This document shows, piece after piece, positions 1 through 64,000 of a stretch of 64,000 nucleotides of DNA (positions within the stretch are counted from its first letter, which is position 1; each line of letters starts with the position of its first letter). The DNA comes from Streptomyces sp. NBC_01571. GTDB taxonomy: Bacteria > Actinomycetota > Actinomycetes > Streptomycetales > Streptomycetaceae. The stretch covers positions 6,324,001-6,388,000 of the forward strand of contig NZ_JAPEPZ010000001.1 in assembly GCF_026339875.1 (NCBI RefSeq), written 5' to 3'. A program made the translations under genes and the position numbers. The notes beneath the pieces are model-generated. The model saw only the letters and a list, made by a program, of their open reading frames with translations. It made no database searches and was not told where the DNA came from.

Positions 1-29
1 GTGGACGCCATGAAGATCTGGGTCGTCAC
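1..29 (-). CDS. 5' end of a downstream gene, cut by the window edge
   Basis: A GTG codon at 27-29 (minus strand) overlaps the stop of the glycosyltransferase gene as GTGA, the usual sign of translational coupling. The nine codons visible read MTTQIFMAS and stay open to the window edge. This looks like the start of another member of the same cell-wall glycan operon; from memory, related nonulosonic-acid-cluster proteins begin in a similar way, but nine residues cannot establish a family. The alternative is chance overlap with no gene. Confidence 0.4.
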
Positions 30-1006
30 GCTGCCACCCCTGCGCCCGCGGTGGGACGGCGGCGCAGCCGACGCAGCCGGGTGGCCCGCTGGACGTCCAT
101 CGAATCGAGTGCCTCGTCGAGCACGTCCTGAGGCATGCGCTGCAGTGCCGCCGCACTCATCGACTTCAGTTTCCGCGCCACGGGCGGCTCGAACCTTTCC
201 ATGGATCCCAGATGGTGGGAAATAATCGCGCAGTAGGTGCGCACGGCCTTGGGCAGCAGTCTCGACGCGTCGGGATCCTCGGCGGTCTCCGCCACGACCT
301 GGTCGAACGCGCGGATGAAGTCGAGCTGGCGCACGTCCCCGATCTGGGTGAGGGAGGAGGCGACACCACGTCGGTAGAACACGCCGAGCAGGCTCACCGC
401 GGCGAAGGACTCGGCCTCGCGGTGCAGTTTCCAGATCCACGGACGGTCCTCGGCCGTACGCAGGCCGTGGGTGAAGTGCAGCAGTCCGCGGTCGACCAGA
501 CGGCGGTGGTAGATGCCCGCCCAGGCGTACGCGTAGTCGACGGAGGTGGAGCGGTCGGAGGGCAGTATGGCGTCCCGGGGGTTCATCACGACGCCCCGGC
601 GGCCGTGCGGAACCCGGTGGATGGTGCGGGCCCGCGCGGTGCACTGGACATGGTCCGTACGGACGAAGTCGCAGCCCAGGTCCTCGATCGCGGTGACGAG
701 TTGCTCGTAGTAGCCGGGGGCGAGCCAGTCGTCCCCGTCGAGGAACGTGAGGTATTCGCCGCGCGCGGCGTCGATGCCCGTGTTGCGCGCGGTCGCCAGC
801 CCTCCGTTCTTCTCATGTCTGACATGCACCGCGCCCGGGAGCTCGCGCTCCGCGCGCGCGAGAATCTCCGGTGTCTCGTCGCTCGAACAGTCGTCGACGA
901 GAATGAATTCGAAGTCCTCGCGCACGTTCGCACGCAGGCTCTTCAGGGTGTCGGGTGCGTATTGCTGCACGTTGTAGAACGGCACGATGACGGAGAGCTT
1001 GACCAC
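26..1006 (-). CDS. family 2 glycosyltransferase
   Basis: A 326-residue inverting GT-A glycosyltransferase that should transfer a nucleotide-activated sugar to a growing glycan at the inner face of the membrane. It opens with SVIVPFYN (residues 5-12), followed by the nucleotide-binding VDDCSSDET (37-45) and the metal-binding LDGDDW (89-94); the C-terminal third is Arg/Lys-rich and ends in an Arg tract. The start is a GTG; the reading frame stays open far upstream but that part is the antisense of the next gene. It is divergent from the glycosyltransferase at 1205 with a 198-bp shared promoter region, so it belongs to the same nonulosonic-acid locus. Acceptor and donor cannot be read from the sequence. 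Confidence 0.9.
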   Translation of the reverse strand: MVKLSVIVPFYNVQQYAPDTLKSLRANVREDFEFILVDDCSSDETPEILARAERELPGAVHVRHEKNGGLATARNTGIDAARGEYLTFLDGDDWLAPGYYEQLVTAIEDLGCDFVRTDHVQCTARARTIHRVPHGRRGVVMNPRDAILPSDRSTSVDYAYAWAGIYHRRLVDRGLLHFTHGLRTAEDRPWIWKLHREAESFAAVSLLGVFYRRGVASSLTQIGDVRQLDFIRAFDQVVAETAEDPDASRLLPKAVRTYCAIISHHLGSMERFEPPVARKLKSMSAAALQRMPQDVLDEALDSMDVQRATRLRRLRRRPTAGAGVAA

Positions 1007-1204
1007 CCACGTGACGTTAGGGGGCGGTCCGGCATTCGTCTTGGCCGTTGGTGAGATGTCAGGTGAACGACGCGTGGCGAAGCCGTGAACCAGGCTGATT
1101 TCTCGATGGTTCGCGGCCTGATTCGCCATTCGTCGATGTGCTGTTAACCGTTTGTTGCATTCAGGTTGGGCCGTTACTCGGAATGGCTTCCTAGCGTCTT
1201 GGAC

Positions 1205-2536
1205 GTGCCAGCAAGTACCAGGAAGTCCCTGCGGGTCGCCGTTCTCGCGGATTCCGACACACGGTGGAAATGGGGTTCGCTCACCGCGAACCGTATATCC
1301 ACGACTGAAACGTCCAATACGGACATTCAGGAGTCGGACCTCCGTCTCGACGGCTATCTCCTGCGTGGCCGTGCCACTCCCACCGCCCGCCAGCTCGAAG
1401 AGGTCGGCGTCCGCGCGGATTCGCTCCGCGAAGTGACCGCCGTCGAATTCCTGCGCGCCATGGAGCGGGAGCGGTACGACGTCCTGGTCCTCGCCCTCGT
1501 CGGCGGCGCCGTCCAGGCGGTGCTGCACGGCCTGGCCCACCTCTGGGAGGGGAGCACGGAGCGGCCCGTGGTCGTCACCGGCTATGTCGGTGTCGTCTAC
1601 GAGAAGCTCGCCGACGGCCTGCTGCTGCGGCACGGCGCGGACCTGGTCCTCGCCAACTCGCGCCAGGACGCGGACCGCTTCCGGGACGTGTACCAGGGAG
1701 TGGGCGCCGACGCCTCGTCCGTGACGGAGGTGGCGCTGCCCTTCCTCGGCGGGGCCGCCTACAGCAAGAACGACCCGTACACGGTCGTCTTCGCCGCCCA
1801 GCCCTCCGTGCCGGAGAGCCGCAAGGACCGTACGTACCTGCTGGACCGGCTGATCGCCCACGCCCGTCTGCACCCCGACCGCGAGGTGCTGCTGAAGCTG
1901 CGCTCCAAGCCGGGCGAGCACACCACGCACATCGAGGAGCTGCCCTACCAGAAGCTGGCGCAGAAGACCGATCTGCCCGCCAACTTCCGCCTGGTGTACG
2001 GACACATGGGCGAGGTGCTCGACCGCACCGACCTGCTGGTCACCGTCAGCTCCACGGCGGCCCTGGAGTCCCTGCACCGCCGTATCCCCACCGTCGTCCT
2101 CAGCGACCTCGGGGTGCGCGAGTCCCTCGGCAACCACCACTTCGTGGGCTCCGGCTGCCTCGCCTCCTGGGACCAGCTCGACGCCGGACACCAGCCGGCG
2201 CCCGATCCGGCGTGGGTGGCCCGGCAGGGCGTGGCCGCCGACGGCTCGTACGAGACGGCCTTCGACGAGGCACGCACCCGCATCGCCGAACTGCTCGCGG
2301 GCCCCGGGCTGCCGCCCCTGACCCCCTACTACACACCGGTCACCGCGCCCGGCTACCTCCCCGGGATCCTCGCCCGCCACCACCTGGCCCCGGACGGCAG
2401 CCCGCTGCCCGGCGCCCCCACGGCCGACAAGGACCCCAGCCCCGTACGGCAGATCGTGCGCCGGGCGGCCCGCGGTGCCTACCGCCACGGAGTGCAGCGC
2501 GTGGCTCCGGTGATCCGGCGGATGGGGGAGCTGTGA
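1205..2536 (+). CDS. DUF6716-type putative glycosyltransferase
   Basis: A 443-residue protein with the layout of GT-B glycosyltransferases: an N-terminal Rossmann half beginning LRVAVLADSDTRWKWG and a C-terminal half with LLVTVSSTAALESL, the Ser/Thr-rich nucleotide-sugar loop seen in CMP-sugar-dependent enzymes. I recognise it as the family that accompanies nonulosonic-acid genes in Streptomyces. The GTG at 1205 is preferred over an in-frame TTG at 1166, because TAGCGT (1192-1197) stands exactly 7 nt before the GTG, which fits a leaderless mRNA. The stop is followed 44 bp later by the cytidylyltransferase gene, so the four plus-strand genes probably form one operon. Substrate is inferred from context only. 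Confidence 0.82.
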   Translation: MPASTRKSLRVAVLADSDTRWKWGSLTANRISTTETSNTDIQESDLRLDGYLLRGRATPTARQLEEVGVRADSLREVTAVEFLRAMERERYDVLVLALVGGAVQAVLHGLAHLWEGSTERPVVVTGYVGVVYEKLADGLLLRHGADLVLANSRQDADRFRDVYQGVGADASSVTEVALPFLGGAAYSKNDPYTVVFAAQPSVPESRKDRTYLLDRLIAHARLHPDREVLLKLRSKPGEHTTHIEELPYQKLAQKTDLPANFRLVYGHMGEVLDRTDLLVTVSSTAALESLHRRIPTVVLSDLGVRESLGNHHFVGSGCLASWDQLDAGHQPAPDPAWVARQGVAADGSYETAFDEARTRIAELLAGPGLPPLTPYYTPVTAPGYLPGILARHHLAPDGSPLPGAPTADKDPSPVRQIVRRAARGAYRHGVQRVAPVIRRMGEL

Positions 2537-2580
2537 CCGCCGCCGACCCCTCCAGCCTTCCTCGTCAAGGAGAACAGCGC

Positions 2581-3888
2581 ATGACCAACTCGGAAGCGGG
2601 CCGACCGGCGCCGGTGCGCCGCGTGCTCGCGGTGATCCCCGCGCGCGGCGGCTCCAAGGGCGTCCCCGCGAAGAACCTCCTCCCGGTCGGCGGCGTACCG
2701 CTGGTGGCCCGCGCGGTGCGCGAGTGCCGCGCCGCCCGCCTGGTGACGGACGTCGTCGTCTCCACCGACGACCAGGCCATCGCGGCCGCCGCCCGCCAGG
2801 CCGGTGCCGAGGTCGTCCTGCGCCCCGCCGCCATCGCCGGTGACACCGCCACCTCCGAGGCCGCCGTCCTGCACGCCATGGACGCCCACGAGGCGCTGCA
2901 CGGCTCCCCGGTCGACGTGGTGCTGCTCGTCCAGTGCACCAGCCCGTTCATCGTCCGCGAGGACGTGGACGGCGTCGTGAACGCGATCGTCGCGAACGGC
3001 GCGGACACGGCGCTGACCGTGGCCCCGTTCCACGGCTTCGTGTGGCGCGACGGCGACGACGAGCCCGCCGTCCCGGTGGCCGTCGACGCCGAGCGTGCCG
3101 CCGTCGCGGGCGGCACCGACACCCTGGTCACGGACACCGGCACCAGCGGCGGCTACGGCATCAACCACGACAAGTCCTTCCGCCCGCGCCGGCAGGACCG
3201 CCCCCAGGACCTCCTGGAGACCGGTGCCGTCTACGCCATGGAGGCCGACGGCTTCCGTGTCGCGAAGCACCGCTTCTTCGGCCGCACCGAACTCGTGCGC
3301 ACCGACCCGGCCCGCGTGCTGGAGATCGACGACCCGCACGACCTCGCCCGCGCCCGGGCCCTCGCGCCGCTCTTCGACGCGAACCGGCCCGGCGCCCTCC
3401 CGACCGCCGCCGACATCGACGCGGTCGTCCTCGACTTCGACGGCACCCAGACCGACGACAGGGTGCTGATCGACTCCGACGGACGGGAGTTCGTCTCCGT
3501 GCACCGCGGGGACGGACTCGGTATCGCCGCCCTCCGCAAGAGCGGACTGACGATGCTGATCCTGTCCACGGAACAGAACCCGGTCGTCGCCGCCCGGGCC
3601 CGGAAGCTCAAGATCCCGGTCCTGCACGGCATCGACCGGAAAGACCTCGCGCTGAAGCAGTGGTGCGAGGAGCAGGGCATCGCGCCTGAGCGCGTGCTCT
3701 ACGTCGGCAACGACGTCAACGACCTCCCGTGCTTCGCCCTCGTGGGCTGGCCCGTGGCGGTCGCGAGCGCCCACGACGTCGTGCGCGGCGCCGCACGCGC
3801 GGTCACCACCGTCCCCGGCGGCGACGGCGCGATCCGAGAGATCGCCAGCTGGATCCTCGGCCCTTCTCTCGACTCCCTCGACAAGTAA
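2581..3888 (+). CDS. CMP-nonulosonate (sialic acid/Kdn) cytidylyltransferase fused to a HAD phosphatase
   Basis: A 435-residue two-domain enzyme. Residues about 14-245 are a NeuA-type cytidylyltransferase with the CTP-binding signature IPARGGSKGVPAKN (19-32). Residues about 280-430 are a KdsC-like HAD phosphatase with LDFDGTQTDD (catalytic Asp285 and Asp287) and the late acidic motif GNDVND (376-381). The first domain activates a nonulosonic acid with CMP; the second probably removes the phosphate from the 9-phosphate made by the following NeuB-type synthase. Fusing steps two and three of the pathway is a known arrangement in some bacteria. Start: ATG with AAGGAG 8 nt upstream; a longer open frame upstream overlaps the preceding gene and was rejected. 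The NeuB-type gene begins 13 bp after the stop. Confidence 0.92.
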   Translation: MTNSEAGRPAPVRRVLAVIPARGGSKGVPAKNLLPVGGVPLVARAVRECRAARLVTDVVVSTDDQAIAAAARQAGAEVVLRPAAIAGDTATSEAAVLHAMDAHEALHGSPVDVVLLVQCTSPFIVREDVDGVVNAIVANGADTALTVAPFHGFVWRDGDDEPAVPVAVDAERAAVAGGTDTLVTDTGTSGGYGINHDKSFRPRRQDRPQDLLETGAVYAMEADGFRVAKHRFFGRTELVRTDPARVLEIDDPHDLARARALAPLFDANRPGALPTAADIDAVVLDFDGTQTDDRVLIDSDGREFVSVHRGDGLGIAALRKSGLTMLILSTEQNPVVAARARKLKIPVLHGIDRKDLALKQWCEEQGIAPERVLYVGNDVNDLPCFALVGWPVAVASAHDVVRGAARAVTTVPGGDGAIREIASWILGPSLDSLDK

Positions 3889-3901
3889 GGAACGTCTCAC
3901 C

Positions 3902-4837
3902 ATGAGCAACTCCCGTCTGCGCACCTTCGGTTCGAAGACCGCCGGCCCCGGCCAGCCTGTCTACGTCGTCGGCGAGATCGGCATCAACCACAACGGCGAG
4001 CTCGAGAACGCCTTCAAGCTGATCGACGCCGCCGCCGAGGCCGGCTGCGACGCCGTCAAGTTCCAGAAGCGCACCCCGGAGATCTGCACCCCGCGCGACC
4101 AGTGGGACATCGAGCGCGACACCCCCTGGGGCCGCATGACCTACATCGACTACCGCCACCGCGTGGAGTTCGGTGAGGACGAGTACCGCCAGATCGACGA
4201 GTACGCCAAGAGCAAGAACATCGACTGGTTCGCCTCCCCGTGGGACACCGAGGCCGTCGCCTTCCTGGAGAAGTTCGACGTCCCGGCCCACAAGGTCGCC
4301 TCCGCGTCGCTGACCGACGACGAGCTGCTCCGCGCCCTGCGCGCCACCGGCCGCACGGTCATCCTCTCCACCGGCATGTCGACGCCGAAGCAGATCCGCC
4401 ACGCGGTCGAGGTCCTCGGCAGCGACAACATCCTGATGTGCCACGCCACGTCGACCTACCCGGCGCAGGCCGAGGAGCTCAACCTCCGCGTCATCAACAC
4501 CCTCCAGGCCGAGTACCCGAACGTTCCGATCGGCTACTCCGGTCACGAGACGGGCCTGCAGACCACCCTCGCCGCGGTCGCCCTCGGCGCCACCTTCGTC
4601 GAGCGTCACATCACCCTGGACCGCGCGATGTGGGGCTCCGACCAGGCCGCCTCCGTCGAGCCGCAGGGCCTCACCCGCCTCGTCCGCGACATCCGCACCA
4701 TCGAGGCCTCCCTCGGTGACGGTGTCAAGAAGGTCTACGAGTCCGAGCTCGGCCCGATGAAGAAGCTGCGCCGCGTCACCGGCGTCGTCGCCGAGTCGGA
4801 GATCGCCGCCGCCGCGGGCGAGCCGGTCTCGGTCTGA
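3902..4837 (+). CDS. NeuB-family nonulosonic acid synthase
   Basis: A 311-residue PEP-dependent condensing enzyme that should join phosphoenolpyruvate to a six-carbon aldose (or its 6-phosphate) to give a nine-carbon keto acid. Family motifs seen are VGEIGINHNG, DAVKFQKRTPE, ASPWDTEAV, STGMST and GYSGHETG. At 311 residues it is shorter than typical NeuB (about 340-350) and lacks the C-terminal antifreeze-like SAF domain that caps the active site in sialic acid synthases, a difference seen in Kdn or legionaminate-like branches. In S. coelicolor the equivalent locus has been linked to a Kdn-containing teichulosonic acid (from memory), so Kdn is the favoured product. RBS AAGGAA lies just upstream of the ATG. 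Confidence 0.92.
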   Translation: MSNSRLRTFGSKTAGPGQPVYVVGEIGINHNGELENAFKLIDAAAEAGCDAVKFQKRTPEICTPRDQWDIERDTPWGRMTYIDYRHRVEFGEDEYRQIDEYAKSKNIDWFASPWDTEAVAFLEKFDVPAHKVASASLTDDELLRALRATGRTVILSTGMSTPKQIRHAVEVLGSDNILMCHATSTYPAQAEELNLRVINTLQAEYPNVPIGYSGHETGLQTTLAAVALGATFVERHITLDRAMWGSDQAASVEPQGLTRLVRDIRTIEASLGDGVKKVYESELGPMKKLRRVTGVVAESEIAAAAGEPVSV

Positions 4838-4875
4838 ACGCCCTGATTTCCTTACGACGGGACGGTCGTACGCCG

Positions 4876-6006
4876 ATGAGCCCCCGCGCCGGTACCCCCG
4901 GCCCCCACACGCTGGCCTTCGTCGAGAGCCCGGTACAGCTCCTGAACGTGCTGGAGTGGGCGCATGTCCACGGCCCGCACGCGACGGAGGCCGGCGACCG
5001 GGCACCCGGCGCGGGACCGGACGGTTCGTCCGTCCGGCCCGCCGGCGCGGGGCTCACCCTCGTCGTCCTCTCGCCCAACGACCCGATGACCCGCGGCCAG
5101 TTGCGTCGCATGGCCGAACTGGCCCGCGACGAGGGTTACGAGGTTCGCTGGGAGGAGGCGCGCGGTGGCACCACGGCCCCCTTCCACACGATCGGCGGTC
5201 TGGCCCCGCTGCTGCGCAGGGCCCACCGCATCGTCATGGGAGACCCGTTCTCCCGTTACGTGCAGCTTCTGCTGACGATCACGAAGGCACGCGACCTCGT
5301 GGTCGTGGACGACGGCACGGCGACGATGGAGTTCGTCGCCCAGCTGGCCCGCGGTGAACGGCTGGTGCGCTGGCACCGGCGCGGTGGCCGTCCCGGCGCC
5401 CGTGACGTGCTGTTCGCCCCGATCTCGTCGTCGGCCCGCCGCCGGCTCACCCCGAGCGAGGGACGGCGGGTGGAGGTCTTCTCCTCCATGCCGATCGACT
5501 CGGCGCCGGACGGCGTCACCATCACCGCCAACGACTTCTCCTGGACCCGCGCCCGCTTCGGGCCGCCCCGGATCACCAAGGGCGCGGACCTGGTCGGCAC
5601 CTCCCTGGTCGAGACGGGCGTGGTGGACCCCGACCGCTATCTGGAGGCGGTCCGTTCCCTCGCCAAGACCCACGGCGCGACCCGCTACTTCGCCCACCGC
5701 CGCGAGAGCACCGACAAGCTCCACCGGCTGGCCGTCGAGACGGGGCTGGAGATCGTCCGCCCCGACCTCCCCCTCGAACTCATCGCCCGCCGCGGCCCCA
5801 TCGGCCGCACGATCCTGAGTTTCCCCTCGACCGTCGTGCACACGCTGCCGCTGGCGCTGGTGGGGACCGACGTCCGGGTCGCCGTCTGCGACATCGACCC
5901 GGCCTGGCTGACGGAGACGGCTTCTCCCCGCGCCCAGGGGTTCCTGTCGGGAGTCACCGGCACGGCCCGGGACGTGCACCGGCTGTCCTCCGTCGCGACG
6001 GCGTAG
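4876..6006 (+). CDS. polysialyltransferase-like glycosyltransferase
   Basis: A 376-residue protein resembling the bacterial alpha-2,8-polysialyltransferase/GT52 group, which uses CMP-activated nonulosonic acids. Visible are an N-terminal Rossmann start ([16 protein letters not shown]), the Asp-Asp-Gly acid/base motif (VDDG, 144-147) and a C-terminal Ser-Thr pair in [13 protein letters not shown]; a clear HP motif is not obvious, the best candidate being AHRR. It is the last gene of the nonulosonate operon and begins 38 bp after the synthase gene. Together with the upstream enzymes it probably builds or extends a teichulosonic-acid-like wall polymer. Substrate and linkage are inference from context. 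Confidence 0.82.
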
Positions 6007-6043
6007 GGAACTGGCGCCGCGCGTGGCGCGCGGCGCCTGTGCG

Positions 6044-6196
6044 GTGACCGTTCACACGAGCTGGTTGGGGTGCGCGTTCTTCCTCGCCGAGCAGGGCACC
6101 CCCGGCGGCATCGTCGAACACGGCCCCACCGAACACATCTTCGGCCCCCCTGAGGACCAGCGCACGGCGGACTATGTGGCGGGCCGCTTCGGCTGA
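6044..6196 (+). pseudogene. 3' remnant of a phosphate ABC transporter ATPase gene (pstB)
   Basis: The frame ending with TGA at 6194-6196 reads [20 protein letters not shown], then an IF...P...R pattern and finally [10 protein letters not shown]. The final TxDYxxGRFG and the preceding (L/I)VExGPTxxIF are the characteristic C-terminus of PstB. Only the last 45 or so residues remain: the Walker A, signature and Walker B regions are absent because the preceding gene occupies that space. I read this as the scar of a deletion or rearrangement. No promoter or RBS of its own is visible. Confidence 0.6.
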
Positions 6197-6210
6197 CATC
6201 CTCGGCCGTC

Positions 6211-7041
6211 ATGGAGACCAGGCGCCGTACCCTTCCCACCGCGCTCGCGACGACGTCCGCCCTGAGCGCGGTCACGCCCGCGGCAGCCACCGAGCAGGCC
6301 TCGAACACGGCCCTGTACGCCAACCCCGCCTGGACGGAGGGCACGGACTGGGGCCGCCGCTCAGGACGCCACCCGGTCGACGACCGGAGCACGACGGGCG
6401 GCGCCCCCACCGTCCGCTCCACGGTCATCGCCCCGCACGGCGGCGGGATCGAAGGGGGCACCTCGGAACTCTGCCTGGCGACAGCCGGCTACGACCCCGC
6501 CGACCTCTCACCCACTCCGCCCGCCGGACCGGTCCACGACTTCTGGATGTTCGAAGGGCTGATGAGAAGCGGGAACAGCGCCCTGCATGTCACCTCCACC
6601 CACTGCGACGACACGGTCGCCCGCTCCCTGTGCGCGGACAGTCTCAACGTCCTCTCCCTGCACGGCTGCAGGCCGGAGCAGGCGGGCCTGGAACCGGGTG
6701 CCGCGGCCGTCCTCGTGGGCGGCCTCAACCCCGCCTTCCGCCAGTACCTCGTGGAGGAGTTCACCGCGGCCGGCATCCGCGCGGTGACGGCCTCGGGTGA
6801 GCAGGAGATAGCGGGCATCTCCCCGGACAACATCTGCAACCGCACCCTCCTCGGCATGGGCGCCCAGCTGGAGATGACCACGGCCCTGCGCGCCGCGATG
6901 TTCGCCGACGGCAAGAACACGCTCGCCGACCGCGCGACCCACCTTCTCCCGTTCTTCTGGACCTTCGTCGACGCGACCCGCAGGGCGATCGAGCGGGTGG
7001 AGGCGGGACAGGCGGCCCGAAGCCAGCGGTGTCGAGTGTGA
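6211..7041 (+). CDS. secreted poly-gamma-glutamate hydrolase family protein
   Basis: A 276-residue protein of the PghP/DUF867 family (phage-type poly-gamma-glutamate hydrolases, zinc-dependent and carboxypeptidase-like). It begins with METRRRTLPT and an Ala-rich stretch to AAATEQA that looks like a signal peptide. The family signature APHGGGIEGGTSEL (residues 74-87; His76, Glu81, Glu86) is present, followed by SLHGC and GGLN, and a late GMGAQLEM segment. It probably degrades gamma-linked glutamate polymers outside the cell. The gene stands alone, 14 bp after the pstB remnant and before WXG100 genes. An upstream RBS is weak. Confidence 0.85.
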   Translation: METRRRTLPTALATTSALSAVTPAAATEQASNTALYANPAWTEGTDWGRRSGRHPVDDRSTTGGAPTVRSTVIAPHGGGIEGGTSELCLATAGYDPADLSPTPPAGPVHDFWMFEGLMRSGNSALHVTSTHCDDTVARSLCADSLNVLSLHGCRPEQAGLEPGAAAVLVGGLNPAFRQYLVEEFTAAGIRAVTASGEQEIAGISPDNICNRTLLGMGAQLEMTTALRAAMFADGKNTLADRATHLLPFFWTFVDATRRAIERVEAGQAARSQRCRV

Positions 7042-7100
7042 GTTGTCAGGGTCACCAGTGCGAATAGACGAGTTGGCGGACTGACGCGACGGGGGTCGGC

Positions 7101-7526
7101 GTGGGAGACCGTACGGTCCACCAGGGCGGCCCAAAGGATCTGCGAGCATCCCACGAGGACCTCACCAGGCTCGCCGGCGACCTGGACGACATGCGGGACC
7201 ACCTGGACCAGCAGGTCAAGCGCATGGACTCGATCGTCGACCGCGTCGAGGCGGGCTGGCGGGGCCCGGCGGCGACGGCGTACCGCGAGTTCCACCGGGC
7301 GGCGACCGAGGACACGGTACGCATCCGCGAAGTGATGAAGCACCTGGAACAGGCCGTTCGGCTGAGCCGGGACGGCTTCACGGAACAGGAACTGGCCGTG
7401 GTCGAGCAGATGCGCCGGATCCGGGTGGACGTCGGCAGCGAGGTCGACCGCCTCTCCACACCGAACCCGGACGCCGCGTCGCCGATCCCACCCGCGCGCC
7501 TGGGCAGCGGCCTGGACGCCCTCTGA
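7101..7526 (+). CDS. WXG100 family protein (ESX/type VII-like)
   Basis: A 141-residue helical protein with a central Trp-x-Gly turn (AGWRGPAATAY, Trp53 and Gly55) between two long amphipathic helices, the hallmark of WXG100 proteins, plus a short proline-rich tail (PNPDAASPIPPAR). WXG100 proteins pair as helical hairpins and are secreted by, or serve as adaptors for, EccC-type type VII systems; no secretion ATPase lies in this window. It heads a run of three ESX-type genes. GTG start. Confidence 0.82.
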   Translation: MGDRTVHQGGPKDLRASHEDLTRLAGDLDDMRDHLDQQVKRMDSIVDRVEAGWRGPAATAYREFHRAATEDTVRIREVMKHLEQAVRLSRDGFTEQELAVVEQMRRIRVDVGSEVDRLSTPNPDAASPIPPARLGSGLDAL

Positions 7527-7569
7527 CGTCCCACAGACCACCGAGCACTCTTCACGTACCGGGGGAAAC

Positions 7570-7884
7570 ATGCAGCCTGGAGATGCCACCGACGACCACA
7601 TAGCCGTCTCCTTCACCACCCTTCACGAGGCGGCCGCCGAGCTCGAGGACGTCCTCAGGAAGCTCAACGGCAGACTGGACCCCCTCTACGACCGCGCCGT
7701 CCCCGTCGTCCTGTCCTGGGAAGGCGAGGCCCGAGAGGTCTTCGTCGACAAACTCGACGAGTGGGACCGCTCGGCGCAGGACCTGCAGGCGGCACAGAAG
7801 TGGCTGCACACGTACGTGACCGCCGGCCACACCGTCTATGCGGCGGCACATCGGGCGGTGCTGCGGGGTTGGGGGGCGGGCTGA
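7570..7884 (+). CDS. WXG100 family protein (ESX/type VII-like)
   Basis: A 104-residue protein with VLSWEGEAREVF (Trp50, Gly52) between predicted helices, the WXG100 fold. It probably forms a heterodimer with the 141-residue neighbour 43 bp upstream. The RBS GGGGGAAAC sits just before the ATG. Its stop overlaps the start of the next reading frame (TGATG), so the two were once co-translated; that partner appears to be decayed. Confidence 0.82.
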   Translation: MQPGDATDDHIAVSFTTLHEAAAELEDVLRKLNGRLDPLYDRAVPVVLSWEGEAREVFVDKLDEWDRSAQDLQAAQKWLHTYVTAGHTVYAAAHRAVLRGWGAG

Positions 7885-9035
7885 TGGCGACGCCGTCACC
7901 CTCGCCGTCGACCACGCCCCCGGCCGTCCCGGGCCCCGGCTCGCCGCCCGCGCGGTCGTCCGCCCCGGCTACGACCCCTGCCCCTTCTCCCGGTTCGCTC
8001 AAGGACCCCCAGGGCAGGGACGTCTCGCAGCAGGACACCGGCTCGGCGCGGCGTCGGCGCTCGGACGAACTGGCGGCGATGAAGCCCGCCGCGCCGGGCA
8101 GCGCCATCGGCTTCGACGTCCAGCCGCAGCACGTGTACTACGCGTCCTACGTGCTGCGGAGCGCCCAGTACGACTTCGCGGACCGGGCCAGGAGTCTCGT
8201 CGACACTCTGGACGGGTACCCGCACGCGGTGGGGTGCGGGGCCGGACCGGAGGCCTTCGCGAAGGCGTACGCCGCGGTCGCCGATCTCTTCCTGCAGGTG
8301 TGGAGCAGAGCGACGGAGGGCGTCGGCGGCGCCGCGGTGGGCCTCACGGCGACGGCGAACCACTACGCGCAGGCGGAGCACGCGACCAGTCCGCTGAGCC
8401 CGGCCGGGAACCCCGAACCCGCCGCCAGCGGCAAGCTCGGCGACACCAACCTGCGGCGGCTGCGCATCGGTGTCCACGGAGCCACGTATGAAACCGACGG
8501 AGTCACCGTCGCGATCAAGATCCTGATGGTCGGCACTACGGCTGCCTCATGCCGTCGACCGATCAGGCGCCCCAGGCCATCCGACGCCCCTCCGGCACGG
8601 ACCCCGGCGGCCCCTCGTGCCCGGGTCGACAGGGAGTGGTGTTCAGGCATCCATACGCATGATCTTGGTCAGGTCTGTGGGACCGTAGGGCACGGGAATG
8701 GGCTCGGACACCCCGAGCGTTCCCCTATGGGAGTCCGCGGGCAGCCCCGGCGGACTGGATCGAGAGAGGGGCGGCGGCCCGCATCAAGGGCGCGCGCCAC
8801 CCCATGGTCACGGACCGTCACCGCAGTCGGTCACCGGCTCGGACACGGCAGCAGTCGGCCGTCGTCCCCGCGCACGGCAGTCGGCCTCCGGCCGGGATGC
8901 GGCCCGGCCAGGGCGCGCATACCGTCTGGCTCAAGATCCCATCGTCCGGAAAGACGGGCGAGCTTACCCATCCCACCTGAAACCTATGCGTCGCGTGGCC
9001 AAGTTTCTTCCCCTAACGGGCTGAAGTTTTGTTGA
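7884..9035 (+). pseudogene. decayed ESX-type effector gene
   Basis: The frame starts at ATG 7884, overlapping the preceding stop. A Pro/Ser/Thr-rich leader of about 65 residues is followed by a segment (roughly residues 75-180, PQHVYYASYVLRSAQYDFAD to NHYAQAEHA) resembling the N-terminal helical domain of large Streptomyces WXG-type proteins. Beyond about 8470 the frame becomes an Arg/Pro/Ser/Gly-rich string with no protein character up to the stop at 9035. In a shifted frame, 8510-8662 reads DQDPDGRHYGCLMPSTDQAP and ends at a TGA, which looks like part of a lost C-terminal toxin domain. Interpreted as a frameshifted and truncated polymorphic-toxin-like gene; a short intact protein is the alternative. 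Confidence 0.55.
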
Positions 9036-9089
9036 TCGTGGGTCAGTTGGCCGCCCCGTCGCCCTACCCTTCAAAGGGTGAACCAATTG
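8663..9089. other. gene-poor stretch after the ESX locus
   Basis: About 430 bp with no convincing gene. On the minus strand an open stretch from 8787 down to a TGA at 8643 ends with VPYGPTDLTKIMRMDA, which could be the tail of a lost gene, but an in-frame stop lies just upstream (8784) and no start is visible. The last 70 bp contain the promoter region and the RBS AAAGGG of the amidohydrolase gene. Confidence 0.35.
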
Positions 9090-10337
9090 ATGTCCCGAGA
9101 GTACGAGGCCGATGTTCCCGGGGGAGCAACGCTCCCCGGCACCCTGCCCGACGTCCTGCGTGCGGAGCTGATCGCGTTCCGGCGCGACATGCACATGCAC
9201 CCGGAGCTCGGCAACCACGAGTTCCGCACCACCGCGGCACTCAAGGCTCGTCTGGAGCAGGCGGGCCTCAAGCCCCGCGTGCTCGACATCGGGACCGGGC
9301 TCATCTGTGACATCGGGATCGACGGGAGCGGCGAACAGGACGGCGAGGTCGACGGCGGACGCGGCATGCTCGCCCTGCGCGCAGACATCGACGCCCTGCC
9401 CATCCCGGACACGAAGAGTGACTGCGCGTACCGCTCGACCGTGCCCGACCGCGCGCACGCCTGCGGCCACGACGTGCACACGACCGTCGTCCTCGGCGCC
9501 GGGCTCGTCCTCGCCGAGCTGCACCGCCAGGGGCTCCTGCCGCATCCCGTACGGCTGATCTTCCAGCCCGCCGAAGAGGTCCTGCCCGGGGGCGCGCCCG
9601 ACGCCATCGAGTCCGGGGTGCTGGACGGCGTGGGGCGGATCATCGGTGTGCACTGCGACCCGAAGGTCGACGCCGGGCGGATCGGACTGCGCCACGGCCC
9701 CATCACCTCCGCCTGCGACCGGCTGGAGGTCTCACTCGACGGCGCCGGCGGCCACACCGCGCGCCCCCACCTCACCACCGACCTCGTCACCGCCGCCGCG
9801 CGCGTCGTCACCGACGTGCCGTCCCTCGTCGCCCGGCGGGTGGACGCCCGCAGCGGACTCGCGGTGACCTGGGGACGGATCGAGTCCGGGCACGCCTGCA
9901 ACGTCATCCCGCAGCACGCCGAGCTCTCCGGGACCGTACGCTGCCTCGATCTGGAGGCCTGGCGGCAGGCGCCCGACCTGGTGCACGAGGCCATCGACGA
10001 GATCGCGAACCTGTACCGCGCCAAGAGCGAGATCAACTACATCCGGGGCGTCCCGCCGGTCGTCAACGACCCGGCGGTCACGGAGCTCCTCCACGACGCC
10101 ATGACCTCGCGGCGCGGCCCGTACTCCGTCGAGGACACCGAGCAGAGCCTCGGCGGCGAGGACTTCTCCTGGTACCTGGAGCACGTGCCCGGCGCCATGG
10201 CCCGCCTCGGCGTCCGCACACCGGGCGAGCGCACCACCCGCGACCTGCACCGCGGCGACTTCGACGCGGACGAGTCGGCCATCACGGTCGGGGTCGAGCT
10301 CTTCACCGCGGCGGCCCTGCTGGACGCGATCCGCTAG
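9090..10337 (+). CDS. M20 family metallopeptidase/amidohydrolase
   Basis: A 415-residue zinc-dependent hydrolase of the M20D (AbgB/HipO-like) group, which removes N-acyl groups from amino acids or related amides in the cytoplasm. Metal-binding motifs are HMHPELGNHEF near the N-terminus, HACGHDVHTT, PAEEVLPGGA and a late SLGGEDFSWYLE. Length is normal for the family. ATG 9090 is preferred over GTG 9078 because AAAGGG lies about 11 nt before the ATG and directly abuts the GTG. It is monocistronic and ends in a hairpin at 10387. Substrate is not evident. Confidence 0.9.
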   Translation: MSREYEADVPGGATLPGTLPDVLRAELIAFRRDMHMHPELGNHEFRTTAALKARLEQAGLKPRVLDIGTGLICDIGIDGSGEQDGEVDGGRGMLALRADIDALPIPDTKSDCAYRSTVPDRAHACGHDVHTTVVLGAGLVLAELHRQGLLPHPVRLIFQPAEEVLPGGAPDAIESGVLDGVGRIIGVHCDPKVDAGRIGLRHGPITSACDRLEVSLDGAGGHTARPHLTTDLVTAAARVVTDVPSLVARRVDARSGLAVTWGRIESGHACNVIPQHAELSGTVRCLDLEAWRQAPDLVHEAIDEIANLYRAKSEINYIRGVPPVVNDPAVTELLHDAMTSRRGPYSVEDTEQSLGGEDFSWYLEHVPGAMARLGVRTPGERTTRDLHRGDFDADESAITVGVELFTAAALLDAIR

Positions 10338-10386
10338 GTCCCCGCGGCGGCTGCGGGTCCCTGTGGGCCCCGACGGTCCTGTGAGT

Positions 10387-10414
10387 CCTGTCCGGCACGA
10401 ATCCGCCGGACAGG
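10387..10414 (+). terminator. hairpin terminator after the amidohydrolase gene
   Basis: CCTGTCCGGC (10387-10396) pairs with GCCGGACAGG (10405-10414) across an 8-nt loop: a perfect 10-bp GC-rich stem about 50 bp past the stop, without a U-tract, as is common in Streptomyces. Confidence 0.6.
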
Positions 10415-10623
10415 GCCTGCGCGCGGTCCCACGAGCGCGAGACGCTCACTCGGGGATGGCGCAAAGACGACGTGGGGGCACCCGCGCGGCCGGTTCGTCC
10501 GATGCCCCGATCGGTGCCTCTTCGTCCGCTTGCGTCACCCTGGCGTAACGGGTGGCGGGCAAACGTAACCCGGTGGCGGCACGGTTCGATAACGGCCAGG
10601 AGAAACCCCGTTCCCCTCCCCTT

Positions 10624-10635
10624 CTACGCGCGTTA
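10624..10635. promoter_or_regulatory. nucleoside-regulon operator copy A (upstream of BMP lipoprotein 1)
   Basis: CTACGCGCGTTA matches the perfect palindrome CTACGCGCGTAG found at four other sites except in the last half-turn. The next bases give TACTGT (10634-10639), a -10-like hexamer, so a bound repressor would cover the promoter. The same arrangement occurs in front of the second BMP gene. The 376-bp gap it lies in otherwise holds only the terminator of the upstream gene. Confidence 0.65.
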
Positions 10636-10713
10636 CTGTGCGCCGAAATCGCTGCGGTGCGGCGTGTTGGGGAAGCGGACCGGCGACGGCCGTGGGGATG
10701 AAGGGTGCTTGCT

Positions 10714-11790
10714 GTGCGTCTGATATCTCGGAGGACCAGGTTCTCCCAAGCAGCGGTGGCCGTCACGGTCATCGCCCTCGCGGCGGTCGGTTGTGGCAAG
10801 TCGAGCACCGACACGGGCGGCGACTCCAAGAAGAGCTCGTCGGGCTACGCCGGGAAGGGCATCGGTCTCGCGTACGACATCGGCGGCAAGGGCGACCAGT
10901 CGTTCAACGACGCCGCGTTCGCCGGTTTCCAGAAGGCCGAGGCGGAGTTCAAGATCGGCGGCCGGGACATCGAGCCGCAGGACGGCGAGTCCGACGCCGA
11001 CAAGGTGCAGCGCCTGGAGCAGCTGGCCAAGTCGGGCTACAACCCGGTGATCGGCGTCGGCTTCGTCTACGCCCCGGCGATCAAGGAAGTCGCGGCCAAG
11101 TACCCGAAGATCACCTTCGGCATCATCGACGACGAGCAGGACAAGGCGGCCAACATCGCCGACCTGGTCTTCCACGAGGAGCAGTCGTCGTACCTCGCGG
11201 GTGTCGCGGCGGCGAAGGCCACGAAGAAGAACCACATCGGCTTCATCGGCGGCGTGGACATCCCGCTGATCCACAAGTTCGAGGCGGGCTTCGACCAGGG
11301 TGCCAAGTCGGTCAACCCGAAGATCAAGATCGAGTCGCAGTACCTGACGCAGACCCCCCAGGAGGGTGGCTTCGCCAGCCCCGACAAGGGCAAGGACGCG
11401 GCGGCCGGTCAGATCGAGAAGGGTGCCGACGTGCTGTACCACGCGGCCGGCCTGTCCGGTCAGGGCGTGATCTCCCAGGCCGCCGCCAAGAAGGTGTGGG
11501 CCATCGGCGTCGACTCCGACCAGTACGCGCAGAGCTCGCTGGCCAAGTACAAGGACTGGATCCTCGGTTCGGCCCTGAAGAACGTCGGCGGCGCCGTGTA
11601 CGACCTGGCCAAGTCCGTCGTCGACGGCAAGCCGCTGAGCGGCGTCGTGCGCGGTGACCTGAAGTCGGGCGGCGTGGGCTTCGCCGACTCCAACCCGAAG
11701 TACAAGGCCCTGCCGGACGTCGTCGCGGCGGTCGACAAGGCCAAGCAGGACATCATCGACGGCAAGGTCACCGTCAACACGAACCCGTGA
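10714..11790 (+). CDS. BMP family nucleoside-binding lipoprotein 1
   Basis: A 358-residue extracytoplasmic solute-binding protein of the BMP/Med family, which captures purine and pyrimidine nucleosides for an ABC importer. An N-terminal signal peptide ends in the lipobox AAVGC (Cys27 lipidated), followed by a Ser/Lys-rich linker; the mature domain starts with IGLAYDIGGKGDQSFND. GTG 10714 was chosen because GAAGGG stands 8 nt upstream; a GTG at 10705 abuts the RBS. It has its own operator-bearing promoter and ends in a strong hairpin, so it is expressed separately from the ABC operon. It is strikingly similar, including at DNA level, to the paralogue at 12667. Confidence 0.93.
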   Translation: MRLISRRTRFSQAAVAVTVIALAAVGCGKSSTDTGGDSKKSSSGYAGKGIGLAYDIGGKGDQSFNDAAFAGFQKAEAEFKIGGRDIEPQDGESDADKVQRLEQLAKSGYNPVIGVGFVYAPAIKEVAAKYPKITFGIIDDEQDKAANIADLVFHEEQSSYLAGVAAAKATKKNHIGFIGGVDIPLIHKFEAGFDQGAKSVNPKIKIESQYLTQTPQEGGFASPDKGKDAAAGQIEKGADVLYHAAGLSGQGVISQAAAKKVWAIGVDSDQYAQSSLAKYKDWILGSALKNVGGAVYDLAKSVVDGKPLSGVVRGDLKSGGVGFADSNPKYKALPDVVAAVDKAKQDIIDGKVTVNTNP

Positions 11791-11817
11791 GTCGTGTCGG
11801 TGGTCGCTGACCACCAT

Positions 11818-11860
11818 GGGGGAGCCCCCGGCCCGCTGTAAGGGCCGGGGGCTCCCCCTT
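11818..11860 (+). terminator. strong hairpin terminator after BMP gene 1
   Basis: A perfect 17-bp stem: the arm 11818-11834 (GGGGGAGCCCCCGGCCC) pairs with 11842-11858 across the 7-nt loop GCTGTAA and is followed by TT. Confidence 0.85.
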
Positions 11861-11951
11861 GCACGGTTGTTGGTCGTCCCCTGCCGTCCACGCGTGCCTG
11901 GCGCGCTCATGGGCGGCAGGACGACCCTGGAATCCGGTCGGCCAGACCTGG

Positions 11952-12296
11952 CTAGACCGGTTCCTCCGTCTCGACGGTGATCCGGTACACCTCGACGCCG
12001 GACGACCTCGGGTCCGTGGTGCAGACGGCCTTGGACGTCTCGCCGTGGCGGGTGCTGACCCACTTGCCGTACACGTTGGCCTTGTCGCCGCGAGGCCCGA
12101 TGCACACCACCTTCACGCGGTGCTCGCTGAGGCGGGTGTTCCCCCCGGTGCACTTCGCGTAACCGGTCGAGCGGTCCGCGGAGATCCGCGTACTGCAGGT
12201 CGACGCGGCCATGGCGGGCGTCGCGACACCGACCACGGTGCCCGACAGCACCACACCGACGCCTATCGCGGTTGCGGTGAACTTGTTGAGTTTCAC
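11952..12296 (-). CDS. small secreted protein of unknown function
   Basis: A 114-residue protein with a clear Sec signal peptide: MKLNKF, a hydrophobic core and a cleavage site near TPAMAAS. The mature part is about 84 residues with several cysteines (CSTRIS, YAKCTGG, VVCIGP, AVCTTD), which could form two disulfides outside the cell. The start is GTG with AAGGGGG 3-4 nt upstream. I do not recognise a family. It lies between the two BMP genes on the opposite strand and splits them into separate transcription units. Confidence 0.75.
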   Translation of the reverse strand: MKLNKFTATAIGVGVVLSGTVVGVATPAMAASTCSTRISADRSTGYAKCTGGNTRLSEHRVKVVCIGPRGDKANVYGKWVSTRHGETSKAVCTTDPRSSGVEVYRITVETEEPV

Positions 12297-12599
12297 GATC
12301 CCCCTTGGATCAGAAGCGATTGCCGCGGGCTGGTCCGGCCCGCTGCCGCAGGCTGGTCCGGCCTGCGGAGATGCGCATCTCGAACAGGGATTCTTCCGGT
12401 GGGTACCTGACGAAAAGATCCATCCTGGGAAGGATCTTGGGGTGTGTGGCGGTCTGGTACATGACATCGGAGCGGTGGGCGCCGGGCCCGGAGGCCGGGC
12501 GCGTTTGCCGAGCGGACGCGTCCCATGTGTTCGGAGGCCGTTCGCCGAGGGTTCAAAACGGTCGGATAACACTCTGGCAAGGTGGGTTCTCTGCTATGT
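12297..12599. other. intergenic region upstream of BMP gene 2
   Basis: About 300 bp with no gene. It holds the promoter and RBS side of the minus-strand secreted protein and, at the right end, the promoter of BMP gene 2. Open frames here are Arg/Pro/Gly-rich and lack ribosome binding sites. Confidence 0.5.
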
Positions 12600-12611
12600 C
12601 TACGCGCGTTA
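12600..12611. promoter_or_regulatory. nucleoside-regulon operator copy B (upstream of BMP lipoprotein 2)
   Basis: CTACGCGCGTTA, identical to copy A, again runs into a -10-like TACGCT. Similarity to copy A continues a few bases beyond the palindrome, consistent with duplication of gene and promoter together. Confidence 0.65.
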
Positions 12612-12666
12612 CGCTGCGGCGGAATCAGCGCCTGGTCTGGGCGCCTGCACAAAAGGAGTCACGTTC

Positions 12667-13716
12667 ATGCGCCGGGTGTCCCGAATCGCGGTTGCGGGCG
12701 TTGCAACCGCATCCCTCGCCGTTGCTCTCTCCGCCTGTGGCGGCTCGTCCACCGACGCCTCCAGTGGCGGCTCGGCCAAGGGTAAGGGCATCGGTCTCGC
12801 GTACGACATCGGCGGCAAGGGCGACCAGTCCTTCAACGACGCCGCGTTCGCGGGTTTCCAGAAGGCCGAGAAGGACCTCAAGATCGGCGGCCGGGACATC
12901 GAGCCGCAGGACGGCGAGTCCGACGCCGACAAGGTGCAGCGCCTGGAGCAGCTGGCCAAGTCGGGCTACAACCCGGTGATCGGCGTCGGCTTCGTCTACG
13001 CCCCGGCGATCAAGGAAGTCGCGGCCAAGTACCCGAAGATCACCTTCGGCATCATCGACGACGACCAGGACAAGGCCGCGAACGTCGCCGACATGGTCTT
13101 CCACGAGGAGGAGGCCTCCTACCTGGCGGGCGTGGCCGCGGCCAAGGCCACCAAGAAGGACCACATCGGCTTCATCGGCGGCGTGGACATCCCGCTGATC
13201 CACAAGTTCCAGGCCGGTTACGTCCAGGGTGCCAAGTCGGTCAACCCGAAGATCAAGATCGAGTCGCAGTACCTGACGCAGACCCCCCAGGAGGGTGGCT
13301 TCGCCAGCCCCGACAAGGGCAAGGACGCCGCCGAGGGCCAGATCGACGCCGGCGCCGACGTGCTCTACGCCGCCGCGGGCCTGTCGGGCCAGGGCGTCAT
13401 CCAGTCCGCCGCCTCGCACAAGGTGTGGGCCATCGGCGTCGACTCCGACCAGTACAAGCAGGACGCGCTGGCCAAGTACAAGGACTACATCCTGACCTCG
13501 GCCACCAAGGACGTCGCCGGGGCGGTCTTCAACCTCGCGAAGTCGGTGCAGGACGGCAAGCCCGCCACCGGCGTCGTGCGCGCCAGCCTCGCCACCGGCG
13601 GTGTCGGCCTCGCCGACTCGAACCCGACGTTCAAGAACAACGCCGACCTGCAGGCCGCGCTGAAGAAGGCCGAGGCCGGCATCAAGGACGGCTCGATCAA
13701 GGTCAAGACCTCCTGA
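12667..13716 (+). CDS. BMP family nucleoside-binding lipoprotein 2
   Basis: A 349-residue paralogue of the upstream BMP lipoprotein with the same role, delivering nucleosides to the ABC permease encoded just downstream. The signal peptide ends in lipobox LSACG, followed by a Ser/Gly-rich linker; the mature domain starts IGLAYDIGGKGDQSFND. AAAAGGAG lies 7-8 nt before the ATG. Long stretches of DNA are identical to BMP gene 1 (for example 12880-13064 against 10951-11135), while other parts, such as the C-terminal third, have diverged. It is likely the cognate binding protein because it is adjacent to the ATPase gene. Confidence 0.93.
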   Translation: MRRVSRIAVAGVATASLAVALSACGGSSTDASSGGSAKGKGIGLAYDIGGKGDQSFNDAAFAGFQKAEKDLKIGGRDIEPQDGESDADKVQRLEQLAKSGYNPVIGVGFVYAPAIKEVAAKYPKITFGIIDDDQDKAANVADMVFHEEEASYLAGVAAAKATKKDHIGFIGGVDIPLIHKFQAGYVQGAKSVNPKIKIESQYLTQTPQEGGFASPDKGKDAAEGQIDAGADVLYAAAGLSGQGVIQSAASHKVWAIGVDSDQYKQDALAKYKDYILTSATKDVAGAVFNLAKSVQDGKPATGVVRASLATGGVGLADSNPTFKNNADLQAALKKAEAGIKDGSIKVKTS

Positions 13717-13930
13717 TCCGAGTCTCGATCCCCGCCAGGTCACGACGTCATCACCAGACGTCGAAACCATGGCCATGGCGACGCTGAAATGGCAGCGTTA
13801 CGGCCACGGAACGGGGTGTGGGGAGGATGACTTCTCGCGCCCCGTTCGCGCGGCAGAATGCTCGGACGCATCGGATCTGATCGAAAATGATCACCTTCGG
13901 TCCGTCCGGGCACTATTTAAAGCAGGGGCG

Positions 13931-13942
13931 CTACGCGCGTAG
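13931..13942. promoter_or_regulatory. nucleoside-regulon operator copy C (ABC operon)
   Basis: A perfect CTACGCGCGTAG palindrome 28 bp before the proposed ATPase start and 12 bp after a possible -10 (TATTTA, 13914-13919), where a repressor would block transcription or early elongation. Confidence 0.75.
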
Positions 13943-13970
13943 ATGGCCCCTTTTCCAAGGAGAGTGCGCC

Positions 13971-15631
<1,661 letters not shown>

Positions 15632-15635
<4 letters not shown>

Positions 15636-16762
15636 AGAAGTTCGACAAGGAGCGCGTGCTCCTCGCGGTGGCCGGCCCGGTCATCGCGCTCGTCACGGCG
15701 ATCGCACTGACCTCGGTCGTGCTGCTCGCCTCGGGCAAGAGCGCGTTCGAGCCGTACTCCCTGATGCTTCAGCAGGCGACGTACTCCGACACCCAGGTGC
15801 TGATCGTCAACCAGGCGTCGCTGTACTACATCGCGGCGCTCGGCGTGGCCATCGGCTTCCGCATGAACCTGTTCAACATCGGTGTGGACGGCCAGTACCG
15901 CCTCGGCGCGATGATGACCGCGGTGGTCGGCGCCCACCTCGCGCTGCCGTCCTTCCTGCAGATCCCCGTGCTGATGATCGTCGCCATGTGCACCGGCGCC
16001 TTCTGGGCCGGCATCGCGGGCGTCCTGAAGGTCACCCGCGGAGTGAGCGAGGTCGTCGCGACGATCATGCTCAACGCGATCGCCACCAGCCTCATCGGCT
16101 ACCTCACCGCGGAGAACATCTGGGGTGTGCAGGTCGGCAACAACAACACGACCGGCATCATGAAGAAGTCCGGCTGGTTCCCCGGCATCGACCTGGGCTC
16201 GGACGTCGGCGAGATCTACGGCATGGTCTTCCTCGCGGTCCTCATGGGCGTCCTGTACTGGCTCGTCCTCAACCGCACCCGCTTCGGCTTCGACCTGCGC
16301 GCCACCGGCGCCTCCGAGGAGGCCGCCGCGGCCTCCGGCGTCGACGCCAAGCGGATGGTGCTCACCGCGATGCTGATCTCCGGCGCGGTCGCCGGCATCT
16401 CCGGGCTGCCGCTTCTCCTCGGCGACGCCCACACCTACAGCCTGAGCTTCCCCGCCGGCCTCGGCTTCACCGCCATCGGCATCGCGCTGCTCGGCCGCAA
16501 CAACCCGGGCGGCATCGCCCTCGCCGCGCTCCTGTGGGCCTTCCTCGACAAGGCGTCCCCGGCTCTCGACTACGCGACCCCGGTCGCGTACGAGAAGGAG
16601 ATCGCCACGATCATGCAGGGCCTGATCGTCTTCGCGGTCGTCATCTCGTACGAGGCCGTACGTGTCTGGGGCCTGCGCCGCCAGCAGAAGCGGGTCGGTG
16701 AGGAACTGGCCGCCGCGGCCGCCGCCAACAACAACTCCCCGAAGGAGGTGGCTGCCCGATGA
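15632..16762 (+). CDS. nucleoside ABC transporter permease 1
   Basis: A 376-residue integral membrane permease of the BPD_transp_2 (ribose/BMP) type with about 9-10 hydrophobic segments. It begins with a basic MKKFDKER followed by a first membrane helix, and has GVAIGFRMNLFNIGVDGQYR, typical of this family, in the cytoplasmic/loop region. It forms a heterodimer with the next gene product and the double ATPase to import nucleosides. The start overlaps the ATPase stop (ATGA), showing translational coupling, and its stop overlaps the next start in the same way. Confidence 0.93.
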
Positions 16763-18021
16763 GCACCGCGACCGTCGCCAAGCCGCAGGCGCAGCAGCCC
16801 GGCAAGGGCAGCCGCCGTATGTCCCTACCGGTACTCCTGCTCGTCATCGCCGGTGTACTGATCCTGACCTCGATCGTCCGCCTGATCACCGGCGCCGACG
16901 GCATCACCTCCACCGGACAGATGTCCACGGCGCTGCGCCTCGCGGTGCCGATCGGCCTCGCGGGTCTCGGCGGTCTGTGGGCCGAGCGCGCGGGCGTCGT
17001 CAACATCGGCCTCGAGGGCATGATGATCCTCGGCACCTGGTTCGGCGCCTGGGCGGGCTACCAGTGGGGCCCGTGGACCGGTGTCGCCTTCGGGATCATC
17101 GGCGGCTGCCTCGGCGGCATCCTGCACGCCATCGCCACCGTGACCTTCAACGTCAACCACATCGTGTCCGGTGTGGCCATCAACATCCTGGCGCTCGGCA
17201 CCACCCGCTACCTCTCCAAGTTCACCTTCGAGGACGCGCCGCAGGGCTCCTCCAAGCAGTCCCCGCCGATCGACTCGCTCGGGACCTTCGACATCCCAGG
17301 ACTGTCCAGCTGGCTTTCCACCATCAACGGGAAGCACTGGTTCCTGGTCTCGGACATCGCGGGACTGCTCGGCGGCCTGGTCACCGACCTGTCGCCGCTC
17401 ACCCTCGTCGCGGTGGCCCTCGTCCCCGCCACCTGGTGGGTGCTGTGGCGCACGGCCTTCGGCCTGCGTCTGCGCTCCTGCGGTGAGAACCCGGTGGCCG
17501 CCGAGTCCCTCGGCGTCAACGTCTACAAGTACAAGTACATCGCCGTGATCATCTCGGGCGGCTTCGCCGGCCTCGGCGGCGCGTTCCTGTCCATCGTGGC
17601 GTCCAACGTCTACCTGGACGGACAGACGGCCGGCCGCGGCTACATCGGTCTCGCCGCGATGATCTTCGGTAACTGGATGCCGGGCGGCCTCGCCCTCGGC
17701 GCGGGCCTGTTCGGCTACACCGACAGCCTCAACCTGCGCGGCGGCGGCACCAACGTGCACGCGCTGATCCTGCTCCTCGCGATCCTGCTGGTGATCGCCG
17801 TGGCCTACCTGGCCTGGAGGAAGCGGGTCGTGCCCGCGATCGTCACCGCCGTGGTCGCGGCGCTGATGTTCGTCTGGTACCTCGCCACCGACGAGGTCCC
17901 GCAGCAGTTCGTGAGCGCCACTCCGTACGTCGTGACCCTGCTCGTGCTCTCGCTGTCCGCCCAGCATCTGCGGATGCCGAAGGCGGACGGCATGCCGTAC
18001 CGGAGAGGACAGGGCAAGTGA
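16759..18021 (+). CDS. nucleoside ABC transporter permease 2
   Basis: A 420-residue membrane permease, the second half of the channel. It has the family segment GLWAERAGVVNIGLEGMMI and about ten hydrophobic helices; an extra hydrophilic insert (about residues 155-200, with SKFTFEDAPQGSSKQSPPID) probably forms an external loop. The start overlaps the previous stop (ATGA) and its stop overlaps the cytidine deaminase start (GTGA), so uptake and the first catabolic step are translationally coupled. Confidence 0.93.
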   Translation: MSTATVAKPQAQQPGKGSRRMSLPVLLLVIAGVLILTSIVRLITGADGITSTGQMSTALRLAVPIGLAGLGGLWAERAGVVNIGLEGMMILGTWFGAWAGYQWGPWTGVAFGIIGGCLGGILHAIATVTFNVNHIVSGVAINILALGTTRYLSKFTFEDAPQGSSKQSPPIDSLGTFDIPGLSSWLSTINGKHWFLVSDIAGLLGGLVTDLSPLTLVAVALVPATWWVLWRTAFGLRLRSCGENPVAAESLGVNVYKYKYIAVIISGGFAGLGGAFLSIVASNVYLDGQTAGRGYIGLAAMIFGNWMPGGLALGAGLFGYTDSLNLRGGGTNVHALILLLAILLVIAVAYLAWRKRVVPAIVTAVVAALMFVWYLATDEVPQQFVSATPYVVTLLVLSLSAQHLRMPKADGMPYRRGQGK

Positions 18022-18461
18022 CCTTCCCGGAGGCCGGATCCGCGGAGCCCGGATCCCGGGAGACCGGGGCCGCGGACGTCGACTGGGAGGCCCTGCGGGA
18101 GCTTGCGCGGGACGCCATGTCCCGCGCCTACGCCCCCTATTCCGGGTTCCCGGTGGGTGTCGCGGCGCTCGTCGACGACGGCCGGACCGTCACCGGCTGC
18201 AACGTCGAGAACGCCTCGTACGGGCTCGGGCTGTGCGCCGAGTGCGGTCTCGTCTCCCAGCTGCAGAACAGCGGGGGCGGTCGGCTGACGCACTTCACCT
18301 GCGTCGACGGGCGCGGCGAGATCCTCGTGCCGTGCGGACGCTGCCGCCAGCTGCTGTACGAGTTCGGCGGGCCCGGCCTGCTCGTGGAGACGCCGGCCGG
18401 GATCCTGCCGCTCTCCGAGATGCTGCCCCAGGCCTTCGGGCCGGAGAATCTCACCAAGTAA
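18018..18461 (+). CDS. cdd: cytidine deaminase
   Basis: A 147-residue zinc enzyme converting cytidine or deoxycytidine to uridine or deoxyuridine. It has the zinc and proton-shuttle motif CAE (Cys73, Glu75) and PCGRC (Cys106, Cys109), plus the substrate loop NVENASYG. Size matches the small tetrameric class, with an extra acidic N-terminal 20 residues. It is the fourth gene of the nucleoside-uptake operon, coupled by GTGA to the permease. A 15-bp hairpin directly after the stop separates it from thymidine phosphorylase. Confidence 0.95.
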   Translation: MTFPEAGSAEPGSRETGAADVDWEALRELARDAMSRAYAPYSGFPVGVAALVDDGRTVTGCNVENASYGLGLCAECGLVSQLQNSGGGRLTHFTCVDGRGEILVPCGRCRQLLYEFGGPGLLVETPAGILPLSEMLPQAFGPENLTK

Positions 18462-18468
18462 CGCCTGT

Positions 18469-18511
18469 GCGGCCCCTCCCGACGACCGGACGACCGGTCG
18501 GGAGGGGCCGC
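18469..18511 (+). terminator. hairpin between cytidine deaminase and thymidine phosphorylase genes
   Basis: GCGGCCCCTCCCGAC (18469-18483) pairs perfectly with 18497-18511 across a 13-nt loop that itself contains GACCGG/CCGGTC. It starts 8 bp after the cdd stop. It could terminate most transcripts and make deoA sub-stoichiometric, or stabilise the upstream mRNA 3' end. Confidence 0.7.
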
Positions 18512-18541
18512 GCATGTTCGGAAGTCTTCGGAAGGAAAGTC

Positions 18542-19825
<1,284 letters not shown>

Positions 19826-19848
19826 TCCTCACGAGGAGTGCGAGGAGT

Positions 19849-19890
19849 GCGAGGAGGGGCCGGGCGCGGGGCGCACCGGCCCCTCCTCGC
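19849..19890 (+). terminator. hairpin terminator after deoA
   Basis: GCGAGGAGGGGCCGG (19849-19863) pairs with CCGGCCCCTCCTCGC (19876-19890), a perfect 15-bp stem with a 12-nt loop, 23 bp after the deoA stop. Confidence 0.85.
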
Positions 19891-19940
19891 GTGCGTTCCG
19901 CGCCGCGCCGGGCCGGGCGGGTGTGGGCGGTGGTGGGGGC

Positions 19941-20220
19941 GGGGCCGTGCCGGTACGTCGAGCCCGTCGCCGCTGGATCAGGCGTGGGCCGGGCGGGAGC
20001 CGCTGCTCGATCCGGGCGTAAGCGACGGGCTGCGACGTACCGGCACGGCCCCTCGCGTGCGTCCCCGGGTGCGGGAGTCGTTGTGGTTCCGGGTGTGAGT
20101 GGTGGGGTGTGGCGTATCGGCGTGGCTCCTGGTGTGTGTCGCCGGGTGCGGGAGTCGTTGTGGTTCCGGGTGTGAGTGGTGGGGTGTGGCGTCTCGGGGT
20201 GGTTCCTGGTGTGTGTCGCC
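19941..20220. repeat. structured non-coding region: large inverted repeat and about three 77-bp tandem repeats
   Basis: Two near-identical 77-bp units lie at 20067-20143 and 20144-20220 (both start GGGTGCGGGAGTCGTTGTGG). The preceding 77 bp (19990-20066) is a more diverged third copy that keeps register. In addition, 19941-19970 is the reverse complement of 20022-20052 with one insertion (GGGGCCGTGCCGGTACGTCG against CGACGTACCGGCACGGCCCC), which could form a 30-bp hairpin with a 51-nt loop. Open frames across it are simple-sequence translations. It fills the gap between deoA and the convergent carrier gene. Confidence 0.8.
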
Positions 20221-20257
20221 GCGCGGGTGTGGACCCTGGTCGGGCGTGGCGGGTGTG

Positions 20258-21178
20258 TCAGCCGAGTACGGCCGCGATCAGCACCAGGGCCGGGACGGAC
20301 AGGATCGTCGACAGCAGGATCGACTCGCGGGCGAGCGTCTCGCCGACGTGGTAGCGCGACGCGTAGGTGAAGAGGTTCTGGGCGGCGGGCAGCGCCGAGG
20401 TGACCACGACGTCGAGCAGGGGCGCACCGTGCAGCCCGAACACGCCGGCCGCCAGCGCCCAGGCCGCCACGGGCTGGCCCACCGCCTTCAGCACGACGGA
20501 CAGCAGCACGGGGTGCCGGTCCGCGCCGCGACCGGGCAGCGTGCTGCCGCACAGCGAGATGCCGAACGCCAGCAGCACCGCGGGCACCGACATGTTCCCG
20601 ATCAGGGTGAGCGGGTCCATGACCGGCCCCGGCACCCGCAGACCGCTCGCCGACACGGCGACCCCGGCGAGCGAGCCGACGGCGATGGGGTTGCGAAGGG
20701 GCGTGACCAGCCGCAGCCACACCGAACCCTTCTCTCCCGGCCCCGACAGGTCCAGGACGGTCAGCGCGACCGGCGTGACCACGATCTGCTGGAACAGCAG
20801 CACGGGCGCCACCAGCGAGGCGTCACCGAGCACGTACACCGCGATCGGGATGCCGAGGTTGCCGGAGTTGACGTAGCTGGAGCACAGGGCGCCGATCGTC
20901 GTCCGGCCCACACCCCAGCCGCGTACGGCACCCACCACGACGAAGACGCCGGCCGCCGCGGCCGTGCTCATGGCGGTGACCAGCAGCCGGCTGGAGAAGA
21001 TCACCGAGAGGTCGGCGCGGGCGAGCGTGGTGAACAGCAGCGCGGGTGAGGCCACATGGAAGGCGAGCTTGGTCAGCACCTCCCGGCCGTTCTCCCCGAG
21101 GTAGCCCCGGCGGCCGATCAGCCAGCCGACGCCGATGACGACGGCGATCACCGCAAACCCGGTCAACACCCCCTGCAC
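20258..21178 (-). CDS. AEC (auxin efflux carrier) family transporter
   Basis: A 306-residue membrane protein with about ten hydrophobic helices. It has the AEC-type GALCSSYVNSGNLGIPIAVY segment with the central SGNLG and a C-terminal mirror segment SALPAAQNLF. Such carriers in bacteria move organic acids or related anions; the substrate here is unknown. GTG 21178 was selected because AAGGAGG stands 4 nt upstream; the longer frame adds an unlikely Arg/Pro-rich leader. It converges with deoA, with the repeat region between. Confidence 0.88.
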   Translation of the reverse strand: MQGVLTGFAVIAVVIGVGWLIGRRGYLGENGREVLTKLAFHVASPALLFTTLARADLSVIFSSRLLVTAMSTAAAAGVFVVVGAVRGWGVGRTTIGALCSSYVNSGNLGIPIAVYVLGDASLVAPVLLFQQIVVTPVALTVLDLSGPGEKGSVWLRLVTPLRNPIAVGSLAGVAVSASGLRVPGPVMDPLTLIGNMSVPAVLLAFGISLCGSTLPGRGADRHPVLLSVVLKAVGQPVAAWALAAGVFGLHGAPLLDVVVTSALPAAQNLFTYASRYHVGETLARESILLSTILSVPALVLIAAVLG

Positions 21179-21367
21179 GGCACCTCCTTGCGGGACGGGA
21201 GGTGGCCTCGCGGATGGTCGGGCACGGGTTCGTGGGACATACACCCAACCCTCCGGGGAAGGCCGGGCGCGGGTCAATGTGATCCTTACGGCACACAGGC
21301 GGGCGAGACCGGCCGCCGGGCCCCGATGAGTTCGGTCCCTCCGGCCGGTCTACTGACCGTGGACGCC

Positions 21368-21712
21368 ATGACACCCGCCGTTCTCGTACTGCCCGCCCTC
21401 GTCACCCGCGACGAGGTGCCGGGGCTCTGCGACGACGTGCGTGCGCGGCTGACGGCGACGGGCGGCGGAGTGGTCGTCTGTGACGTCGCCGGGCTCGGTC
21501 CGCCCGGGCTCGCCACCGTCGACGCCCTGGCCAGGATGGAGCTCGCCGCCCGCCGGGCCGGTGGACGCATACGTCTGCGCGATCCGGCCCCGCCGCTGCG
21601 CGCCCTCCTCGATCTAGTGGGCCTCCGCTTCGAGTTGGAGGGGGAGTCCGAAGAGCGGGAACCAGCGCGCGGTGTCGAGGAAGCAGTGGAATCCGGTGAT
21701 CCGGCCGTCTGA
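21368..21712 (+). CDS. small STAS-domain protein
   Basis: A 114-residue single-domain protein resembling STAS/anti-sigma-antagonist folds: VLVLPALVTRDEVPGLCDDV, then VVVCDVAGLGPPGLATVDAL and a C-terminal LRALLDLVGL. The usual phosphorylatable Ser is not obvious (GPPGLATVD has a Thr). Its last 33 codons run antisense over the 3' end of the convergent sigma-factor gene. It may bind an anti-sigma factor or sense small molecules; function unproven. The start region has TACTGA but no clear RBS. Confidence 0.7.
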   Translation: MTPAVLVLPALVTRDEVPGLCDDVRARLTATGGGVVVCDVAGLGPPGLATVDALARMELAARRAGGRIRLRDPAPPLRALLDLVGLRFELEGESEEREPARGVEEAVESGDPAV

Positions 21713-22606
21713 GATCTCCAGGGCCTGGATCGCCCAGGCGCTGAAGCCGCCCTTCTCCGGGTCCGGCTTGTAGTGCGCGAAGCCCGGCAGACCGTTGACC
21801 GACACCGGGAGCAGGCGTGAACCCGCGCAGGAGGCGCCGAGTGTCGTCATGAAGCCCGTGATGTCGCCGGGGCCGTACAGCCACAGGTCGAACGGCGGCA
21901 TCGTCATGATCGCGTCCTCGTGGAGCAGCGCGGTCAGGGCCGTCATGTCGTACCCCTCGAACGCGGCGACGTAGCGCTCCAGGAGTTTCTGCTGCTCCTC
22001 GTCGAGCGGGTCGGAGACGGCTCCTGGGGTGCCTTCCCTCTCCGCGAGTGTGGCGCGGGCCCGCTGCAGCGCGCTGTTGACCGAGGCGACCGTGGTGCCG
22101 AGCAGCTCGGCGACCTCGCTCGCCTTCCAGGCGAGGACCTCGCGCAGGATGAGCACGGCCCGCTGCTTGGGCGGCAGCTGCTGGAGGGCGGCCATGAAGG
22201 CGAGCCGCACCGATTCCTTGGCCACCGCCGCCTCGGCCGGGTCGCTGATGGCGGGCAGCACGCGGGCGTCGGGCACCGGCTCCAGCCAGGTGTTGTCCGG
22301 GCGCGGGGTGAGCGCCGCCTGGGCGAGCGGGGAGGGGCCGGTGAGGTCCATGGGCCGGGCCCTTCTGTTGCCGGCGTTCAGCATGTCCAGGCACACGTTC
22401 GTGGCGATCCGGTACAGCCAGGAGCGTATCGACGAGCGGCCCTCGAACTTGTCGTAGCTCCGCCAGGCGCGGACCATCGTGTCCTGCACCGCGTCCTCCG
22501 CCTCGAAGGAGGAGCCGAGCATCCGGTAGCAGTAACCGGTCAGCTCGACCCGGTGCTTCTCCAGCCGGACATCCAGGTCTGTCGTCGTCGCCGTACCCTC
22601 GCTCAT
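21614..22606 (-). CDS. ECF sigma factor with C-terminal SnoaL-like domain (SigG/TIGR02960-type)
   Basis: A 330-residue extracytoplasmic-function sigma factor. Region 2 is YCYRMLGSSFEAEDAVQDTM through RSWLYRIATNVCLDML, and region 4 is LPPKQRAVLILREVLAWKAS with the helix-turn-helix AELLGTTVASVNSALQRARA. After a linker a SnoaL/NTF2-like domain follows (about residues 205-330, LLHEDAIMTMPPFDLWLYG), which replaces an anti-sigma factor in this class by regulating the sigma in cis. ATG 22606 is preceded by a G-rich RBS. No anti-sigma gene is adjacent, consistent with the family. The 3' end overlaps the STAS gene on the other strand by 99 bp. Confidence 0.88.
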   Translation of the reverse strand: MSEGTATTTDLDVRLEKHRVELTGYCYRMLGSSFEAEDAVQDTMVRAWRSYDKFEGRSSIRSWLYRIATNVCLDMLNAGNRRARPMDLTGPSPLAQAALTPRPDNTWLEPVPDARVLPAISDPAEAAVAKESVRLAFMAALQQLPPKQRAVLILREVLAWKASEVAELLGTTVASVNSALQRARATLAEREGTPGAVSDPLDEEQQKLLERYVAAFEGYDMTALTALLHEDAIMTMPPFDLWLYGPGDITGFMTTLGASCAGSRLLPVSVNGLPGFAHYKPDPEKGGFSAWAIQALEISDGRITGFHCFLDTARWFPLFGLPLQLEAEAH

Positions 22607-22856
22607 GGCCAACCCACCCCTGTGGCTGTTCCTGTCGCGCCGTCGCTTCGCTGCGCCGGCACCTCGGAAGCTACCGCAGCCCACTGACAATGGCCCACGG
22701 AGTGCGAAAAGCGGCAGGTCGGACCGGTTGCCTCAGCGGCCTTGAGGGGACGCCGACGCCCTTCGTCCGCGGGTTCGGGATGCTCCGCCCCCGCCCGTCA
22801 CGTCCGGCGACGAGCGGGGGCAGCGGGTCCTCCGGGCGGGGTCCTGGCGGGCCGGG

Positions 22857-24140
22857 TCAGTGGGCCAGGGCCGGCTTCCGGGCCGCCTGCGCCCGCGCCG
22901 CGTGCGTGCCGAAGAGGGTGATCGACACGACGCCGAGCACCGCGAGCAGCCCGAGCGCCACCGTGCCGGCCCAGCCTCCCGCGTGGAAGGCGACGGCGCC
23001 GAGGGTGCTGCCGGCGCTGGAGCCGATGTAGTAGGCGGACTGGTAGAGGGCGGACGCCTGGGCGCGGCCCTCCTTGGCGGTGTGGCTCACCGACGAGGAC
23101 GCCACCGCGTGGCCCGCGAAGAAGCCCGCGGTGATCAGGACCAGGCCGAGTAGGACCAGCGGGAGGGAGTCGGCCAGCGACAGGAGGAGTCCGGCGGTGG
23201 TAGTGCCGCCCGCCAGGTAGAGGGAGCCGCGCCGGCCCAGGCGGTCGACCAGCCGGCCCGCGGTCGACGCCGACACCGTACCGACCAGGTAGACCAGGAA
23301 GATCGAGCCGATGACGCCCTGGGGGAGCGAGAACGGGGCGTCGGTCAGGCGGTAGCCGATCACCGTGTAGACCCCGCCGAAGACCATCATGAACAGTGCG
23401 CCGATCGCGTACAGCCGGCACAGCAGCGGGTTGGCGAGGTGGTCGCGGACCGTGCGGACCAGTGCCCGCGGGCGCGGCGAGCCCGGGGTGAAGTGCCGGG
23501 GCGCGGGCAGCAGCAGCCGGAAGGCCACCGCGCACGCCACCGCGATCACACCGATCGTGGCGACGGCGACCCGCCAGCCCCACTCCTGCGCGACCCAGCC
23601 GGTGATGACCCGGCCGCTCATCCCGCCGACGCTGTTGCCCGCCACGAAGAGGCCGATCGCCGTGATCAGGGCCTTGGGGCGGACCTCCTCCGCCAGGTAC
23701 GCCGTCGCCGAGGCGGGCAGCCCCGCCAGCGCCGCACCCTGTACCGCGCGCAGAGCCACCAGCGCGCCGATCGACGGCGCGAAGGGCACGAGCAGCCCGA
23801 CCGCCACGGCGACCACCAGTGACGCCGTCATCAGCGTGCGCCGTCCGTAGCGCTCCGAGAGCGCGCTCATCGGGAGGACGAAGAGCGCGAGTCCGCCCGT
23901 CGCGGCCGACACCGTCCAGCTGGCCTGGCTCGCGGTCACGCCGAGGTCCGTGGAGATGAGGGGGAGGAGGGCCTGCGTGGAGTAGAGGAGCGCGAAGGTC
24001 GCGACACCGGCGAGGAAGAGGGCGAAGCTCATCCGGCGGTAGCCCGGCCCGCCCGGGGCCAGACGGGAGTCGGCGGACGCGGGGACGGCGGCTGCGGCGG
24101 CGTCCACGGTGGTGGACGCCGCGGTACTGGCGGAAGGCAT
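22857..24140 (-). CDS. MFS transporter (YnfM-like)
   Basis: A 427-residue major facilitator with about 12 transmembrane helices. It has the conserved motif between helices 2 and 3 (LSERYGRRTLM) and a matching copy in the second half (LVDRLGRRGSL). It exports a small hydrophobic molecule or drug; substrate unknown. ATG 24140 is 6 nt downstream of TAATTT (24147-24152, minus sense), fitting a leaderless transcript. It is divergent from the LysR gene 62 bp away, so LysR very likely controls it. Confidence 0.9.
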   Translation of the reverse strand: MPSASTAASTTVDAAAAAVPASADSRLAPGGPGYRRMSFALFLAGVATFALLYSTQALLPLISTDLGVTASQASWTVSAATGGLALFVLPMSALSERYGRRTLMTASLVVAVAVGLLVPFAPSIGALVALRAVQGAALAGLPASATAYLAEEVRPKALITAIGLFVAGNSVGGMSGRVITGWVAQEWGWRVAVATIGVIAVACAVAFRLLLPAPRHFTPGSPRPRALVRTVRDHLANPLLCRLYAIGALFMMVFGGVYTVIGYRLTDAPFSLPQGVIGSIFLVYLVGTVSASTAGRLVDRLGRRGSLYLAGGTTTAGLLLSLADSLPLVLLGLVLITAGFFAGHAVASSSVSHTAKEGRAQASALYQSAYYIGSSAGSTLGAVAFHAGGWAGTVALGLLAVLGVVSITLFGTHAARAQAARKPALAH

Positions 24141-24146
24141 GCTTCG

Positions 24147-24195
24147 AAATTAGGGCTCCACCATTCATCCGTCCAATGCATGGAATCGCCATAAT
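24147..24195. promoter_or_regulatory. divergent promoter with LysR-type operator
   Basis: Between the two -10 elements (TAATTT for the MFS gene, CATAAT at 24190-24195 for lysR) lies the dyad ATTCAT (24163-24168) and ATGGAAT (24180-24186). Its core is exactly T-N11-A (T24168, A24180), the LysR-type consensus. The lysR -10 touches the right half-site, implying autoregulation. Confidence 0.75.
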
Positions 24196-24202
24196 CGTTC
24201 CC

Positions 24203-25162
24203 ATGGAGCATCAGCAGAGGTCACAGGGTCACCTGTCACCGTCCAGTGACACAGAAGACATCGTCGCGGTGCTCGCCCCGCGTCTCGCGCACTTCGCCGG
24301 GGTCGCCCGCACCGAGCACGTGACGAGGGCCGCTCGGGAGATGCGGGTCCCGCAGTCGACCCTGTCGCGGGCCATGGTCCGGCTCGAACAGGACCTGGGC
24401 GTCGACCTGTTCGCGCGCCGCGGCCGTACGGTCTCCCTCACCCCCGCGGGCCGTACGTTCCTCTCCTCGGTCGAACGGGCCCTCGCCGAGATCGGGCGCG
24501 CCGCCGACGAGGTGCGCGCGGACGCCGACCCGGCCACCGGCAAGGTCGCCTTCGGCTTCCTGCACACGATGGGGTCGGAGACCGTCCCCGGGCTCATCCG
24601 CGCCTTCCGCGCCGATCACCCCCGGGTCCGCTTCAGCCTCGTCCAGAACTACGGCGAGGCGATGCTGGAGCGGCTGCGCTCGGGCGAGCTGGACCTGTGC
24701 CTCACCTCGCCCGTGCCCGACGCGCCCGACCTGGTGGGGCGCCTCCTCGACGAGCAGAAGCTGCGGCTCGTCGTCCCCGCCGACCACCGGCTCGCCGCCC
24801 GCCGGCGCGTCCGCCTGGTGGAGGCCGCCGAGGAGACCTTCGTGACCCTCGAACCCGGCTACGGCATGCGGCGCATCGCCGACGACCTGTGCCAGGAGGC
24901 GGGATTCAGGCCGCGGATCGCCTTCGAGGGCGAGGAGACCGAGACGCTCCGCGGACTCGTCGCCGCCGGTCTCGGCGTCGCCCTGCTGCCGCCACCGGCC
25001 GTGGCCCGCCCCGGAGTCGTCGAACTGACGATCACCGCGCCGCGCGCGGTCCGTGAGATCGGGGTGGCGTGGCTGGACGGCCACCCCGACACCCCGCCCG
25101 TGGCGGCCTTCAAGAAGTTCCTGCTGTCACGACGGGGCCACCTGCTCCGGGACAGCCCTTAG
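24203..25162 (+). CDS. LysR family transcriptional regulator
   Basis: A 319-residue regulator with an N-terminal winged helix-turn-helix (HVTRAAREMRVPQSTLSRAM then LFARRGRTVSLTPAG) and a periplasmic-binding-type effector domain (GKVAFGFLHTMGSE onward). It should bind the T-N11-A dyad in the 62-bp divergent spacer and regulate the MFS exporter in response to that exporter's substrate. The start ATG 24203 is 7 nt downstream of CATAAT, indicating a leaderless mRNA; an ATG 27 bp upstream lies inside the operator. Confidence 0.93.
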   Translation: MEHQQRSQGHLSPSSDTEDIVAVLAPRLAHFAGVARTEHVTRAAREMRVPQSTLSRAMVRLEQDLGVDLFARRGRTVSLTPAGRTFLSSVERALAEIGRAADEVRADADPATGKVAFGFLHTMGSETVPGLIRAFRADHPRVRFSLVQNYGEAMLERLRSGELDLCLTSPVPDAPDLVGRLLDEQKLRLVVPADHRLAARRRVRLVEAAEETFVTLEPGYGMRRIADDLCQEAGFRPRIAFEGEETETLRGLVAAGLGVALLPPPAVARPGVVELTITAPRAVREIGVAWLDGHPDTPPVAAFKKFLLSRRGHLLRDSP

Positions 25163-25200
25163 AGCGACGGGGAGCATCCCTTCAGGGTGCGGGGCAGCCC

Positions 25201-25962
25201 TCAGTGACGCAGTGCCTTCCCGAAGCCCGAGGCGAGCGGCATCCGCAGGCCCAGCGGCGGTGGCGCCGCGAGAGCGTCCTCCAGCGGGCGGGACAGTCCC
25301 CGCCCGAACAGCGCCCCCATCACGAAGTCCTCGGCCAGCGCGTGGACTTCGGTCCGGTGCTGGTGCAACCCGTGCCCGTCGGAGTGGACCTCGAAGCGGC
25401 AGACGTCGCGGTTGGACTTCTTGGCGCGGGCCGCGAGCCGGAAGGACAGTTCCGGGTCGGTGCGCTCGTCGTTGGTGCCGTGCACGATCAGCACGCGCCG
25501 CCCGGTGAGCTGTTTCACCGGTTCGGGTGGCGCCGCCATGTCCTCCTCGGGCAGCCAGGGTGCCAGCGCCAGCACGGAGTTGACGGCGGTGTGACCGGCC
25601 GCGCGCAGTGCCGCCCGGCCCCCCATGTCGACGCCGGCGAGGCAGACGGGAACGTCGCCGTAACGGCGTACGACCTCGTCGGCGGCCCACGAAGCGTCGC
25701 CCGCGAGATGCGCCTCGCTGCCGTTCCAGCCGCGGAAGCGGTAGTGCACGACATGGGCGGCCAGGCCCTCCGCCTGTCCCGCGCGCGTGAGGCGGCGACC
25801 CAACGCGCGTACGGAGGCGGTCGCCCACATGGGGGAAGGCCTGCGGCCGGAGGTCTCGTCGCCGCCCGGGAGCAGCAGGACCACTCCGCTGACCGCTGTC
25901 GGCTCCGGGCCCAGTGCCCTCCCCAGCCGGGCGCTGCGTACCGGCGTCGCTTCCTGTGCCAT
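25201..25962 (-). CDS. alpha/beta hydrolase fold protein
   Basis: A 253-residue alpha/beta hydrolase. The nucleophile elbow reads AGVDMGG with Asp112 where most members have Ser; a late acid (HGTNDERTDP) and a His (SDGHGLHQHRTEV) complete a possible triad. An Asp nucleophile occurs in haloalkane dehalogenases and epoxide hydrolases, but the overall sequence looks more like dienelactone-hydrolase/BAAT-type esterases, so activity is uncertain and it may be non-catalytic. ATG 25962 lies 6 nt after CACTGT (25969-25974), a leaderless arrangement. It converges with lysR, 38 bp apart. Confidence 0.85.
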   Translation of the reverse strand: MAQEATPVRSARLGRALGPEPTAVSGVVLLLPGGDETSGRRPSPMWATASVRALGRRLTRAGQAEGLAAHVVHYRFRGWNGSEAHLAGDASWAADEVVRRYGDVPVCLAGVDMGGRAALRAAGHTAVNSVLALAPWLPEEDMAAPPEPVKQLTGRRVLIVHGTNDERTDPELSFRLAARAKKSNRDVCRFEVHSDGHGLHQHRTEVHALAEDFVMGALFGRGLSRPLEDALAAPPPLGLRMPLASGFGKALRH

Positions 25963-26047
25963 GACAGAACAGTGTCAGAAGTGACGGTGTACGCCACCCG
26001 TCCGCCGGGTCACCGTTACATATCGACGGATCGGGACGACAGAACAT

Positions 26048-26069
26048 CTACGCGCGTAGGGGCTACAGT
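26048..26069 (+). promoter_or_regulatory. adenosine deaminase promoter with nucleoside-regulon operator copy D
   Basis: A perfect CTACGCGCGTAG at 26048-26059 lies immediately upstream of the -10 TACAGT (26064-26069), which is 6 nt from the ATG. A repressor here would occlude the promoter spacer. Confidence 0.8.
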
Positions 26070-26075
26070 GCGCGA

Positions 26076-27230
26076 ATGACGAGCCAGATCCGGAACACCC
26101 CGAGCTCGGAACAGATCCGCCGGGCGCCCAAGGTCCTGCTGCACGATCACCTCGACGGGGGCCTGCGCCCCGGGACGATCGTCGAACTCGCCCGGGAGAG
26201 CGGCTACTCGGGGCTCCCCGAGACCGACCCCGGCAAACTCGGCGTCTGGTTCAGGGAGGCCGCCGACTCCGGTTCCCTCGAGCGGTACCTGGAGACCTTC
26301 GCGCACACCTGCGCCGTCATGCAGACCCGTGAGGCGCTGGTGCGGGTCGCCGCCGAGTGCGCCGAGGACCTCGCCGAGGACGGGGTCGTCTACGCCGAGG
26401 TGCGGTACGCCCCCGAGCAGCATCTGGAGCGCGGGCTGACCCTCGAAGAGGTCGTGGAGGCGGTCAACGAGGGCTTCCGGGAGGGCGAGCGCCTGGCCCG
26501 GGAGAACGGCCACCGCATCCGGGTGGGCGCGCTGCTCACCGCGATGCGGCACGCGGCCCGTGCCCTGGAGATCGCCGAACTGGCCAACCGTTACCGGGAC
26601 CTGGGCGTCGTCGGCTTCGACATCGCGGGGGCCGAGGCCGGGTTCCCGCCCACCCGGCACCTCGACGCGTTCGAGTACCTCAAGCGCGAGAACAACCACT
26701 TCACCATCCACGCGGGCGAGGCCTTCGGGCTGCCCTCCATCTGGCAGGCGCTCCAGTGGTGCGGCGCGGACCGGCTCGGTCACGGCGTCCGGATCATCGA
26801 CGACATCGAGGTCGCGCAGGACGGCTCGGTGACGCTCGGGCGCCTCGCGTCGTACGTCCGGGACAAGCGCATCCCGTTGGAGCTGTGCCCCAGCTCCAAC
26901 CTCCAGACCGGTGCCGCCGACTCCTATGCCGAGCACCCGATCGGGTTGTTGCGGCGGTTGCACTTCCGGGCCACGGTGAACACGGACAACCGGCTCATGT
27001 CCGGGACGAGCATGAGCCGCGAATTCGAGCACCTTGTCGACGCGTTCGGTTATTCACTCGACGATCTCCAGTGGTTCTCGGTCAATGCTATGAAGTCAGC
27101 ATTCATTCCTTTCGATGAACGACTCGCCATGATCAATGACGTGATCAAGCCGGGATATGCCGAGCTGAAGTCCGAATGGTTGTTCCAGCAGACCGCTTCC
27201 ATCAGGGGATCCTTGGAGAATCAGGCCTGA
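26076..27230 (+). CDS. add: adenosine deaminase
   Basis: A 384-residue zinc aminohydrolase converting adenosine or deoxyadenosine to inosine or deoxyinosine in the cytoplasm. It has the metal-binding HDHLDGG (His23, His25), the substrate and zinc motif HAGEAFG, the catalytic-His segment DRLGHG, and VNTDNRLMS near the C-terminus in place of the usual double-Asp motif, a substitution common in actinobacterial homologues. Length is typical for this subgroup. The leaderless start is set by TACAGT 6 nt upstream. It carries operator copy D, joining it to the nucleoside uptake genes and the phosphorylases. Confidence 0.95.
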
Positions 27231-27371
27231 TCGGAGCGGCGGGGGACGGTCGGGTCTTCACTCATTCTCCATGACTCGACCGGTTTTCGATGTTTGCGGA
27301 GTGGCGCTTTGCGTGTTTACGGTTTTGGACCGCTCACATCCCCGTCACACGGATCCAAGGACGCATTCCAT

Positions 27372-27725
27372 ATGAAGCAGTCTGCTGCCAAGACCCTCGG
27401 TGTCGCCGCTCTCGGTGCCGCTTTCGCCGCCGTCGGCGCCGGCGCCGCGAACGCGGCACCGGCCGTGCCGGACGCCTCGTCGGCGCTGGACACCGTCACC
27501 CAGGCGCTGCCCGCCCAGAGCGTGGCCAGTGCGCTGCCGGGCGCGGGTCAGGCGCTTGCCCAGGGTCAGGGCGCGCTCGGTGCGGGTGTGGCGGCCGCCC
27601 AGCCCGCCGCCGCGAAGATGCTCGCGAACGGCCCCACCGCGCCGGTGGCCGGGCTGCTCGGCGGCCTGCCGCTGCATGGCCTGCCGACGCACGGCCTGCC
27701 GGTGAACGGACTGCCGATCGGCTGA
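27372..27725 (+). CDS. small secreted Ala/Gly-rich protein
   Basis: A 117-residue exported protein: MKQSAAK and a hydrophobic stretch ending ANAAPA look like a Sec signal peptide. The mature part is low-complexity (Ala, Gly, Gln, Pro) with a tandem pentapeptide-like C-terminus, GLPLHGLPTHGLPVNGLPIG. It resembles the 135-residue protein at 33710 in composition. AAGGAC lies about 9 nt upstream of the ATG. No enzymatic motif; a cell-surface role is a guess. It ends in a strong terminator. Confidence 0.75.
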   Translation: MKQSAAKTLGVAALGAAFAAVGAGAANAAPAVPDASSALDTVTQALPAQSVASALPGAGQALAQGQGALGAGVAAAQPAAAKMLANGPTAPVAGLLGGLPLHGLPTHGLPVNGLPIG

Positions 27726-27762
27726 CACCCGCCGTCCGGGCTCCGGCCCGCACACGCGACAA

Positions 27763-27803
27763 CGCCGGTGGGGCGCACCCGACTCGGGTGCGCCCCACCG
27801 GCG
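27763..27803. terminator. bidirectional hairpin terminator
   Basis: CGCCGGTGGGGCGCACCCGA pairs with the following CTCGGGTGCGCCCCACCGGC: an almost perfect stem of about 19 bp with a minimal loop, between convergent genes (the secreted protein gene on plus and the pspC gene on minus). Confidence 0.85.
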
Positions 27804-27840
27804 CGTCGTGCTGCGGGGCGAGGACCTCGCCGGCGCGTGA

Positions 27841-28041
27841 CTACCAGGCGGTGCGGACCTTGTCCTCGGACGGGAACAGGATCCACAGCGCTATGTAGAG
27901 CAGGAACTGCGGGCCGGGCAGCAGGCAGGAGAGTACGAAGATCACACGCATCGTCGTCGCGGAGGTGCCGAAGCGCCGTGCCAGCGCTGCGCACACGCCG
28001 CCGATCATGCGGCCGTTGGTGGGGCGGGCAAGGGCGCTCAT
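27841..28041 (-). CDS. PspC-domain membrane protein
   Basis: A 66-residue single PspC domain: RPTNGRMIGGVCAALARRFG then a transmembrane helix ending LYIALWILFPSE. PspC-like proteins sense membrane or phage-shock stress in other bacteria; such stand-alone copies are common in Streptomyces and their role is not settled. AAGGAGCC stands 5-6 nt before the ATG. Confidence 0.88.
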   Translation of the reverse strand: MSALARPTNGRMIGGVCAALARRFGTSATTMRVIFVLSCLLPGPQFLLYIALWILFPSEDKVRTAW

Positions 28042-28132
28042 GAGGGCTCCTTCGTGAACCGTGGCTGAGTGTGCCGGATGTCCGGCCTCGATGTCTTCAA
28101 CGCTACGGTGACGAAGCGGACGAAGCGTCGCT

Positions 28133-28684
28133 CTACGGTGCGATGCCGACCCTGGGAATCGTCGGGGTCCGACCCTGAGCCGTGTCCTCCCGGCGGAGTG
28201 CCGCGCGGCGCCTGGTCTCGGCCCGGCGGCGGAGCCCCACCCTGGCGGCGGGCACGATCGCGGCGTGGGCCAGTGCCACGCCGACGGTGTTGAGCAGCAG
28301 CGCGTCGATGTCCACGACCTGCCCGGGAACGCCGGTCTGCAGCAGCTCTATGCCCAGCGAGAGCAGAGCGCCGGCGGCGACCGTGCGGACCAGGGACCCG
28401 AGGGGCGAGGCGGCCAGCCTGCCGCCCGCCAGCGGGAGCAGGACACCGAGCGGCGCGAGCAGCCCCAGTCCCTCGCCGATGCGGCGGGCGGCCTGCGCGG
28501 GGCCCAGGGCGAGATCCGCCCTGATGCCGGCGAAGGGGCGCAGGTTGGCGGGGCTCACCCAGGGGACGTCCAGCGGGCGCAGCGTGATCCAGGCGACGAG
28601 CGCGAGATGCGCGACGAGGAGGAGAGCTCCTGCCGCACGGACGCGGATGTCGGCGCTGCCGCCGTCTTCGCCTTGACGTTGCAC
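28133..28684 (-). CDS. VanZ-like membrane protein
   Basis: A 183-residue protein with about four transmembrane helices and VanZ-family traits: an early ITLRPLDVPW, the central NLRPFAGI, PLGVLLPLAG, the SLGIELLQTG helix and VVDIDALLLNTVGV, in which SxxIExLQ and DxxDxxxNxxG are the family motifs. VanZ homologues affect teicoplanin resistance in enterococci; the Streptomyces role is unknown. The N-terminus is uncertain: GTG 28684 gives the best family fit, but the frame is open to GTG 28816. It lies downstream of the afsQ operon on the same strand. Confidence 0.8.
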   Translation of the reverse strand: MQRQGEDGGSADIRVRAAGALLLVAHLALVAWITLRPLDVPWVSPANLRPFAGIRADLALGPAQAARRIGEGLGLLAPLGVLLPLAGGRLAASPLGSLVRTVAAGALLSLGIELLQTGVPGQVVDIDALLLNTVGVALAHAAIVPAARVGLRRRAETRRRAALRREDTAQGRTPTIPRVGIAP

Positions 28685-28831
28685 GCCTCCCAAGACGCGG
28701 TGGTCGGCAGGATCGGTTCCGGCTTGTCGGCGGGCTTGGCGCCCAGGGGTGAGGCGTGCGCCACACGCACGGGTCCCCGGGGCGGTCTCCCGGCTCTCCG
28801 TGGACGCCGTGGACACACACCCGCCCGGCGG

Positions 28832-29461
28832 TCAGGCGCCGTCGAGCGCCGTGGACGGCGGGGATTTCCTGTCGGGGTCGGAGCGGACGTCCGACGTGCA
28901 CTGGTAACGGCGCAGCGGAGTCGCGTCGGGGCCGCCGAGGACCACCGAACCGTCGTCCTCCGCCGCGGCGGAGTCGGAGAAGGTGCAGACGATCTGGGCC
29001 AGGGCCGCCGGGGTCAGCTCCCGGGGCGGGGTGCTCAGCCGGAGCGTGTCCTCCGGCTCCCCGGTGTCCCGGGGGCGGGGTCCGCTCACGGTCATCCCGC
29101 CGCGCACGTCCGTCGTGTACCCCGCCTGCTGCTCCGGAGTGGAGGGCGACTCGGCGAGCTCGTCGAGGAGCCCCTGCGCCACCAGGACGCGCCGCGCGCT
29201 CTCCGTCGCGCCATCGGGGACCCGCACGGACCGGTCGACCGTCACCAGCTGCCCGGAGCAGAGCAGGAACACCTGCACCGGGATACCGCGGGAGGCCTGG
29301 GTGGAGATGTCCGGGCCGGACAGCGTGCACGGCACCCGGGAGGGCGCCGGGCCGAAGTCCGTGGGGACCTGGGTGGAACGGATGCCGCAGCCCGCGAGCA
29401 GCAGCGCGAGGAGGGGGACGGCCGGCCACCGGCGCGCGCCTCGACGTCGTACGGTCGTCAT
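28832..29461 (-). CDS. AfsQ-associated lipoprotein
   Basis: A 209-residue secreted lipoprotein: an arginine-rich N-terminus, hydrophobic core and lipobox LLAGC. The mature domain resembles GerMN-type modules (QVFLLCSGQLVTVDRSVRVP, ARRVLVAQGLLDEL). Its ATG overlaps the afsQ2 stop (ATGA), so it is translated with the two-component system. In S. coelicolor the equivalent gene is co-transcribed with afsQ2 (from memory). Likely role: extracytoplasmic input or modulation of the AfsQ2 sensor; this is inference from coupling, similar to LpqB next to MtrB. Confidence 0.85.
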   Translation of the reverse strand: MTTVRRRGARRWPAVPLLALLLAGCGIRSTQVPTDFGPAPSRVPCTLSGPDISTQASRGIPVQVFLLCSGQLVTVDRSVRVPDGATESARRVLVAQGLLDELAESPSTPEQQAGYTTDVRGGMTVSGPRPRDTGEPEDTLRLSTPPRELTPAALAQIVCTFSDSAAAEDDGSVVLGGPDATPLRRYQCTSDVRSDPDRKSPPSTALDGA

Positions 29462-31035
29462 CCGGCGCTGCCCTTCGTGCCGTTCCCGGTCCGGTTCCGC
29501 TCGCGCTCGTCGTCGGCGAGCAGTTCCGAGGCGTCCTGCGGGAGCCGGAGCGTGAAGACCGCGCCCCCCTCGGCCGCGTTCGCGGCGGTGATCTCGCCGC
29601 CGTGGATGTGCGCGTTCTCCAGGGCGATCGACAGCCCCAGGCCGCTGCCCTCGGAGCGCGGGCGCGACGCACTCGCCTTGTAGAAACGGTCGAAGACGTG
29701 CGGCAGGACGTCCTCGGGGATGCCCGGACCGTGGTCCTGGACCTCGATCAGGAGGTCGTCCGCCTCCTCCCGGACCGAGACACGTACCGGACTGCCGCCG
29801 TGCTTGAGCGCGTTGCCGATCAGGTTGGCCAGGATCACGTCCAGGCGGCGCGGGTCGAGACGCGCCATGATGCCGCGCTCCGCGTCCAGGTCCACCGCGT
29901 CCAGCCACGCGCGGGCGTCGATGCAGGCGGTGATCTGGTCGGCGATGTCCACGTCGTCGAGGACGAGCCGGGCGGTGCCCGCGTCGAAGCGGGTGACTTC
30001 CATGAGGTTCTCGACCAGGTCGTTCAGACGGCGTGTCTCACTGACGACCAGACGCACGGCGGGCTCGATCATCGGATCGACACTGCCGGTCTCCGCGTCC
30101 AGCTCCTCCTCCAGGATCTCCGTCACGGCGGTGATCGCGGTGAGGGGCGTACGGAGTTCGTGGGACATGTCCGCCACGAAGCGGCGGGACGCCTCGTCAC
30201 GGGCGCTCATGTCCTCGACGCGCTTCTCGAGCGCCTCCGCCGTGTGGTTGAACGTCCGTGACAGATCAGCGAGTTCGTCCGTCCCCGACACGCGCAGCCG
30301 GGTGTCGAGCTTGCCCTCGCCGAGGCGGCGGGCGGCGATGCCGAGGCGGTGCACCGGCTTCAGGACCGTGGTCGCGGCGGCCTGGGCGAGCAGCGCCGAG
30401 CCGATCAGCGCGAGACCGGTGGCGATACCGAGCGACCAGGCCAGCGAGTTGAGGTCCTTGGCCTCCGGCTCCAGCGACTTGAGCATGTAACCGGTCGTGG
30501 TCCCGCCGATCACCTTCGCGCCGCCCACCAGGTACGGCTTGCCATGGTCGGTGACGCGCTGCCAGTACAAGTGATAGGCCGCCTTGTTGTTCGAGGAGAG
30601 CGACTGTTGCTTGTTCACCGCCTTCTGGAGGGACGGGGGCACGTCCTCCAGCGTGAAGGTGTCCAGCTCAGAGTTGCCCACCACGGGCTTGCCGCTGCCG
30701 TCCTGGGCCACCAGCAGCACGCTGAAGCGCTGGCTGCTGTTCGCCATCTGCCCCGCGGCGCGCTGCAGTTCGTCCTGTGCCGGACGCACCGGCAGCAGGC
30801 TCGCGTGGTTGCGCATCTCCTGCTGGAAGTCACGCAGCACCGCGTCCTGCGTCCGCGTCAGCACGGCCTCGCGGTTGAGCCAGTACGCGATGCCGGACGC
30901 CGACACCGCGGCCGTGAGCGCGACGAGTCCGAAGACCACGACCAGCCGCAGCCGCAGACTGGTGAACCGCAGACCCGCGAGTATCGCCCTGCGCGCCGCG
31001 GCCCAGCCGCGGAGCCCGTCCTGCGGTGGGGTCAC
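29458..31035 (-). CDS. afsQ2: sensor histidine kinase AfsQ2
   Basis: A 525-residue membrane histidine kinase. Transmembrane helices lie at about 29-50 and 199-220 around a 150-residue extracytoplasmic sensor region; a HAMP domain follows (221-275), then a DHp domain with phospho-acceptor His292 in ADMSHELRTPLTAI, and an ATPase domain with NLIGNALKHG, DHGPGIP and GSGLGLSI. It phosphorylates AfsQ1 and in S. coelicolor links nitrogen (glutamate) status to antibiotic production. The GTG start overlaps the afsQ1 stop (GTGA) and its stop overlaps the lipoprotein start, giving a tightly coupled three-gene operon. Confidence 0.95.
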   Translation of the reverse strand: MTPPQDGLRGWAAARRAILAGLRFTSLRLRLVVVFGLVALTAAVSASGIAYWLNREAVLTRTQDAVLRDFQQEMRNHASLLPVRPAQDELQRAAGQMANSSQRFSVLLVAQDGSGKPVVGNSELDTFTLEDVPPSLQKAVNKQQSLSSNNKAAYHLYWQRVTDHGKPYLVGGAKVIGGTTTGYMLKSLEPEAKDLNSLAWSLGIATGLALIGSALLAQAAATTVLKPVHRLGIAARRLGEGKLDTRLRVSGTDELADLSRTFNHTAEALEKRVEDMSARDEASRRFVADMSHELRTPLTAITAVTEILEEELDAETGSVDPMIEPAVRLVVSETRRLNDLVENLMEVTRFDAGTARLVLDDVDIADQITACIDARAWLDAVDLDAERGIMARLDPRRLDVILANLIGNALKHGGSPVRVSVREEADDLLIEVQDHGPGIPEDVLPHVFDRFYKASASRPRSEGSGLGLSIALENAHIHGGEITAANAAEGGAVFTLRLPQDASELLADDERERNRTGNGTKGSAG

Positions 31036-31709
31036 TGAGGACTGTCCAGCCGGTAGCCGACCCCGCGGACCGTACGGATGAGCGTGGGGGAGGACGGGAC
31101 GTCCTCGACCTTCGCGCGCAGCCGCTGCACACACGCGTCCACCAGACGCGAGTCGCCCAGGTAGTCGTGCTCCCAGACGAGCCGCAGCAACTGCTGGCGG
31201 GACAGCGCCTGTCCGGGACGGCGGCTCAGCTCCAGGAGCAGCCGCAGCTCGGTGGGCGTCAGCTGGAGGTCCTCACCGTTCTTGGTGACCGTCATCGCCG
31301 CCCGGTCGATGACGAGGGAGCCGAACGTCGCCGAGTCGTTGGCCTCGCGCTCACCGCGCCGCAGCACGGCCCTGATGCGGGCATCGAGCACTCGCCCCTG
31401 CACCGGCTTGACGACGTAGTCGTCGGCGCCGGACTCCAGTCCGACCACCACGTCGATGTCGTCGCTGCGCGCCGTCAGCAGAATGATGGGCAACTGGTCC
31501 GTGCGCCGGATGCGCCGGCACACCTCGAACCCGTCGATGCCGGGCAGCATCACATCCAGCACGATCAGGTCCGGCCGCTGCTCACGCAGCAGCTTCAGAC
31601 CGTCCTCGCCGGTGGCAGCGGTGGCCACACGGTGTCCCTGGCGCGTCAAAGAGAGCTCCAGGGCCGTACGGATGGCGTCGTCGTCCTCGATCAGCAACAG
31701 GGAAGGCAC
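31032..31709 (-). CDS. afsQ1: response regulator AfsQ1
   Basis: A 225-residue OmpR-type response regulator: receiver domain with LLIEDDD and phospho-acceptor Asp52 (LIVLDVMLPG), the conserved Thr (LLTAR) and Lys (VVKPV), then a winged-helix DNA-binding domain (LQLTPTELRLLLELSRRPGQ and TVRGVGYRLD). It activates antibiotic and nitrogen genes and sigQ in S. coelicolor through GTnAC-n6-GTnAC boxes. GTG 31709 gives the known 225-residue length and lies 7 nt after CAGAAT (31717-31722, minus sense), so the mRNA is probably leaderless; ATG 31718 is the alternative. Divergent from sigQ. Confidence 0.95.
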   Translation of the reverse strand: MPSLLLIEDDDAIRTALELSLTRQGHRVATAATGEDGLKLLREQRPDLIVLDVMLPGIDGFEVCRRIRRTDQLPIILLTARSDDIDVVVGLESGADDYVVKPVQGRVLDARIRAVLRRGEREANDSATFGSLVIDRAAMTVTKNGEDLQLTPTELRLLLELSRRPGQALSRQQLLRLVWEHDYLGDSRLVDACVQRLRAKVEDVPSSPTLIRTVRGVGYRLDSPQ

Positions 31710-31860
31710 GGACGTCATTCTGGCCCATGGTGAGGGCGTCTTTCGACAGTTGGAGCGCTCCCACCCATCTCTCGCACAGAAGGGACGCATCGGAAGGTGC
31801 CCGAGCGGCCTTACCGCTCTTCTCCGTGATCGCGCTGTGACGCGCCCACGGAGGACCCCT

Positions 31861-31876
31861 GTGACAGGTCTGTGAC
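31861..31876. promoter_or_regulatory. AfsQ1 binding box between afsQ1 and sigQ
   Basis: GTGAC (31861-31865), six bases, then GTGAC (31872-31876) matches the published AfsQ1 consensus GTnAC-n6-GTnAC exactly. A further GTGAC lies at 31837-31841. The 306-bp region between the divergent genes contains nothing else I can call, apart from the promoters. Confidence 0.75.
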
Positions 31877-32015
31877 AGTCGGCGGACACGGCCATGAAGT
31901 GGCCCGGGCAAGCTTTTCGACACAAGCAGGGAAGCACGGAGCGAGCACGGGGCCAGACACGAAGGGCACCGGGCGCGTACGGAAGAAACCGGGACTCCAC
32001 GACGGGGGGCGCGAG

Positions 32016-32789
32016 ATGAACACGCTGCACAGCACCAGCACGAGCGCAGTTGTCACGCGGCTCCACGACGTCACCCGGGGCACGGAGAAGTCCGGTGCCG
32101 TGAGCCCGCGGGGGTGCGCTCGCGGCACCGGGCGTCAGCACACCGCCTACATGACGGTGGTTGACGCTTTCACGGGGGAGAACCCCGCGGCGGCCGCCGC
32201 GGGAACGGCCGGCGGAGCTCACGGGGGAGCCGCGTACGGGGAGGTCACGGGGGAGCGTCGCTCGCTGTCGGAGGCGGAGTTCACCGCCTACGTCCAGGAG
32301 CGCCGCGCCTCCCTGTACGCAACCGCCTACCACCTGACGGGGGATCGTTTCGAGGCCGAGGACCTGCTCCAGAGCGCGCTGTTCTCGACGTACAGGGCCT
32401 GGGAGCGGATCAGTGACAAGGCCGCGGTCGGGGGCTACCTCCGCCGCACCATGACCAACCTGCACATCAGCGCGTGGCGCCGCCGCAAGCTGAACGAGTA
32501 CCCGACCGAGGAACTGCCGGAGACCGCGGGTGACACGGACGCGATGCGCGGCACCGAGCTGCGCGCCGTGCTGTGGCAGGCGCTGGCCCGGCTGCCCGAA
32601 CTCCAGCGCACCATGCTGGTCCTTCGTTACTACGAGGGCCGCACGGACCCGGAGATCGCGGAGATCCTCGACATCAGTGTCGGCACGGTGAAGTCGAGCA
32701 TCTGGCGGTCGCTGCGCCGGATGCGCGAGGACGAGGTCCTCAGCTTCGGCCGTGACGAGGAGGAGTCCTTCGGGGAGCTCGTCGCCTGA
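32016..32789 (+). CDS. sigQ: sigma factor SigQ
   Basis: A 257-residue ECF (SigE/SCO-type) sigma factor. A variable, low-complexity N-terminal 80 residues precede region 2 (YVQERRASLYATAYHLTGDR, AEDLLQSALFSTYRAW) and region 4 (LARLPELQRTMLVLRYYEG, EIAEILDISVGTVKSSIWRS). It is divergent from afsQ1, and an AfsQ1 box lies 140 bp upstream; in S. coelicolor sigQ is AfsQ1-activated and antagonises AfsQ1 function. ATG 32016 is preceded by a G-rich RBS. No anti-sigma gene is adjacent. Confidence 0.93.
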   Translation: MNTLHSTSTSAVVTRLHDVTRGTEKSGAVSPRGCARGTGRQHTAYMTVVDAFTGENPAAAAAGTAGGAHGGAAYGEVTGERRSLSEAEFTAYVQERRASLYATAYHLTGDRFEAEDLLQSALFSTYRAWERISDKAAVGGYLRRTMTNLHISAWRRRKLNEYPTEELPETAGDTDAMRGTELRAVLWQALARLPELQRTMLVLRYYEGRTDPEIAEILDISVGTVKSSIWRSLRRMREDEVLSFGRDEEESFGELVA

Positions 32790-32949
32790 AGGTCTGCGGG
32801 GGGAAGCGGTTCGCGCGGGGAACGGTTCCGGGGGGAGCCGACGGGGGACCGCGGGGAACCACGGGGGAAGCGGAAAAGGTCCGGGCGGACGGGGGGTCCG
32901 CCTGGACCTCTTTTCGTGTGCGGGCCCGGCGTGTCGCCGTGGCCGGCGG

Positions 32950-33582
32950 TCACGCCGCTGTCGTACAGCGGTCCGCGGGGCCGGCCGCCGTGGCCAGCCG
33001 GCCGAGGGCCTCGTCCTTGTCGCAGGGGTGGGCGCCCAGCGCGGTCTGGCGCGCCACGATCGAGCGTTCGGCGCGCATCAGGCGCCAGCCGCGGCGGAGC
33101 AGGAACAGGACCGACTTGCGGCCCTCCTTGAGATCCCGCACGAAGCGCCGGCGGAACGTCGTCACCGGACCGCAGGACAGGCACAGCGCGTCGCCCAGCA
33201 GGCCCAGTTCACGGCAGCGCTCGACGATCTCGGCGGCGAAGATGCCCTCCGCGATGAACAGCGGAGTCCGTTCGATGCGCAGCGCCTCCGTGCCGGTACG
33301 GACGCTCAGCGCGATGTCGTACACGGGAACGGTCGTACGTCCCGTACGGCACAGTTCCTCGATCGCGGCGACCGCCGTGTCCGCGTCCCATGACCGCGGG
33401 TGGTCCCAGTCGATGTCCGAACTCCCGTCCACCAGCGGCAGTGTCGGGTCGTCACCCTCCTTGTAGAAGTCGTCCAGGCGCAGCACGGGCAGGCCGGAGC
33501 GGGCGGCGACGAGGGACTTGCCCGAGCCGGAGGGGCCACAGAGCAGCGCGACGCGGGTCGGTATCGGGGGAGGGAGACTCAC
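32950..33582 (-). CDS. uridine kinase-like P-loop protein
   Basis: A 210-residue nucleoside/pantothenate-kinase-type P-loop enzyme. Walker A is GPSGSGKS, followed by LRLDDFYKEGDDPTLP, DWDHPRSWD (the nucleoside-binding region of uridine kinases), VPVYDIA and the lid-like region TTFRRRFVRDLKEGRK. It probably phosphorylates uridine or cytidine, the salvage counterpart to the catabolic genes in this window; it carries no copy of their operator. GTG 33582 was chosen because the longer frame adds a hydrophilic tail without motifs. Confidence 0.85.
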   Translation of the reverse strand: MSLPPPIPTRVALLCGPSGSGKSLVAARSGLPVLRLDDFYKEGDDPTLPLVDGSSDIDWDHPRSWDADTAVAAIEELCRTGRTTVPVYDIALSVRTGTEALRIERTPLFIAEGIFAAEIVERCRELGLLGDALCLSCGPVTTFRRRFVRDLKEGRKSVLFLLRRGWRLMRAERSIVARQTALGAHPCDKDEALGRLATAAGPADRCTTAA

Positions 33583-33709
33583 GAGACACCAGTCTGACGC
33601 ATCGCCTGGGCGGTGCCGACCCTGCGGGTCGCCGTTGGAGCGCACATCACACCTCAACTACCCTTCGCATCGACCCGATTACTTTGCGCTGCAGAAGGTG
33701 GCACCCGTC

Positions 33710-34117
33710 ATGGCACGACACGCATCAGGCAAGAACCCGACCGCGCGGCGCGCGCTGGTCGCCCTGGCGACCGCGGGTGCGGCACTCGGGGCGGGTGCGG
33801 CCACGGCCGCTGCGGACACGGCCCCGGCCGTCGACGTGCTGCGCACCCGGCCCGCGTCGGTGGGCGACCTCGACCCGCAGGCGGGCCTGGGGGCACTGAC
33901 CGGCACGGTCGGATACGTCGCCGGTCCGATCGCCGGCCTCAAGCCCAACCCGCTCGCGGGCACCGGCGTCGACCCGCTCGACAACGGGGTCGGCACCCAG
34001 CTCGCCGACTTCAAGCCGCTGACCTCGCAGGCCCTGACGCGACCGCTGGCACAGGCGCCGTCGGTGGGCAGTGTGCCGGTGGCGGGGCAGGCGCTGGGGG
34101 TGCTGGGGGGTGCGTGA
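33710..34117 (+). CDS. small secreted Ala/Pro-rich protein
   Basis: A 135-residue exported protein with a basic N-terminus (MARHASGKNPTARR), a hydrophobic core and cleavage near ATAAADT. The mature 100 residues are Ala, Gly, Pro and Leu-rich (TGTVGYVAGPIAGLKPNPLA) without known motifs. Composition and layout resemble the protein at 27372, suggesting a family of Streptomyces surface proteins. AGAAGG lies 9 nt upstream of the ATG. It is divergent from the uridine-kinase-like gene. Confidence 0.75.
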   Translation: MARHASGKNPTARRALVALATAGAALGAGAATAAADTAPAVDVLRTRPASVGDLDPQAGLGALTGTVGYVAGPIAGLKPNPLAGTGVDPLDNGVGTQLADFKPLTSQALTRPLAQAPSVGSVPVAGQALGVLGGA

Positions 34118-34119
34118 GC

Positions 34120-34149
34120 TTCCCCGCGCCCCTCGGGGGGCGCGGGGAA
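34120..34149. terminator. bidirectional hairpin terminator
   Basis: TTCCCCGCGCCCC (34120-34132) pairs with GGGGCGCGGGGAA (34137-34149) across TCGG. A perfect 13-bp stem between convergent genes (secreted protein and aldehyde dehydrogenase-like gene). Confidence 0.85.
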
Positions 34150-34155
34150 CCCGAC

Positions 34156-35055
34156 TCAGTACGACGAGCCCGAGGCGCCCAGTGAACCGGTCGGGTGCCA
34201 GACGGTCTTCGTCTCCAGGAAGGCCGTGAGGCGCTCGATGCCGGGGGTCTTCGCGTAGTCCACAGGCTGTGGACGCAGGACCCGCTTCAGGTTGTCGGCC
34301 GCGGCGATCTCCAGCTCCTTCGCCAGGACGTCGTCCGCGCCCGCGAGGTCGATCGCGTTGACGTCCTGGTGCGCGGCGAGGGGAGCGGCGATCTCCGCCG
34401 TCCTGCCGGAGAGGACGTTGACGACACCGCCCGGGAGGTCGGAGGTCGCCAGCACCTCGCCGAGCGACAGTGCCGGCAGCGGGGACTTCTCGCTCGCGAT
34501 CACCACCGCCGTGTTACCGGTCGCGATCACCGGGGCGATCACCGAGACCAGGCCCAGGAACGAGGACTCCTGGGGTGCGAGGACGGTGACGACACCGGTC
34601 GGTTCCGGGGTCGACAGGTTGAAGAACGGGCCCGCGACGGGGTTGGCCCCGCCCACGACCTGGGCGATCTTGTCGGTCCAGCCCGCGTACCAGACCCAGC
34701 GGTCGACGGCCGCGTCGACCTGGGCGGCCGCCTTCGACTTCGACAGGCCCTCCGCGTCCGCGACCTCGCGCGCGAACTGGTCCCTGCGGCCCTCCAGCAT
34801 CTCGGCGACGCGGTAGAGGATCTGGCCGCGGTTGTACGCGGTCGCGCCGGACCAGCCGCCGAACGCCTTGCGCGCGGCGACCACCGCGTCACGGGCGTCC
34901 TTGCGGCTCGACTGCGGGGCGTTCGCCAGCCACTTGCCCTTGGAGTCCGTCACCTCGTACACCCGGCCGCTCTCGGAACGCGGGAACTTCCCGCCCACGT
35001 ACAGCTTGTAGGTCTTGAAGACACTCAGACGCTGCTCTTCGGACTTGTCAGACAT
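34156..35055 (-). CDS. short, probably non-catalytic aldehyde dehydrogenase-family protein
   Basis: A 299-residue ALDH-fold protein, far shorter than the usual 480-500. It has the N-terminal NAD-domain features (KTYKLYVGGKFPRSESGRVY, WVWYAGWTDKIAQVVGG) and part of the cofactor region (TPEPTGVVTVLAPQESSFLG), but I find neither the catalytic Cys nor the general-base Glu motif. It matches the second ALDH-like half of ALDH16-type proteins. Its ATG overlaps the stop of the full-length ALDH gene by 8 bp (ATGTCTGA), so the two are made together and likely form a complex in which this one is structural. Confidence 0.85.
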   Translation of the reverse strand: MSDKSEEQRLSVFKTYKLYVGGKFPRSESGRVYEVTDSKGKWLANAPQSSRKDARDAVVAARKAFGGWSGATAYNRGQILYRVAEMLEGRRDQFAREVADAEGLSKSKAAAQVDAAVDRWVWYAGWTDKIAQVVGGANPVAGPFFNLSTPEPTGVVTVLAPQESSFLGLVSVIAPVIATGNTAVVIASEKSPLPALSLGEVLATSDLPGGVVNVLSGRTAEIAAPLAAHQDVNAIDLAGADDVLAKELEIAAADNLKRVLRPQPVDYAKTPGIERLTAFLETKTVWHPTGSLGASGSSY

Positions 35056-36484
35056 CGAGGTACGCCTCCAGGCCGTGGCGGCCGCCCTCGCGGCCGAAGC
35101 CCGACTCCTTGTAACCGCCGAACGGCGAGGTCGGGTCGAACTTGTTGAACGTGTTGGACCAGATGACGCCCGCGCGCAGCTTGCCCGCGACGGCCAGGAT
35201 CCGGGAACCCTTCTCCGTCCAGATGCCCGCCGACAGGCCGTACTGGGAGTTGTTGGCCTTGGCGACGGCCTCGTCCGGGGTGCGGAAGGTGAGGACCGAC
35301 AGCACCGGGCCGAAGATCTCGTCGCGGGCGATGGTGTGCGCCTGGGTGACGTTGGTGAACAGCGTCGGGGCGAACCAGTATCCGGAGGAGGGCAGTTCAC
35401 AGGCCGGGGACCAGCGCTCGGCGCCCTCGGCCGTGCCCTGCTCGACGAGCGAGGTGATACGGGCCAGCTGCTCGGCGGAGTTGATCGCGCCGATGTCGGT
35501 GTTCTTGTCGAGCGGGTCGCCCAGACGCAGGGTGGAGAGCCTGCGCTTCAGGGAGTCCAGCAGCTCGTCCTGGATCGACTCCTGGACGAGGAGCCGGCTG
35601 CCCGCGCAGCAGACCTGGCCCTGGTTGAAGAAGATCCCGGTGACGATCCCCTCCACCGCCTGGTCGATCGGGGCGTCGTCGAAGACGATGTTCGCGCCCT
35701 TGCCGCCCAGTTCGAGGGTGACCTTCTTGTCGGTGCCGGCCACCTGGCGGGCGATGGCCTTGCCGACGGCGGTCGAGCCGGTGAACGCGACCTTGTTCAC
35801 GTCGGGGTGCTCGACGAGCGCGGCGCCCGCGTCGCCGTATCCCGGAAGGATGTTGACGACGCCCTTGGGCAGGCCCGCCTGGCGGCAGATGTCCGCGAAG
35901 AACAGCGCCGACAGCGGGGTGGTCTCGGCGGGCTTGAGGACGACCGTGTTGCCGGTCGCCAGCGCCGGGGCGATCTTCCACGCCAGCATCAGCAGCGGGA
36001 AGTTCCAGGGGATGACCTGGCCGGCCACGCCCAGCGGGCGCGGGTTCGCGCCGAAGCCGGCGTGGTCGAGCTTGTCGGCCCAGCCCGCGTAGTAGAAGAA
36101 GTGCGCGGCGACCAGGGGGAGGTCGGCGTCGCGGGTCTCCTTGATGGGCTTCCCGTTGTCCAGCGTCTCCAGGACGGCGAGCTCGCGGGAGCGCTCCTGG
36201 ACGATGCGGGCGATGCGGTAGAGGTACTTGGCGCGCTCGGAACCGGGCAGCGCCGACCACTTCTCGAAGGCCCTGCGCGCCGCCTTCACGGCACGGTCGA
36301 CGTCCTCGGCGCCCGCCCGGGCGACCTCGGAGAGGACCTCCTCCGTGCTGGGGCTGACGGTCTTGAAGACCTTGCCGTCCGCCGCCTCGGTGAACTCGCC
36401 GTCGATGAACAGGCCGTACGACGGGGCGATGTCGACGACCGAGCGGGACTCGGGCGCCGGTGCGTACTCGAATGCAGATGCCAT
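35048..36484 (-). CDS. aldehyde dehydrogenase
   Basis: A 478-residue NAD(P)-dependent aldehyde dehydrogenase with the general base in LELGGKG and the catalytic cysteine in FFNQGQVCCAGSR, plus the oxyanion and Rossmann segments IPWNFPLLM and GSTAVGK. Gene order deoC, this gene, then the short ALDH-like partner (5 bp between deoC and this gene) strongly suggests that it oxidises the acetaldehyde released by DeoC. With its partner it parallels the two-part ALDH16 family. ATG start. Confidence 0.93.
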   Translation of the reverse strand: MASAFEYAPAPESRSVVDIAPSYGLFIDGEFTEAADGKVFKTVSPSTEEVLSEVARAGAEDVDRAVKAARRAFEKWSALPGSERAKYLYRIARIVQERSRELAVLETLDNGKPIKETRDADLPLVAAHFFYYAGWADKLDHAGFGANPRPLGVAGQVIPWNFPLLMLAWKIAPALATGNTVVLKPAETTPLSALFFADICRQAGLPKGVVNILPGYGDAGAALVEHPDVNKVAFTGSTAVGKAIARQVAGTDKKVTLELGGKGANIVFDDAPIDQAVEGIVTGIFFNQGQVCCAGSRLLVQESIQDELLDSLKRRLSTLRLGDPLDKNTDIGAINSAEQLARITSLVEQGTAEGAERWSPACELPSSGYWFAPTLFTNVTQAHTIARDEIFGPVLSVLTFRTPDEAVAKANNSQYGLSAGIWTEKGSRILAVAGKLRAGVIWSNTFNKFDPTSPFGGYKESGFGREGGRHGLEAYLDV

Positions 36485-36489
36485 GGTGA

Positions 36490-37485
36490 TCAGTCCACCG
36501 TCACGTAGTCGGGGCCGGAGTAGCGGCCGGTGGCCAGCTTCTGACGCTGCATCAGCAGGTCGTTCAGCAGCGAGGACGCGCCGAAGCGGAACCAGTGGTT
36601 GTCCAGCCAGTCCTCGCCCGCGGTCTCGTTCACCAGGACCAGGAACTTGACGGCGTCCTTGGTGGTGCGGATGCCGCCGGCCGGCTTCACGCCGACCTGG
36701 ACGCCGGTCTGCGCGCGGAAGTCGCGGACCGCCTCCAGCATGAGCAGCGTGTTCGACGGCGTCGCGTTGACGGCCACCTTGCCGGTGGAGGTCTTGATGA
36801 AGTCCGCGCCGGCCAGCATGCCGAGCCAGGAAGCCCGCCGGATGTTGTCGTACGTCGACAGCTCGCCGGTCTCGAAGATGACCTTAAGACGGGCGGCGCC
36901 CGAGGCCTCCTTCACCGCGACGATCTCGTCGTACACCTTCAGGTAGTGGCCCGCGAGGAACGCCCCGCGGTCGATGACCATGTCGATCTCGTCGGCGCCC
37001 GCGGCGACGGCGTCCCGCACGTCGGCCAGCTTCACGCCGAGCGCGGCGCGGCCCGCCGGGAAGGCGGTGGCCACGGAGGCGACCTTCACACCGGAACCGG
37101 CCACGGCCTCCTTGGCGGTGGCCACCATGTCGGGATAGACGCAGACCGCGGCCGTGGCGGGCGCCGTGCGGTCGGTCGGGTCCGGGTGGACCGCCTTGAC
37201 GCCGAGCGCCCGGACCTTGCCCGGGGTGTCCGCGCCTTCCAGCGTCGTCAGGTCGACCATCGAGATGGCGAGGTCGATCGCGTACGCCTTCGCGGTCGTC
37301 TTGATGGAACGGGTGCCGAGCGAGGCGGCGCGCGCCTCCAGGCCGACCGCGTCGACGCCGGGCAACCCGTGCAGGAAGCGGCGCAGGGTGCTGTCGGACG
37401 AGGTCACATCGCCGAGTGCGTGGGTGGGGGCACCACCCTGCTCGAGCGAAGTCGAGTGCTTGGGGGAGGGTGCAGTGGTGGGCAT
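36490..37485 (-). CDS. deoC: deoxyribose-phosphate aldolase
   Basis: A 331-residue class I aldolase splitting 2-deoxyribose-5-phosphate into glyceraldehyde-3-phosphate and acetaldehyde. Active-site regions seen are DEIDMVIDRGAFL, VIFETGEL and the Schiff-base lysine in DFIKTSTGK, with GVKPAGGIRT for phosphate binding. The first 25 residues are atypical: residues 6-21 are encoded by a hairpin-forming repeat inserted in frame. The gene is first in a three-gene operon with the ALDH pair and has a perfect nucleoside-regulon operator 20 bp upstream. ATG 37485; a GTG two codons earlier is possible. Confidence 0.93.
   Translation of the reverse strand: MPTTAPSPKHSTSLEQGGAPTHALGDVTSSDSTLRRFLHGLPGVDAVGLEARAASLGTRSIKTTAKAYAIDLAISMVDLTTLEGADTPGKVRALGVKAVHPDPTDRTAPATAAVCVYPDMVATAKEAVAGSGVKVASVATAFPAGRAALGVKLADVRDAVAAGADEIDMVIDRGAFLAGHYLKVYDEIVAVKEASGAARLKVIFETGELSTYDNIRRASWLGMLAGADFIKTSTGKVAVNATPSNTLLMLEAVRDFRAQTGVQVGVKPAGGIRTTKDAVKFLVLVNETAGEDWLDNHWFRFGASSLLNDLLMQRQKLATGRYSGPDYVTVD
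37423..37470. repeat. hairpin-forming repeat inserted in the deoC coding region
   Basis: A 48-bp (16-codon) segment on the plus strand runs from GGTGGGGGCACCACCCTG through CTCGAGCGAAGTCGAG to GCTTGGGGGAGGG. It has a CTCGA/TCGAG core and complementary G- and C-rich flanks. It resembles a short palindromic element I remember as frequent between Streptomyces genes (not verified). Here it encodes residues 6-21 of DeoC without breaking the frame. Confidence 0.6.
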
Positions 37486-37504
37486 GGTCACCACCCGAGC
37501 ATAT

Positions 37505-37516
37505 CTACGCGCGTAG
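37505..37516. promoter_or_regulatory. nucleoside-regulon operator copy E (deoC operon)
   Basis: A perfect CTACGCGCGTAG 20 bp before the deoC start. In the minus sense it runs directly into TAGATAT, a probable -10, so repressor binding would block the promoter. Confidence 0.78.
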
Positions 37517-37617
37517 CGGCTGTACAGCCCCGGGGGTGGGTGTGGAAGGGGCGGGGGAACCGGCGAGACGGCGGGGGCGGAAGAGGCCGCCCCGGGCCGT
37601 CGGGCAGAATCGGGGGC

Positions 37618-38253
37618 ATGACGACGCCCGATCACCAGCCACCCCCGCCGGACGCCTCGCGCCCCGAGTCGAGGGACCGGATCTACCGGTCATCCGCCGG
37701 CATCGCGGGCGGCGTGCTGCTCCTCGCCATCATGGGCTGGCTCGGCATCGACGCGCTGGTCTCGGGACATGGACGCACCCCGTGGCTGGCGCTCGCCACG
37801 CTGATCCTGCTGGTCCCGCTGGTGACCGCGTTCACCCTGCGGCCGGCCGTGTACGCGAACGAGGACCGGCTGCGCATCCGCAACCCGTTCCGCGTCATCG
37901 TGCTGCCCTGGACCACGATCGCCACGCTGCGCTCCGGCTATTCCAACGAGGCCGTCACCACGGACGGCACCAAGTACCAGCTGTGGGCGGTCCCCGTCTC
38001 GCTGCGCTCCCGCAAGCGCGCGGCCAGGCGGCAGGCGCGGGGAGAGGCGGCCGACAGCTCCGGGCGCGGCACCCCGGCCACGCCCGCGCGCGCCCAGGCC
38101 GACCAGGCCATGGACGACCTGCGCGAGCTCGCCGAGGCGCACCCGGCCACCGAAGGGGCGCAGGCCGCGGTCAGCGTGCGCTGGGCGTACAAGGTCATGG
38201 GTCCGGCGCTCGCGGGCGCCGTGGTGCTGGCGATCCTGCTCGCGGTGGGGTGA
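37618..38253 (+). CDS. PH-domain membrane protein
   Basis: A 211-residue protein with a Pro-rich cytoplasmic start, two transmembrane helices (about 27-47 and 53-73), a bacterial PH-like domain (LRPAVYANEDRLRIRNPFRV, VLPWTTIATLRSGYSNEAV), a low-complexity linker and a C-terminal transmembrane helix (MGPALAGAVVLAILLAV). Function unknown; PH-domain proteins of this kind are widespread in actinobacteria. It is divergent from deoC. ATG with a GGGGGC stretch upstream. Confidence 0.85.
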   Translation: MTTPDHQPPPPDASRPESRDRIYRSSAGIAGGVLLLAIMGWLGIDALVSGHGRTPWLALATLILLVPLVTAFTLRPAVYANEDRLRIRNPFRVIVLPWTTIATLRSGYSNEAVTTDGTKYQLWAVPVSLRSRKRAARRQARGEAADSSGRGTPATPARAQADQAMDDLRELAEAHPATEGAQAAVSVRWAYKVMGPALAGAVVLAILLAVG

Positions 38254-38853
38254 CGCCACAGAGGTGCGGCGGGTGCGCCGTCACCGGTTCGCCGGGGTGA
38301 GCGAGGGACGGCCGGTTCGCCGGGTCTGAGAACGGCGGGGCCCGTCGGTCGCGGCGCCGCGGGCCGGTGTCGCCGCGTACGGCCGGCCGCTGTCCCGTAC
38401 GACCGTGCGCCCGACCCGGGCCGGGTCGTCCTGTCCCGCGGAGCCGCGGCGTAGGCCGGCAGAGCGGGGGCCGCCCGGCCCAGCCGGGTGCGGAGCGAGG
38501 CCGCGGACCCGAGGAGCCGGGTGCCCGGGGTGGTGTCCGGGAGGAGCCCGCCGGGGGAGTTCCGGGACGGGGCGGAGGTCGGCCGGGAAGCGGTCGGGGA
38601 CACGCGGCAGCTCCTGGGACTCGGCGGGGCGCTACCGGTAACCGTTCCTCGGCCGGGTGGCGGCGCACGGGAGTGCTGCGTCAAGTGCCGGGCGGAAATA
38701 TCACCCGCAGGGGCGGTGGAGGGGTGGTCCGGGGTGCTCGGTGGGCCCACCCGGTGCTGTTCGGTGCACCCACCCGGCCCCGCTCCGTGGGTCCGTCCCG
38801 CCCAGCTCCGTGGGCCCACCGGGTCCTGCCCGGCGGGCCCACCGGGGCCGGCG
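38254..38853. other. 600-bp gene-free region with repeated GGGCCCACC blocks
   Basis: No gene is convincing on either strand: open frames are Arg/Pro/Gly translations of GC-rich DNA. From about 38740 to 38850 the block GTGGGCCCACC or a close variant recurs several times (for example TCGGTGGGCCCACCCGG, CCGTGGGCCCACCGGG, GCGGGCCCACCGGG), giving a degenerate palindromic repeat just past the end of the convergent mutase gene, possibly a terminator or transcript 3' structure. Confidence 0.5.
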
Positions 38854-40491
38854 TCAGATGCCGGCCGCCGCCGACAGGTCGCGCTTGATGGCCGTGAGCA
38901 GCTCGGCGGCCTCGGCGTGGGCCGCGGCGAGTCCGGCGTGCGAGCCGACCGGCACCACGACCTCCAGGTAGCACTTCAGCTTCGGCTCCGTACCGCTGGG
39001 GCGGACGATGACGCGGGCGCCGTCCAGCGTGTAGCGCAGACCGTCCGTGGGCGGGAGCCTGTCGGTGCCCAGGGTGAGGTCCTCGGCCTTGGTGATGGGC
39101 AGGCCCGCCAGCCGCGTGGGCGGCTGTTCGCGCAGGCTGCGCATGGCGTTCGCGATCACCGAGAGGTCCTCGACACGGACGGAGAGCTGGTCCGTGGCGT
39201 GCAGACCGTGCTCCACGGCGATGTCGTCGAGCAGGTCCAGCAGGGTACGGCCGTCCTCCTTGAGCTGGGAGGCGAGCTCCGTGATCAGGAGGGCCGCCGT
39301 GATGCCGTCCTTGTCGCGCACCCCCTCGGGGTCGACGCAGTAGCCGAGCGCCTCCTCGTAGCCGTAGCGCAGGTCCTCCACACGGGCGATCCACTTGAAG
39401 CCGGTCAGGGTCTCCTCGTACGCCAGACCCGCCTTCTCGGCGATCCGGCCGAGGAGGGAGGAGGAGACGATCGACTCGGCGAAGGTGCCGCGGGCGCCGC
39501 GGTCGACCAGGTGCCGGGCGAGCAGCGTGCCGACCTCGTCGCCGCGCAGCATCCGCCAGTCCGCGCCCTCGCGGCCCTTCACGGCCACCGCGCAGCGGTC
39601 CGCGTCGGGGTCGTTGGCGATGATCAGGTCGGGGTCCGTCTCACGGGCCTTCGCGAAGGCGAGGTCCATCGCGCCGGGCTCTTCCGGGTTGGGGAAGGCG
39701 ACGGTGGGGAAGTCCGGGTCCGGCTCGGCCTGTTCGGCGACCAGTACGGGGGTGGGGAAGCCGGCGCGGGCGAAGGCGGCGAGCAGGACGTCCTTGCCGA
39801 CGCCGTGCATCGCCGTGTAGACGGTACGGGCGGTGCGGGGGGAGTCCTGGGCGAGCACGGCGTCCGTACGGGCCAGGTAGGCGTTCAGGACGCCGTCGTC
39901 GAGGATCTCCCAGCCGCTGTCCGGGCGGGGGACGGTGTCCAGGCGGGTGACCGCGTCGATCTCGGCCGCGATCTCGGCGTCCGCCGGGGGGACGATCTGG
40001 GAGCCGTCGCCGAGGTACACCTTGTAGCCGTTGTCGCGGGGCGGGTTGTGGCTGGCGGTGACCTCGACGCCCGCCACGGCACCGAGGTGCCGAATGGCGT
40101 AGGCCAGGACGGGCGTGGGGAGAGGGCGGGGCAGCACGGCGGCCCGCAGGCCCGCGCCCGTCATCACCGCGGCGGTGTCGCGGGCGAAGTCGGCGGACTT
40201 GTGGCGGGCGTCGTAGCCGATGACGACGAGACCGCCGGCCTCGCCCTTGGCCTTGAGGTACGCGGCCAGACCGGCGGCGGCGCGGATGACCACCGCGCGG
40301 TTCATGCGCATCGGGCCCGCGCCGAGTTCGCCCCGCAGTCCCGCGGTGCCGAACTGGAGGGTGCCGCTGAAGCGTGCGGTGAGCTCGGCGACGTCCCGGG
40401 CGTCGATGAGCTTGGCGAGTTCCTCACGGGTCTCCGCGTCGGGGTCCTCGGCCAGCCACGCCTCGGCCCGTGCGATGAGTTCGTCCTGCAC
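38854..40491 (-). CDS. phosphosugar mutase (phosphomannomutase/phosphoglucomutase family)
   Basis: A 545-residue alpha-D-phosphohexomutase family enzyme. It has the phosphoserine loop VTASHNPPRDNGYK, the metal-binding NDPDADRCAV, the sugar-specificity loop YCVDPEGVRDKDG and the C-terminal phosphate-binding RPSGTEPKLKCY. Members of this long subgroup (PgcA-like) interconvert hexose or pentose phosphates. Lying next to purine nucleoside phosphorylase on the same strand, it is a good candidate for the phosphopentomutase step turning (deoxy)ribose-1-phosphate into the 5-phosphate that DeoC uses. GTG start. No deoB-type gene is present in the window. Confidence 0.9.
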   Translation of the reverse strand: MQDELIARAEAWLAEDPDAETREELAKLIDARDVAELTARFSGTLQFGTAGLRGELGAGPMRMNRAVVIRAAAGLAAYLKAKGEAGGLVVIGYDARHKSADFARDTAAVMTGAGLRAAVLPRPLPTPVLAYAIRHLGAVAGVEVTASHNPPRDNGYKVYLGDGSQIVPPADAEIAAEIDAVTRLDTVPRPDSGWEILDDGVLNAYLARTDAVLAQDSPRTARTVYTAMHGVGKDVLLAAFARAGFPTPVLVAEQAEPDPDFPTVAFPNPEEPGAMDLAFAKARETDPDLIIANDPDADRCAVAVKGREGADWRMLRGDEVGTLLARHLVDRGARGTFAESIVSSSLLGRIAEKAGLAYEETLTGFKWIARVEDLRYGYEEALGYCVDPEGVRDKDGITAALLITELASQLKEDGRTLLDLLDDIAVEHGLHATDQLSVRVEDLSVIANAMRSLREQPPTRLAGLPITKAEDLTLGTDRLPPTDGLRYTLDGARVIVRPSGTEPKLKCYLEVVVPVGSHAGLAAAHAEAAELLTAIKRDLSAAAGI

Positions 40492-40655
40492 GTCGGGTGT
40501 ACCTCTCTGTCTGTGGTGCCTTGCTGATACCGGGCCGCGGTGGGCTTTCCGCGTCCCCCGCCGCTCCTACCCCGTCCCGTTCCCGGGGACCGTCCCCCCG
40601 GACCCCCGCTTCGGCCCGAACGTCCTCGTCCTCGGACGCGGGCGGGCCGAGTCGC

Positions 40656-40716
40656 CCAGGGGCGCGGGGAACCGCGCGTCCGGCCCCCACCCGCCCGCGG
40701 CCGGACGACGCACCGT
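40656..40716. repeat. Streptomyces GGGGCGCGGGGAA-type extragenic element
   Basis: CCAGGGGCGCGGGGAACCGC followed by a C-rich block and CCCGCGGCCGGACGACGCAC resembles a roughly 60-bp extragenic element I remember as abundant in Streptomyces genomes (memory only). It lies in the 260-bp gap between the purine nucleoside phosphorylase and mutase genes. The GGGGCGCGGGGAA core also occurs in the terminator at 34137-34149. Confidence 0.45.
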
Positions 40717-40751
40717 CGAACGCCGACACCGGGGGACCCGGGGCGCGGTCC

Positions 40752-41576
40752 CTACAGCCGGTCCAGGACCTGGGTGAGCAGCGCACCCATGCGGGTCGCG
40801 GAGTCACGGCCGGCCTGGAGGACCTCCTCGTGGTTCAGCGGCTCGCCCGTCATACCGGCGGCGAGGTTGGTGACGAGGGAGATGCCCAGCACCTCCGCCC
40901 CGGCCTCACGCGCGGCGATGGCCTCGAGGACCGTCGACATGCCGACGAGGTCCGCGCCGATGGTGCGGGCCATCCGGATCTCGGCGGGCGTCTCGTAGTG
41001 CGGCCCGGTGAACTGCGCGTAGACGCCCTCCTCCAGGGTGGGGTCCACCTCCTTGCAGAGGGCGCGCAGCCGCGGGGAGTAGAGGTCGGTGAGGTCGACG
41101 AAGTTCGCCCCGACGATCGGGGAGGTCGCCGTCAGGTTGATGTGGTCGCTGATCAGCACCGGCTGGCCGGGACGCATGTCGGCGCGCAGGCCGCCGCAGC
41201 CGTTGGTGAGCACGAGGGTCTTGCAGCCGGCGGCGACGGCCGTACGGACACCGTGCGCGACGGCGGCGACTCCGCGGCCCTCGTAGTAGTGGGTGCGGCC
41301 CAGGAAGACCAGGGCCCGCTTGTCGCCGATCAGGTACGAGCGGACCTTGCCGCCGTGGCCCTCGACCGCGGGCGGGGGGAACCCGGGCAGCTCGGTGACC
41401 TGGAACTCGGCCTCGGGGGAGCCGAGGGCGTCCACGGCCGGAGCCCAGCCGGAGCCCATCACGAGCGCGACGTCGTGGGTCTCGGCGCCCGTGAGCTCCC
41501 GCAGGCGTGTGGCGGCGGCGTCGGCAGCGGCGTAGGGGTCGCCCTGGATGTCGTCCGGAAGAAGAGATGCGTTCAC
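40752..41576 (-). CDS. purine nucleoside phosphorylase
   Basis: A 274-residue trimeric-type purine nucleoside phosphorylase that cleaves inosine or guanosine and their deoxy forms to base plus (deoxy)ribose-1-phosphate. It has the phosphate loop MGSGW, the [10 protein letters not shown] segment, TNGCGGL and the purine-binding region [12 protein letters not shown], with the substrate Asn in SLVTNLAAG. The GTG start at 41576 is 7 nt after TACCCT (41584-41589, minus sense), implying leaderless mRNA; ATG 41582 is the alternative. A perfect nucleoside-regulon operator sits 26 bp upstream. Confidence 0.95.
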
Positions 41577-41601
41577 GCGCATGAGGGTAGCCGGTCCGGG
41601 C

Positions 41602-41613
41602 CTACGCGCGTAG
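41602..41613. promoter_or_regulatory. nucleoside-regulon operator copy F (purine nucleoside phosphorylase)
   Basis: A perfect CTACGCGCGTAG placed 12 bp upstream of the -10 TACCCT in minus sense, overlapping the expected -35 position. Confidence 0.78.
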
Positions 41614-41676
41614 ATGACGGAGCTCACGGTCTTGCGATCGTTGTCTTGTCGTTTCCAACGAAGAGACGCGGGCTCG

Positions 41677-42114
41677 TCAGCAGGGGCGCTTGCGCAGCTC
41701 CATCACGTAGTCGTGCGGCGCTCCCGCCGACTCCGCCGCGTCGGCGATCTCACCGAGGTAGCGCGCGGAGGGGAGGCCGCCCTCGTACCCGTTCAGTACG
41801 TACACCCACGCGGGCTCCTCGCCCTCCAGCGTGTGCACCCGTACGCGCATCCTGCGGTAGATGTCGAGGCCCACGCCCTCCCAGCGGTCCATGGAGTCCT
41901 CGTCCAGGGGGGCGATGTCGTACAGCGCCACGAAGACCTGCGAACGGGGCGCCTCGACGAGGGTCACGAGCGCACCCTCCCACCCCATGTGCTCGCCCCC
42001 GAAGGTCAGCCGCCAGCCGTTCAGCCAGCCGGTGGCGCGCAGCGGCGAGTGCGGGGCGCGGCGCGTCATGAGCCGCGGGTCGAGATTGCCGGCGTACGCG
42101 GCGTAGAGCGACAT
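41677..42114 (-). CDS. gamma-glutamylcyclotransferase-fold protein
   Basis: A 145-residue AIG2/GGCT-like protein: [16 protein letters not shown] is the characteristic first strand and YGSN-like loop (here YAGN), followed by [20 protein letters not shown], a tyrosine-rich middle ([17 protein letters not shown]) and a typical [10 protein letters not shown] end. GGCT proteins release 5-oxoproline from gamma-glutamyl peptides, but many bacterial members are uncharacterised. The ATG is 7 nt after TACCCT (42122-42127, minus sense), so leaderless. Divergent from lpdA, with 117 bp between the starts. Confidence 0.85.
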
Positions 42115-42231
42115 GTGGTCGAGGGTACGGCAGTGAACACGTGCGCCTCCCGCGTAACAGAAGCAGCTCGAATACGCGGTCGGCGGCCCCCGGGGCGCGG
42201 GCACCTTGAAGCGTGCGGGACAATGGAGTAC

Positions 42232-43671
42232 GTGACTCGGATCGTGATCATCGGTGGCGGACCCGGCGGATACGAGGCGGCCCTGGTGGCCGCCCAGCTC
42301 GGCGCGGAGGTGACCGTCGTCGACTGCGACGGTCTGGGCGGGGCGTCGGTGCTCACCGACTGCGTGCCGTCGAAGACCCTCATCGCCACGGCCGAGGTGA
42401 TGACGACGTTCGATTCGTCGTACCAGGAACTCGGCATCATCGTCGCCGACGACACCCCGCCGGCGGAGCAGTCCGCGCGGGTGGTCGGGGTCGACCTGGG
42501 CAAGGTCAACCGCCGGGTGAAGCGGCTGGCGCTGGCCCAGTCGCACGACATCACCGCCTCCGTCACCCGGGCCGGCGCGCGCGTGCTGCGCGGCCGTGGC
42601 CGGCTGGAGGGCATGCAGTCCCTGGACGGCTCGCGCAAGGTCGTCGTGCGCGCCGCGGACGGCACCGAGGAGACGCTCGTCGCCGACGCCGTCCTCATCG
42701 CCACCGGCGGGCACCCCCGCGAGCTGCCCGACGCCCAGCCGGACGGCGAGCGGATCCTGAACTGGACACAGGTGTACGACCTGGACGAGCTGCCCGAGGA
42801 GCTCATCGTGGTCGGGTCCGGTGTCACCGGAGCCGAGTTCGCCGGCGCCTACCAGGCGCTCGGCTCGCGCGTCACCCTGGTCTCCAGCCGTGACCGCGTG
42901 CTGCCGGGCGAGGACCCGGACGCGGCGGCGGTGCTGGAGGACGTCTTCCGGCGCCGCGGCATGAACGTCATGGCCCGTTCGCGCGCCGAGTCCGCCAAGC
43001 GGGTCGGCGACCGGGTGGAGGTCACCCTCTCCGACGGTCGTGTCATCAGCGGCTCGCACTGTCTGATGGCCGTCGGCGCCATTCCGAACAGCAGCGGTAT
43101 GGGCCTGGAGGAGGCCGGGGTCAAGGTCAGGGACTCCGGGCACATCTGGACCGACAAGGTGTCCAGGACCACGGCCCCGGGCGTGTACGCGGCCGGTGAC
43201 GTGACGGGCATCTTCGCCCTCGCCTCGGTGGCGGCGATGCAGGGACGTATCGCCATGTACCACTTCCTGGGCGACTCGGTCACGCCGCTGAACCTCAAGA
43301 CGGTGTCGTCCAACGTCTTCACCGACCCCGAGATCGCCACCGTGGGCTACTCGCAGGCCGACGTCGACGCGGGCAAGATCGACGCCCGGGTCGTCAAGCT
43401 GCCCCTGCTGCGCAACCCGCGCGCCAAGATGCAGGGCATCCGGGACGGCTTCGTGAAGATCTTCTGCCGTCCGGGGACCGGGATCGTGGTCGGCGGTGTG
43501 GTCGTCGCCCCGCGCGCCTCGGAACTGATCCACCCCATCTCGATCGCGGTCGACAACAATCTGACGGTCGAACAGATCGCGAACGCGTTCACCGTGTATC
43601 CCTCCCTTTCGGGCTCGATCGCCGAGGTGGCGCGGCAGCTGCACACTCGTAAGCTGACCGACGAGGGCTGA
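42232..43671 (+). CDS. lpdA: LpdA-type NAD(P)H quinone oxidoreductase (dihydrolipoamide dehydrogenase homologue)
   Basis: A 479-residue two-dinucleotide flavoprotein: FAD motif IVIIGGGPGGYEAALVAAQL, NAD(P) motif IVVGSGVTGAEFAGAY and the second FAD motif GVYAAGDVTGIF. The redox-active CxxxxC is broken: canonical GGTCLNVGCIPSK is GGASVLTDCVPSK here, so the first Cys is Ser, and the C-terminal catalytic His is also missing (FTVYPSLSGSIAE). This matches M. tuberculosis LpdA (Rv3303c), which reduces quinones instead of dihydrolipoamide. The GTG at 42232 follows GACAAT by 7 nt (leaderless); ATG 42223 overlaps that -10. Confidence 0.92.
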   Translation: MTRIVIIGGGPGGYEAALVAAQLGAEVTVVDCDGLGGASVLTDCVPSKTLIATAEVMTTFDSSYQELGIIVADDTPPAEQSARVVGVDLGKVNRRVKRLALAQSHDITASVTRAGARVLRGRGRLEGMQSLDGSRKVVVRAADGTEETLVADAVLIATGGHPRELPDAQPDGERILNWTQVYDLDELPEELIVVGSGVTGAEFAGAYQALGSRVTLVSSRDRVLPGEDPDAAAVLEDVFRRRGMNVMARSRAESAKRVGDRVEVTLSDGRVISGSHCLMAVGAIPNSSGMGLEEAGVKVRDSGHIWTDKVSRTTAPGVYAAGDVTGIFALASVAAMQGRIAMYHFLGDSVTPLNLKTVSSNVFTDPEIATVGYSQADVDAGKIDARVVKLPLLRNPRAKMQGIRDGFVKIFCRPGTGIVVGGVVVAPRASELIHPISIAVDNNLTVEQIANAFTVYPSLSGSIAEVARQLHTRKLTDEG

Positions 43672-43838
43672 CGGGCGAAAGCGATTTCCCGCTGGTCACG
43701 GGGAGTTGCCGCCCATTCCCGCGGCATAGGCGGCGCGAGTAGACGCGTATACCACTTCGTACCCCACCATGCGAACAACTTCTGTTATTCGGCGCAAACT
43801 GCTGAAAGCAGACGGTCGTTGGGGTTACTGTCAGTTTC

Positions 43839-44801
43839 GTGTTCGCTGCAGAACGTCGCCAATTGATCCTCGAAATGGTGCGAGCGAACGGGGCCGTGTC
43901 GCTCCGTGAGCTCGCCCGCGTCGTCCAGACCTCCGAAGTGACCGTACGGCGGGACGTGCGCGCACTGGAGGCAGAAGGACTCCTCGACCGCCGGCATGGC
44001 GGTGCGGTATTGCCGGGCGGGTTCACGCGGGAGTCCGGCTTTCCGCAGAAATCGCATCTCGCGACCGCCGAGAAGACGGCCATCGCCGATCTCGCCGCGG
44101 GTCTCGTCGAAGAGGGCGAGGCCATTGTGGTGGGCGCGGGTACCACCACGCAGGAGCTGGCTCGCCGGCTCGCGCGGGTGCCCGGGCTGACCGTCGTCAC
44201 CAACTCCCTGCTGGTGGCCCAGGCGTTGGCCCATGCCAACCGTGTCGAGGTCGTCATGACGGGTGGCACCTTGCGCGGCTCCAACTACGCGCTGGTGGGC
44301 AGCGGTGCCGAGCAGTCCCTCCAGGGGCTGCGGGTCTCCCGGGCCTTCCTGTCGGGCAGCGGGCTCACCGCCGAGCGCGGCCTGTCCACCTCCAACATGC
44401 TGTCGGCGTCCGTCGACCGCGCGCTGGTGCAGGCCGCCGCGGAGGTCGTGGTCCTCGCCGACCACACCAAGCTCGGCACCGACACCATGTTCCAGACGGT
44501 ACCGACCGATCTGATCACCCGTCTGGTGACCGACGAGCCGCCCGCGCACGACGATCGCGCGGTCACCGAACTGCAGGCGCTGGCGGACCAGGGCGTGCAG
44601 ATCGCGGTGGCGGGGCAGTCGGGCGGTGGTACGGCAGGCGATACGGCCCCGGCGGGGCGTCAGCCGCGCCGGGACGTGCCTCTCCCCGGTCCACGGCGTG
44701 GTCAGGTCCCGGGCGCCGGGCCGCAGTTGCGCAGCGCGACCTCCCTGGGTGAGCAGTCTCCCGGAGAGCGGGCTCGGGTGGCGGATTTACGCCGCCGCTG
44801 A
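43839..44801 (+). CDS. DeoR family transcriptional regulator
   Basis: A 320-residue DeoR/GlpR repressor: N-terminal helix-turn-helix with the family signature (RRQLILEMVRANGAVSLREL, VTVRRDVRALEAEGLLDRRH) and a sugar-phosphate-binding isomerase-like sensor domain (VVGAGTTTQELARRLA, VVTNSLLVAQAL, MTGGTLRGSNYALVG). The last 70 residues are a low-complexity Gly/Pro/Arg tail. It lies near deoC and the purine nucleoside phosphorylase gene and is a candidate controller of sugar-phosphate genes. GTG start 7 nt after TACTGT (43826-43831), so leaderless. I see no CTACGCGCGTAG in its own promoter. Confidence 0.9.
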   Translation: MFAAERRQLILEMVRANGAVSLRELARVVQTSEVTVRRDVRALEAEGLLDRRHGGAVLPGGFTRESGFPQKSHLATAEKTAIADLAAGLVEEGEAIVVGAGTTTQELARRLARVPGLTVVTNSLLVAQALAHANRVEVVMTGGTLRGSNYALVGSGAEQSLQGLRVSRAFLSGSGLTAERGLSTSNMLSASVDRALVQAAAEVVVLADHTKLGTDTMFQTVPTDLITRLVTDEPPAHDDRAVTELQALADQGVQIAVAGQSGGGTAGDTAPAGRQPRRDVPLPGPRRGQVPGAGPQLRSATSLGEQSPGERARVADLRRR

Positions 44802-45441
44802 CCGAGGCGCAGACCGACGCACAGCCCGAGGCGGGGGCTGAAGCACAGCCTGGAGCACAGGCCGAGGTGCCTTCCGACGCGCGGGCCGAGCCGCCGCCAG
44901 TCGGGCACCGAGCGAGGCGCCGACCACCGCGGCCGTGACGGTTCGTGACGGCCTGTGGTGACCTTTGACGGTACGCGGCGGCCCAGTGGCCGAAGACGAC
45001 CGCTCCAGTCCTTCTGACCGCCGGTGTGACCGCCGGTGAGGCCGGTCGCCGGGTCCCTGGCGGCCCGTCGTGGTCCCTCGCCCACCGGATCGTGCCGGCC
45101 CGTGGTGGAGCCGCAGCCCGGATCGCCGTCCGGCCTTTCCCCGCGTGAGGCCCGCCGGCCCACGTCCACAGGAGTGGGCCCACGTCCACAGGATCCGCCG
45201 GGAGCGCGGGCACGCCCACAGCCGGTACCCGCGTTCACCCGTACGGGCGACCCTCTCCGCCACGCCCCCACTCACCCGCGCGATACCCGTCCGCCCGAAT
45301 CGAACCGGACCGGGCCGGGACCACGACGAGGACCCGGACCCGTACCCGGACCTGCACCTCTACCCGGGCTTGCACCCGGACCTGAGCCTGCACCCGGACC
45401 TGAGCCTGCGCCCGGACCCGGACACAGACACAGACACAGCA
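44802..45441. other. gene-free region with simple-sequence repeats
   Basis: About 640 bp without a convincing gene. 44802-44890 has Glu/Ala/Gln-type codon repeats that are open in the frame after the DeoR stop but lack a start. From 45324 to 45440 a degenerate hexamer (ACCCGG, CACCTG and variants) repeats; within it the 18-bp unit CACCCGGACCTGAGCCTG occurs twice in tandem, and the tract ends in CAGACACAGACACAG. Open frames here translate to repeats such as HPDLSLHPDLSL. Confidence 0.55.
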
Positions 45442-45482
45442 AAGCGCCCGGCAGACCGACCGTTCCGGTCCACCGGGCGCTT
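45442..45482. terminator. hairpin terminator
   Basis: AAGCGCCCGG (45442-45451) pairs with CCGGGCGCTT (45473-45482); the interior adds GACCG/CGGTC. It lies 40 bp past the accA2 stop and could serve both strands. Confidence 0.7.
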
Positions 45483-45487
45483 CGGAT

Positions 45488-45517
45488 GCCGTACGGACCG
45501 GGGTCGGTCCGTACGGC
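45488..45517 (-). terminator. terminator after accA2
   Basis: GCCGTACGGACCG (45488-45500) and CGGTCCGTACGGC (45505-45517) form a perfect 13-bp stem with a GGGT loop, 6 bp past the accA2 stop; it is backed up by the hairpin at 45442. Confidence 0.85.
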
Positions 45518-45523
45518 GGTGTC

Positions 45524-47296
<1,773 letters not shown>

Positions 47297-47651
47297 GATG
47301 GCTCCCTCCTTGAAACAAGCCGAGTTTAGGGACTGCCGACACGGCCTTTCGACCCGTCCCCAATGGTGAGCTTGCCCACACGGAGCGTGATTCGAGGCTC
47401 GCTCGACCCGCGAGATCCCTTGTCACACCGCGGTACGCAGGAATCCTTGGCTGAACCCTAGCCCTCATGTGTGGTCAAGGTCTCTGTGCGGCTGTGCCGC
47501 GCCGCACATCGTTTCTTTGTGGAGTCCCTACGAATGGCCCAATGATTCTTTGCCCTCGGCAGAACCCTTGTCCCGTGGTTTACCCGTTAGTAGCGTTCGG
47601 GTTGTCTCGAACGTACTTGGGGTAACAGCACTCGGAAGTGGGTGGGGACCG
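47297..47651. other. divergent regulatory region between accA2 and a membrane protein gene
   Basis: A 355-bp region with no gene. It contains the accA2 promoter side and, near the right end, a probable promoter for the membrane protein (TTAGTAGCGTT with TAGCGT at 47591-47596) framed by ACCCG and CGGGT, a small dyad. Less GC-rich than the surroundings, typical of a promoter region. Confidence 0.5.
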
Positions 47652-48152
47652 GTGGTACGCAGACCGGTGGCGTGGGTGGCGGCGATCGTGCTCTTCGTGG
47701 AAGCGGTCGGTATCGCGCTGCTGAACTGGTTCCTCGGCGTGGTCGTCGACCGGCAGGACATGTCCCTGGCGGGGCTGGACTCGGACATGATGTCCACCTC
47801 GTCGAAGATCGGGGGAGTGGTCTTCGGTCTCTACTTCGCGTTGTGCGGGGTCGTCGCGCTGCTCGTCGCGGTGCGGAACCGCGCTCCGGGGGTCGTCGGG
47901 CGCGTCCTGCTGATCAGCGCCGCCGTGGTGCACGGACTGCTCGGCGCGTTCACGGTGGGACTGGTGGGCTGGGGCGCGTTCGCCTTCATGATGGTGGTGC
48001 TCGGGCTGATCCTGTTCACGCTGCTGGCGTTCGGCCCCGCGGCGGGTCCCGCCGACGCCGCGCCGGAGGACGGCGACGGTGGCGCGGACGGGGCGAGCGG
48101 CGGCAAGGGAGGAGCCCCGGTCGCGGCCCCTCCGGCACCCAGCGCCTCCTGA
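47652..48152 (+). CDS. four-helix membrane protein of unknown function
   Basis: A 166-residue protein with four hydrophobic helices (VAWVAAIVLFVEAVGIALLN, then GGVVFGLYFALCGVVALLVA, VLLISAAVVHGLLGAFTVGL and FAFMMVVLGLILFTLLAFG) and a Gly/Ala/Pro-rich cytoplasmic tail. No family recognised. It sits in the conserved accA2-maf interval of Streptomyces. GTG start behind GGGTGGGG; its 3' end converges with maf, 15 bp apart. Confidence 0.8.
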   Translation: MVRRPVAWVAAIVLFVEAVGIALLNWFLGVVVDRQDMSLAGLDSDMMSTSSKIGGVVFGLYFALCGVVALLVAVRNRAPGVVGRVLLISAAVVHGLLGAFTVGLVGWGAFAFMMVVLGLILFTLLAFGPAAGPADAAPEDGDGGADGASGGKGGAPVAAPPAPSAS

Positions 48153-48167
48153 CCGCCTCGGCGGCTG

Positions 48168-48791
48168 TCACTTCTCCCGCGGTGTCGTCCACAACTCCGT
48201 GATGCTGACGCCCAGTTCGCCCAGCAGCCGGCGGACCAGGGGCAGGGAGATGCCGATGACGTTGCCGTGGTCGCCGTCGATGCCCTCGATGAACGGGGCC
48301 GAGCGGCCGTCGAGCGTGAAGGCGCCGGCGACGTGGAGCGGCTCGCCCGAGGCGACGTACGCGGCGATCTCGGCGTCGGTCGGCTTGCCGAAGCGGACCA
48401 CGGTGGACGCGGTCGCCGACGCGTACCGCTTGGTCGCCGTGTCGTGGACGCAGTGCCCCGTCTGGAGGGTCCCGGCCCGGCCGCGCATCGCCTTCCACCG
48501 GGCGGTGGCCTCCTCGGCGTCCGCCGGCTTGCCGAGCGCCCGGCCGTCCAGGTCCAGGACCGAGTCGCAGCCGATCACCAGGGCGCCCTGCACCTCGGGC
48601 CGCGCGGCCACGACGGAGGCCTTGGCCTCGGCGAGGGCGAGCGCGAGTTCGGCGGGAGTCGGGGCGGAGACGGCGTCCTCGTCGACCCCGCTCACGATCA
48701 CCTCTGGGGCGAGTCCGGCCTGGCGCAGCAGGTTGAGCCGGGCGGGGGACTGCGAGGCGAGCACGAGGCGGCGGCGCGGCTGATCGGTCAT
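48168..48791 (-). CDS. Maf family nucleotide pyrophosphatase
   Basis: A 207-residue Maf/HAM1-like pyrophosphatase that hydrolyses dTTP, UTP or modified nucleotides to monophosphates, a house-cleaning role. Seen are the signature [30 protein letters not shown], the lysine in GKPADAEE and [18 protein letters not shown] at the end. The ATG is 6 nt after TACGCT (48798-48803, minus sense), a leaderless arrangement. Next to the accA2/pccB genes, as in other Streptomyces. Confidence 0.93.
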
Positions 48792-48828
48792 GCGGTCAGC
48801 GTATCGGCGCGGGCGTGTCGTCCGCCGC

Positions 48829-48957
48829 TCACATCACGCCGAGGACGATCATCGCGAGCAGCATGGCCAGTGCCATGAGAACGCCGAGCCGCCGCAACAT
48901 GTCCTGCATGTCGCGCAACTCCTTCGGCGGCTCGTTCTCGGGGTCGGACCACAGCAT
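48829..48957 (-). CDS. 42-residue membrane protein (MmpA-like)
   Basis: A short gene reading [20 protein letters not shown], then LRRLGVL and a single hydrophobic helix rich in Met, Ala and Leu ending IVLGVM. Charged N-terminus inside, one transmembrane helix. I recall a conserved Streptomyces protein of this size and start, called morphogenic membrane protein MmpA, in this position next to maf and pccB; the name is from memory and not verified. GGGGG lies 1-2 nt upstream of the ATG. It is upstream of maf (37 bp) on the same strand and has a perfect 16-bp palindrome 37 bp ahead of it. Confidence 0.75.
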
Positions 48958-48993
48958 GCCCCCGATCGTGCGGCGGGCCGGGTGCCGGGCGCC

Positions 48994-49009
48994 TGAGTAC
49001 GCGTACTCA
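48994..49009. promoter_or_regulatory. perfect 16-bp palindrome (candidate operator)
   Basis: TGAGTACGCGTACTCA is a perfect inverted repeat in the divergent region between the 42-residue membrane protein gene and the SGNH hydrolase gene. It lies 37 bp ahead of the former, at a usual place for a repressor site. Confidence 0.6.
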
Positions 49010-49045
49010 ACTTGACCTCGACCCCCGTAAACGGGTCCAGGGTTT

Positions 49046-49108
49046 CTTTAGTGCCGCCACGCCTGCTACGGTCGTGCCCACCACTAAAGGAACCCTAGTC
49101 CCCTTTAG
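49046..49108 (+). promoter_or_regulatory. SGNH hydrolase promoter flanked by CTTTAGTG/CACTAAAG half-sites
   Basis: The -10-like TACGGT (49067-49072) is framed by CTTTAGTG (49046-49053), overlapping the expected -35, and its inverse CACTAAAG (49082-49089) near the transcription start, with another CTTTAG at 49103-49108. The RBS GGAGGG follows. This looks like a repressor that bridges the promoter. Confidence 0.6.
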
Positions 49109-49121
49109 GGAGGGAACTGCC

Positions 49122-50264
49122 GTGTTCATCAGCGCCTGGACCGCATCGCCCCAGCTCCCCAGCGAGGGCTTCACCCCCAACTGGTCGCGGGAGGGCTTCT
49201 GGCGCCAGTCGCTGCGCCAGGTCGTCCGGGTCGGCGCGGGCGGCGGCCGGGTCCGTATACGGCTCTCGCACGCCTACGGGACCTCGCCACTGCGAATCGC
49301 CGGGGCCACGGTGGCGCGCGCGGGCGAGGGGGCCGCCGTCGAGCCCGGCTCGCTGCGGCGGCTCACCTTCGGGGGCGCGTCCGGCGCCGGAATCCCGGCG
49401 CGCGGACAGATCGTCAGCGACCCGGCCGAACTCGCCCTGGAACCCCTGGAGTCGGTCACCGTCACCCTCCACCTCGACGCCGTCACCGGCCCCGCGACCT
49501 TCCACGCGCAGGCCTTCACGACGAGCTACCGGGGTGCGGGGGACCGCCTCGACGACATCGGCGGGGAGGGGTTCGGCGAGACGACCGAGTCCTGGTACTT
49601 CCTGTCGGCCGTGGAAGTCGACGCGGACCGCGCGGACGGTGTCGCGCTCTTCGGCGACTCCCTCACGGACGGATTCGGCTCGACACCGGGCGCGAACCGC
49701 CGCTGGTCCGACGCGCTCGCCGAGCGCACGGGACGCTGCGTCCTCAACGCGGGTATCGGAGGGAACCTGCTGCTGAACGACTCGGCCTGGTACGGCGAGA
49801 AGGGGGTCCGGCGGCTAGGGCGGGACGTCCTCGGACACGCGGGCGTGCGGACACTCGTCGTGCTCCACGGTCTCAACGACATCGGGTTCGGCGAGACCGC
49901 CGAGCAGCCGACGTACAAGCCCGCACCGGTGGTGGAGGCCGACGAACTCGTCACCGGATACCGGGAGCTGATACGGCAGGCGCGTGGGCGGGGGCTGCGG
50001 GTGATCGGCGCGACGCTGCTCCCCTTCGCCGGGTCCGATCACTGGGGGGAGCGCGCGGCGAAGGTGAGCCACGAGGTGAACGAGTGGATCCGGGGCTCGG
50101 GGGAGTGGGACGCGGTGGTGGATCTGCACCGCGCCCTCGCCGGTCCGGCGGACCTGGACCGGCTGCGGGCGGCCTACGACTTCGGCGACCACCTGCATCC
50201 GAACGACGCCGGGATCGCGGTGATGGCCGAGGAGGTGGCGACCTGCCTGCGGGGCCGCGCGTAG
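49122..50264 (+). CDS. SGNH/GDSL family hydrolase
   Basis: A 380-residue esterase-like protein. The N-terminal 175 residues are a beta-rich accessory domain (ISAWTASPQLPSEGF, VRIRLSHAYGTSPLRI) typical of long GDSL enzymes; the SGNH catalytic domain follows with GDSLTDGFGSTPG (nucleophile Ser), GGNLL (Gly), LHGLNDIG (Asn) and the acid/base pair in DHLHPNDAG. No signal peptide is evident, so probably cytoplasmic. It likely deacylates sugars or esters. GTG with GGAGGG 7 nt upstream; longer frames upstream cover the operator-like repeats. Confidence 0.9.
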   Translation: MFISAWTASPQLPSEGFTPNWSREGFWRQSLRQVVRVGAGGGRVRIRLSHAYGTSPLRIAGATVARAGEGAAVEPGSLRRLTFGGASGAGIPARGQIVSDPAELALEPLESVTVTLHLDAVTGPATFHAQAFTTSYRGAGDRLDDIGGEGFGETTESWYFLSAVEVDADRADGVALFGDSLTDGFGSTPGANRRWSDALAERTGRCVLNAGIGGNLLLNDSAWYGEKGVRRLGRDVLGHAGVRTLVVLHGLNDIGFGETAEQPTYKPAPVVEADELVTGYRELIRQARGRGLRVIGATLLPFAGSDHWGERAAKVSHEVNEWIRGSGEWDAVVDLHRALAGPADLDRLRAAYDFGDHLHPNDAGIAVMAEEVATCLRGRA

Positions 50265-50319
50265 GCGCGGCGCCCGCCCGGTCGCCCACGGCGCCCCGAC
50301 TCCCGGCGGGGCGCTCGCG

Positions 50320-50529
50320 TCAGCTGGGCCAGTAGGTCCGGGCCCAGGTCGACGCGCCCGGCTGCGGCAGACGACGGGTGGCGATACGGGACGGGTCCGC
50401 CCACGCGTCCCTGGTTCCCGGCGCGCCGGACGGCGGGCCGGCCGCCGCCGCGGCGCGGACCTGGACCACCGCCAGTGCGGCGGCCAGCTCCTCGGGGGTC
50501 GGATTGCCCCGTACGACCTTGATGTTCAT
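50320..50529 (-). CDS. accE: acyl-CoA carboxylase epsilon subunit
   Basis: A 69-residue small subunit: MNIKVVRGNPTPEELAAALA is the family signature, followed by an Ala-rich helix and a basic/aromatic tail (STWARTYWPS). Epsilon subunits (AccE/PccE) stabilise and stimulate actinobacterial acetyl/propionyl-CoA carboxylases. It directly follows pccB (24 bp), as in S. coelicolor where PccE serves PccB. GGGAG stands 5 nt before the ATG. Confidence 0.9.
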   Translation of the reverse strand: MNIKVVRGNPTPEELAAALAVVQVRAAAAAGPPSGAPGTRDAWADPSRIATRRLPQPGASTWARTYWPS

Positions 50530-50553
50530 CTCTGCTCCCAAGGGTCCCGGGGT

Positions 50554-52155
50554 CTACAGGGGGATGTTGCCGTGCTTCTTCGGAGGGAGTGATTCCCGCT
50601 TCGTGCGCAGCTGACGCAGACCCCGTACGAGGTGGGAGCGGGTGTCGGAGGGCATGATCACCGCATCGATGTAGCCGCGCTCGGCCGCCGTGTAGGGGTT
50701 GAGGAGCGCGTCCTCGTACTCCTGGATCAGGCGGGCCCGGGTGGCCTCCGCCTCACCGGGGTCGGTGACGGCGGCGATGGTGCGGCGGTGCAGGATGTTC
50801 ACCGCGCCCTGGGCGCCCATGACGGCGATCTGGGCAGTGGGCCAGGCGAGGTTGAGGTCGGCTCCGAGGTGCTTGGAGCCCATGACGTCGTACGCGCCGC
50901 CGAAGGCCTTGCGGGTGATGACCGTGATGAGCGGGACGGTGGCCTCGGCGTACGCGTAGATCAGCTTGGCGCCGCGGCGGATGATGCCGGTGTGCTCCTG
51001 GCCGACGCCCGGGAGGAAGCCGGGGACGTCCACGAAGGTGATGACCGGGACGTTGAAGGCGTCACAGGTGCGGACGAAGCGGGCCGCCTTCTCCGAGGCG
51101 TCGATGTCCAGGCAGCCGGCGAACTGCATCGGCTGGTTGGCGACGATGCCCACCGGCCGGCCCTCGACCCGGCCGTAGCCGGTGAGGATGTTCGGCGCGA
51201 ACAGCGGCTGCGTCTCGAAGAACTCGGCGTCGTCCAGGACGTGTTCGATCACCGTGTGCATGTCGTACGGCTGGTTCGCGCTGTCCGGCACGATCGTGTC
51301 CAGCTCGCGGTCCTCGTCGGTGATCGCGAGGTCCGCCTCCTCGGGGAACACCGGGGGCTCGCTGAGGTTGTTGGACGGCAGGTACGACAGCAGCTGCTTG
51401 ACGTACTCGATGGCGTCCTTCTCGTCACCCGCCATGTGGTGGGCCACGCCTGACACCGCGTTGTGCGTGCGGGCGCCGCCGAGCTCCTCGAAGCCGACGT
51501 CCTCGCCCGTCACCGTCTTGATGACGTCGGGACCCGTGATGAACATGTGCGAGGTCTGGTCGACCATGATCGTGAAGTCGGTGATCGCGGGGGAGTAGAC
51601 CGCGCCGCCCGCACAGGGGCCGACGACCAGGCTGATCTGCGGGATCACGCCCGAGGCATGGGTGTTGCGGCGGAAGATCTCGCCGTACATGCCGAGGGCC
51701 GAGACGCCCTCCTGGATGCGGGCGCCGCCCGAGTCGTTGATGCCGATGACCGGACAGCCGGTCTTCAGCGCGAAGTCCATCACCTTCATGATCTTCTGCC
51801 CGAACACCTCGCCGAGGGCGCCGCCGAAGACCGTGAAGTCCTGCGAGAAGACGGCGACGGGACGGCCGTCGACCATGCCGTACCCGGTGACGACACCGTC
51901 GCCGTACGGCCGGTTCTGCTCCATGCCGAAGTCGGTCGAGCGGTGCTGCGCGAACTCGTCGAGTTCCACGAACGAGCCCTCGTCGATCAGCAGGTCGATC
52001 CGCTCACGGGCCGTCAGTTTGCCCTTGGCGTGCTGCTTTTCGACGGCCCGCGCCGAGCCGGCGTGCGTCGCCTCCTGCACGCGGCGCCGCAGATCCGCGA
52101 GTTTGCCCGCGGTCGTGTGGATGTCGGGGTGGTGCAGCTCTTCCGGCTCGGACAT
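50554..52155 (-). CDS. pccB: propionyl-CoA carboxylase beta subunit
   Basis: A 533-residue carboxyltransferase transferring CO2 from biotin to propionyl-CoA to give methylmalonyl-CoA, a polyketide precursor. Oxyanion-hole regions are [13 protein letters not shown] with [12 protein letters not shown] (N-terminal half) and [13 protein letters not shown] with [20 protein letters not shown] (C-terminal half); the Asp in AYDVM corresponds to the residue that sets acyl-CoA specificity in S. coelicolor PccB (Asp422 there). The end, [13 protein letters not shown], is typical. It is divergent from birA and followed by accE. ATG 52155; the longer open frame upstream is antisense to birA. Confidence 0.96.
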
Positions 52156-52285
52156 CGGGATGCGGCTCCCTGCCTGCTCAGTGGGACGTGAGGGTGATGT
52201 GCTCAGGGGGTTGCTACTGACTCGTAGGGTAGTGGTGCCCATACGGTTCGGCAGTGCGGCGTTTACCACACCTAGGGTGGGTTGC

Positions 52286-53161
52286 ATGACGCCGCGAGAT
52301 GCCTCAGACCCGAACGACAGCCGATGGTCCGACCTCGACCGTCCGCCCCTCAACGCCACCGCCCTGCGCCGCGCGCTGGTGCGGGACGGCGCGGACGGCG
52401 GGCTCTGGAGCGATCTCCAGGTCGTGACCGGCACCGGATCCACCAACAGCGACCTGGTCGCACTGGCCGTCTCCGGGAAGGCGGACGAGGGAGCCGTGCT
52501 CGTCGCCGAGGAGCAGAACGCCGGGCGCGGCCGTCTGGACCGGAGGTGGACGGCACCGGCCCGCTCCGGCCTGTTCTTCTCCGTCCTGCTCAAACCCACC
52601 GGGATCCCCGTCGAACGCTGGGGCTGGCTCCCGCTGCTGACCGGGGTCGCGGTGGCGACGGCCCTGTCCCGGGTCGCGGGTGTCGACACGGCGCTCAAGT
52701 GGCCCAACGACCTGCTGGTGACGGTCGACGGCGGGGAACGCAAAGCGGGCGGCATCCTCGCCGAACGTGCCGGGACCGACGCCGTCGTGGTCGGCATCGG
52801 CATCAACGTCACCCTGCGCGAGGACGAGCTCCCGGTGCCGGGCGCGGGGTCGCTCGCCCTCGCCGGAGCGACGACCACGGACCGTGACACCGTGCTGCGG
52901 GCCGTGCTGCGTTCGCTGGAGCAGTGGTACGAGAAGTGGCGCGCCGCCGGTGGCGACCCCGACGCCTCCGGTCTCCAGGAGACATATGCCGCCGGGTGCG
53001 CGACGCTCGGACGAGAGGTGCGGGCCGAACTGCCGGGCGGCAGGTCGATCACCGGGGAGGCGGTGGCCGTCGACGGGGACGGGCGTCTGGTCCTGGCCAC
53101 CGAGGAGGGGGTGCAGCAGCCGGTGGGCGCGGGAGACATCGTCCACCTTCGACCGGCCTGA
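52286..53161 (+). CDS. birA: biotin--[acetyl-CoA-carboxylase] ligase
   Basis: A 291-residue biotin protein ligase without an N-terminal helix-turn-helix, so a class I enzyme that cannot repress transcription. It has [13 protein letters not shown], the biotinyl-AMP loop [25 protein letters not shown], the KAGGIL lysine and GIGINV, and a C-terminal SH3-like cap. It attaches biotin to AccA2. The ATG lies 7 nt after TAGGGT (52273-52278), a leaderless start. Divergent from pccB with 130 bp between. Confidence 0.95.
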
Positions 53162-53322
53162 GCGGTGGAGGCCGGCGGGCCGTACTCAGCGATGGGGCGA
53201 CGGAGCCGATCCCGGTTCCGGGTCCCGGTCAGGTGTACGAGTCAGGAGTGAGCCAGCGCACACCTGCCGTAGAGTTGAGCGCGGTCGATACCTGACCGTG
53301 GCAGATCGGAAAGGCAGCAGGC

Positions 53323-54669
53323 GTGACCGTCGACGACACGGGCTCCGGCACGGGTGCGCACCCCGCTCCCGACGGTGAGCCGGGGCGTACCGCCGGGTCG
53401 GCCACCGACCCGGCACCCGCAGCCGGTGACGCTGACCTGCGGGGCGACGAGGACGCCGGTGACCCACAGGAGCGGTCGGATGTGAAAGCGCCTCCGGACC
53501 GCAATCTGTCGGACACCCCCAGCCCGCCGCAGGACCCGCAGGTGCGGCTGGACGCCCAGGGCCGGCTGGACGCGCAGAACCGGCTGGACGAGCAGGCCGC
53601 CGACTCCGGGGAGGATCCCCTCGCCCTGCGCCTGGAAGGGCTCATCCTGGGCGCCGAGCGCCGCTACACGCCGTTCCAGGCCGCCCGCAGCGCCGGTGTC
53701 TCCATGGAGCTGGCCTCGCGCTTCTGGCGGGCCATGGGCTTCGCCGACATAGGCCAGGCCAAGGCGCTGACCGAGGCCGACGTCCTCGCCCTGCGCCGGC
53801 TGGCCGGTCTCGTCGAGGCGGGCCTGCTCAGCGAGGCGATGGCGGTGCAGGTCGCCCGGTCCACCGGCCAGACGACCGCACGGCTGGCCGAGTGGCAGAT
53901 CGACTCGTTCCTGGAGGGGCTGACCGAGCCCCCGGAACCGGGCATGACGCGCACCGAGGTGACGTACCCCCTGATCGAGCTGCTCCTGCCCGAGCTGGAG
54001 GAGTTCATCGTCTACGTCTGGCGGCGCCAGCTCGCCGCCGCGACCGGCCGGGTCGTCCAGGCCGGTGACGACGAGGAGATGGTCGACCGCCGCCTCGCCG
54101 TCGGCTTCGCGGACCTCGTCGGGTTCACCCGGCTGACCCGGCGCATGGAGGAGGAGGAGCTCGGCGAGCTCGTCGAGGCCTTCGAGACCACCGCCGCCGA
54201 CCTGGTGGCCGCGCACGGGGGCCGGCTCATCAAGACCCTCGGCGACGAGGTGCTGTACTCCGCGGACGACGCGGGTGTCGCCGCCGAGATCGCCCTGCGC
54301 CTCATCGAGACGATGGCCAACGACGAGACCATGCCGGAGCTGCGTGTCGGTATCGCCTTCGGCACCGTCACGACCCGGATGGGAGACGTCTTCGGCACGA
54401 CGGTGAACCTCGCCTCCCGTCTCACGTCGATAGCGCCGCGGGACGCCGTCCTGGTGGACGGTGCCTTCGCGGAGGAACTAATCCGCACCCAGGACGCCCC
54501 CGCCTCCGAGGCCGAGGCCGCGGAGGCGGCGGCCACCGCGGAGAAGGAGGGCGAGGAGCCGCCCGGCTACCGCTTCGCCCTCCAGCCGATGTGGCAGCGG
54601 CCGGTCCGCGGCCTCGGCGTGGTCGAACCATGGCTGCTGGGCCGCCGGGGGATGCCGGACACGCCCTGA
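53323..54669 (+). CDS. cya: class III adenylate cyclase
   Basis: A 448-residue soluble cyclase making cAMP from ATP. An acidic, Pro-rich N-terminus of about 95 residues carries a short repeat (RLDAQGRLDAQNRLDEQ); a helical region follows (about 100-245, adenylate-cyclase regulatory type), then the catalytic domain from about 255: GFADLVGFTRLTRRM with metal-binding Asp, KTLGDEVLYSA with the second Asp, GIAFGTV, and the transition-state segment GTTVNLASRL with Asn and Arg. No transmembrane segment. In S. coelicolor Cya supports germination and antibiotic production. GTG start with AAAGGCAG upstream. Confidence 0.94.
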   Translation: MTVDDTGSGTGAHPAPDGEPGRTAGSATDPAPAAGDADLRGDEDAGDPQERSDVKAPPDRNLSDTPSPPQDPQVRLDAQGRLDAQNRLDEQAADSGEDPLALRLEGLILGAERRYTPFQAARSAGVSMELASRFWRAMGFADIGQAKALTEADVLALRRLAGLVEAGLLSEAMAVQVARSTGQTTARLAEWQIDSFLEGLTEPPEPGMTRTEVTYPLIELLLPELEEFIVYVWRRQLAAATGRVVQAGDDEEMVDRRLAVGFADLVGFTRLTRRMEEEELGELVEAFETTAADLVAAHGGRLIKTLGDEVLYSADDAGVAAEIALRLIETMANDETMPELRVGIAFGTVTTRMGDVFGTTVNLASRLTSIAPRDAVLVDGAFAEELIRTQDAPASEAEAAEAAATAEKEGEEPPGYRFALQPMWQRPVRGLGVVEPWLLGRRGMPDTP

Positions 54670-54949
54670 GGGCTGTCCCGTGATCCCGGTGGATCAGCGC
54701 GTGGCGTCGGACGCGGGCGCCCGCGAGGCGGAGGTCGCGGGGGACGGAGGTCGCGGGGGCGGAGAGGCGACTGCGTACCGGGCCTGTTCGGGCGCGGTCC
54801 TGGTCCCGTTCGGGCGGTTCGGCAGCGTGACGAGGTGCCGTGGCTGTCGTCGTGCGCCCGCCGGGGCACACGGGACAGCCCTCGGCCGGCGTCCCGCCGG
54901 GCCGCCCTCCCCCGGCGGGTGTTGTCCCCTGCGCCCTGCCCGGCCCCCG

Positions 54950-55858
54950 CTACCCGTGTCCCAGCGGGTTCGCCAGGCCGTCGACGCAGATTCCCACGAT
55001 CGGCACGCAGAGGCCGGGGGAACCGGGCTTCGGTGCCGGGGCGTGGGTGCCGCCGCTCGGCGTGGGGTGCGGCGCGGGCGCGGCCGGCGGCTGCGACGGT
55101 ACGGGCGCCGTGGGAATGCCGGTCGTGTCCGGTGCGTCGTCCGCGGGGGCGCCCGCGCGGCCCGGCGGGTGCGCCCCGGGCGGTGCCGTGGCAGACGGGC
55201 CCGTCACCCCGGCCGCCCCGGCCGCTCCGGACGATGCCGGCGACGCTGTCGCGCCGGGGCTCGCCCCCACTGTCGGGGTCGCGCCCGCCCCGCCCCTCGC
55301 GGCGACCGCACCGGCGGTCGCGGGATGAGCGGAGGGCGCGGCCCAGACGGTCGGCGAGGCGTCGAGCGCCCCGTCGTCGGCGACCGCCGGCCTCGGTTCG
55401 GCCTCCGCGCCCCCGCCGCTCCCGGTCACGCCGTCGGGCGCCATCCGCGCCAGGCTCAGCGCCCCGGCGGCCAGCGCGAGGCCGCCCACCGCGAAGAGCG
55501 CCCGGCGCGGCCGCGGCCTGCGGTGCCGCCCGCGGCCGGTGCGCTGCCGGAACGCAGGGGGGACGGTATCGGTGGCATCCGCCGGTTCCGGGGTGCGGCC
55601 GGTGGTCCCCGGCGAGGTGCCCGTGTCCCGGGTCCGTCCGGGCGGCATGGAGGTTCTGGCAGGCTCGGTGAGGGCCGCTTCCCCGCCGCGCGGCCGGGCC
55701 GGCGGTGGCGGCGCGGAGGCTGCCCCCGGCCGTTCCGGGCCGAGTGTCCGGGAGGGCGTGGGGGCCACGCGGGTGGCGGGCTCCGTGGACCCCGGCGGGG
55801 CCGAGGACACCCGTGTCCGCGTGTCCCTTGCCACGTTCGTGGTCGTGCCGTTCGTCAT
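54950..55858 (-). CDS. single-pass membrane protein with Pro/Ala/Thr-rich extracellular region
   Basis: A 302-residue protein: a 120-residue hydrophilic cytoplasmic part (Thr, Pro, Arg-rich), one transmembrane helix (ALFAVGGLALAAGALSLARM), then a low-complexity Ala/Pro/Gly segment and a conserved-looking C-terminus GLCVPIVGICVDGLANPL. No enzyme motif; the ending suggests a surface or wall-spanning protein. ATG 55858 is chosen because GGGAGGG stands 6 nt upstream, against zero spacing for ATG 55864. The opposite strand is fully open across it, but in composition only. No gene seen in 54670-54949. Confidence 0.7.
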   Translation of the reverse strand: MTNGTTTNVARDTRTRVSSAPPGSTEPATRVAPTPSRTLGPERPGAASAPPPPARPRGGEAALTEPARTSMPPGRTRDTGTSPGTTGRTPEPADATDTVPPAFRQRTGRGRHRRPRPRRALFAVGGLALAAGALSLARMAPDGVTGSGGGAEAEPRPAVADDGALDASPTVWAAPSAHPATAGAVAARGGAGATPTVGASPGATASPASSGAAGAAGVTGPSATAPPGAHPPGRAGAPADDAPDTTGIPTAPVPSQPPAAPAPHPTPSGGTHAPAPKPGSPGLCVPIVGICVDGLANPLGHG

Positions 55859-56033
55859 GGTCATCCCTCCCCGATGTGCGGACTCCCCCCGATGCCCTTG
55901 GCGGTGCGCAGGTTATGCGTCTTTTGAGGGCCTGGGGCGGGAGTTGGGCGGGATGTCACTCGAACGTGGAAGCGCGGCCGAAGGGACGGGTTTCGCCGGA
56001 CGGCGTCGGCTGCGATGATCGGGGGAGGCGGAA

Positions 56034-56049
56034 GTTAACCCGCGTTAAC
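56034..56049 (+). promoter_or_regulatory. GTTAAC dyad upstream of enoyl-CoA hydratase
   Basis: GTTAAC-CCGC-GTTAAC, a perfect inverted repeat with a 4-nt spacer, 19 bp ahead of the start codon and overlapping the likely 5' untranslated or promoter region. The shape is typical of TetR/FadR-like repressor sites. Confidence 0.6.
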
Positions 56050-56068
56050 CGTTCACAGGGAGGGTGTC

Positions 56069-56893
56069 ATGGCGGAGCAAGGGGACGAGTGGCGGTCCGA
56101 GGACGAGCGACGGTTCGGGGAGTTCGTCGTCGTGCGTCGGCACGAGCACGTCGCGGAGCTCGCCCTCGACCGGCCGAAGGCCATGAACGCCGTGTCCACG
56201 GACATGGCCCGTTCCCTCGCCGGCGCCTGCGCGGCGCTCGCCGCCGACCCCGGCGTACGGGTGGTCGTGCTGACCTCCACCCACGAGCGGGCCTTCTGCG
56301 TGGGCGCGGACCTGAAGGAGCGCAACTCCTTCACCGACGCCGACCTGATGCGGCAGCGCCCCCTGGCGCGGGCCGCGTACACCGGCGTTCTGGAGCTGCC
56401 GATGCCGACCGTCGCCGCCGTGCACGGCTTCGCGCTCGGCGGCGGGTTCGAGCTGGCGCTCTCCTGTGACCTGATCGTGGCCGACCGTACGGCGGTGCTC
56501 GGGCTGCCCGAGGTGTCGGTCGGGGTGATCCCGGGAGGCGGCGGTACGCAGTTGCTGCCGCGCCGCGTCGGTGCGGCCCGCGCGGCCGAGCTGATCTTCT
56601 CGGCGCGCCGTCTGGAGGCGGTCGAGGCACGGGAGTTGGGGCTCGTCGACGACCTCGTGGACGAGGGCAGGGACCGTGTGGAGGCGCTGGCCCTCGCCGC
56701 CCGCGTCGCCGCCAACTCGCCCGTCGGCCTGCGGGCGGCCAAGCGGGCGCTGCGGCTCGGGCAGGGGCTCGACCTCCGTGCGGGCCTGGAGGTCGAGGAC
56801 GCCGCCTGGCGGTCGGTCGCCTTCTCCGGGGACCGGGCGGAGGGAGTCGCGGCCTTCAACGAGAAGCGCAAGCCGCAGTGGCCCGGGCAGTGA
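56069..56893 (+). CDS. enoyl-CoA hydratase/isomerase family protein
   Basis: A 274-residue crotonase-fold protein acting on acyl-CoA thioesters. Oxyanion-hole motifs are FCVGADLKERN and HGFALGGGFELALSCDL; the two catalytic glutamates of true hydratases map to GFALGGGFEL (first Glu replaced by Phe-Glu context) and LGLPEVSVGVIPGGGG (second Glu present), so hydratase activity is likely but not certain. The C-terminus is typical (FSGDRAEGVAAFNEKRKPQW). GGGAGGG lies 4-5 nt before the ATG. The operator-like GTTAAC dyad upstream suggests acyl-CoA-responsive control. Confidence 0.9.
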   Translation: MAEQGDEWRSEDERRFGEFVVVRRHEHVAELALDRPKAMNAVSTDMARSLAGACAALAADPGVRVVVLTSTHERAFCVGADLKERNSFTDADLMRQRPLARAAYTGVLELPMPTVAAVHGFALGGGFELALSCDLIVADRTAVLGLPEVSVGVIPGGGGTQLLPRRVGAARAAELIFSARRLEAVEARELGLVDDLVDEGRDRVEALALAARVAANSPVGLRAAKRALRLGQGLDLRAGLEVEDAAWRSVAFSGDRAEGVAAFNEKRKPQWPGQ

Positions 56894-57084
56894 AAGCGGC
56901 AGTGGCCCGGGCGGTAGGTGCGGTGGCCGGGGCGGTGGCTCGCGGGTAGGGGTGCGCGGGGCCCGGGTGCGGACACGGCGCGGGGCGGGCGCTCACGGGT
57001 GCCCGCCGTGTCCGTACGGCCACTCGGGCCCCTGTCCGCCGTACCGATATCCCAAATACAGGTAAATGTCCTTAGCCTGTAGTG

Positions 57085-58239
57085 ATGGGTGAGGACAGAC
57101 GGCTGAGGGCCGTGGTGGAGCTGGCGCAGGGGATGGCGGCGGCGCACACCCCACGCGAATCCTGGCGGGCCGCGGCGCTCGGTGCCTGCCACGCGCTCAG
57201 CGGGAGCTTCGCCGCGCTCTCCGTGTGGGAGCGCGAACTCGGCCGGCTCCGCGTACTGGTGAACGTGGGCGAACGCGCGCCGGACGAGGAGGAGTTCCCC
57301 GAGGGGGAGGCCTACCCGGTGCACCAGTTCCCGGAGATCGCCGAGTTCCTGCACGAGCGCTGGGCCGGTGGCGGCGGCCCGAACGCCTGGGTGGAGACCG
57401 CGGACGGCCCGGCGGGGGGCCGCGCCGGGTACTGCCACCAGCGGGTAGCCGCCCTGCGCAGGCGCGGGCGCGGCTGCTGCGTGGTCGCTCCGATCGTGCT
57501 GCACGGACGCGCCTGGGGTGAGCTGTACGTCGCCCGCCCCGCGTCGGAGCCCTTCTTCGACCGGGCCGACGCGGACTTCGCGACCGTTCTCGCCTCCGTC
57601 GTCGCGGCCGGGATCGCCCAGACCGAGCGGCTGGAGGAGGCCCGGCGGCTGGCGTTCACCGACGCCCTCACCGGGCTCGCCAACCGCCGCGCCGTCGACG
57701 TACGTCTGGACGAGGCGATCGGACGGCACCGGGCGGAGGACGTCGTGGTCAGTCTCGTCGTCTGCGACCTCAACGGACTCAAGCGCGTGAACGACACCCG
57801 GGGGCACGCCGTCGGCGACCGGCTCCTGGAGCGGTTCGGGTCGGTGCTGTCGCTGTGCGGGGCGATGCTCCCCGGCACCCTCGCCGCCCGCCTCGGCGGC
57901 GACGAGTTCTGTCTTCTCGCGGTCGGACCGCCGGCCGACGAGGTCGTCCGCATCGCCGCCGAACTCTGCCGCCGAGCCGCCGGGTTGGACATGGGCGAGG
58001 GGGTGGCGTGCGGGGTCGCCTCGACCGGCGACCCGATCGGGCCGGTGCGCTCGGCCCGCCGGCTCTTCCGGCTGGCCGACGCCGCCCAGTACCGCGCGAA
58101 GGCCGTACGTGCCGCACTGCCCGTCGTCGCCGGGCGGGAGGGGCCCGACGACCCTGTCGTACGCCTGGCCGACGCGCCGCCGCCGGCCAAGGGGGAGCGC
58201 CGCCGCTTCCGGGGGCGTCACGAGCAGCGCCGCCCGTGA
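57085..58239 (+). CDS. diguanylate cyclase with N-terminal GAF domain
   Basis: A 384-residue soluble c-di-GMP synthase: a GAF-type sensor domain (about 5-180, ending VLASVVAAGIAQTERLEEAR) and a GGDEF domain with DALTGLANRRAVD at its start and intact GGDEF at 271-275. The inhibitory RxxD motif expected five residues before GGDEF is absent, so no product inhibition at the canonical I-site. c-di-GMP controls BldD and development in Streptomyces; from memory this position corresponds to CdgE (SCO4931). The ATG lies 6 nt after TAGCCT (57073-57078), implying a leaderless mRNA; a GTG directly before is possible. Confidence 0.93.
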   Translation: MGEDRRLRAVVELAQGMAAAHTPRESWRAAALGACHALSGSFAALSVWERELGRLRVLVNVGERAPDEEEFPEGEAYPVHQFPEIAEFLHERWAGGGGPNAWVETADGPAGGRAGYCHQRVAALRRRGRGCCVVAPIVLHGRAWGELYVARPASEPFFDRADADFATVLASVVAAGIAQTERLEEARRLAFTDALTGLANRRAVDVRLDEAIGRHRAEDVVVSLVVCDLNGLKRVNDTRGHAVGDRLLERFGSVLSLCGAMLPGTLAARLGGDEFCLLAVGPPADEVVRIAAELCRRAAGLDMGEGVACGVASTGDPIGPVRSARRLFRLADAAQYRAKAVRAALPVVAGREGPDDPVVRLADAPPPAKGERRRFRGRHEQRRP

Positions 58240-58302
58240 CGTGGTGACTGCACCGGAGCGGACGTGGTGACGTACACCGAAGTAAGGGGCGAACTGCCCA
58301 TC

Positions 58303-58348
58303 CACTAGTGACACGACTAGTGACATCGCGGAATTCACTGCGTACGCT
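58303..58348 (+). promoter_or_regulatory. hutH promoter with tandem ACTAGTGACA repeats
   Basis: ACTAGTGACA occurs at 58304-58313 and again at 58316-58325, 12 bp apart (one helical turn), each holding the palindrome CTAG. The -10 TACGCT is at 58343-58348, 7 nt before the ATG. The repeats cover the expected -35 region: a likely regulator site for histidine utilisation. Confidence 0.65.
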
Positions 58349-58355
58349 CCTGAAT

Positions 58356-59900
58356 ATGGATATGCATACTGTGGTGGTGGGGACGTCCGGGGTGACCGCG
58401 TCCGACGTTCTCGCCGTGGCGCGCGGCGGCGCCCGGATCGAGCTCGCCGACGAGGCGGTGGCGGCCCTGGCCGCGGCCCGCGAGATCGTGGACGCGCTGG
58501 CCGCCAAGCCGGAGCCCGTCTACGGCGTCTCCACCGGTTTCGGCGCGCTCGCGAGCCGGCACATCAGCCCGGAACTCCGCGCCCAGCTGCAGCGCAACAT
58601 CGTCCGCTCGCACGCCGCCGGGATGGGCCCGCGCGTCGAGCGCGAGGTCGTGCGCGCGCTGATGTTCCTGCGGCTCAAGACCGTCTGCTCGGGGCACACC
58701 GGCGTCCGGCCCGAGGTCGCGCGGACCATGGCCGACATCCTCAACGCGGGCATCACCCCGGTCGTGCACGAGTACGGTTCGCTCGGCTGCTCCGGCGACC
58801 TGGCGCCGCTCTCCCACTGCGCGCTGACGCTGATGGGCGAGGGCGACGCCGAGGGCCCGGACGGCACGGTCCGCCCCGCCGCCGAACTCCTCGCCGAGCA
58901 CGGCATCGCACCCGTCGAGCTGCGTGAGAAGGAAGGCCTCGCCCTTCTCAACGGCACCGACGGCATGCTCGGCATGCTGGTCATGGCCCTCGCCGACCTG
59001 GACACGCTCTACAAGTCCGCCGACGTCACCGCGGCCCTCTCCCTCGAAGCCCTGCTCGGCACCGACAAGGTCCTCGCCCCCGAGCTGCACGCCATCCGCC
59101 CGCACCCCGGGCAGAGCGCCTCGGCCGCCAACATGCTGGCCGTGCTCAAGGGTTCGGAGCTCACCGGCCACCACCAGGACGGCGCCCCGCGCGTCCAGGA
59201 CGCCTACTCCGTGCGCTGCGCCCCGCAGGTCGCGGGCGCCGGCCGCGACACCCTCGCGCACGCCCGGCTCGTCGCGGAGCGCGAGCTCGCCGCCGCCGTC
59301 GACAACCCGCTCGTGCTGCCCGACGGACGTGTCGAGTCGAACGGCAACTTCCACGGCGCCCCGGTCGCCTACGTCCTCGACTTCCTGGCCATCGCCGCCG
59401 CCGACCTGGGCTCGATCGCCGAGCGCCGCACCGACCGGCTCCTCGACAAGAACCGCTCGCACGGACTGCCGCCGTTCCTCGCGGACGACGCGGGCGTCGA
59501 CTCCGGTCTGATGATCGCCCAGTACACGCAGGCCGCACTGGTCAGCGAGATGAAGCGGCTCGCCGTACCGGCGTCCGTGGACTCCATCCCGTCCTCCGCC
59601 ATGCAGGAGGACCACGTCTCCATGGGCTGGTCGGCAGCGCGCAAACTGCGCACCGCGGTGGACAACCTCACCCGCATCGTCGCGATCGAGCTGTACGCCG
59701 CCACCCGCGCGATCGAACTGCGCGAGGGCCTGGCCCCCGCCCCGGCATCGCGGGCCGTGATCGACGCCGTCCGCGCCGCCGGTGTCCAGGGGCCGGGCCC
59801 CGACCGGTTCCTCTCCCCGGACCTGGAGGCGGCCGACGCCTTCGTCCGCGGCGGCCGGGTGGTGGCCGCGGTGGAACCGGTCACCGGTCCGCTGCTCTAG
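58356..59900 (+). CDS. hutH: histidine ammonia-lyase
   Basis: A 514-residue lyase converting L-histidine to urocanate and ammonia. The MIO prosthetic group forms from Cys-Ser-Gly in GSLGCSGDLAPLSH (most enzymes have Ala-Ser-Gly). Other motifs are YGVSTGFGALASR, PRVQDAYSVRCAPQV, VDNPLVL and SMQEDHVSMG-like SSAMQEDHVSMGWSAA. It should be the first step of histidine catabolism as carbon and nitrogen source; no other hut genes are nearby. The ATG is 7 nt after TACGCT, so probably leaderless; the longer frame starts inside the operator repeats. Confidence 0.95.
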   Translation: MDMHTVVVGTSGVTASDVLAVARGGARIELADEAVAALAAAREIVDALAAKPEPVYGVSTGFGALASRHISPELRAQLQRNIVRSHAAGMGPRVEREVVRALMFLRLKTVCSGHTGVRPEVARTMADILNAGITPVVHEYGSLGCSGDLAPLSHCALTLMGEGDAEGPDGTVRPAAELLAEHGIAPVELREKEGLALLNGTDGMLGMLVMALADLDTLYKSADVTAALSLEALLGTDKVLAPELHAIRPHPGQSASAANMLAVLKGSELTGHHQDGAPRVQDAYSVRCAPQVAGAGRDTLAHARLVAERELAAAVDNPLVLPDGRVESNGNFHGAPVAYVLDFLAIAAADLGSIAERRTDRLLDKNRSHGLPPFLADDAGVDSGLMIAQYTQAALVSEMKRLAVPASVDSIPSSAMQEDHVSMGWSAARKLRTAVDNLTRIVAIELYAATRAIELREGLAPAPASRAVIDAVRAAGVQGPGPDRFLSPDLEAADAFVRGGRVVAAVEPVTGPLL

Positions 59901-59983
59901 GCCTCGTCCACTGCCGTAAGCTGCGGAGGGCGTCGCCGACCAGGCCGGCGCCCTCACGGGCCGCAGAGTGTGCTACTGTCTCA

Positions 59984-60012
59984 TTGATACGTTTTTGGTA
60001 CCCATTTACTTT
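59984..60012 (+). promoter_or_regulatory. cold-shock gene promoter
   Basis: TTGATA (59984-59989), a 17-bp spacer and TACTTT (60007-60012) form a near-consensus vegetative promoter. Transcription would begin about 60019, leaving a leader of about 100 nt before the ATG with a U-rich stretch (GTTTTGTTTTACCGG), typical of cold-shock mRNAs. Confidence 0.75.
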
Positions 60013-60117
60013 GTGCGCCTGATCGGAATCCTCCGCAGGCGCGTTTTGTTTTACCGGCATCTCCGGCATTTCCCGGTGCATCTCCGGATTGGGGCCCTAC
60101 CTGTTCAGGAGAGAAAC

Positions 60118-60321
60118 ATGGCTACCGGCACCGTGAAGTGGTTCAACTCGGAAAAGGGCTTCGGCTTCATCGAGCAGGACGGCGGCGGCCCCGACGTCTT
60201 CGCCCACTACTCCAACATCGCCAGCTCCGGCTTCCGTGAGCTGCTGGAGGGCCAGAAGGTCTCGTTCGACGTCGCGCAGGGCCAGAAGGGCCTGCAGGCG
60301 GAGAACATCATCCCCGCCTGA
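60118..60321 (+). CDS. cold-shock protein (CspA family)
   Basis: A 67-residue single cold-shock domain: [20 protein letters not shown] with RNP1 (KGFGFI) and RNP2-like DVFAHYSNI. It binds single-stranded RNA and DNA and acts as an RNA chaperone. AGGAGAG is 5-6 nt before the ATG; a long structured leader precedes it and a strong hairpin follows. The DEAD-box helicase gene just downstream is a natural partner in RNA remodelling at low temperature. Confidence 0.96.
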
Positions 60322-60343
60322 TTTCGGGGACGCGCTTTTCCAG

Positions 60344-60379
60344 AGCCGGGGCCCGCACCTTCGGGTGCGGGTCCCGGCT
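60344..60379 (+). terminator. terminator with UUCG tetraloop after the cold-shock gene
   Basis: AGCCGGGGCCCGCACC (60344-60359) pairs with GGTGCGGGTCCCGGCT (60364-60379) with one G-U pair and the very stable TTCG loop. Confidence 0.88.
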
Positions 60380-60470
60380 CGTGCTGTGAGTGCTCATGAA
60401 AGCCGCTCATTCAGGCGGCGGGCGCTGTGCGTGCAGTCCGTGGGGCCCAGGAAGGAAATCCAGATCCAGC

Positions 60471-62123
60471 ATGACTCGATCCGAACGTCCCGTCCGTAAG
60501 CGGCCGGCGAATGCGCGTGGCGGCGCCCAGACCGGCGGCGCCGCGAGGAACGCGGGCCGCGGTGGCGGCCGGGGCGCCGGCAAGGGCCCCGCCCGCAAGG
60601 CGGCGGCACCGCAGGAGTTCTCTCTGCCCGAGACCATCACCCCGGCGCTGCCCGCCGTCGACTCCTTCGACGCGCTGGACATGCCGGCCGCCCTGACCAA
60701 GACCCTCGCGGCGCAGGGCGTCACCGAGCCGTTCCCGATCCAGGGCGCGACCCTGCCCAACTCGCTGGCCGGACGCGACGTCCTGGGCCGGGGCCGGACC
60801 GGCTCCGGCAAGACGCTCGCCTTCGGCCTCGCGCTGCTGGCCCGCACCGCCGGCCGCCGCGCCGAACCCCGGGCACCGCTCGCCCTGGTCCTGGTGCCCA
60901 CGCGTGAGCTGGCCCAGCAGGTCGACGACGCGCTGACGCCGTACGCGACCGCCGTGAACCTGCGGGTCGTCACCGCGGTCGGCGGCATGTCGATCGGCCG
61001 CCAGGCCGGTACGCTGCGCCGCGGCGCAGAGGTGCTGGTGGCCACCCCGGGACGGCTGAAGGACCTCATCGAGCGCGGCGACTGCACGCTCGGCCAGGTC
61101 GCGATCACCGTCCTCGACGAGGCCGACCAGATGGCCGACATGGGCTTCATGCCGCAGGTCACCGCGCTGCTCCAGCAAGTCGAGCCGGGCGGTCAGCGAC
61201 TACTGTTCTCGGCGACGCTGGACAAGAACATCGACCGGCTCGTCCGGATGTTCCTGACGGACCCCGTGGTGCACTCCGTCGACCCGTCGGCGGGCGCGGT
61301 GACGACCATGGAGCACCACGTGCTGCACGTCGCCGACGAGACCGACAAGAAGGCCGTGGCCCTGCGGATCGCCGCGCGCGACGGCCGCGTGATCCTGTTC
61401 GTGGACACCAAGCGCGGTGCCGACCGGTTCACCAAGCGGCTGCTGGCCAACGGTGTACGGGCCTCCGCGCTGCACGGCGGCCGCAGCCAGCCGCAGCGCA
61501 ACCGGACCCTGGACCAGTTCAAGAACGGCCAGGTCACCGCGCTGGTCGCCACCAACGTGGCCGCCCGTGGCATCCACATCGACGACCTCGACCTCGTCGT
61601 CAACGTCGACCCGCCGACCGACCACAAGGACTACCTGCACCGGGGCGGCCGTACCGCGCGGGCCGGCGAGTCCGGCAGCGTCGTCACCCTCGTCCTGCCC
61701 GAGCAGCGACGGGAGATGACGCGTCTGATGGCGGACGCGGGCATCACCCCGCGCTCCGCCCAGGTCAAGTCGAGCGACGAGGAACTGGCCCGCCTCACCG
61801 GCGCCCGCGAGCCCTCCGGGGTTCCGGTCGTCATCGAGGTGCCGCAGCCCGTCGAGCAGCCGAAGCAGCGGCCCCGGTCGCGGCCCCGGACGGGCGGCGG
61901 CGCGCGGCGCTCCGCGGGTTCGGGTACGGGAGCGGAGTCGCAGGGACGGCAGGCGCAGGGACGTCAGCCGCAGCGCGGCACGGGCGGTGCCACCGGCGGC
62001 GGCGCCACCGGTGGACGTCGTACCGGCGGCGGCACCGGGACCGGCGGCGGTACCCGGGGACGTGCGCCGCAGCGGCGCACGGAGCGTGGCGGACAGGGCG
62101 GCGGCGGCCGGCGCGCCGCGTAG
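60471..62123 (+). CDS. DEAD-box RNA helicase
   Basis: A 550-residue ATP-dependent RNA helicase: Q-motif region (TEPFPIQGATLP), motif I GRTGSGKT, Ia PTRELAQQ, DEAD as LDEADQMADMGF, motif III FSATLD, then domain 2 with ILFVDTKRGAD, ARGIHIDDLDLVVNVD and motif VI HRGGRTARAG. Both termini are disordered, basic and Gly/Arg-rich; the C-terminal RGG-like tail (GRRTGGGTGTGGGTRGRA) should bind RNA. ATG 60471 with GGAAGGAAA about 12 nt upstream; the longer frame begins inside the terminator of cspA. It likely works with the upstream cold-shock protein. Confidence 0.95.
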   Translation: MTRSERPVRKRPANARGGAQTGGAARNAGRGGGRGAGKGPARKAAAPQEFSLPETITPALPAVDSFDALDMPAALTKTLAAQGVTEPFPIQGATLPNSLAGRDVLGRGRTGSGKTLAFGLALLARTAGRRAEPRAPLALVLVPTRELAQQVDDALTPYATAVNLRVVTAVGGMSIGRQAGTLRRGAEVLVATPGRLKDLIERGDCTLGQVAITVLDEADQMADMGFMPQVTALLQQVEPGGQRLLFSATLDKNIDRLVRMFLTDPVVHSVDPSAGAVTTMEHHVLHVADETDKKAVALRIAARDGRVILFVDTKRGADRFTKRLLANGVRASALHGGRSQPQRNRTLDQFKNGQVTALVATNVAARGIHIDDLDLVVNVDPPTDHKDYLHRGGRTARAGESGSVVTLVLPEQRREMTRLMADAGITPRSAQVKSSDEELARLTGAREPSGVPVVIEVPQPVEQPKQRPRSRPRTGGGARRSAGSGTGAESQGRQAQGRQPQRGTGGATGGGATGGRRTGGGTGTGGGTRGRAPQRRTERGGQGGGGRRAA

Positions 62124-62182
62124 GCGCTCCCTCCGGATCCGGCCGGGCCGGGTCCCGACGACGCGCCGCAGCCGCGGACTTC

Positions 62183-62218
62183 ACGGGTCCCGGGCTCCTT
62201 GGGGAGCCCGGGACCCGT
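62183..62218. terminator. bidirectional hairpin terminator
   Basis: ACGGGTCCCGGGCTCC (62183-62198) pairs perfectly with 62203-62218 across TTGG; it separates the convergent helicase and DUF2625 genes. Confidence 0.88.
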
Positions 62219-62226
62219 CGGGTCTG

Positions 62227-62961
62227 TCAGGGGTGGAAGGTGCCGAGGAAGCCCGGGTCGATCTTGTCGAGCTCCAGGCCGACGTCCCGGTGGAGGTCCA
62301 GGAGCTCGGTCATGTGCAGTGCGCGACGGCGGGCCGCGGGCAGGTCGCGGCGGTTGTCGGCGGACCACAGCACCGGGTCGAACGTGATGCCCTGGGAACC
62401 CGGGAGGGGCCCCGTCTCGGCACGCCAGCCGGGCCAGCGCAGGTTGTCGTAGAAGTCCTCCGTGCCGCCTTCCAGGAGCCAGCTGAGCCAGGCCGCGTGG
62501 CCCACGCCGAGGGCCTCCCAGCGCAGTGAGTCCGGCGCGAAGTAGACCACTTCGCCGGGACCCCCGGGGCGGCCCATCGCGTCCGGCTCGGTTCCGTTCA
62601 GCACATAAGTCCCGCCGAGGACGTCATGGCCGACGACGAGCCCGCCGTCCGGCCGCCACGCCGGGTCGAAGCGGGCGGGGAACTCGTTGACGTCGGCGAT
62701 GCCCGGCGGGCCCTTGGGCGATCCGTCGCCCGGGCTGCCGTAGATGCGCAGCCATCCGCTGTCGAGTGACACGCCGCCGCAGTTGAGGACGAAGGCACCG
62801 AGCCAGGAGCGCGCGGTGACCTGCAGTTGCAGCAGGGCGGCGCGGGCCTGGGCGGGCTCCACCGGGAGCACCTCCAGGGACACCGTGCTCGTGGAGATCG
62901 CCTCGGACAGGAGGGGCCATGCGGGCTCCTCGACATCGGTCAGCTCGGTCAGGTCTCGCAT
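62227..62961 (-). CDS. DUF2625 family protein
   Basis: A 244-residue protein I place in DUF2625 by its pattern: an N-terminal MRDLTELTDVEEPAWPLLSE, then VEVLPVEPAQARAALLQLQV-like, GAFVLNCGGVSLDSGWLRIYG, a GGTYVLNG turn, VVYFAPDSLRWEALGVGHAA and FYDNLRWPGWRAE. The fold resembles SMI1/SUKH-type proteins, many of which are immunity or regulatory factors; no toxin gene is adjacent. Function unknown. ATG 62961 gives the best family match; upstream frame is non-coding in character. Confidence 0.85.
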   Translation of the reverse strand: MRDLTELTDVEEPAWPLLSEAISTSTVSLEVLPVEPAQARAALLQLQVTARSWLGAFVLNCGGVSLDSGWLRIYGSPGDGSPKGPPGIADVNEFPARFDPAWRPDGGLVVGHDVLGGTYVLNGTEPDAMGRPGGPGEVVYFAPDSLRWEALGVGHAAWLSWLLEGGTEDFYDNLRWPGWRAETGPLPGSQGITFDPVLWSADNRRDLPAARRRALHMTELLDLHRDVGLELDKIDPGFLGTFHP

Positions 62962-62996
62962 GGGTATCCCGTGGGTTCCGGGCCGGAGCGCTGCGC

Positions 62997-63347
62997 TCAG
63001 AAGGCCGCCGTGCGTTCCCGGCGCACCGAGTAGGTCACAAAGCCGGCGCCGAGGCCGAGGAAAAGGGTGCCGCCGACGACGTACGGCGTCGTGTTGACGC
63101 TTCCGGTGTCGGCGAGCCGGGTCTGGTCGTCGCCCGGCTCCGTGGCGGCCTGCTCCGCTCCGGCCGCCGCGGCCGGAGCCGTCGTGGTGGCGGCCGTCGT
63201 GGTGGTGGCCGACCGGTCGGCGGTCGGTGCCGACCCGTGCCGAGCAGGCTCTTCCGGAGTCGCGTTGGCGGACGGGACGAACCACAGGGCTCCCAGGAGG
63301 GTCCCCGCTGCGGTGGCGGTCAGCAACGAGCGACGTGCGGCGGACAC
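62997..63347 (-). CDS. sortase-anchored surface protein (LAXTG)
   Basis: A 116-residue wall-anchored protein: an N-terminal signal peptide (MSAARRS, hydrophobic core, ANATPEE), a Thr/Ala-rich stalk, then LADTG, a hydrophobic helix (YVVGGTLFLGLGAGFVTY) and the basic tail SVRRERTAAF. LAXTG is the motif cleaved by Streptomyces class E sortases. It carries no other domain, so is likely a short surface stalk. GTG start with AAGGGG upstream. 35 bp separate it from the DUF2625 gene, which may be co-transcribed. Confidence 0.85.
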   Translation of the reverse strand: MSAARRSLLTATAAGTLLGALWFVPSANATPEEPARHGSAPTADRSATTTTAATTTAPAAAAGAEQAATEPGDDQTRLADTGSVNTTPYVVGGTLFLGLGAGFVTYSVRRERTAAF

Positions 63348-63457
63348 GTAATATCGATCCCCTTGTGGCGCTGGCGAATTGGCCGTGTGGCCCGATGCTA
63401 ATGAAAGGCGCGGGTCGTGGGAAAGTCGCGGGGACCTCGGGCCGTACGCTCCGTCTC

Positions 63458-63805
63458 ATGAGTACTCCTGAGACATCACGATTTGTCCGGCTTCGCGTGG
63501 AGCTGGTACTGGAAGTGGACGACGCGGACGCCGTCACCAAGGCCGCGCTGCGTCGCATCGCGGACGACTCCGGCATGCAGGCCGACGAGCGGGCGCACGC
63601 CGAGAACGCGGTGACGGAAGACACTGCCGAAGCCCTCGCCCATCTCGTCGACCCGTTCGACCTGGTCAGTGAGGTTCCCGGGGTCGAGCTCGCCCAGGCG
63701 TCCTGGAGCAGCGAGCCGATCGACTACGACCCCGATTCGCCGGAATGGGACCTCGACGAGGATGATGACGACGAGGACGACGACGAGGAAGTCGGAGTCG
63801 GCTGA
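63458..63805 (+). CDS. acidic protein of unknown function
   Basis: A 115-residue cytoplasmic protein; residues 1-85 look globular (MSTPETSRFVRLRVELVLEV, RRIADDSGMQADERAHAENA, VDPFDLVSEVPGVELAQASW) and the last 25 are almost all Asp and Glu (DEDDDDEDDDEEVG). No family recognised. The ATG is 7 nt after TACGCT (63445-63450), a leaderless start. It is divergent from the LAXTG gene. Confidence 0.8.
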   Translation: MSTPETSRFVRLRVELVLEVDDADAVTKAALRRIADDSGMQADERAHAENAVTEDTAEALAHLVDPFDLVSEVPGVELAQASWSSEPIDYDPDSPEWDLDEDDDDEDDDEEVGVG

Positions 63806-63825
63806 GGCCCCTTGGGAAATTCTTG

Positions 63826-63853
63826 ACCCCGGGTGGCAACCGCCGCCCGGGGT
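63826..63853 (+). terminator. hairpin after the acidic protein gene
   Basis: ACCCCGGG (63826-63833) and CCCGGGGT (63846-63853) form an 8-bp stem 21 bp past the stop. The remaining 147 bp to the window edge show no gene. Confidence 0.6.
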
Positions 63854-64000
63854 TCATTCGTCTCAGACGACGCACCGGCCACTTCCGCACCACGGGTTTC
63901 GGTCCGGCCGCCGGTCCACCCGGTCGGGGTCCTGCGGGCCCGATCGGCCCGGTTGATGCCGTTGATCGACGTGGCGTGCCCCACATACCCCAGGGGCGTG

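Follow-up and report, generated by a model that had tools for sequence, protein, structure and literature searches.

In E. coli, nucleoside genes are controlled by two regulators, CytR and DeoR, together with CRP, and DeoR acts on the deo genes. E. coli PurR, a LacI-family protein with a link to transport, binds operators with a central CpG, which is typical of LacI operators; its half-site differs from that of the operator described here. PMC4052901 gives PurR a role in purine synthesis and presents UriR of Corynebacterium and the AdeR/HpxR groups as local LacI-family regulators of nucleoside utilisation. NupR of Bacillus thuringiensis likewise regulates nucleoside permease genes but belongs to the GntR/HutC family and has a 20-bp imperfect site, according to PMC9430930. 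Among the open-licence literature matches listed, passages of PMC4052901 included, we found no reported regulator of these genes in Streptomyces.

The window, a 64-kb stretch of Streptomyces DNA, carries the gene classes that CytR and DeoR control in E. coli: nucleoside uptake, deaminase, phosphorylase and deoxyribose aldolase (Table 1). Pfam and NCBIfam matches agree with the identities first assigned to the nucleoside units from sequence alone, with BMP2 matching the BMP model below its cut-off. In contrast with the E. coli system, these genes share one nearly invariant palindrome, CTACGCGCGTAG, which takes the asymmetric form CTACGCGCGTTA at the two BMP genes. Its half-sites, CTACGC and GCGTAG, meet at a central CG, as expected of the palindromic, CpG-centred operators of the LacI family.

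Table 1. Predicted operators and nucleoside-related genes in the window (positions count from its first nucleotide)
Feature	Position	Strand	Remarks
Predicted operator CTACGCGCGTTA of BMP1	10624..10635	+	final TA opens -10 hexamer TACTGT (10634-10639)
Predicted operator CTACGCGCGTTA of BMP2	12600..12611	+	final TA opens -10 hexamer TACGCT (12610-12615)
Predicted operator CTACGCGCGTAG of ABC importer operon	13931..13942	none (palindrome)	
Predicted operator CTACGCGCGTAG of add	26048..26059	none	followed after 4 bp by -10-like TACAGT
Predicted operator CTACGCGCGTAG of deoC-ALDH (minus-strand genes)	37505..37516	none	on minus strand, followed after 1 bp by -10-like TATGCT
Predicted operator CTACGCGCGTAG of purine-nucleoside phosphorylase (PNP) gene (minus strand)	41602..41613	none	
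BMP1, nucleoside-binding-type lipoprotein	10756..11790	+	Pfam PF02608; start may be 10705
BMP2, second BMP-family lipoprotein	12667..13716	+	NCBIfam BMP model, below cut-off
Importer ABC ATPase	13971..15635	+	Pfam PF00005; probable ATC start codon at 13971
Two permease genes	15632..18021 (15632-16762, 16759-18021)	+	Pfam PF02653
cdd, cytidine deaminase	18018..18461	+	overlaps permease gene
deoA, pyrimidine nucleoside phosphorylase	18542..19825	+	
add, adenosine deaminase	26076..27230	+	Pfam PF00962; NCBIfam above cut-off
deoC, deoxyribose-phosphate aldolase	36490..37494	-	model match above cut-off
Two aldehyde dehydrogenase-like genes downstream of deoC	34156..36484 (35048-36484, 34156-35055)	-	below specific cut-offs
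Purine-nucleoside phosphorylase	40752..41582	-	TIGR01698 above cut-off
Gene downstream of PNP, presumably phosphomannomutase-like	38854..40491	-	without own site
Linked DeoR-family regulator	43839..44801	+	not favoured as regulator

Exact CTACGCGCGTAG occurs four times in the window, with 0.01 expected, and none of 100 dinucleotide shuffles reached four; CTACGCGCGTTANNNT has two copies, with 0.00 expected. The 11.5-Mb genome holds no exact copy beyond these four (4 forward and 4 reverse matches mark the same places), and the reversed word, used as a control, is absent from it. The signal lies in the exact word, because the window count at up to two mismatches is only mildly above chance (8, with a shuffle mean of 4.29; 2 of 100 shuffles reached 8). 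Genome-wide, 335 such matches to CTACGCGCGTAG compare with 813 to the reversed word, so two-mismatch words are common by chance. The earlier note had listed all six sites at these positions, found no further perfect copy in the 64 kb and expected the 12-bp word to be rare in such GC-rich DNA; all of this was confirmed. It placed every site within about 80 bp of a start; the gaps are 10 bp (deoC, called start), 16 bp (add), 19 bp (PNP), 28 bp (ABC, if translation begins at 13971), 55 bp (BMP2) and, for BMP1, whose start is uncertain, 69 or 120 bp. The proximity to a -10 element that it described was found at BMP1 and BMP2, whose sites overlap one, and at add and deoC. A TANNNT -10 hexamer begins at the last TA of CTACGCGCGTTA in all 51 copies from 21 clusters, which explains the asymmetry of the BMP form.

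The operator is conserved throughout the family. Exact CTACGCGCGTAG was present in 149 of 150 sampled Streptomycetaceae genomes and in 10 of 268 genomes of the class outside the genus, and 16 of the 17 Streptomycetaceae genera sampled keep it to the base. Counts on loci chosen for holding the word are biased because the word itself selects them; we relied on DeoR-anchored clusters and ABC-anchored loci. In the window and 20 clusters located through DeoR instead of the site (21 clusters in all), 96 near-exact sites were counted in 846 kb: 94 at promoters of BMP, ABC, add, deoC, PNP or deoA, and two off-target. All 18 add promoters carry exact CTACGCGCGTAG; no add gene was found in the examined stretches of G398, G392 and G257. 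The deoC promoters have 15 exact and 6 one-mismatch sites (n = 21), the PNP promoters 17 exact, 3 one-mismatch and 1 two-mismatch (n = 21). CTACGCGCGTTA is found at 19 of 21 BMP promoters, and 11 of 17 ABC promoters, including 9 of 9 from the window's genus, match within one mismatch. One BMP and one deoA promoter with too little upstream sequence were left out, as were two ABC-like matches below 55% identity (G390 and G393). Sites also move with their genes: where PNP adjoins deoC (G394), both keep theirs, and in six genomes an additional add gene, 61-63% identical and located elsewhere, has an exact site at its start. Control promoters in the 21-cluster comparison had a two-mismatch word in 2 of 22 cases for afsQ1 and 1 of 21 for sigQ; in a locus set biased towards word-bearing loci, cdd had one in 3 of 29 and lpd in 1 of 37. 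The proposal of a nucleoside regulon is strongly supported by conservation in the family, by co-movement of sites and genes and by the scarcity of near-exact copies elsewhere in the clusters.

Outside Streptomycetaceae, a search for shared words at 15 BMP/ABC loci gave no convincing common palindrome, and 25 nucleoside loci had no CWACNCGNGTWG within one mismatch at the nucleoside genes (two stray matches). Most of the words common to the 15 loci trace to a single intergenic stretch that entered the count once from each side. One outside genome, G184, has three exact copies, which we treated as coincidence because none of them fronts a recognisable nucleoside gene and no site is present in its LacI promoter.

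We propose that CTACGCGCGTAG and its promoter-adapted variants are very probably operators of a LacI-family repressor encoded beside a GlnR-like gene. This agrees with the earlier suggestion of a LacI-like regulator, and the co-occurrence with a particular regulator gene that it called for was found: the candidate gene is present in 29 of 29 family genomes. It lies about 1.3 Mb from the window (G000:C1:5047884-5048906), 50 bp downstream of the GlnR-like gene. Synteny makes it the probable orthologue of SCO4158, reportedly the subject of a study by Meng et al. 2012. In the class sample, 23 genomes of its own genus match it at 82-100% identity; outside the family the best identity among the matches listed is 47% (G184). 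The product has an N-terminal LacI helix-turn-helix (PF00356 above cut-off at G000:C1:5047902) and a sugar-binding-protein-like effector domain (PDB matches to CcpA, RbsR and PurR, residues about 4-337). It shares LacI-family architecture and 31% identity with E. coli PurR, but the regulon predicted here is mainly catabolic and salvage; identity to CytR is 30%. It falls below the equivalog cut-offs for PurR (NF007979, 182.6 versus 501), CytR (NF008269, 166.7 versus 436) and UriR (NF051853, 119.8 versus 550). A PurR-like effector is not supported because R190 and T192 of PurR, which we take to be hypoxanthine contacts, are not conserved (T/S and P, respectively); comparison with PurR, CytR and RbsR led us to propose no effector.

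The candidate's own promoter carries CGCGTAGA[AC]T in 25 of 29 family genomes, a degenerate but position-conserved site. The version in the window's genome, CCATCCGCGTAG, has three mismatches and lies over the gene's -10; several other LacI promoters of that genome do at least as well by mismatch count alone. Part of this conservation may be that of the -10, TAGACT, itself. The LacI promoters of G390, G393 and G398, from three genera, have no site.

The recognition helix, TSTAVVSY, is unique to the candidate among 30 LacI-type helices of its genome, and none of the 29 other LacI promoters there comes within one mismatch of CWACNCGNGTWG. We compared 18 LacI homologues with AVVSY from outside the family; one of 19 (L417), whose helix was not located, was dropped. 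Exact CWACNCGNGTWG lies within 200 bp upstream of 8 of the 18 (0.008 expected from shuffles), and 13 have it with at most one mismatch (0.38 expected). The motif form was fixed after the first seven loci; of the 11 examined later, 8 match with at most one mismatch (0.22 expected), 3 of them exactly. The half-site covaries with the helix: SPAVVSY goes with CAAC in 6 of 6 cases and STAVVSY with CTA in 7 of 10. These cases are not independent, since all eight exact ones belong to family f19, two of them in one genome, and the five CTACTCGAATAG cases come from one genus. Promoters of the homologues in G184, G102 and G281 (3 of 18, all STAVVSY) have nothing like the motif.

Outside the window, the regulon is predicted to include purine biosynthesis and pyrimidine degradation genes, together with those for nucleobase permeases, a nuclease and secreted phosphatases. 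One-mismatch sites recur before purSQL, an operon for pyrimidine breakdown, permease genes and the genes of a nuclease and of secreted nucleotidases, although in four genomes 41 of 59 such sites precede neither nucleic-acid genes nor the LacI gene. Of the family regions with exact sites that were read, 16 of 17 lie at nucleoside or nucleotide genes and the other before a HAD hydrolase gene.

The earlier note had named the linked DeoR-family protein as a candidate, which would respond to deoxyribose-5-phosphate or a sugar phosphate in a role like that of E. coli DeoR. Its gene adjoins lpd in each of the 17 family genera examined and lies near PNP in the window, but tests of its own promoter, of synteny outside the family and of homologue promoters do not support it. 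As that note had remarked, it lacks the site in its own promoter (three mismatches at best), and 13 of 13 family DeoR promoters have at least three mismatches. At 14 DeoR loci outside the family (54-69% identical), no neighbour matches the window's nucleoside enzyme genes, and no promoter has CWACNCGNGTWG within one mismatch. The protein scores 74.1 against 244 for the DeoR equivalog (NF007961), and its closest NCBIfam models, AgaR and GlpR, are both below cut-off. We consider this regulator highly improbable. Some DeoR homologues outside the family adjoin ABC-type or, judged by eye, glycosyltransferase-like genes.

A different unlinked regulator is unlikely. The regulator genes tested in depth were of the LacI and DeoR types, and two genomes (L315 and L340) have a MarR-like gene oriented divergently from a one-mismatch site; any such regulator, however, would reduce to coincidence both the palindromes found beside LacI homologues and the covariation of helix and operator. 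The only other LacI of the genome with a similar helix, L452, has CTGCGCCCGTAG in its promoter and was rejected, being matched in 1 of 29 genomes. We regard it as quite improbable that the candidate exerts global carbon catabolite control in the manner of CcpA, with nucleoside genes as one of many target groups. CcpA is among its nearest solved structures, before RbsR and PurR, and PMC4365011 gives SCO4158 the name ccpA and describes its promoter as constitutive. The genome's four exact sites are nevertheless all at nucleoside genes, the exact-site regions of the family argue the same way, and the score for TIGR01481 (ccpA) is 160.3 against a cut-off of 442.35. The palindrome might instead be a chance, structural or RNA feature, given its several positions relative to the start codon and its alternating CG-rich core. 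This deserves almost no credence: the word is conserved to the base in diverged promoters, its placement is 94 to 2 in favour of target promoters, and at add and deoC it lies upstream of the -10-like hexamer and would not be transcribed.

Under control by the LacI-family repressor, a dimer would bind the palindrome. Because the sites fall immediately before the -10, overlap it or come close to the presumed transcription start, the bound dimer would block RNA polymerase, and it would be released by a small molecule of nucleic-acid metabolism. Site conservation, promoter geometry, the content of the regulon, the co-distribution with the LacI gene and the motif at homologues that share the helix are computational results; binding, the sign of control and the effector are what we infer. 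The steps of nucleoside use, from import through deamination and phosphorolysis to deoxyribose breakdown, would be coordinated, and the same repressor would act on purine, pyrimidine, permease, nuclease and nucleotidase genes at unlinked loci and, weakly, on its own. If this is right, the exact operator is directly testable, a conserved LacI orphan beside the nitrogen regulator glnR gains a function and a set of predicted targets, and the correspondence of helix and half-site would aid the prediction of further LacI operators.

Nucleic acids of dying mycelium and soil, when recycled, can provide Streptomyces with carbon, nitrogen and phosphate. A wider reading, to which we give an even chance, is that one orphan LacI governs this scavenging in Streptomycetaceae: secreted nucleases and nucleotidases, nucleoside and nucleobase import, purine synthesis and pyrimidine ring breakdown, with the operator fused into the BMP -10. 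On this reading, the regulon would have come together at the root of the family through recruitment of a more ancient LacI lineage that controlled its own gene and whose relatives elsewhere retain this type of operator.

The six words that the earlier note had placed before nucleoside genes were confirmed at their positions in the window, and the window holds 4 exact copies of the 12-bp palindrome against 0.01 expected. No further perfect copy lies within the 64 kb, and a search of the 11.54-Mb genome of the same assembly (own genome) likewise added none; a reversed control word had 0 copies there. Words with up to two mismatches numbered 8 in the window versus 4.29 expected, and 335 in the own genome versus 813 for the control word. 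As the two-mismatch excess mostly disappears, the evidence is that of exact and near-exact words. Among named loci, those whose ABC ATPase is most similar to that of the window are from Streptomyces.

Predicted operator words, the candidate regulator and other features
Feature	Gene or context	Position	Remark
Exact palindrome	ABC importer operon	window 13931	
Exact palindrome	add, adenosine deaminase	window 26048	
Exact palindrome	deoC, deoxyribose-phosphate aldolase	window 37505	
Exact palindrome	PNP, purine-nucleoside phosphorylase	window 41602	
CTACGCGCGTTA	BMP1, nucleoside-binding-type lipoprotein	window 10624	asymmetric form
CTACGCGCGTTA	BMP2, second BMP-family lipoprotein	window 12600	asymmetric form
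Apparent ATC start	ABC ATPase	window 13958-13973	
DeoR gene	linked DeoR-family regulator	window 43839-44801	
DeoR neighborhood	lpd-like and accA-like genes	window 42223-47296	
LacI gene	unlinked candidate regulator	own genome C1:5047884-5048906	50 bp after OmpR-type, glnR-like gene
GTACGCGCGTAG	rpoB (name by eye), L017	own genome C1:6081796	30 bp upstream
TAACGCGCGTTA	another LacI gene, L430	own genome C1:337425	about 97 bp before HTH match

The exact palindrome is present in 101/101 genomes of the genus (2 to 6 copies per genome), in 149/150 genomes of the Streptomycetaceae (16/17 genera covered), and in 10/268 other genomes of the class. The sole family exception, G398, carries CTACGCGAGTAG upstream of deoC and CTACGCGCGTTA upstream of PNP. 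Because choice by the word itself had to be avoided, 40-kb clusters from 20 genomes were anchored on the DeoR gene and combined with the window into a set of 846 kb. In this set, the exact palindrome was found in 18/18 add promoters, 15 of 21 deoC promoters (the other 6 at one mismatch), and 17 of 21 PNP promoters (3 more at one mismatch and 1 at two). BMP promoters carried CTACGCGCGTTA in 19/21 cases, the remaining two having CTACGCGCGTAC and CTACGCGCGTTT, and 3/19 deoA promoters had a one-mismatch site. Among 17 ABC promoters, 7 sites were exact and 4 had one mismatch; the 6 without a site belong to other genera of the family. No word within two mismatches was found in the cdd, first ALDH, pmm, lpd, or DeoR promoters of the set, while unrelated control promoters had a two-mismatch word in 2/22 (afsQ1) and 1/21 (sigQ) cases. 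Near-exact sites (one mismatch, or CTACGCGCGTTA) in the set numbered 94 at target genes versus 2 elsewhere. These results strongly support the proposed regulon of nucleoside uptake and breakdown genes and the conservation of its sites at orthologues.

The sites also follow their genes. In G394, where PNP adjoins deoC, PNP keeps its own site. Among 17 family regions chosen because an exact copy fell on a separate contig or away from the main cluster, 8 were main-cluster genes on separate contigs, 6 had the copy where a second add gene begins, at an unrelated location (61-63% identity), and the remaining 3 had it before a 5′-nucleotidase gene, purS, and a HAD hydrolase gene (one each).

The six bases from the final TA of CTACGCGCGTTA read TANNNT, a -10 hexamer, in 51/51 copies (from 48 stretches, some possibly of one species), and CTACGCGCGTTA is for that reason best read as a candidate operator fused with the promoter. 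TANNNT lies 4 bp after the site in 17/18 add promoters and 1 bp after it in 21/21 deoC promoters, and begins at the operator's own TAG at the three deoA sites. This geometry is consistent with steric repression.

The ABC ATPase gene of the window appears to start at ATC. AGGAGAGTGCGYC-ATC (once ATA) occurs in 32/48 stretches. Of these 32, 22 have no upstream in-frame ATG, GTG, or TTG before a stop, and 6 of the 22 have their first canonical start within the gene at residue 50 or later, beyond the Walker A region. In the window copy, an ATG lies in frame 84 nt upstream. ATC may be a conserved non-canonical start codon.

The earlier note had guessed at a LacI-like repressor and had named DeoR as a candidate lacking the site in its own promoter, a lack shared by the DeoR promoters read in the DeoR-anchored set. 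Across the 17 family genera covered, DeoR lies next to an lpd-like gene, and most stretches also have an accA-like gene nearby; DeoR homologues at 14 loci outside the family have no adjoining nucleoside enzyme genes. Among the sites in G328, CTACGCGCGCAG lies 10 bp upstream of a LacI-family gene (the LacI gene). A single match to this gene was found in each of 29/29 family genomes, with 69-100% identity to the query. The LacI promoter has CGCGTAGA[AC]T in 25/29 genomes, with TAG about 12 bp upstream of the start codon; its left half is degenerate, and the 12-mer is 1 to 4 mismatches from the palindrome in 26. The G403 promoter has GCGCATAGAAT, and those of G390, G393, and G398 have no site. 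TAGACT would be the -10 element, which can explain part of this conservation without an operator.

Outside the family, where the test is stronger, the closest LacI homologues are 41-47% identical. Among 18 with the helix located, all sharing AVVSY, 8 have an exact CWACNCGNGTWG palindrome within 200 bp upstream of the HTH versus 0.008 expected (500 shuffles per promoter), and 13 are within one mismatch versus 0.38 expected. CTAANCGNTTAG-like forms occur in 2 promoters, and 3 have no motif in these 200 bp. The CWACNCGNGTWG form was fixed after the first seven loci, which leaves the 11 later ones as the fair test: 3 are exact and 8 within one mismatch versus 0.22 expected. The cases are not independent, since all 8 exact ones come from family f19, with two sharing a genome, and a single genus supplies the five CTACTCGAATAG cases. 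Half-sites are CAAC at SPAVVSY genes (6/6), CTA at STAVVSY genes (7/10, the other 3 without a site), and mixed at both SVAVVSY genes. This pairing of helix and half-site matches what direct recognition predicts. No promoter was within one mismatch among 29 other LacI-type genes of the own genome or 14 out-of-family DeoR genes. L430 has a perfect palindrome whose half-site is identical to the deviating half of the predicted BMP operator.

The OmpR-type neighbor of the LacI gene looks like glnR by eye; the NCBIfam matches listed are to other response regulators, all below cut-off. According to PMC9739823, the LacI regulator SCO4158 is encoded downstream of glnR and might regulate it; by this synteny rather than by sequence comparison, the LacI gene is probably the SCO4158 orthologue. 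In PMC4365011, SCO4158 is called ccpA and given a constitutive promoter, which argues mildly against autoregulation. The LacI protein is 31% identical to E. coli PurR and 30% to CytR and RbsR, reaches the cut-off of none of the 18 NCBIfam models it matched, and among solved structures is closest to CcpA, then RbsR and PurR. R190 and T192, the hypoxanthine contacts of PurR, are not conserved in it. In the own genome, about 11 kb separate the gene from a 5′-nucleotidase gene. This glnR-linked LacI candidate is very probably the regulator, and it fits the LacI-like guess.

One-mismatch places were read in the own genome (19 of 20) and in G404, G328, and G227 (40), and sites were seen repeatedly at a shared group of unlinked genes. 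The purS promoter has CTACCCGCGTAG in the own genome, the exact palindrome in G227, and CTACGCGCATAG in G404. A secreted 5′-nucleotidase gene, divergent from a GNAT gene that we take to be mshD-like, has a one-mismatch site in the own genome and G227 and an exact one in G328. Sites also lie upstream of genes for a second secreted enzyme of cyclic phosphodiesterase/nucleotidase type (own, G227), an LTD-type secreted protein (own, G404, G328; the G328 copy scores 144 of 300 against the ExeM/NucH nuclease model, below cut-off), and an NCS2-type permease (own, G227, G404). A unit of a carbon-nitrogen hydrolase gene and a downstream aminotransferase-like gene likewise has a site in the own genome, G227, and G404; the G404 unit includes a dihydropyrimidinase-like gene. 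In G227, a site precedes an NCS1-type permease (match below cut-off). The dihydropyrimidinase, aminotransferase, and some G404 and G227 orthologue names are by sequence appearance, without a curated cut-off. Of the 59 places, 18 were judged to precede such genes, another copy of add, or the LacI gene (own, 6/19; G404, 4/14; G328, 2/11; G227, 6/15). Coding sequence and unrelated genes are among the remaining 41, which makes lone one-mismatch sites weak; recurring ones alone count.

Further recurrences were seen. GTACGCGCGTAG precedes rpoB in the own genome, G404 (L314), and G227 (L339), with a conserved leader downstream, and may reflect leader conservation or a regulon target. One-mismatch sites lie between secreted muramidase-like and divergent MarR-like genes (names by eye; L315 in G404, L340 in G227) and upstream of a secreted protein without assigned function (L005, own; L319, G404). 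CTTCGCGCGTAG is about 270 bp upstream of a peptide-ABC permease-like gene (name by eye; L018, own; L341, G227). CTACGCGCGTCG, at the extreme 5′ end of a secreted GmrSD_C-type nuclease-like coding sequence (L010, own; L336, G227), may be coding conservation.

AdeR, HpxR, and UriR are named as LacI regulators of nucleoside use in PMC4052901, and such a regulon may have been predicted computationally for Streptomycetaceae before. As judged from sequence, the palindrome is a real, family-wide predicted operator of a nucleoside regulon, which probably extends to wider nucleic-acid scavenging.
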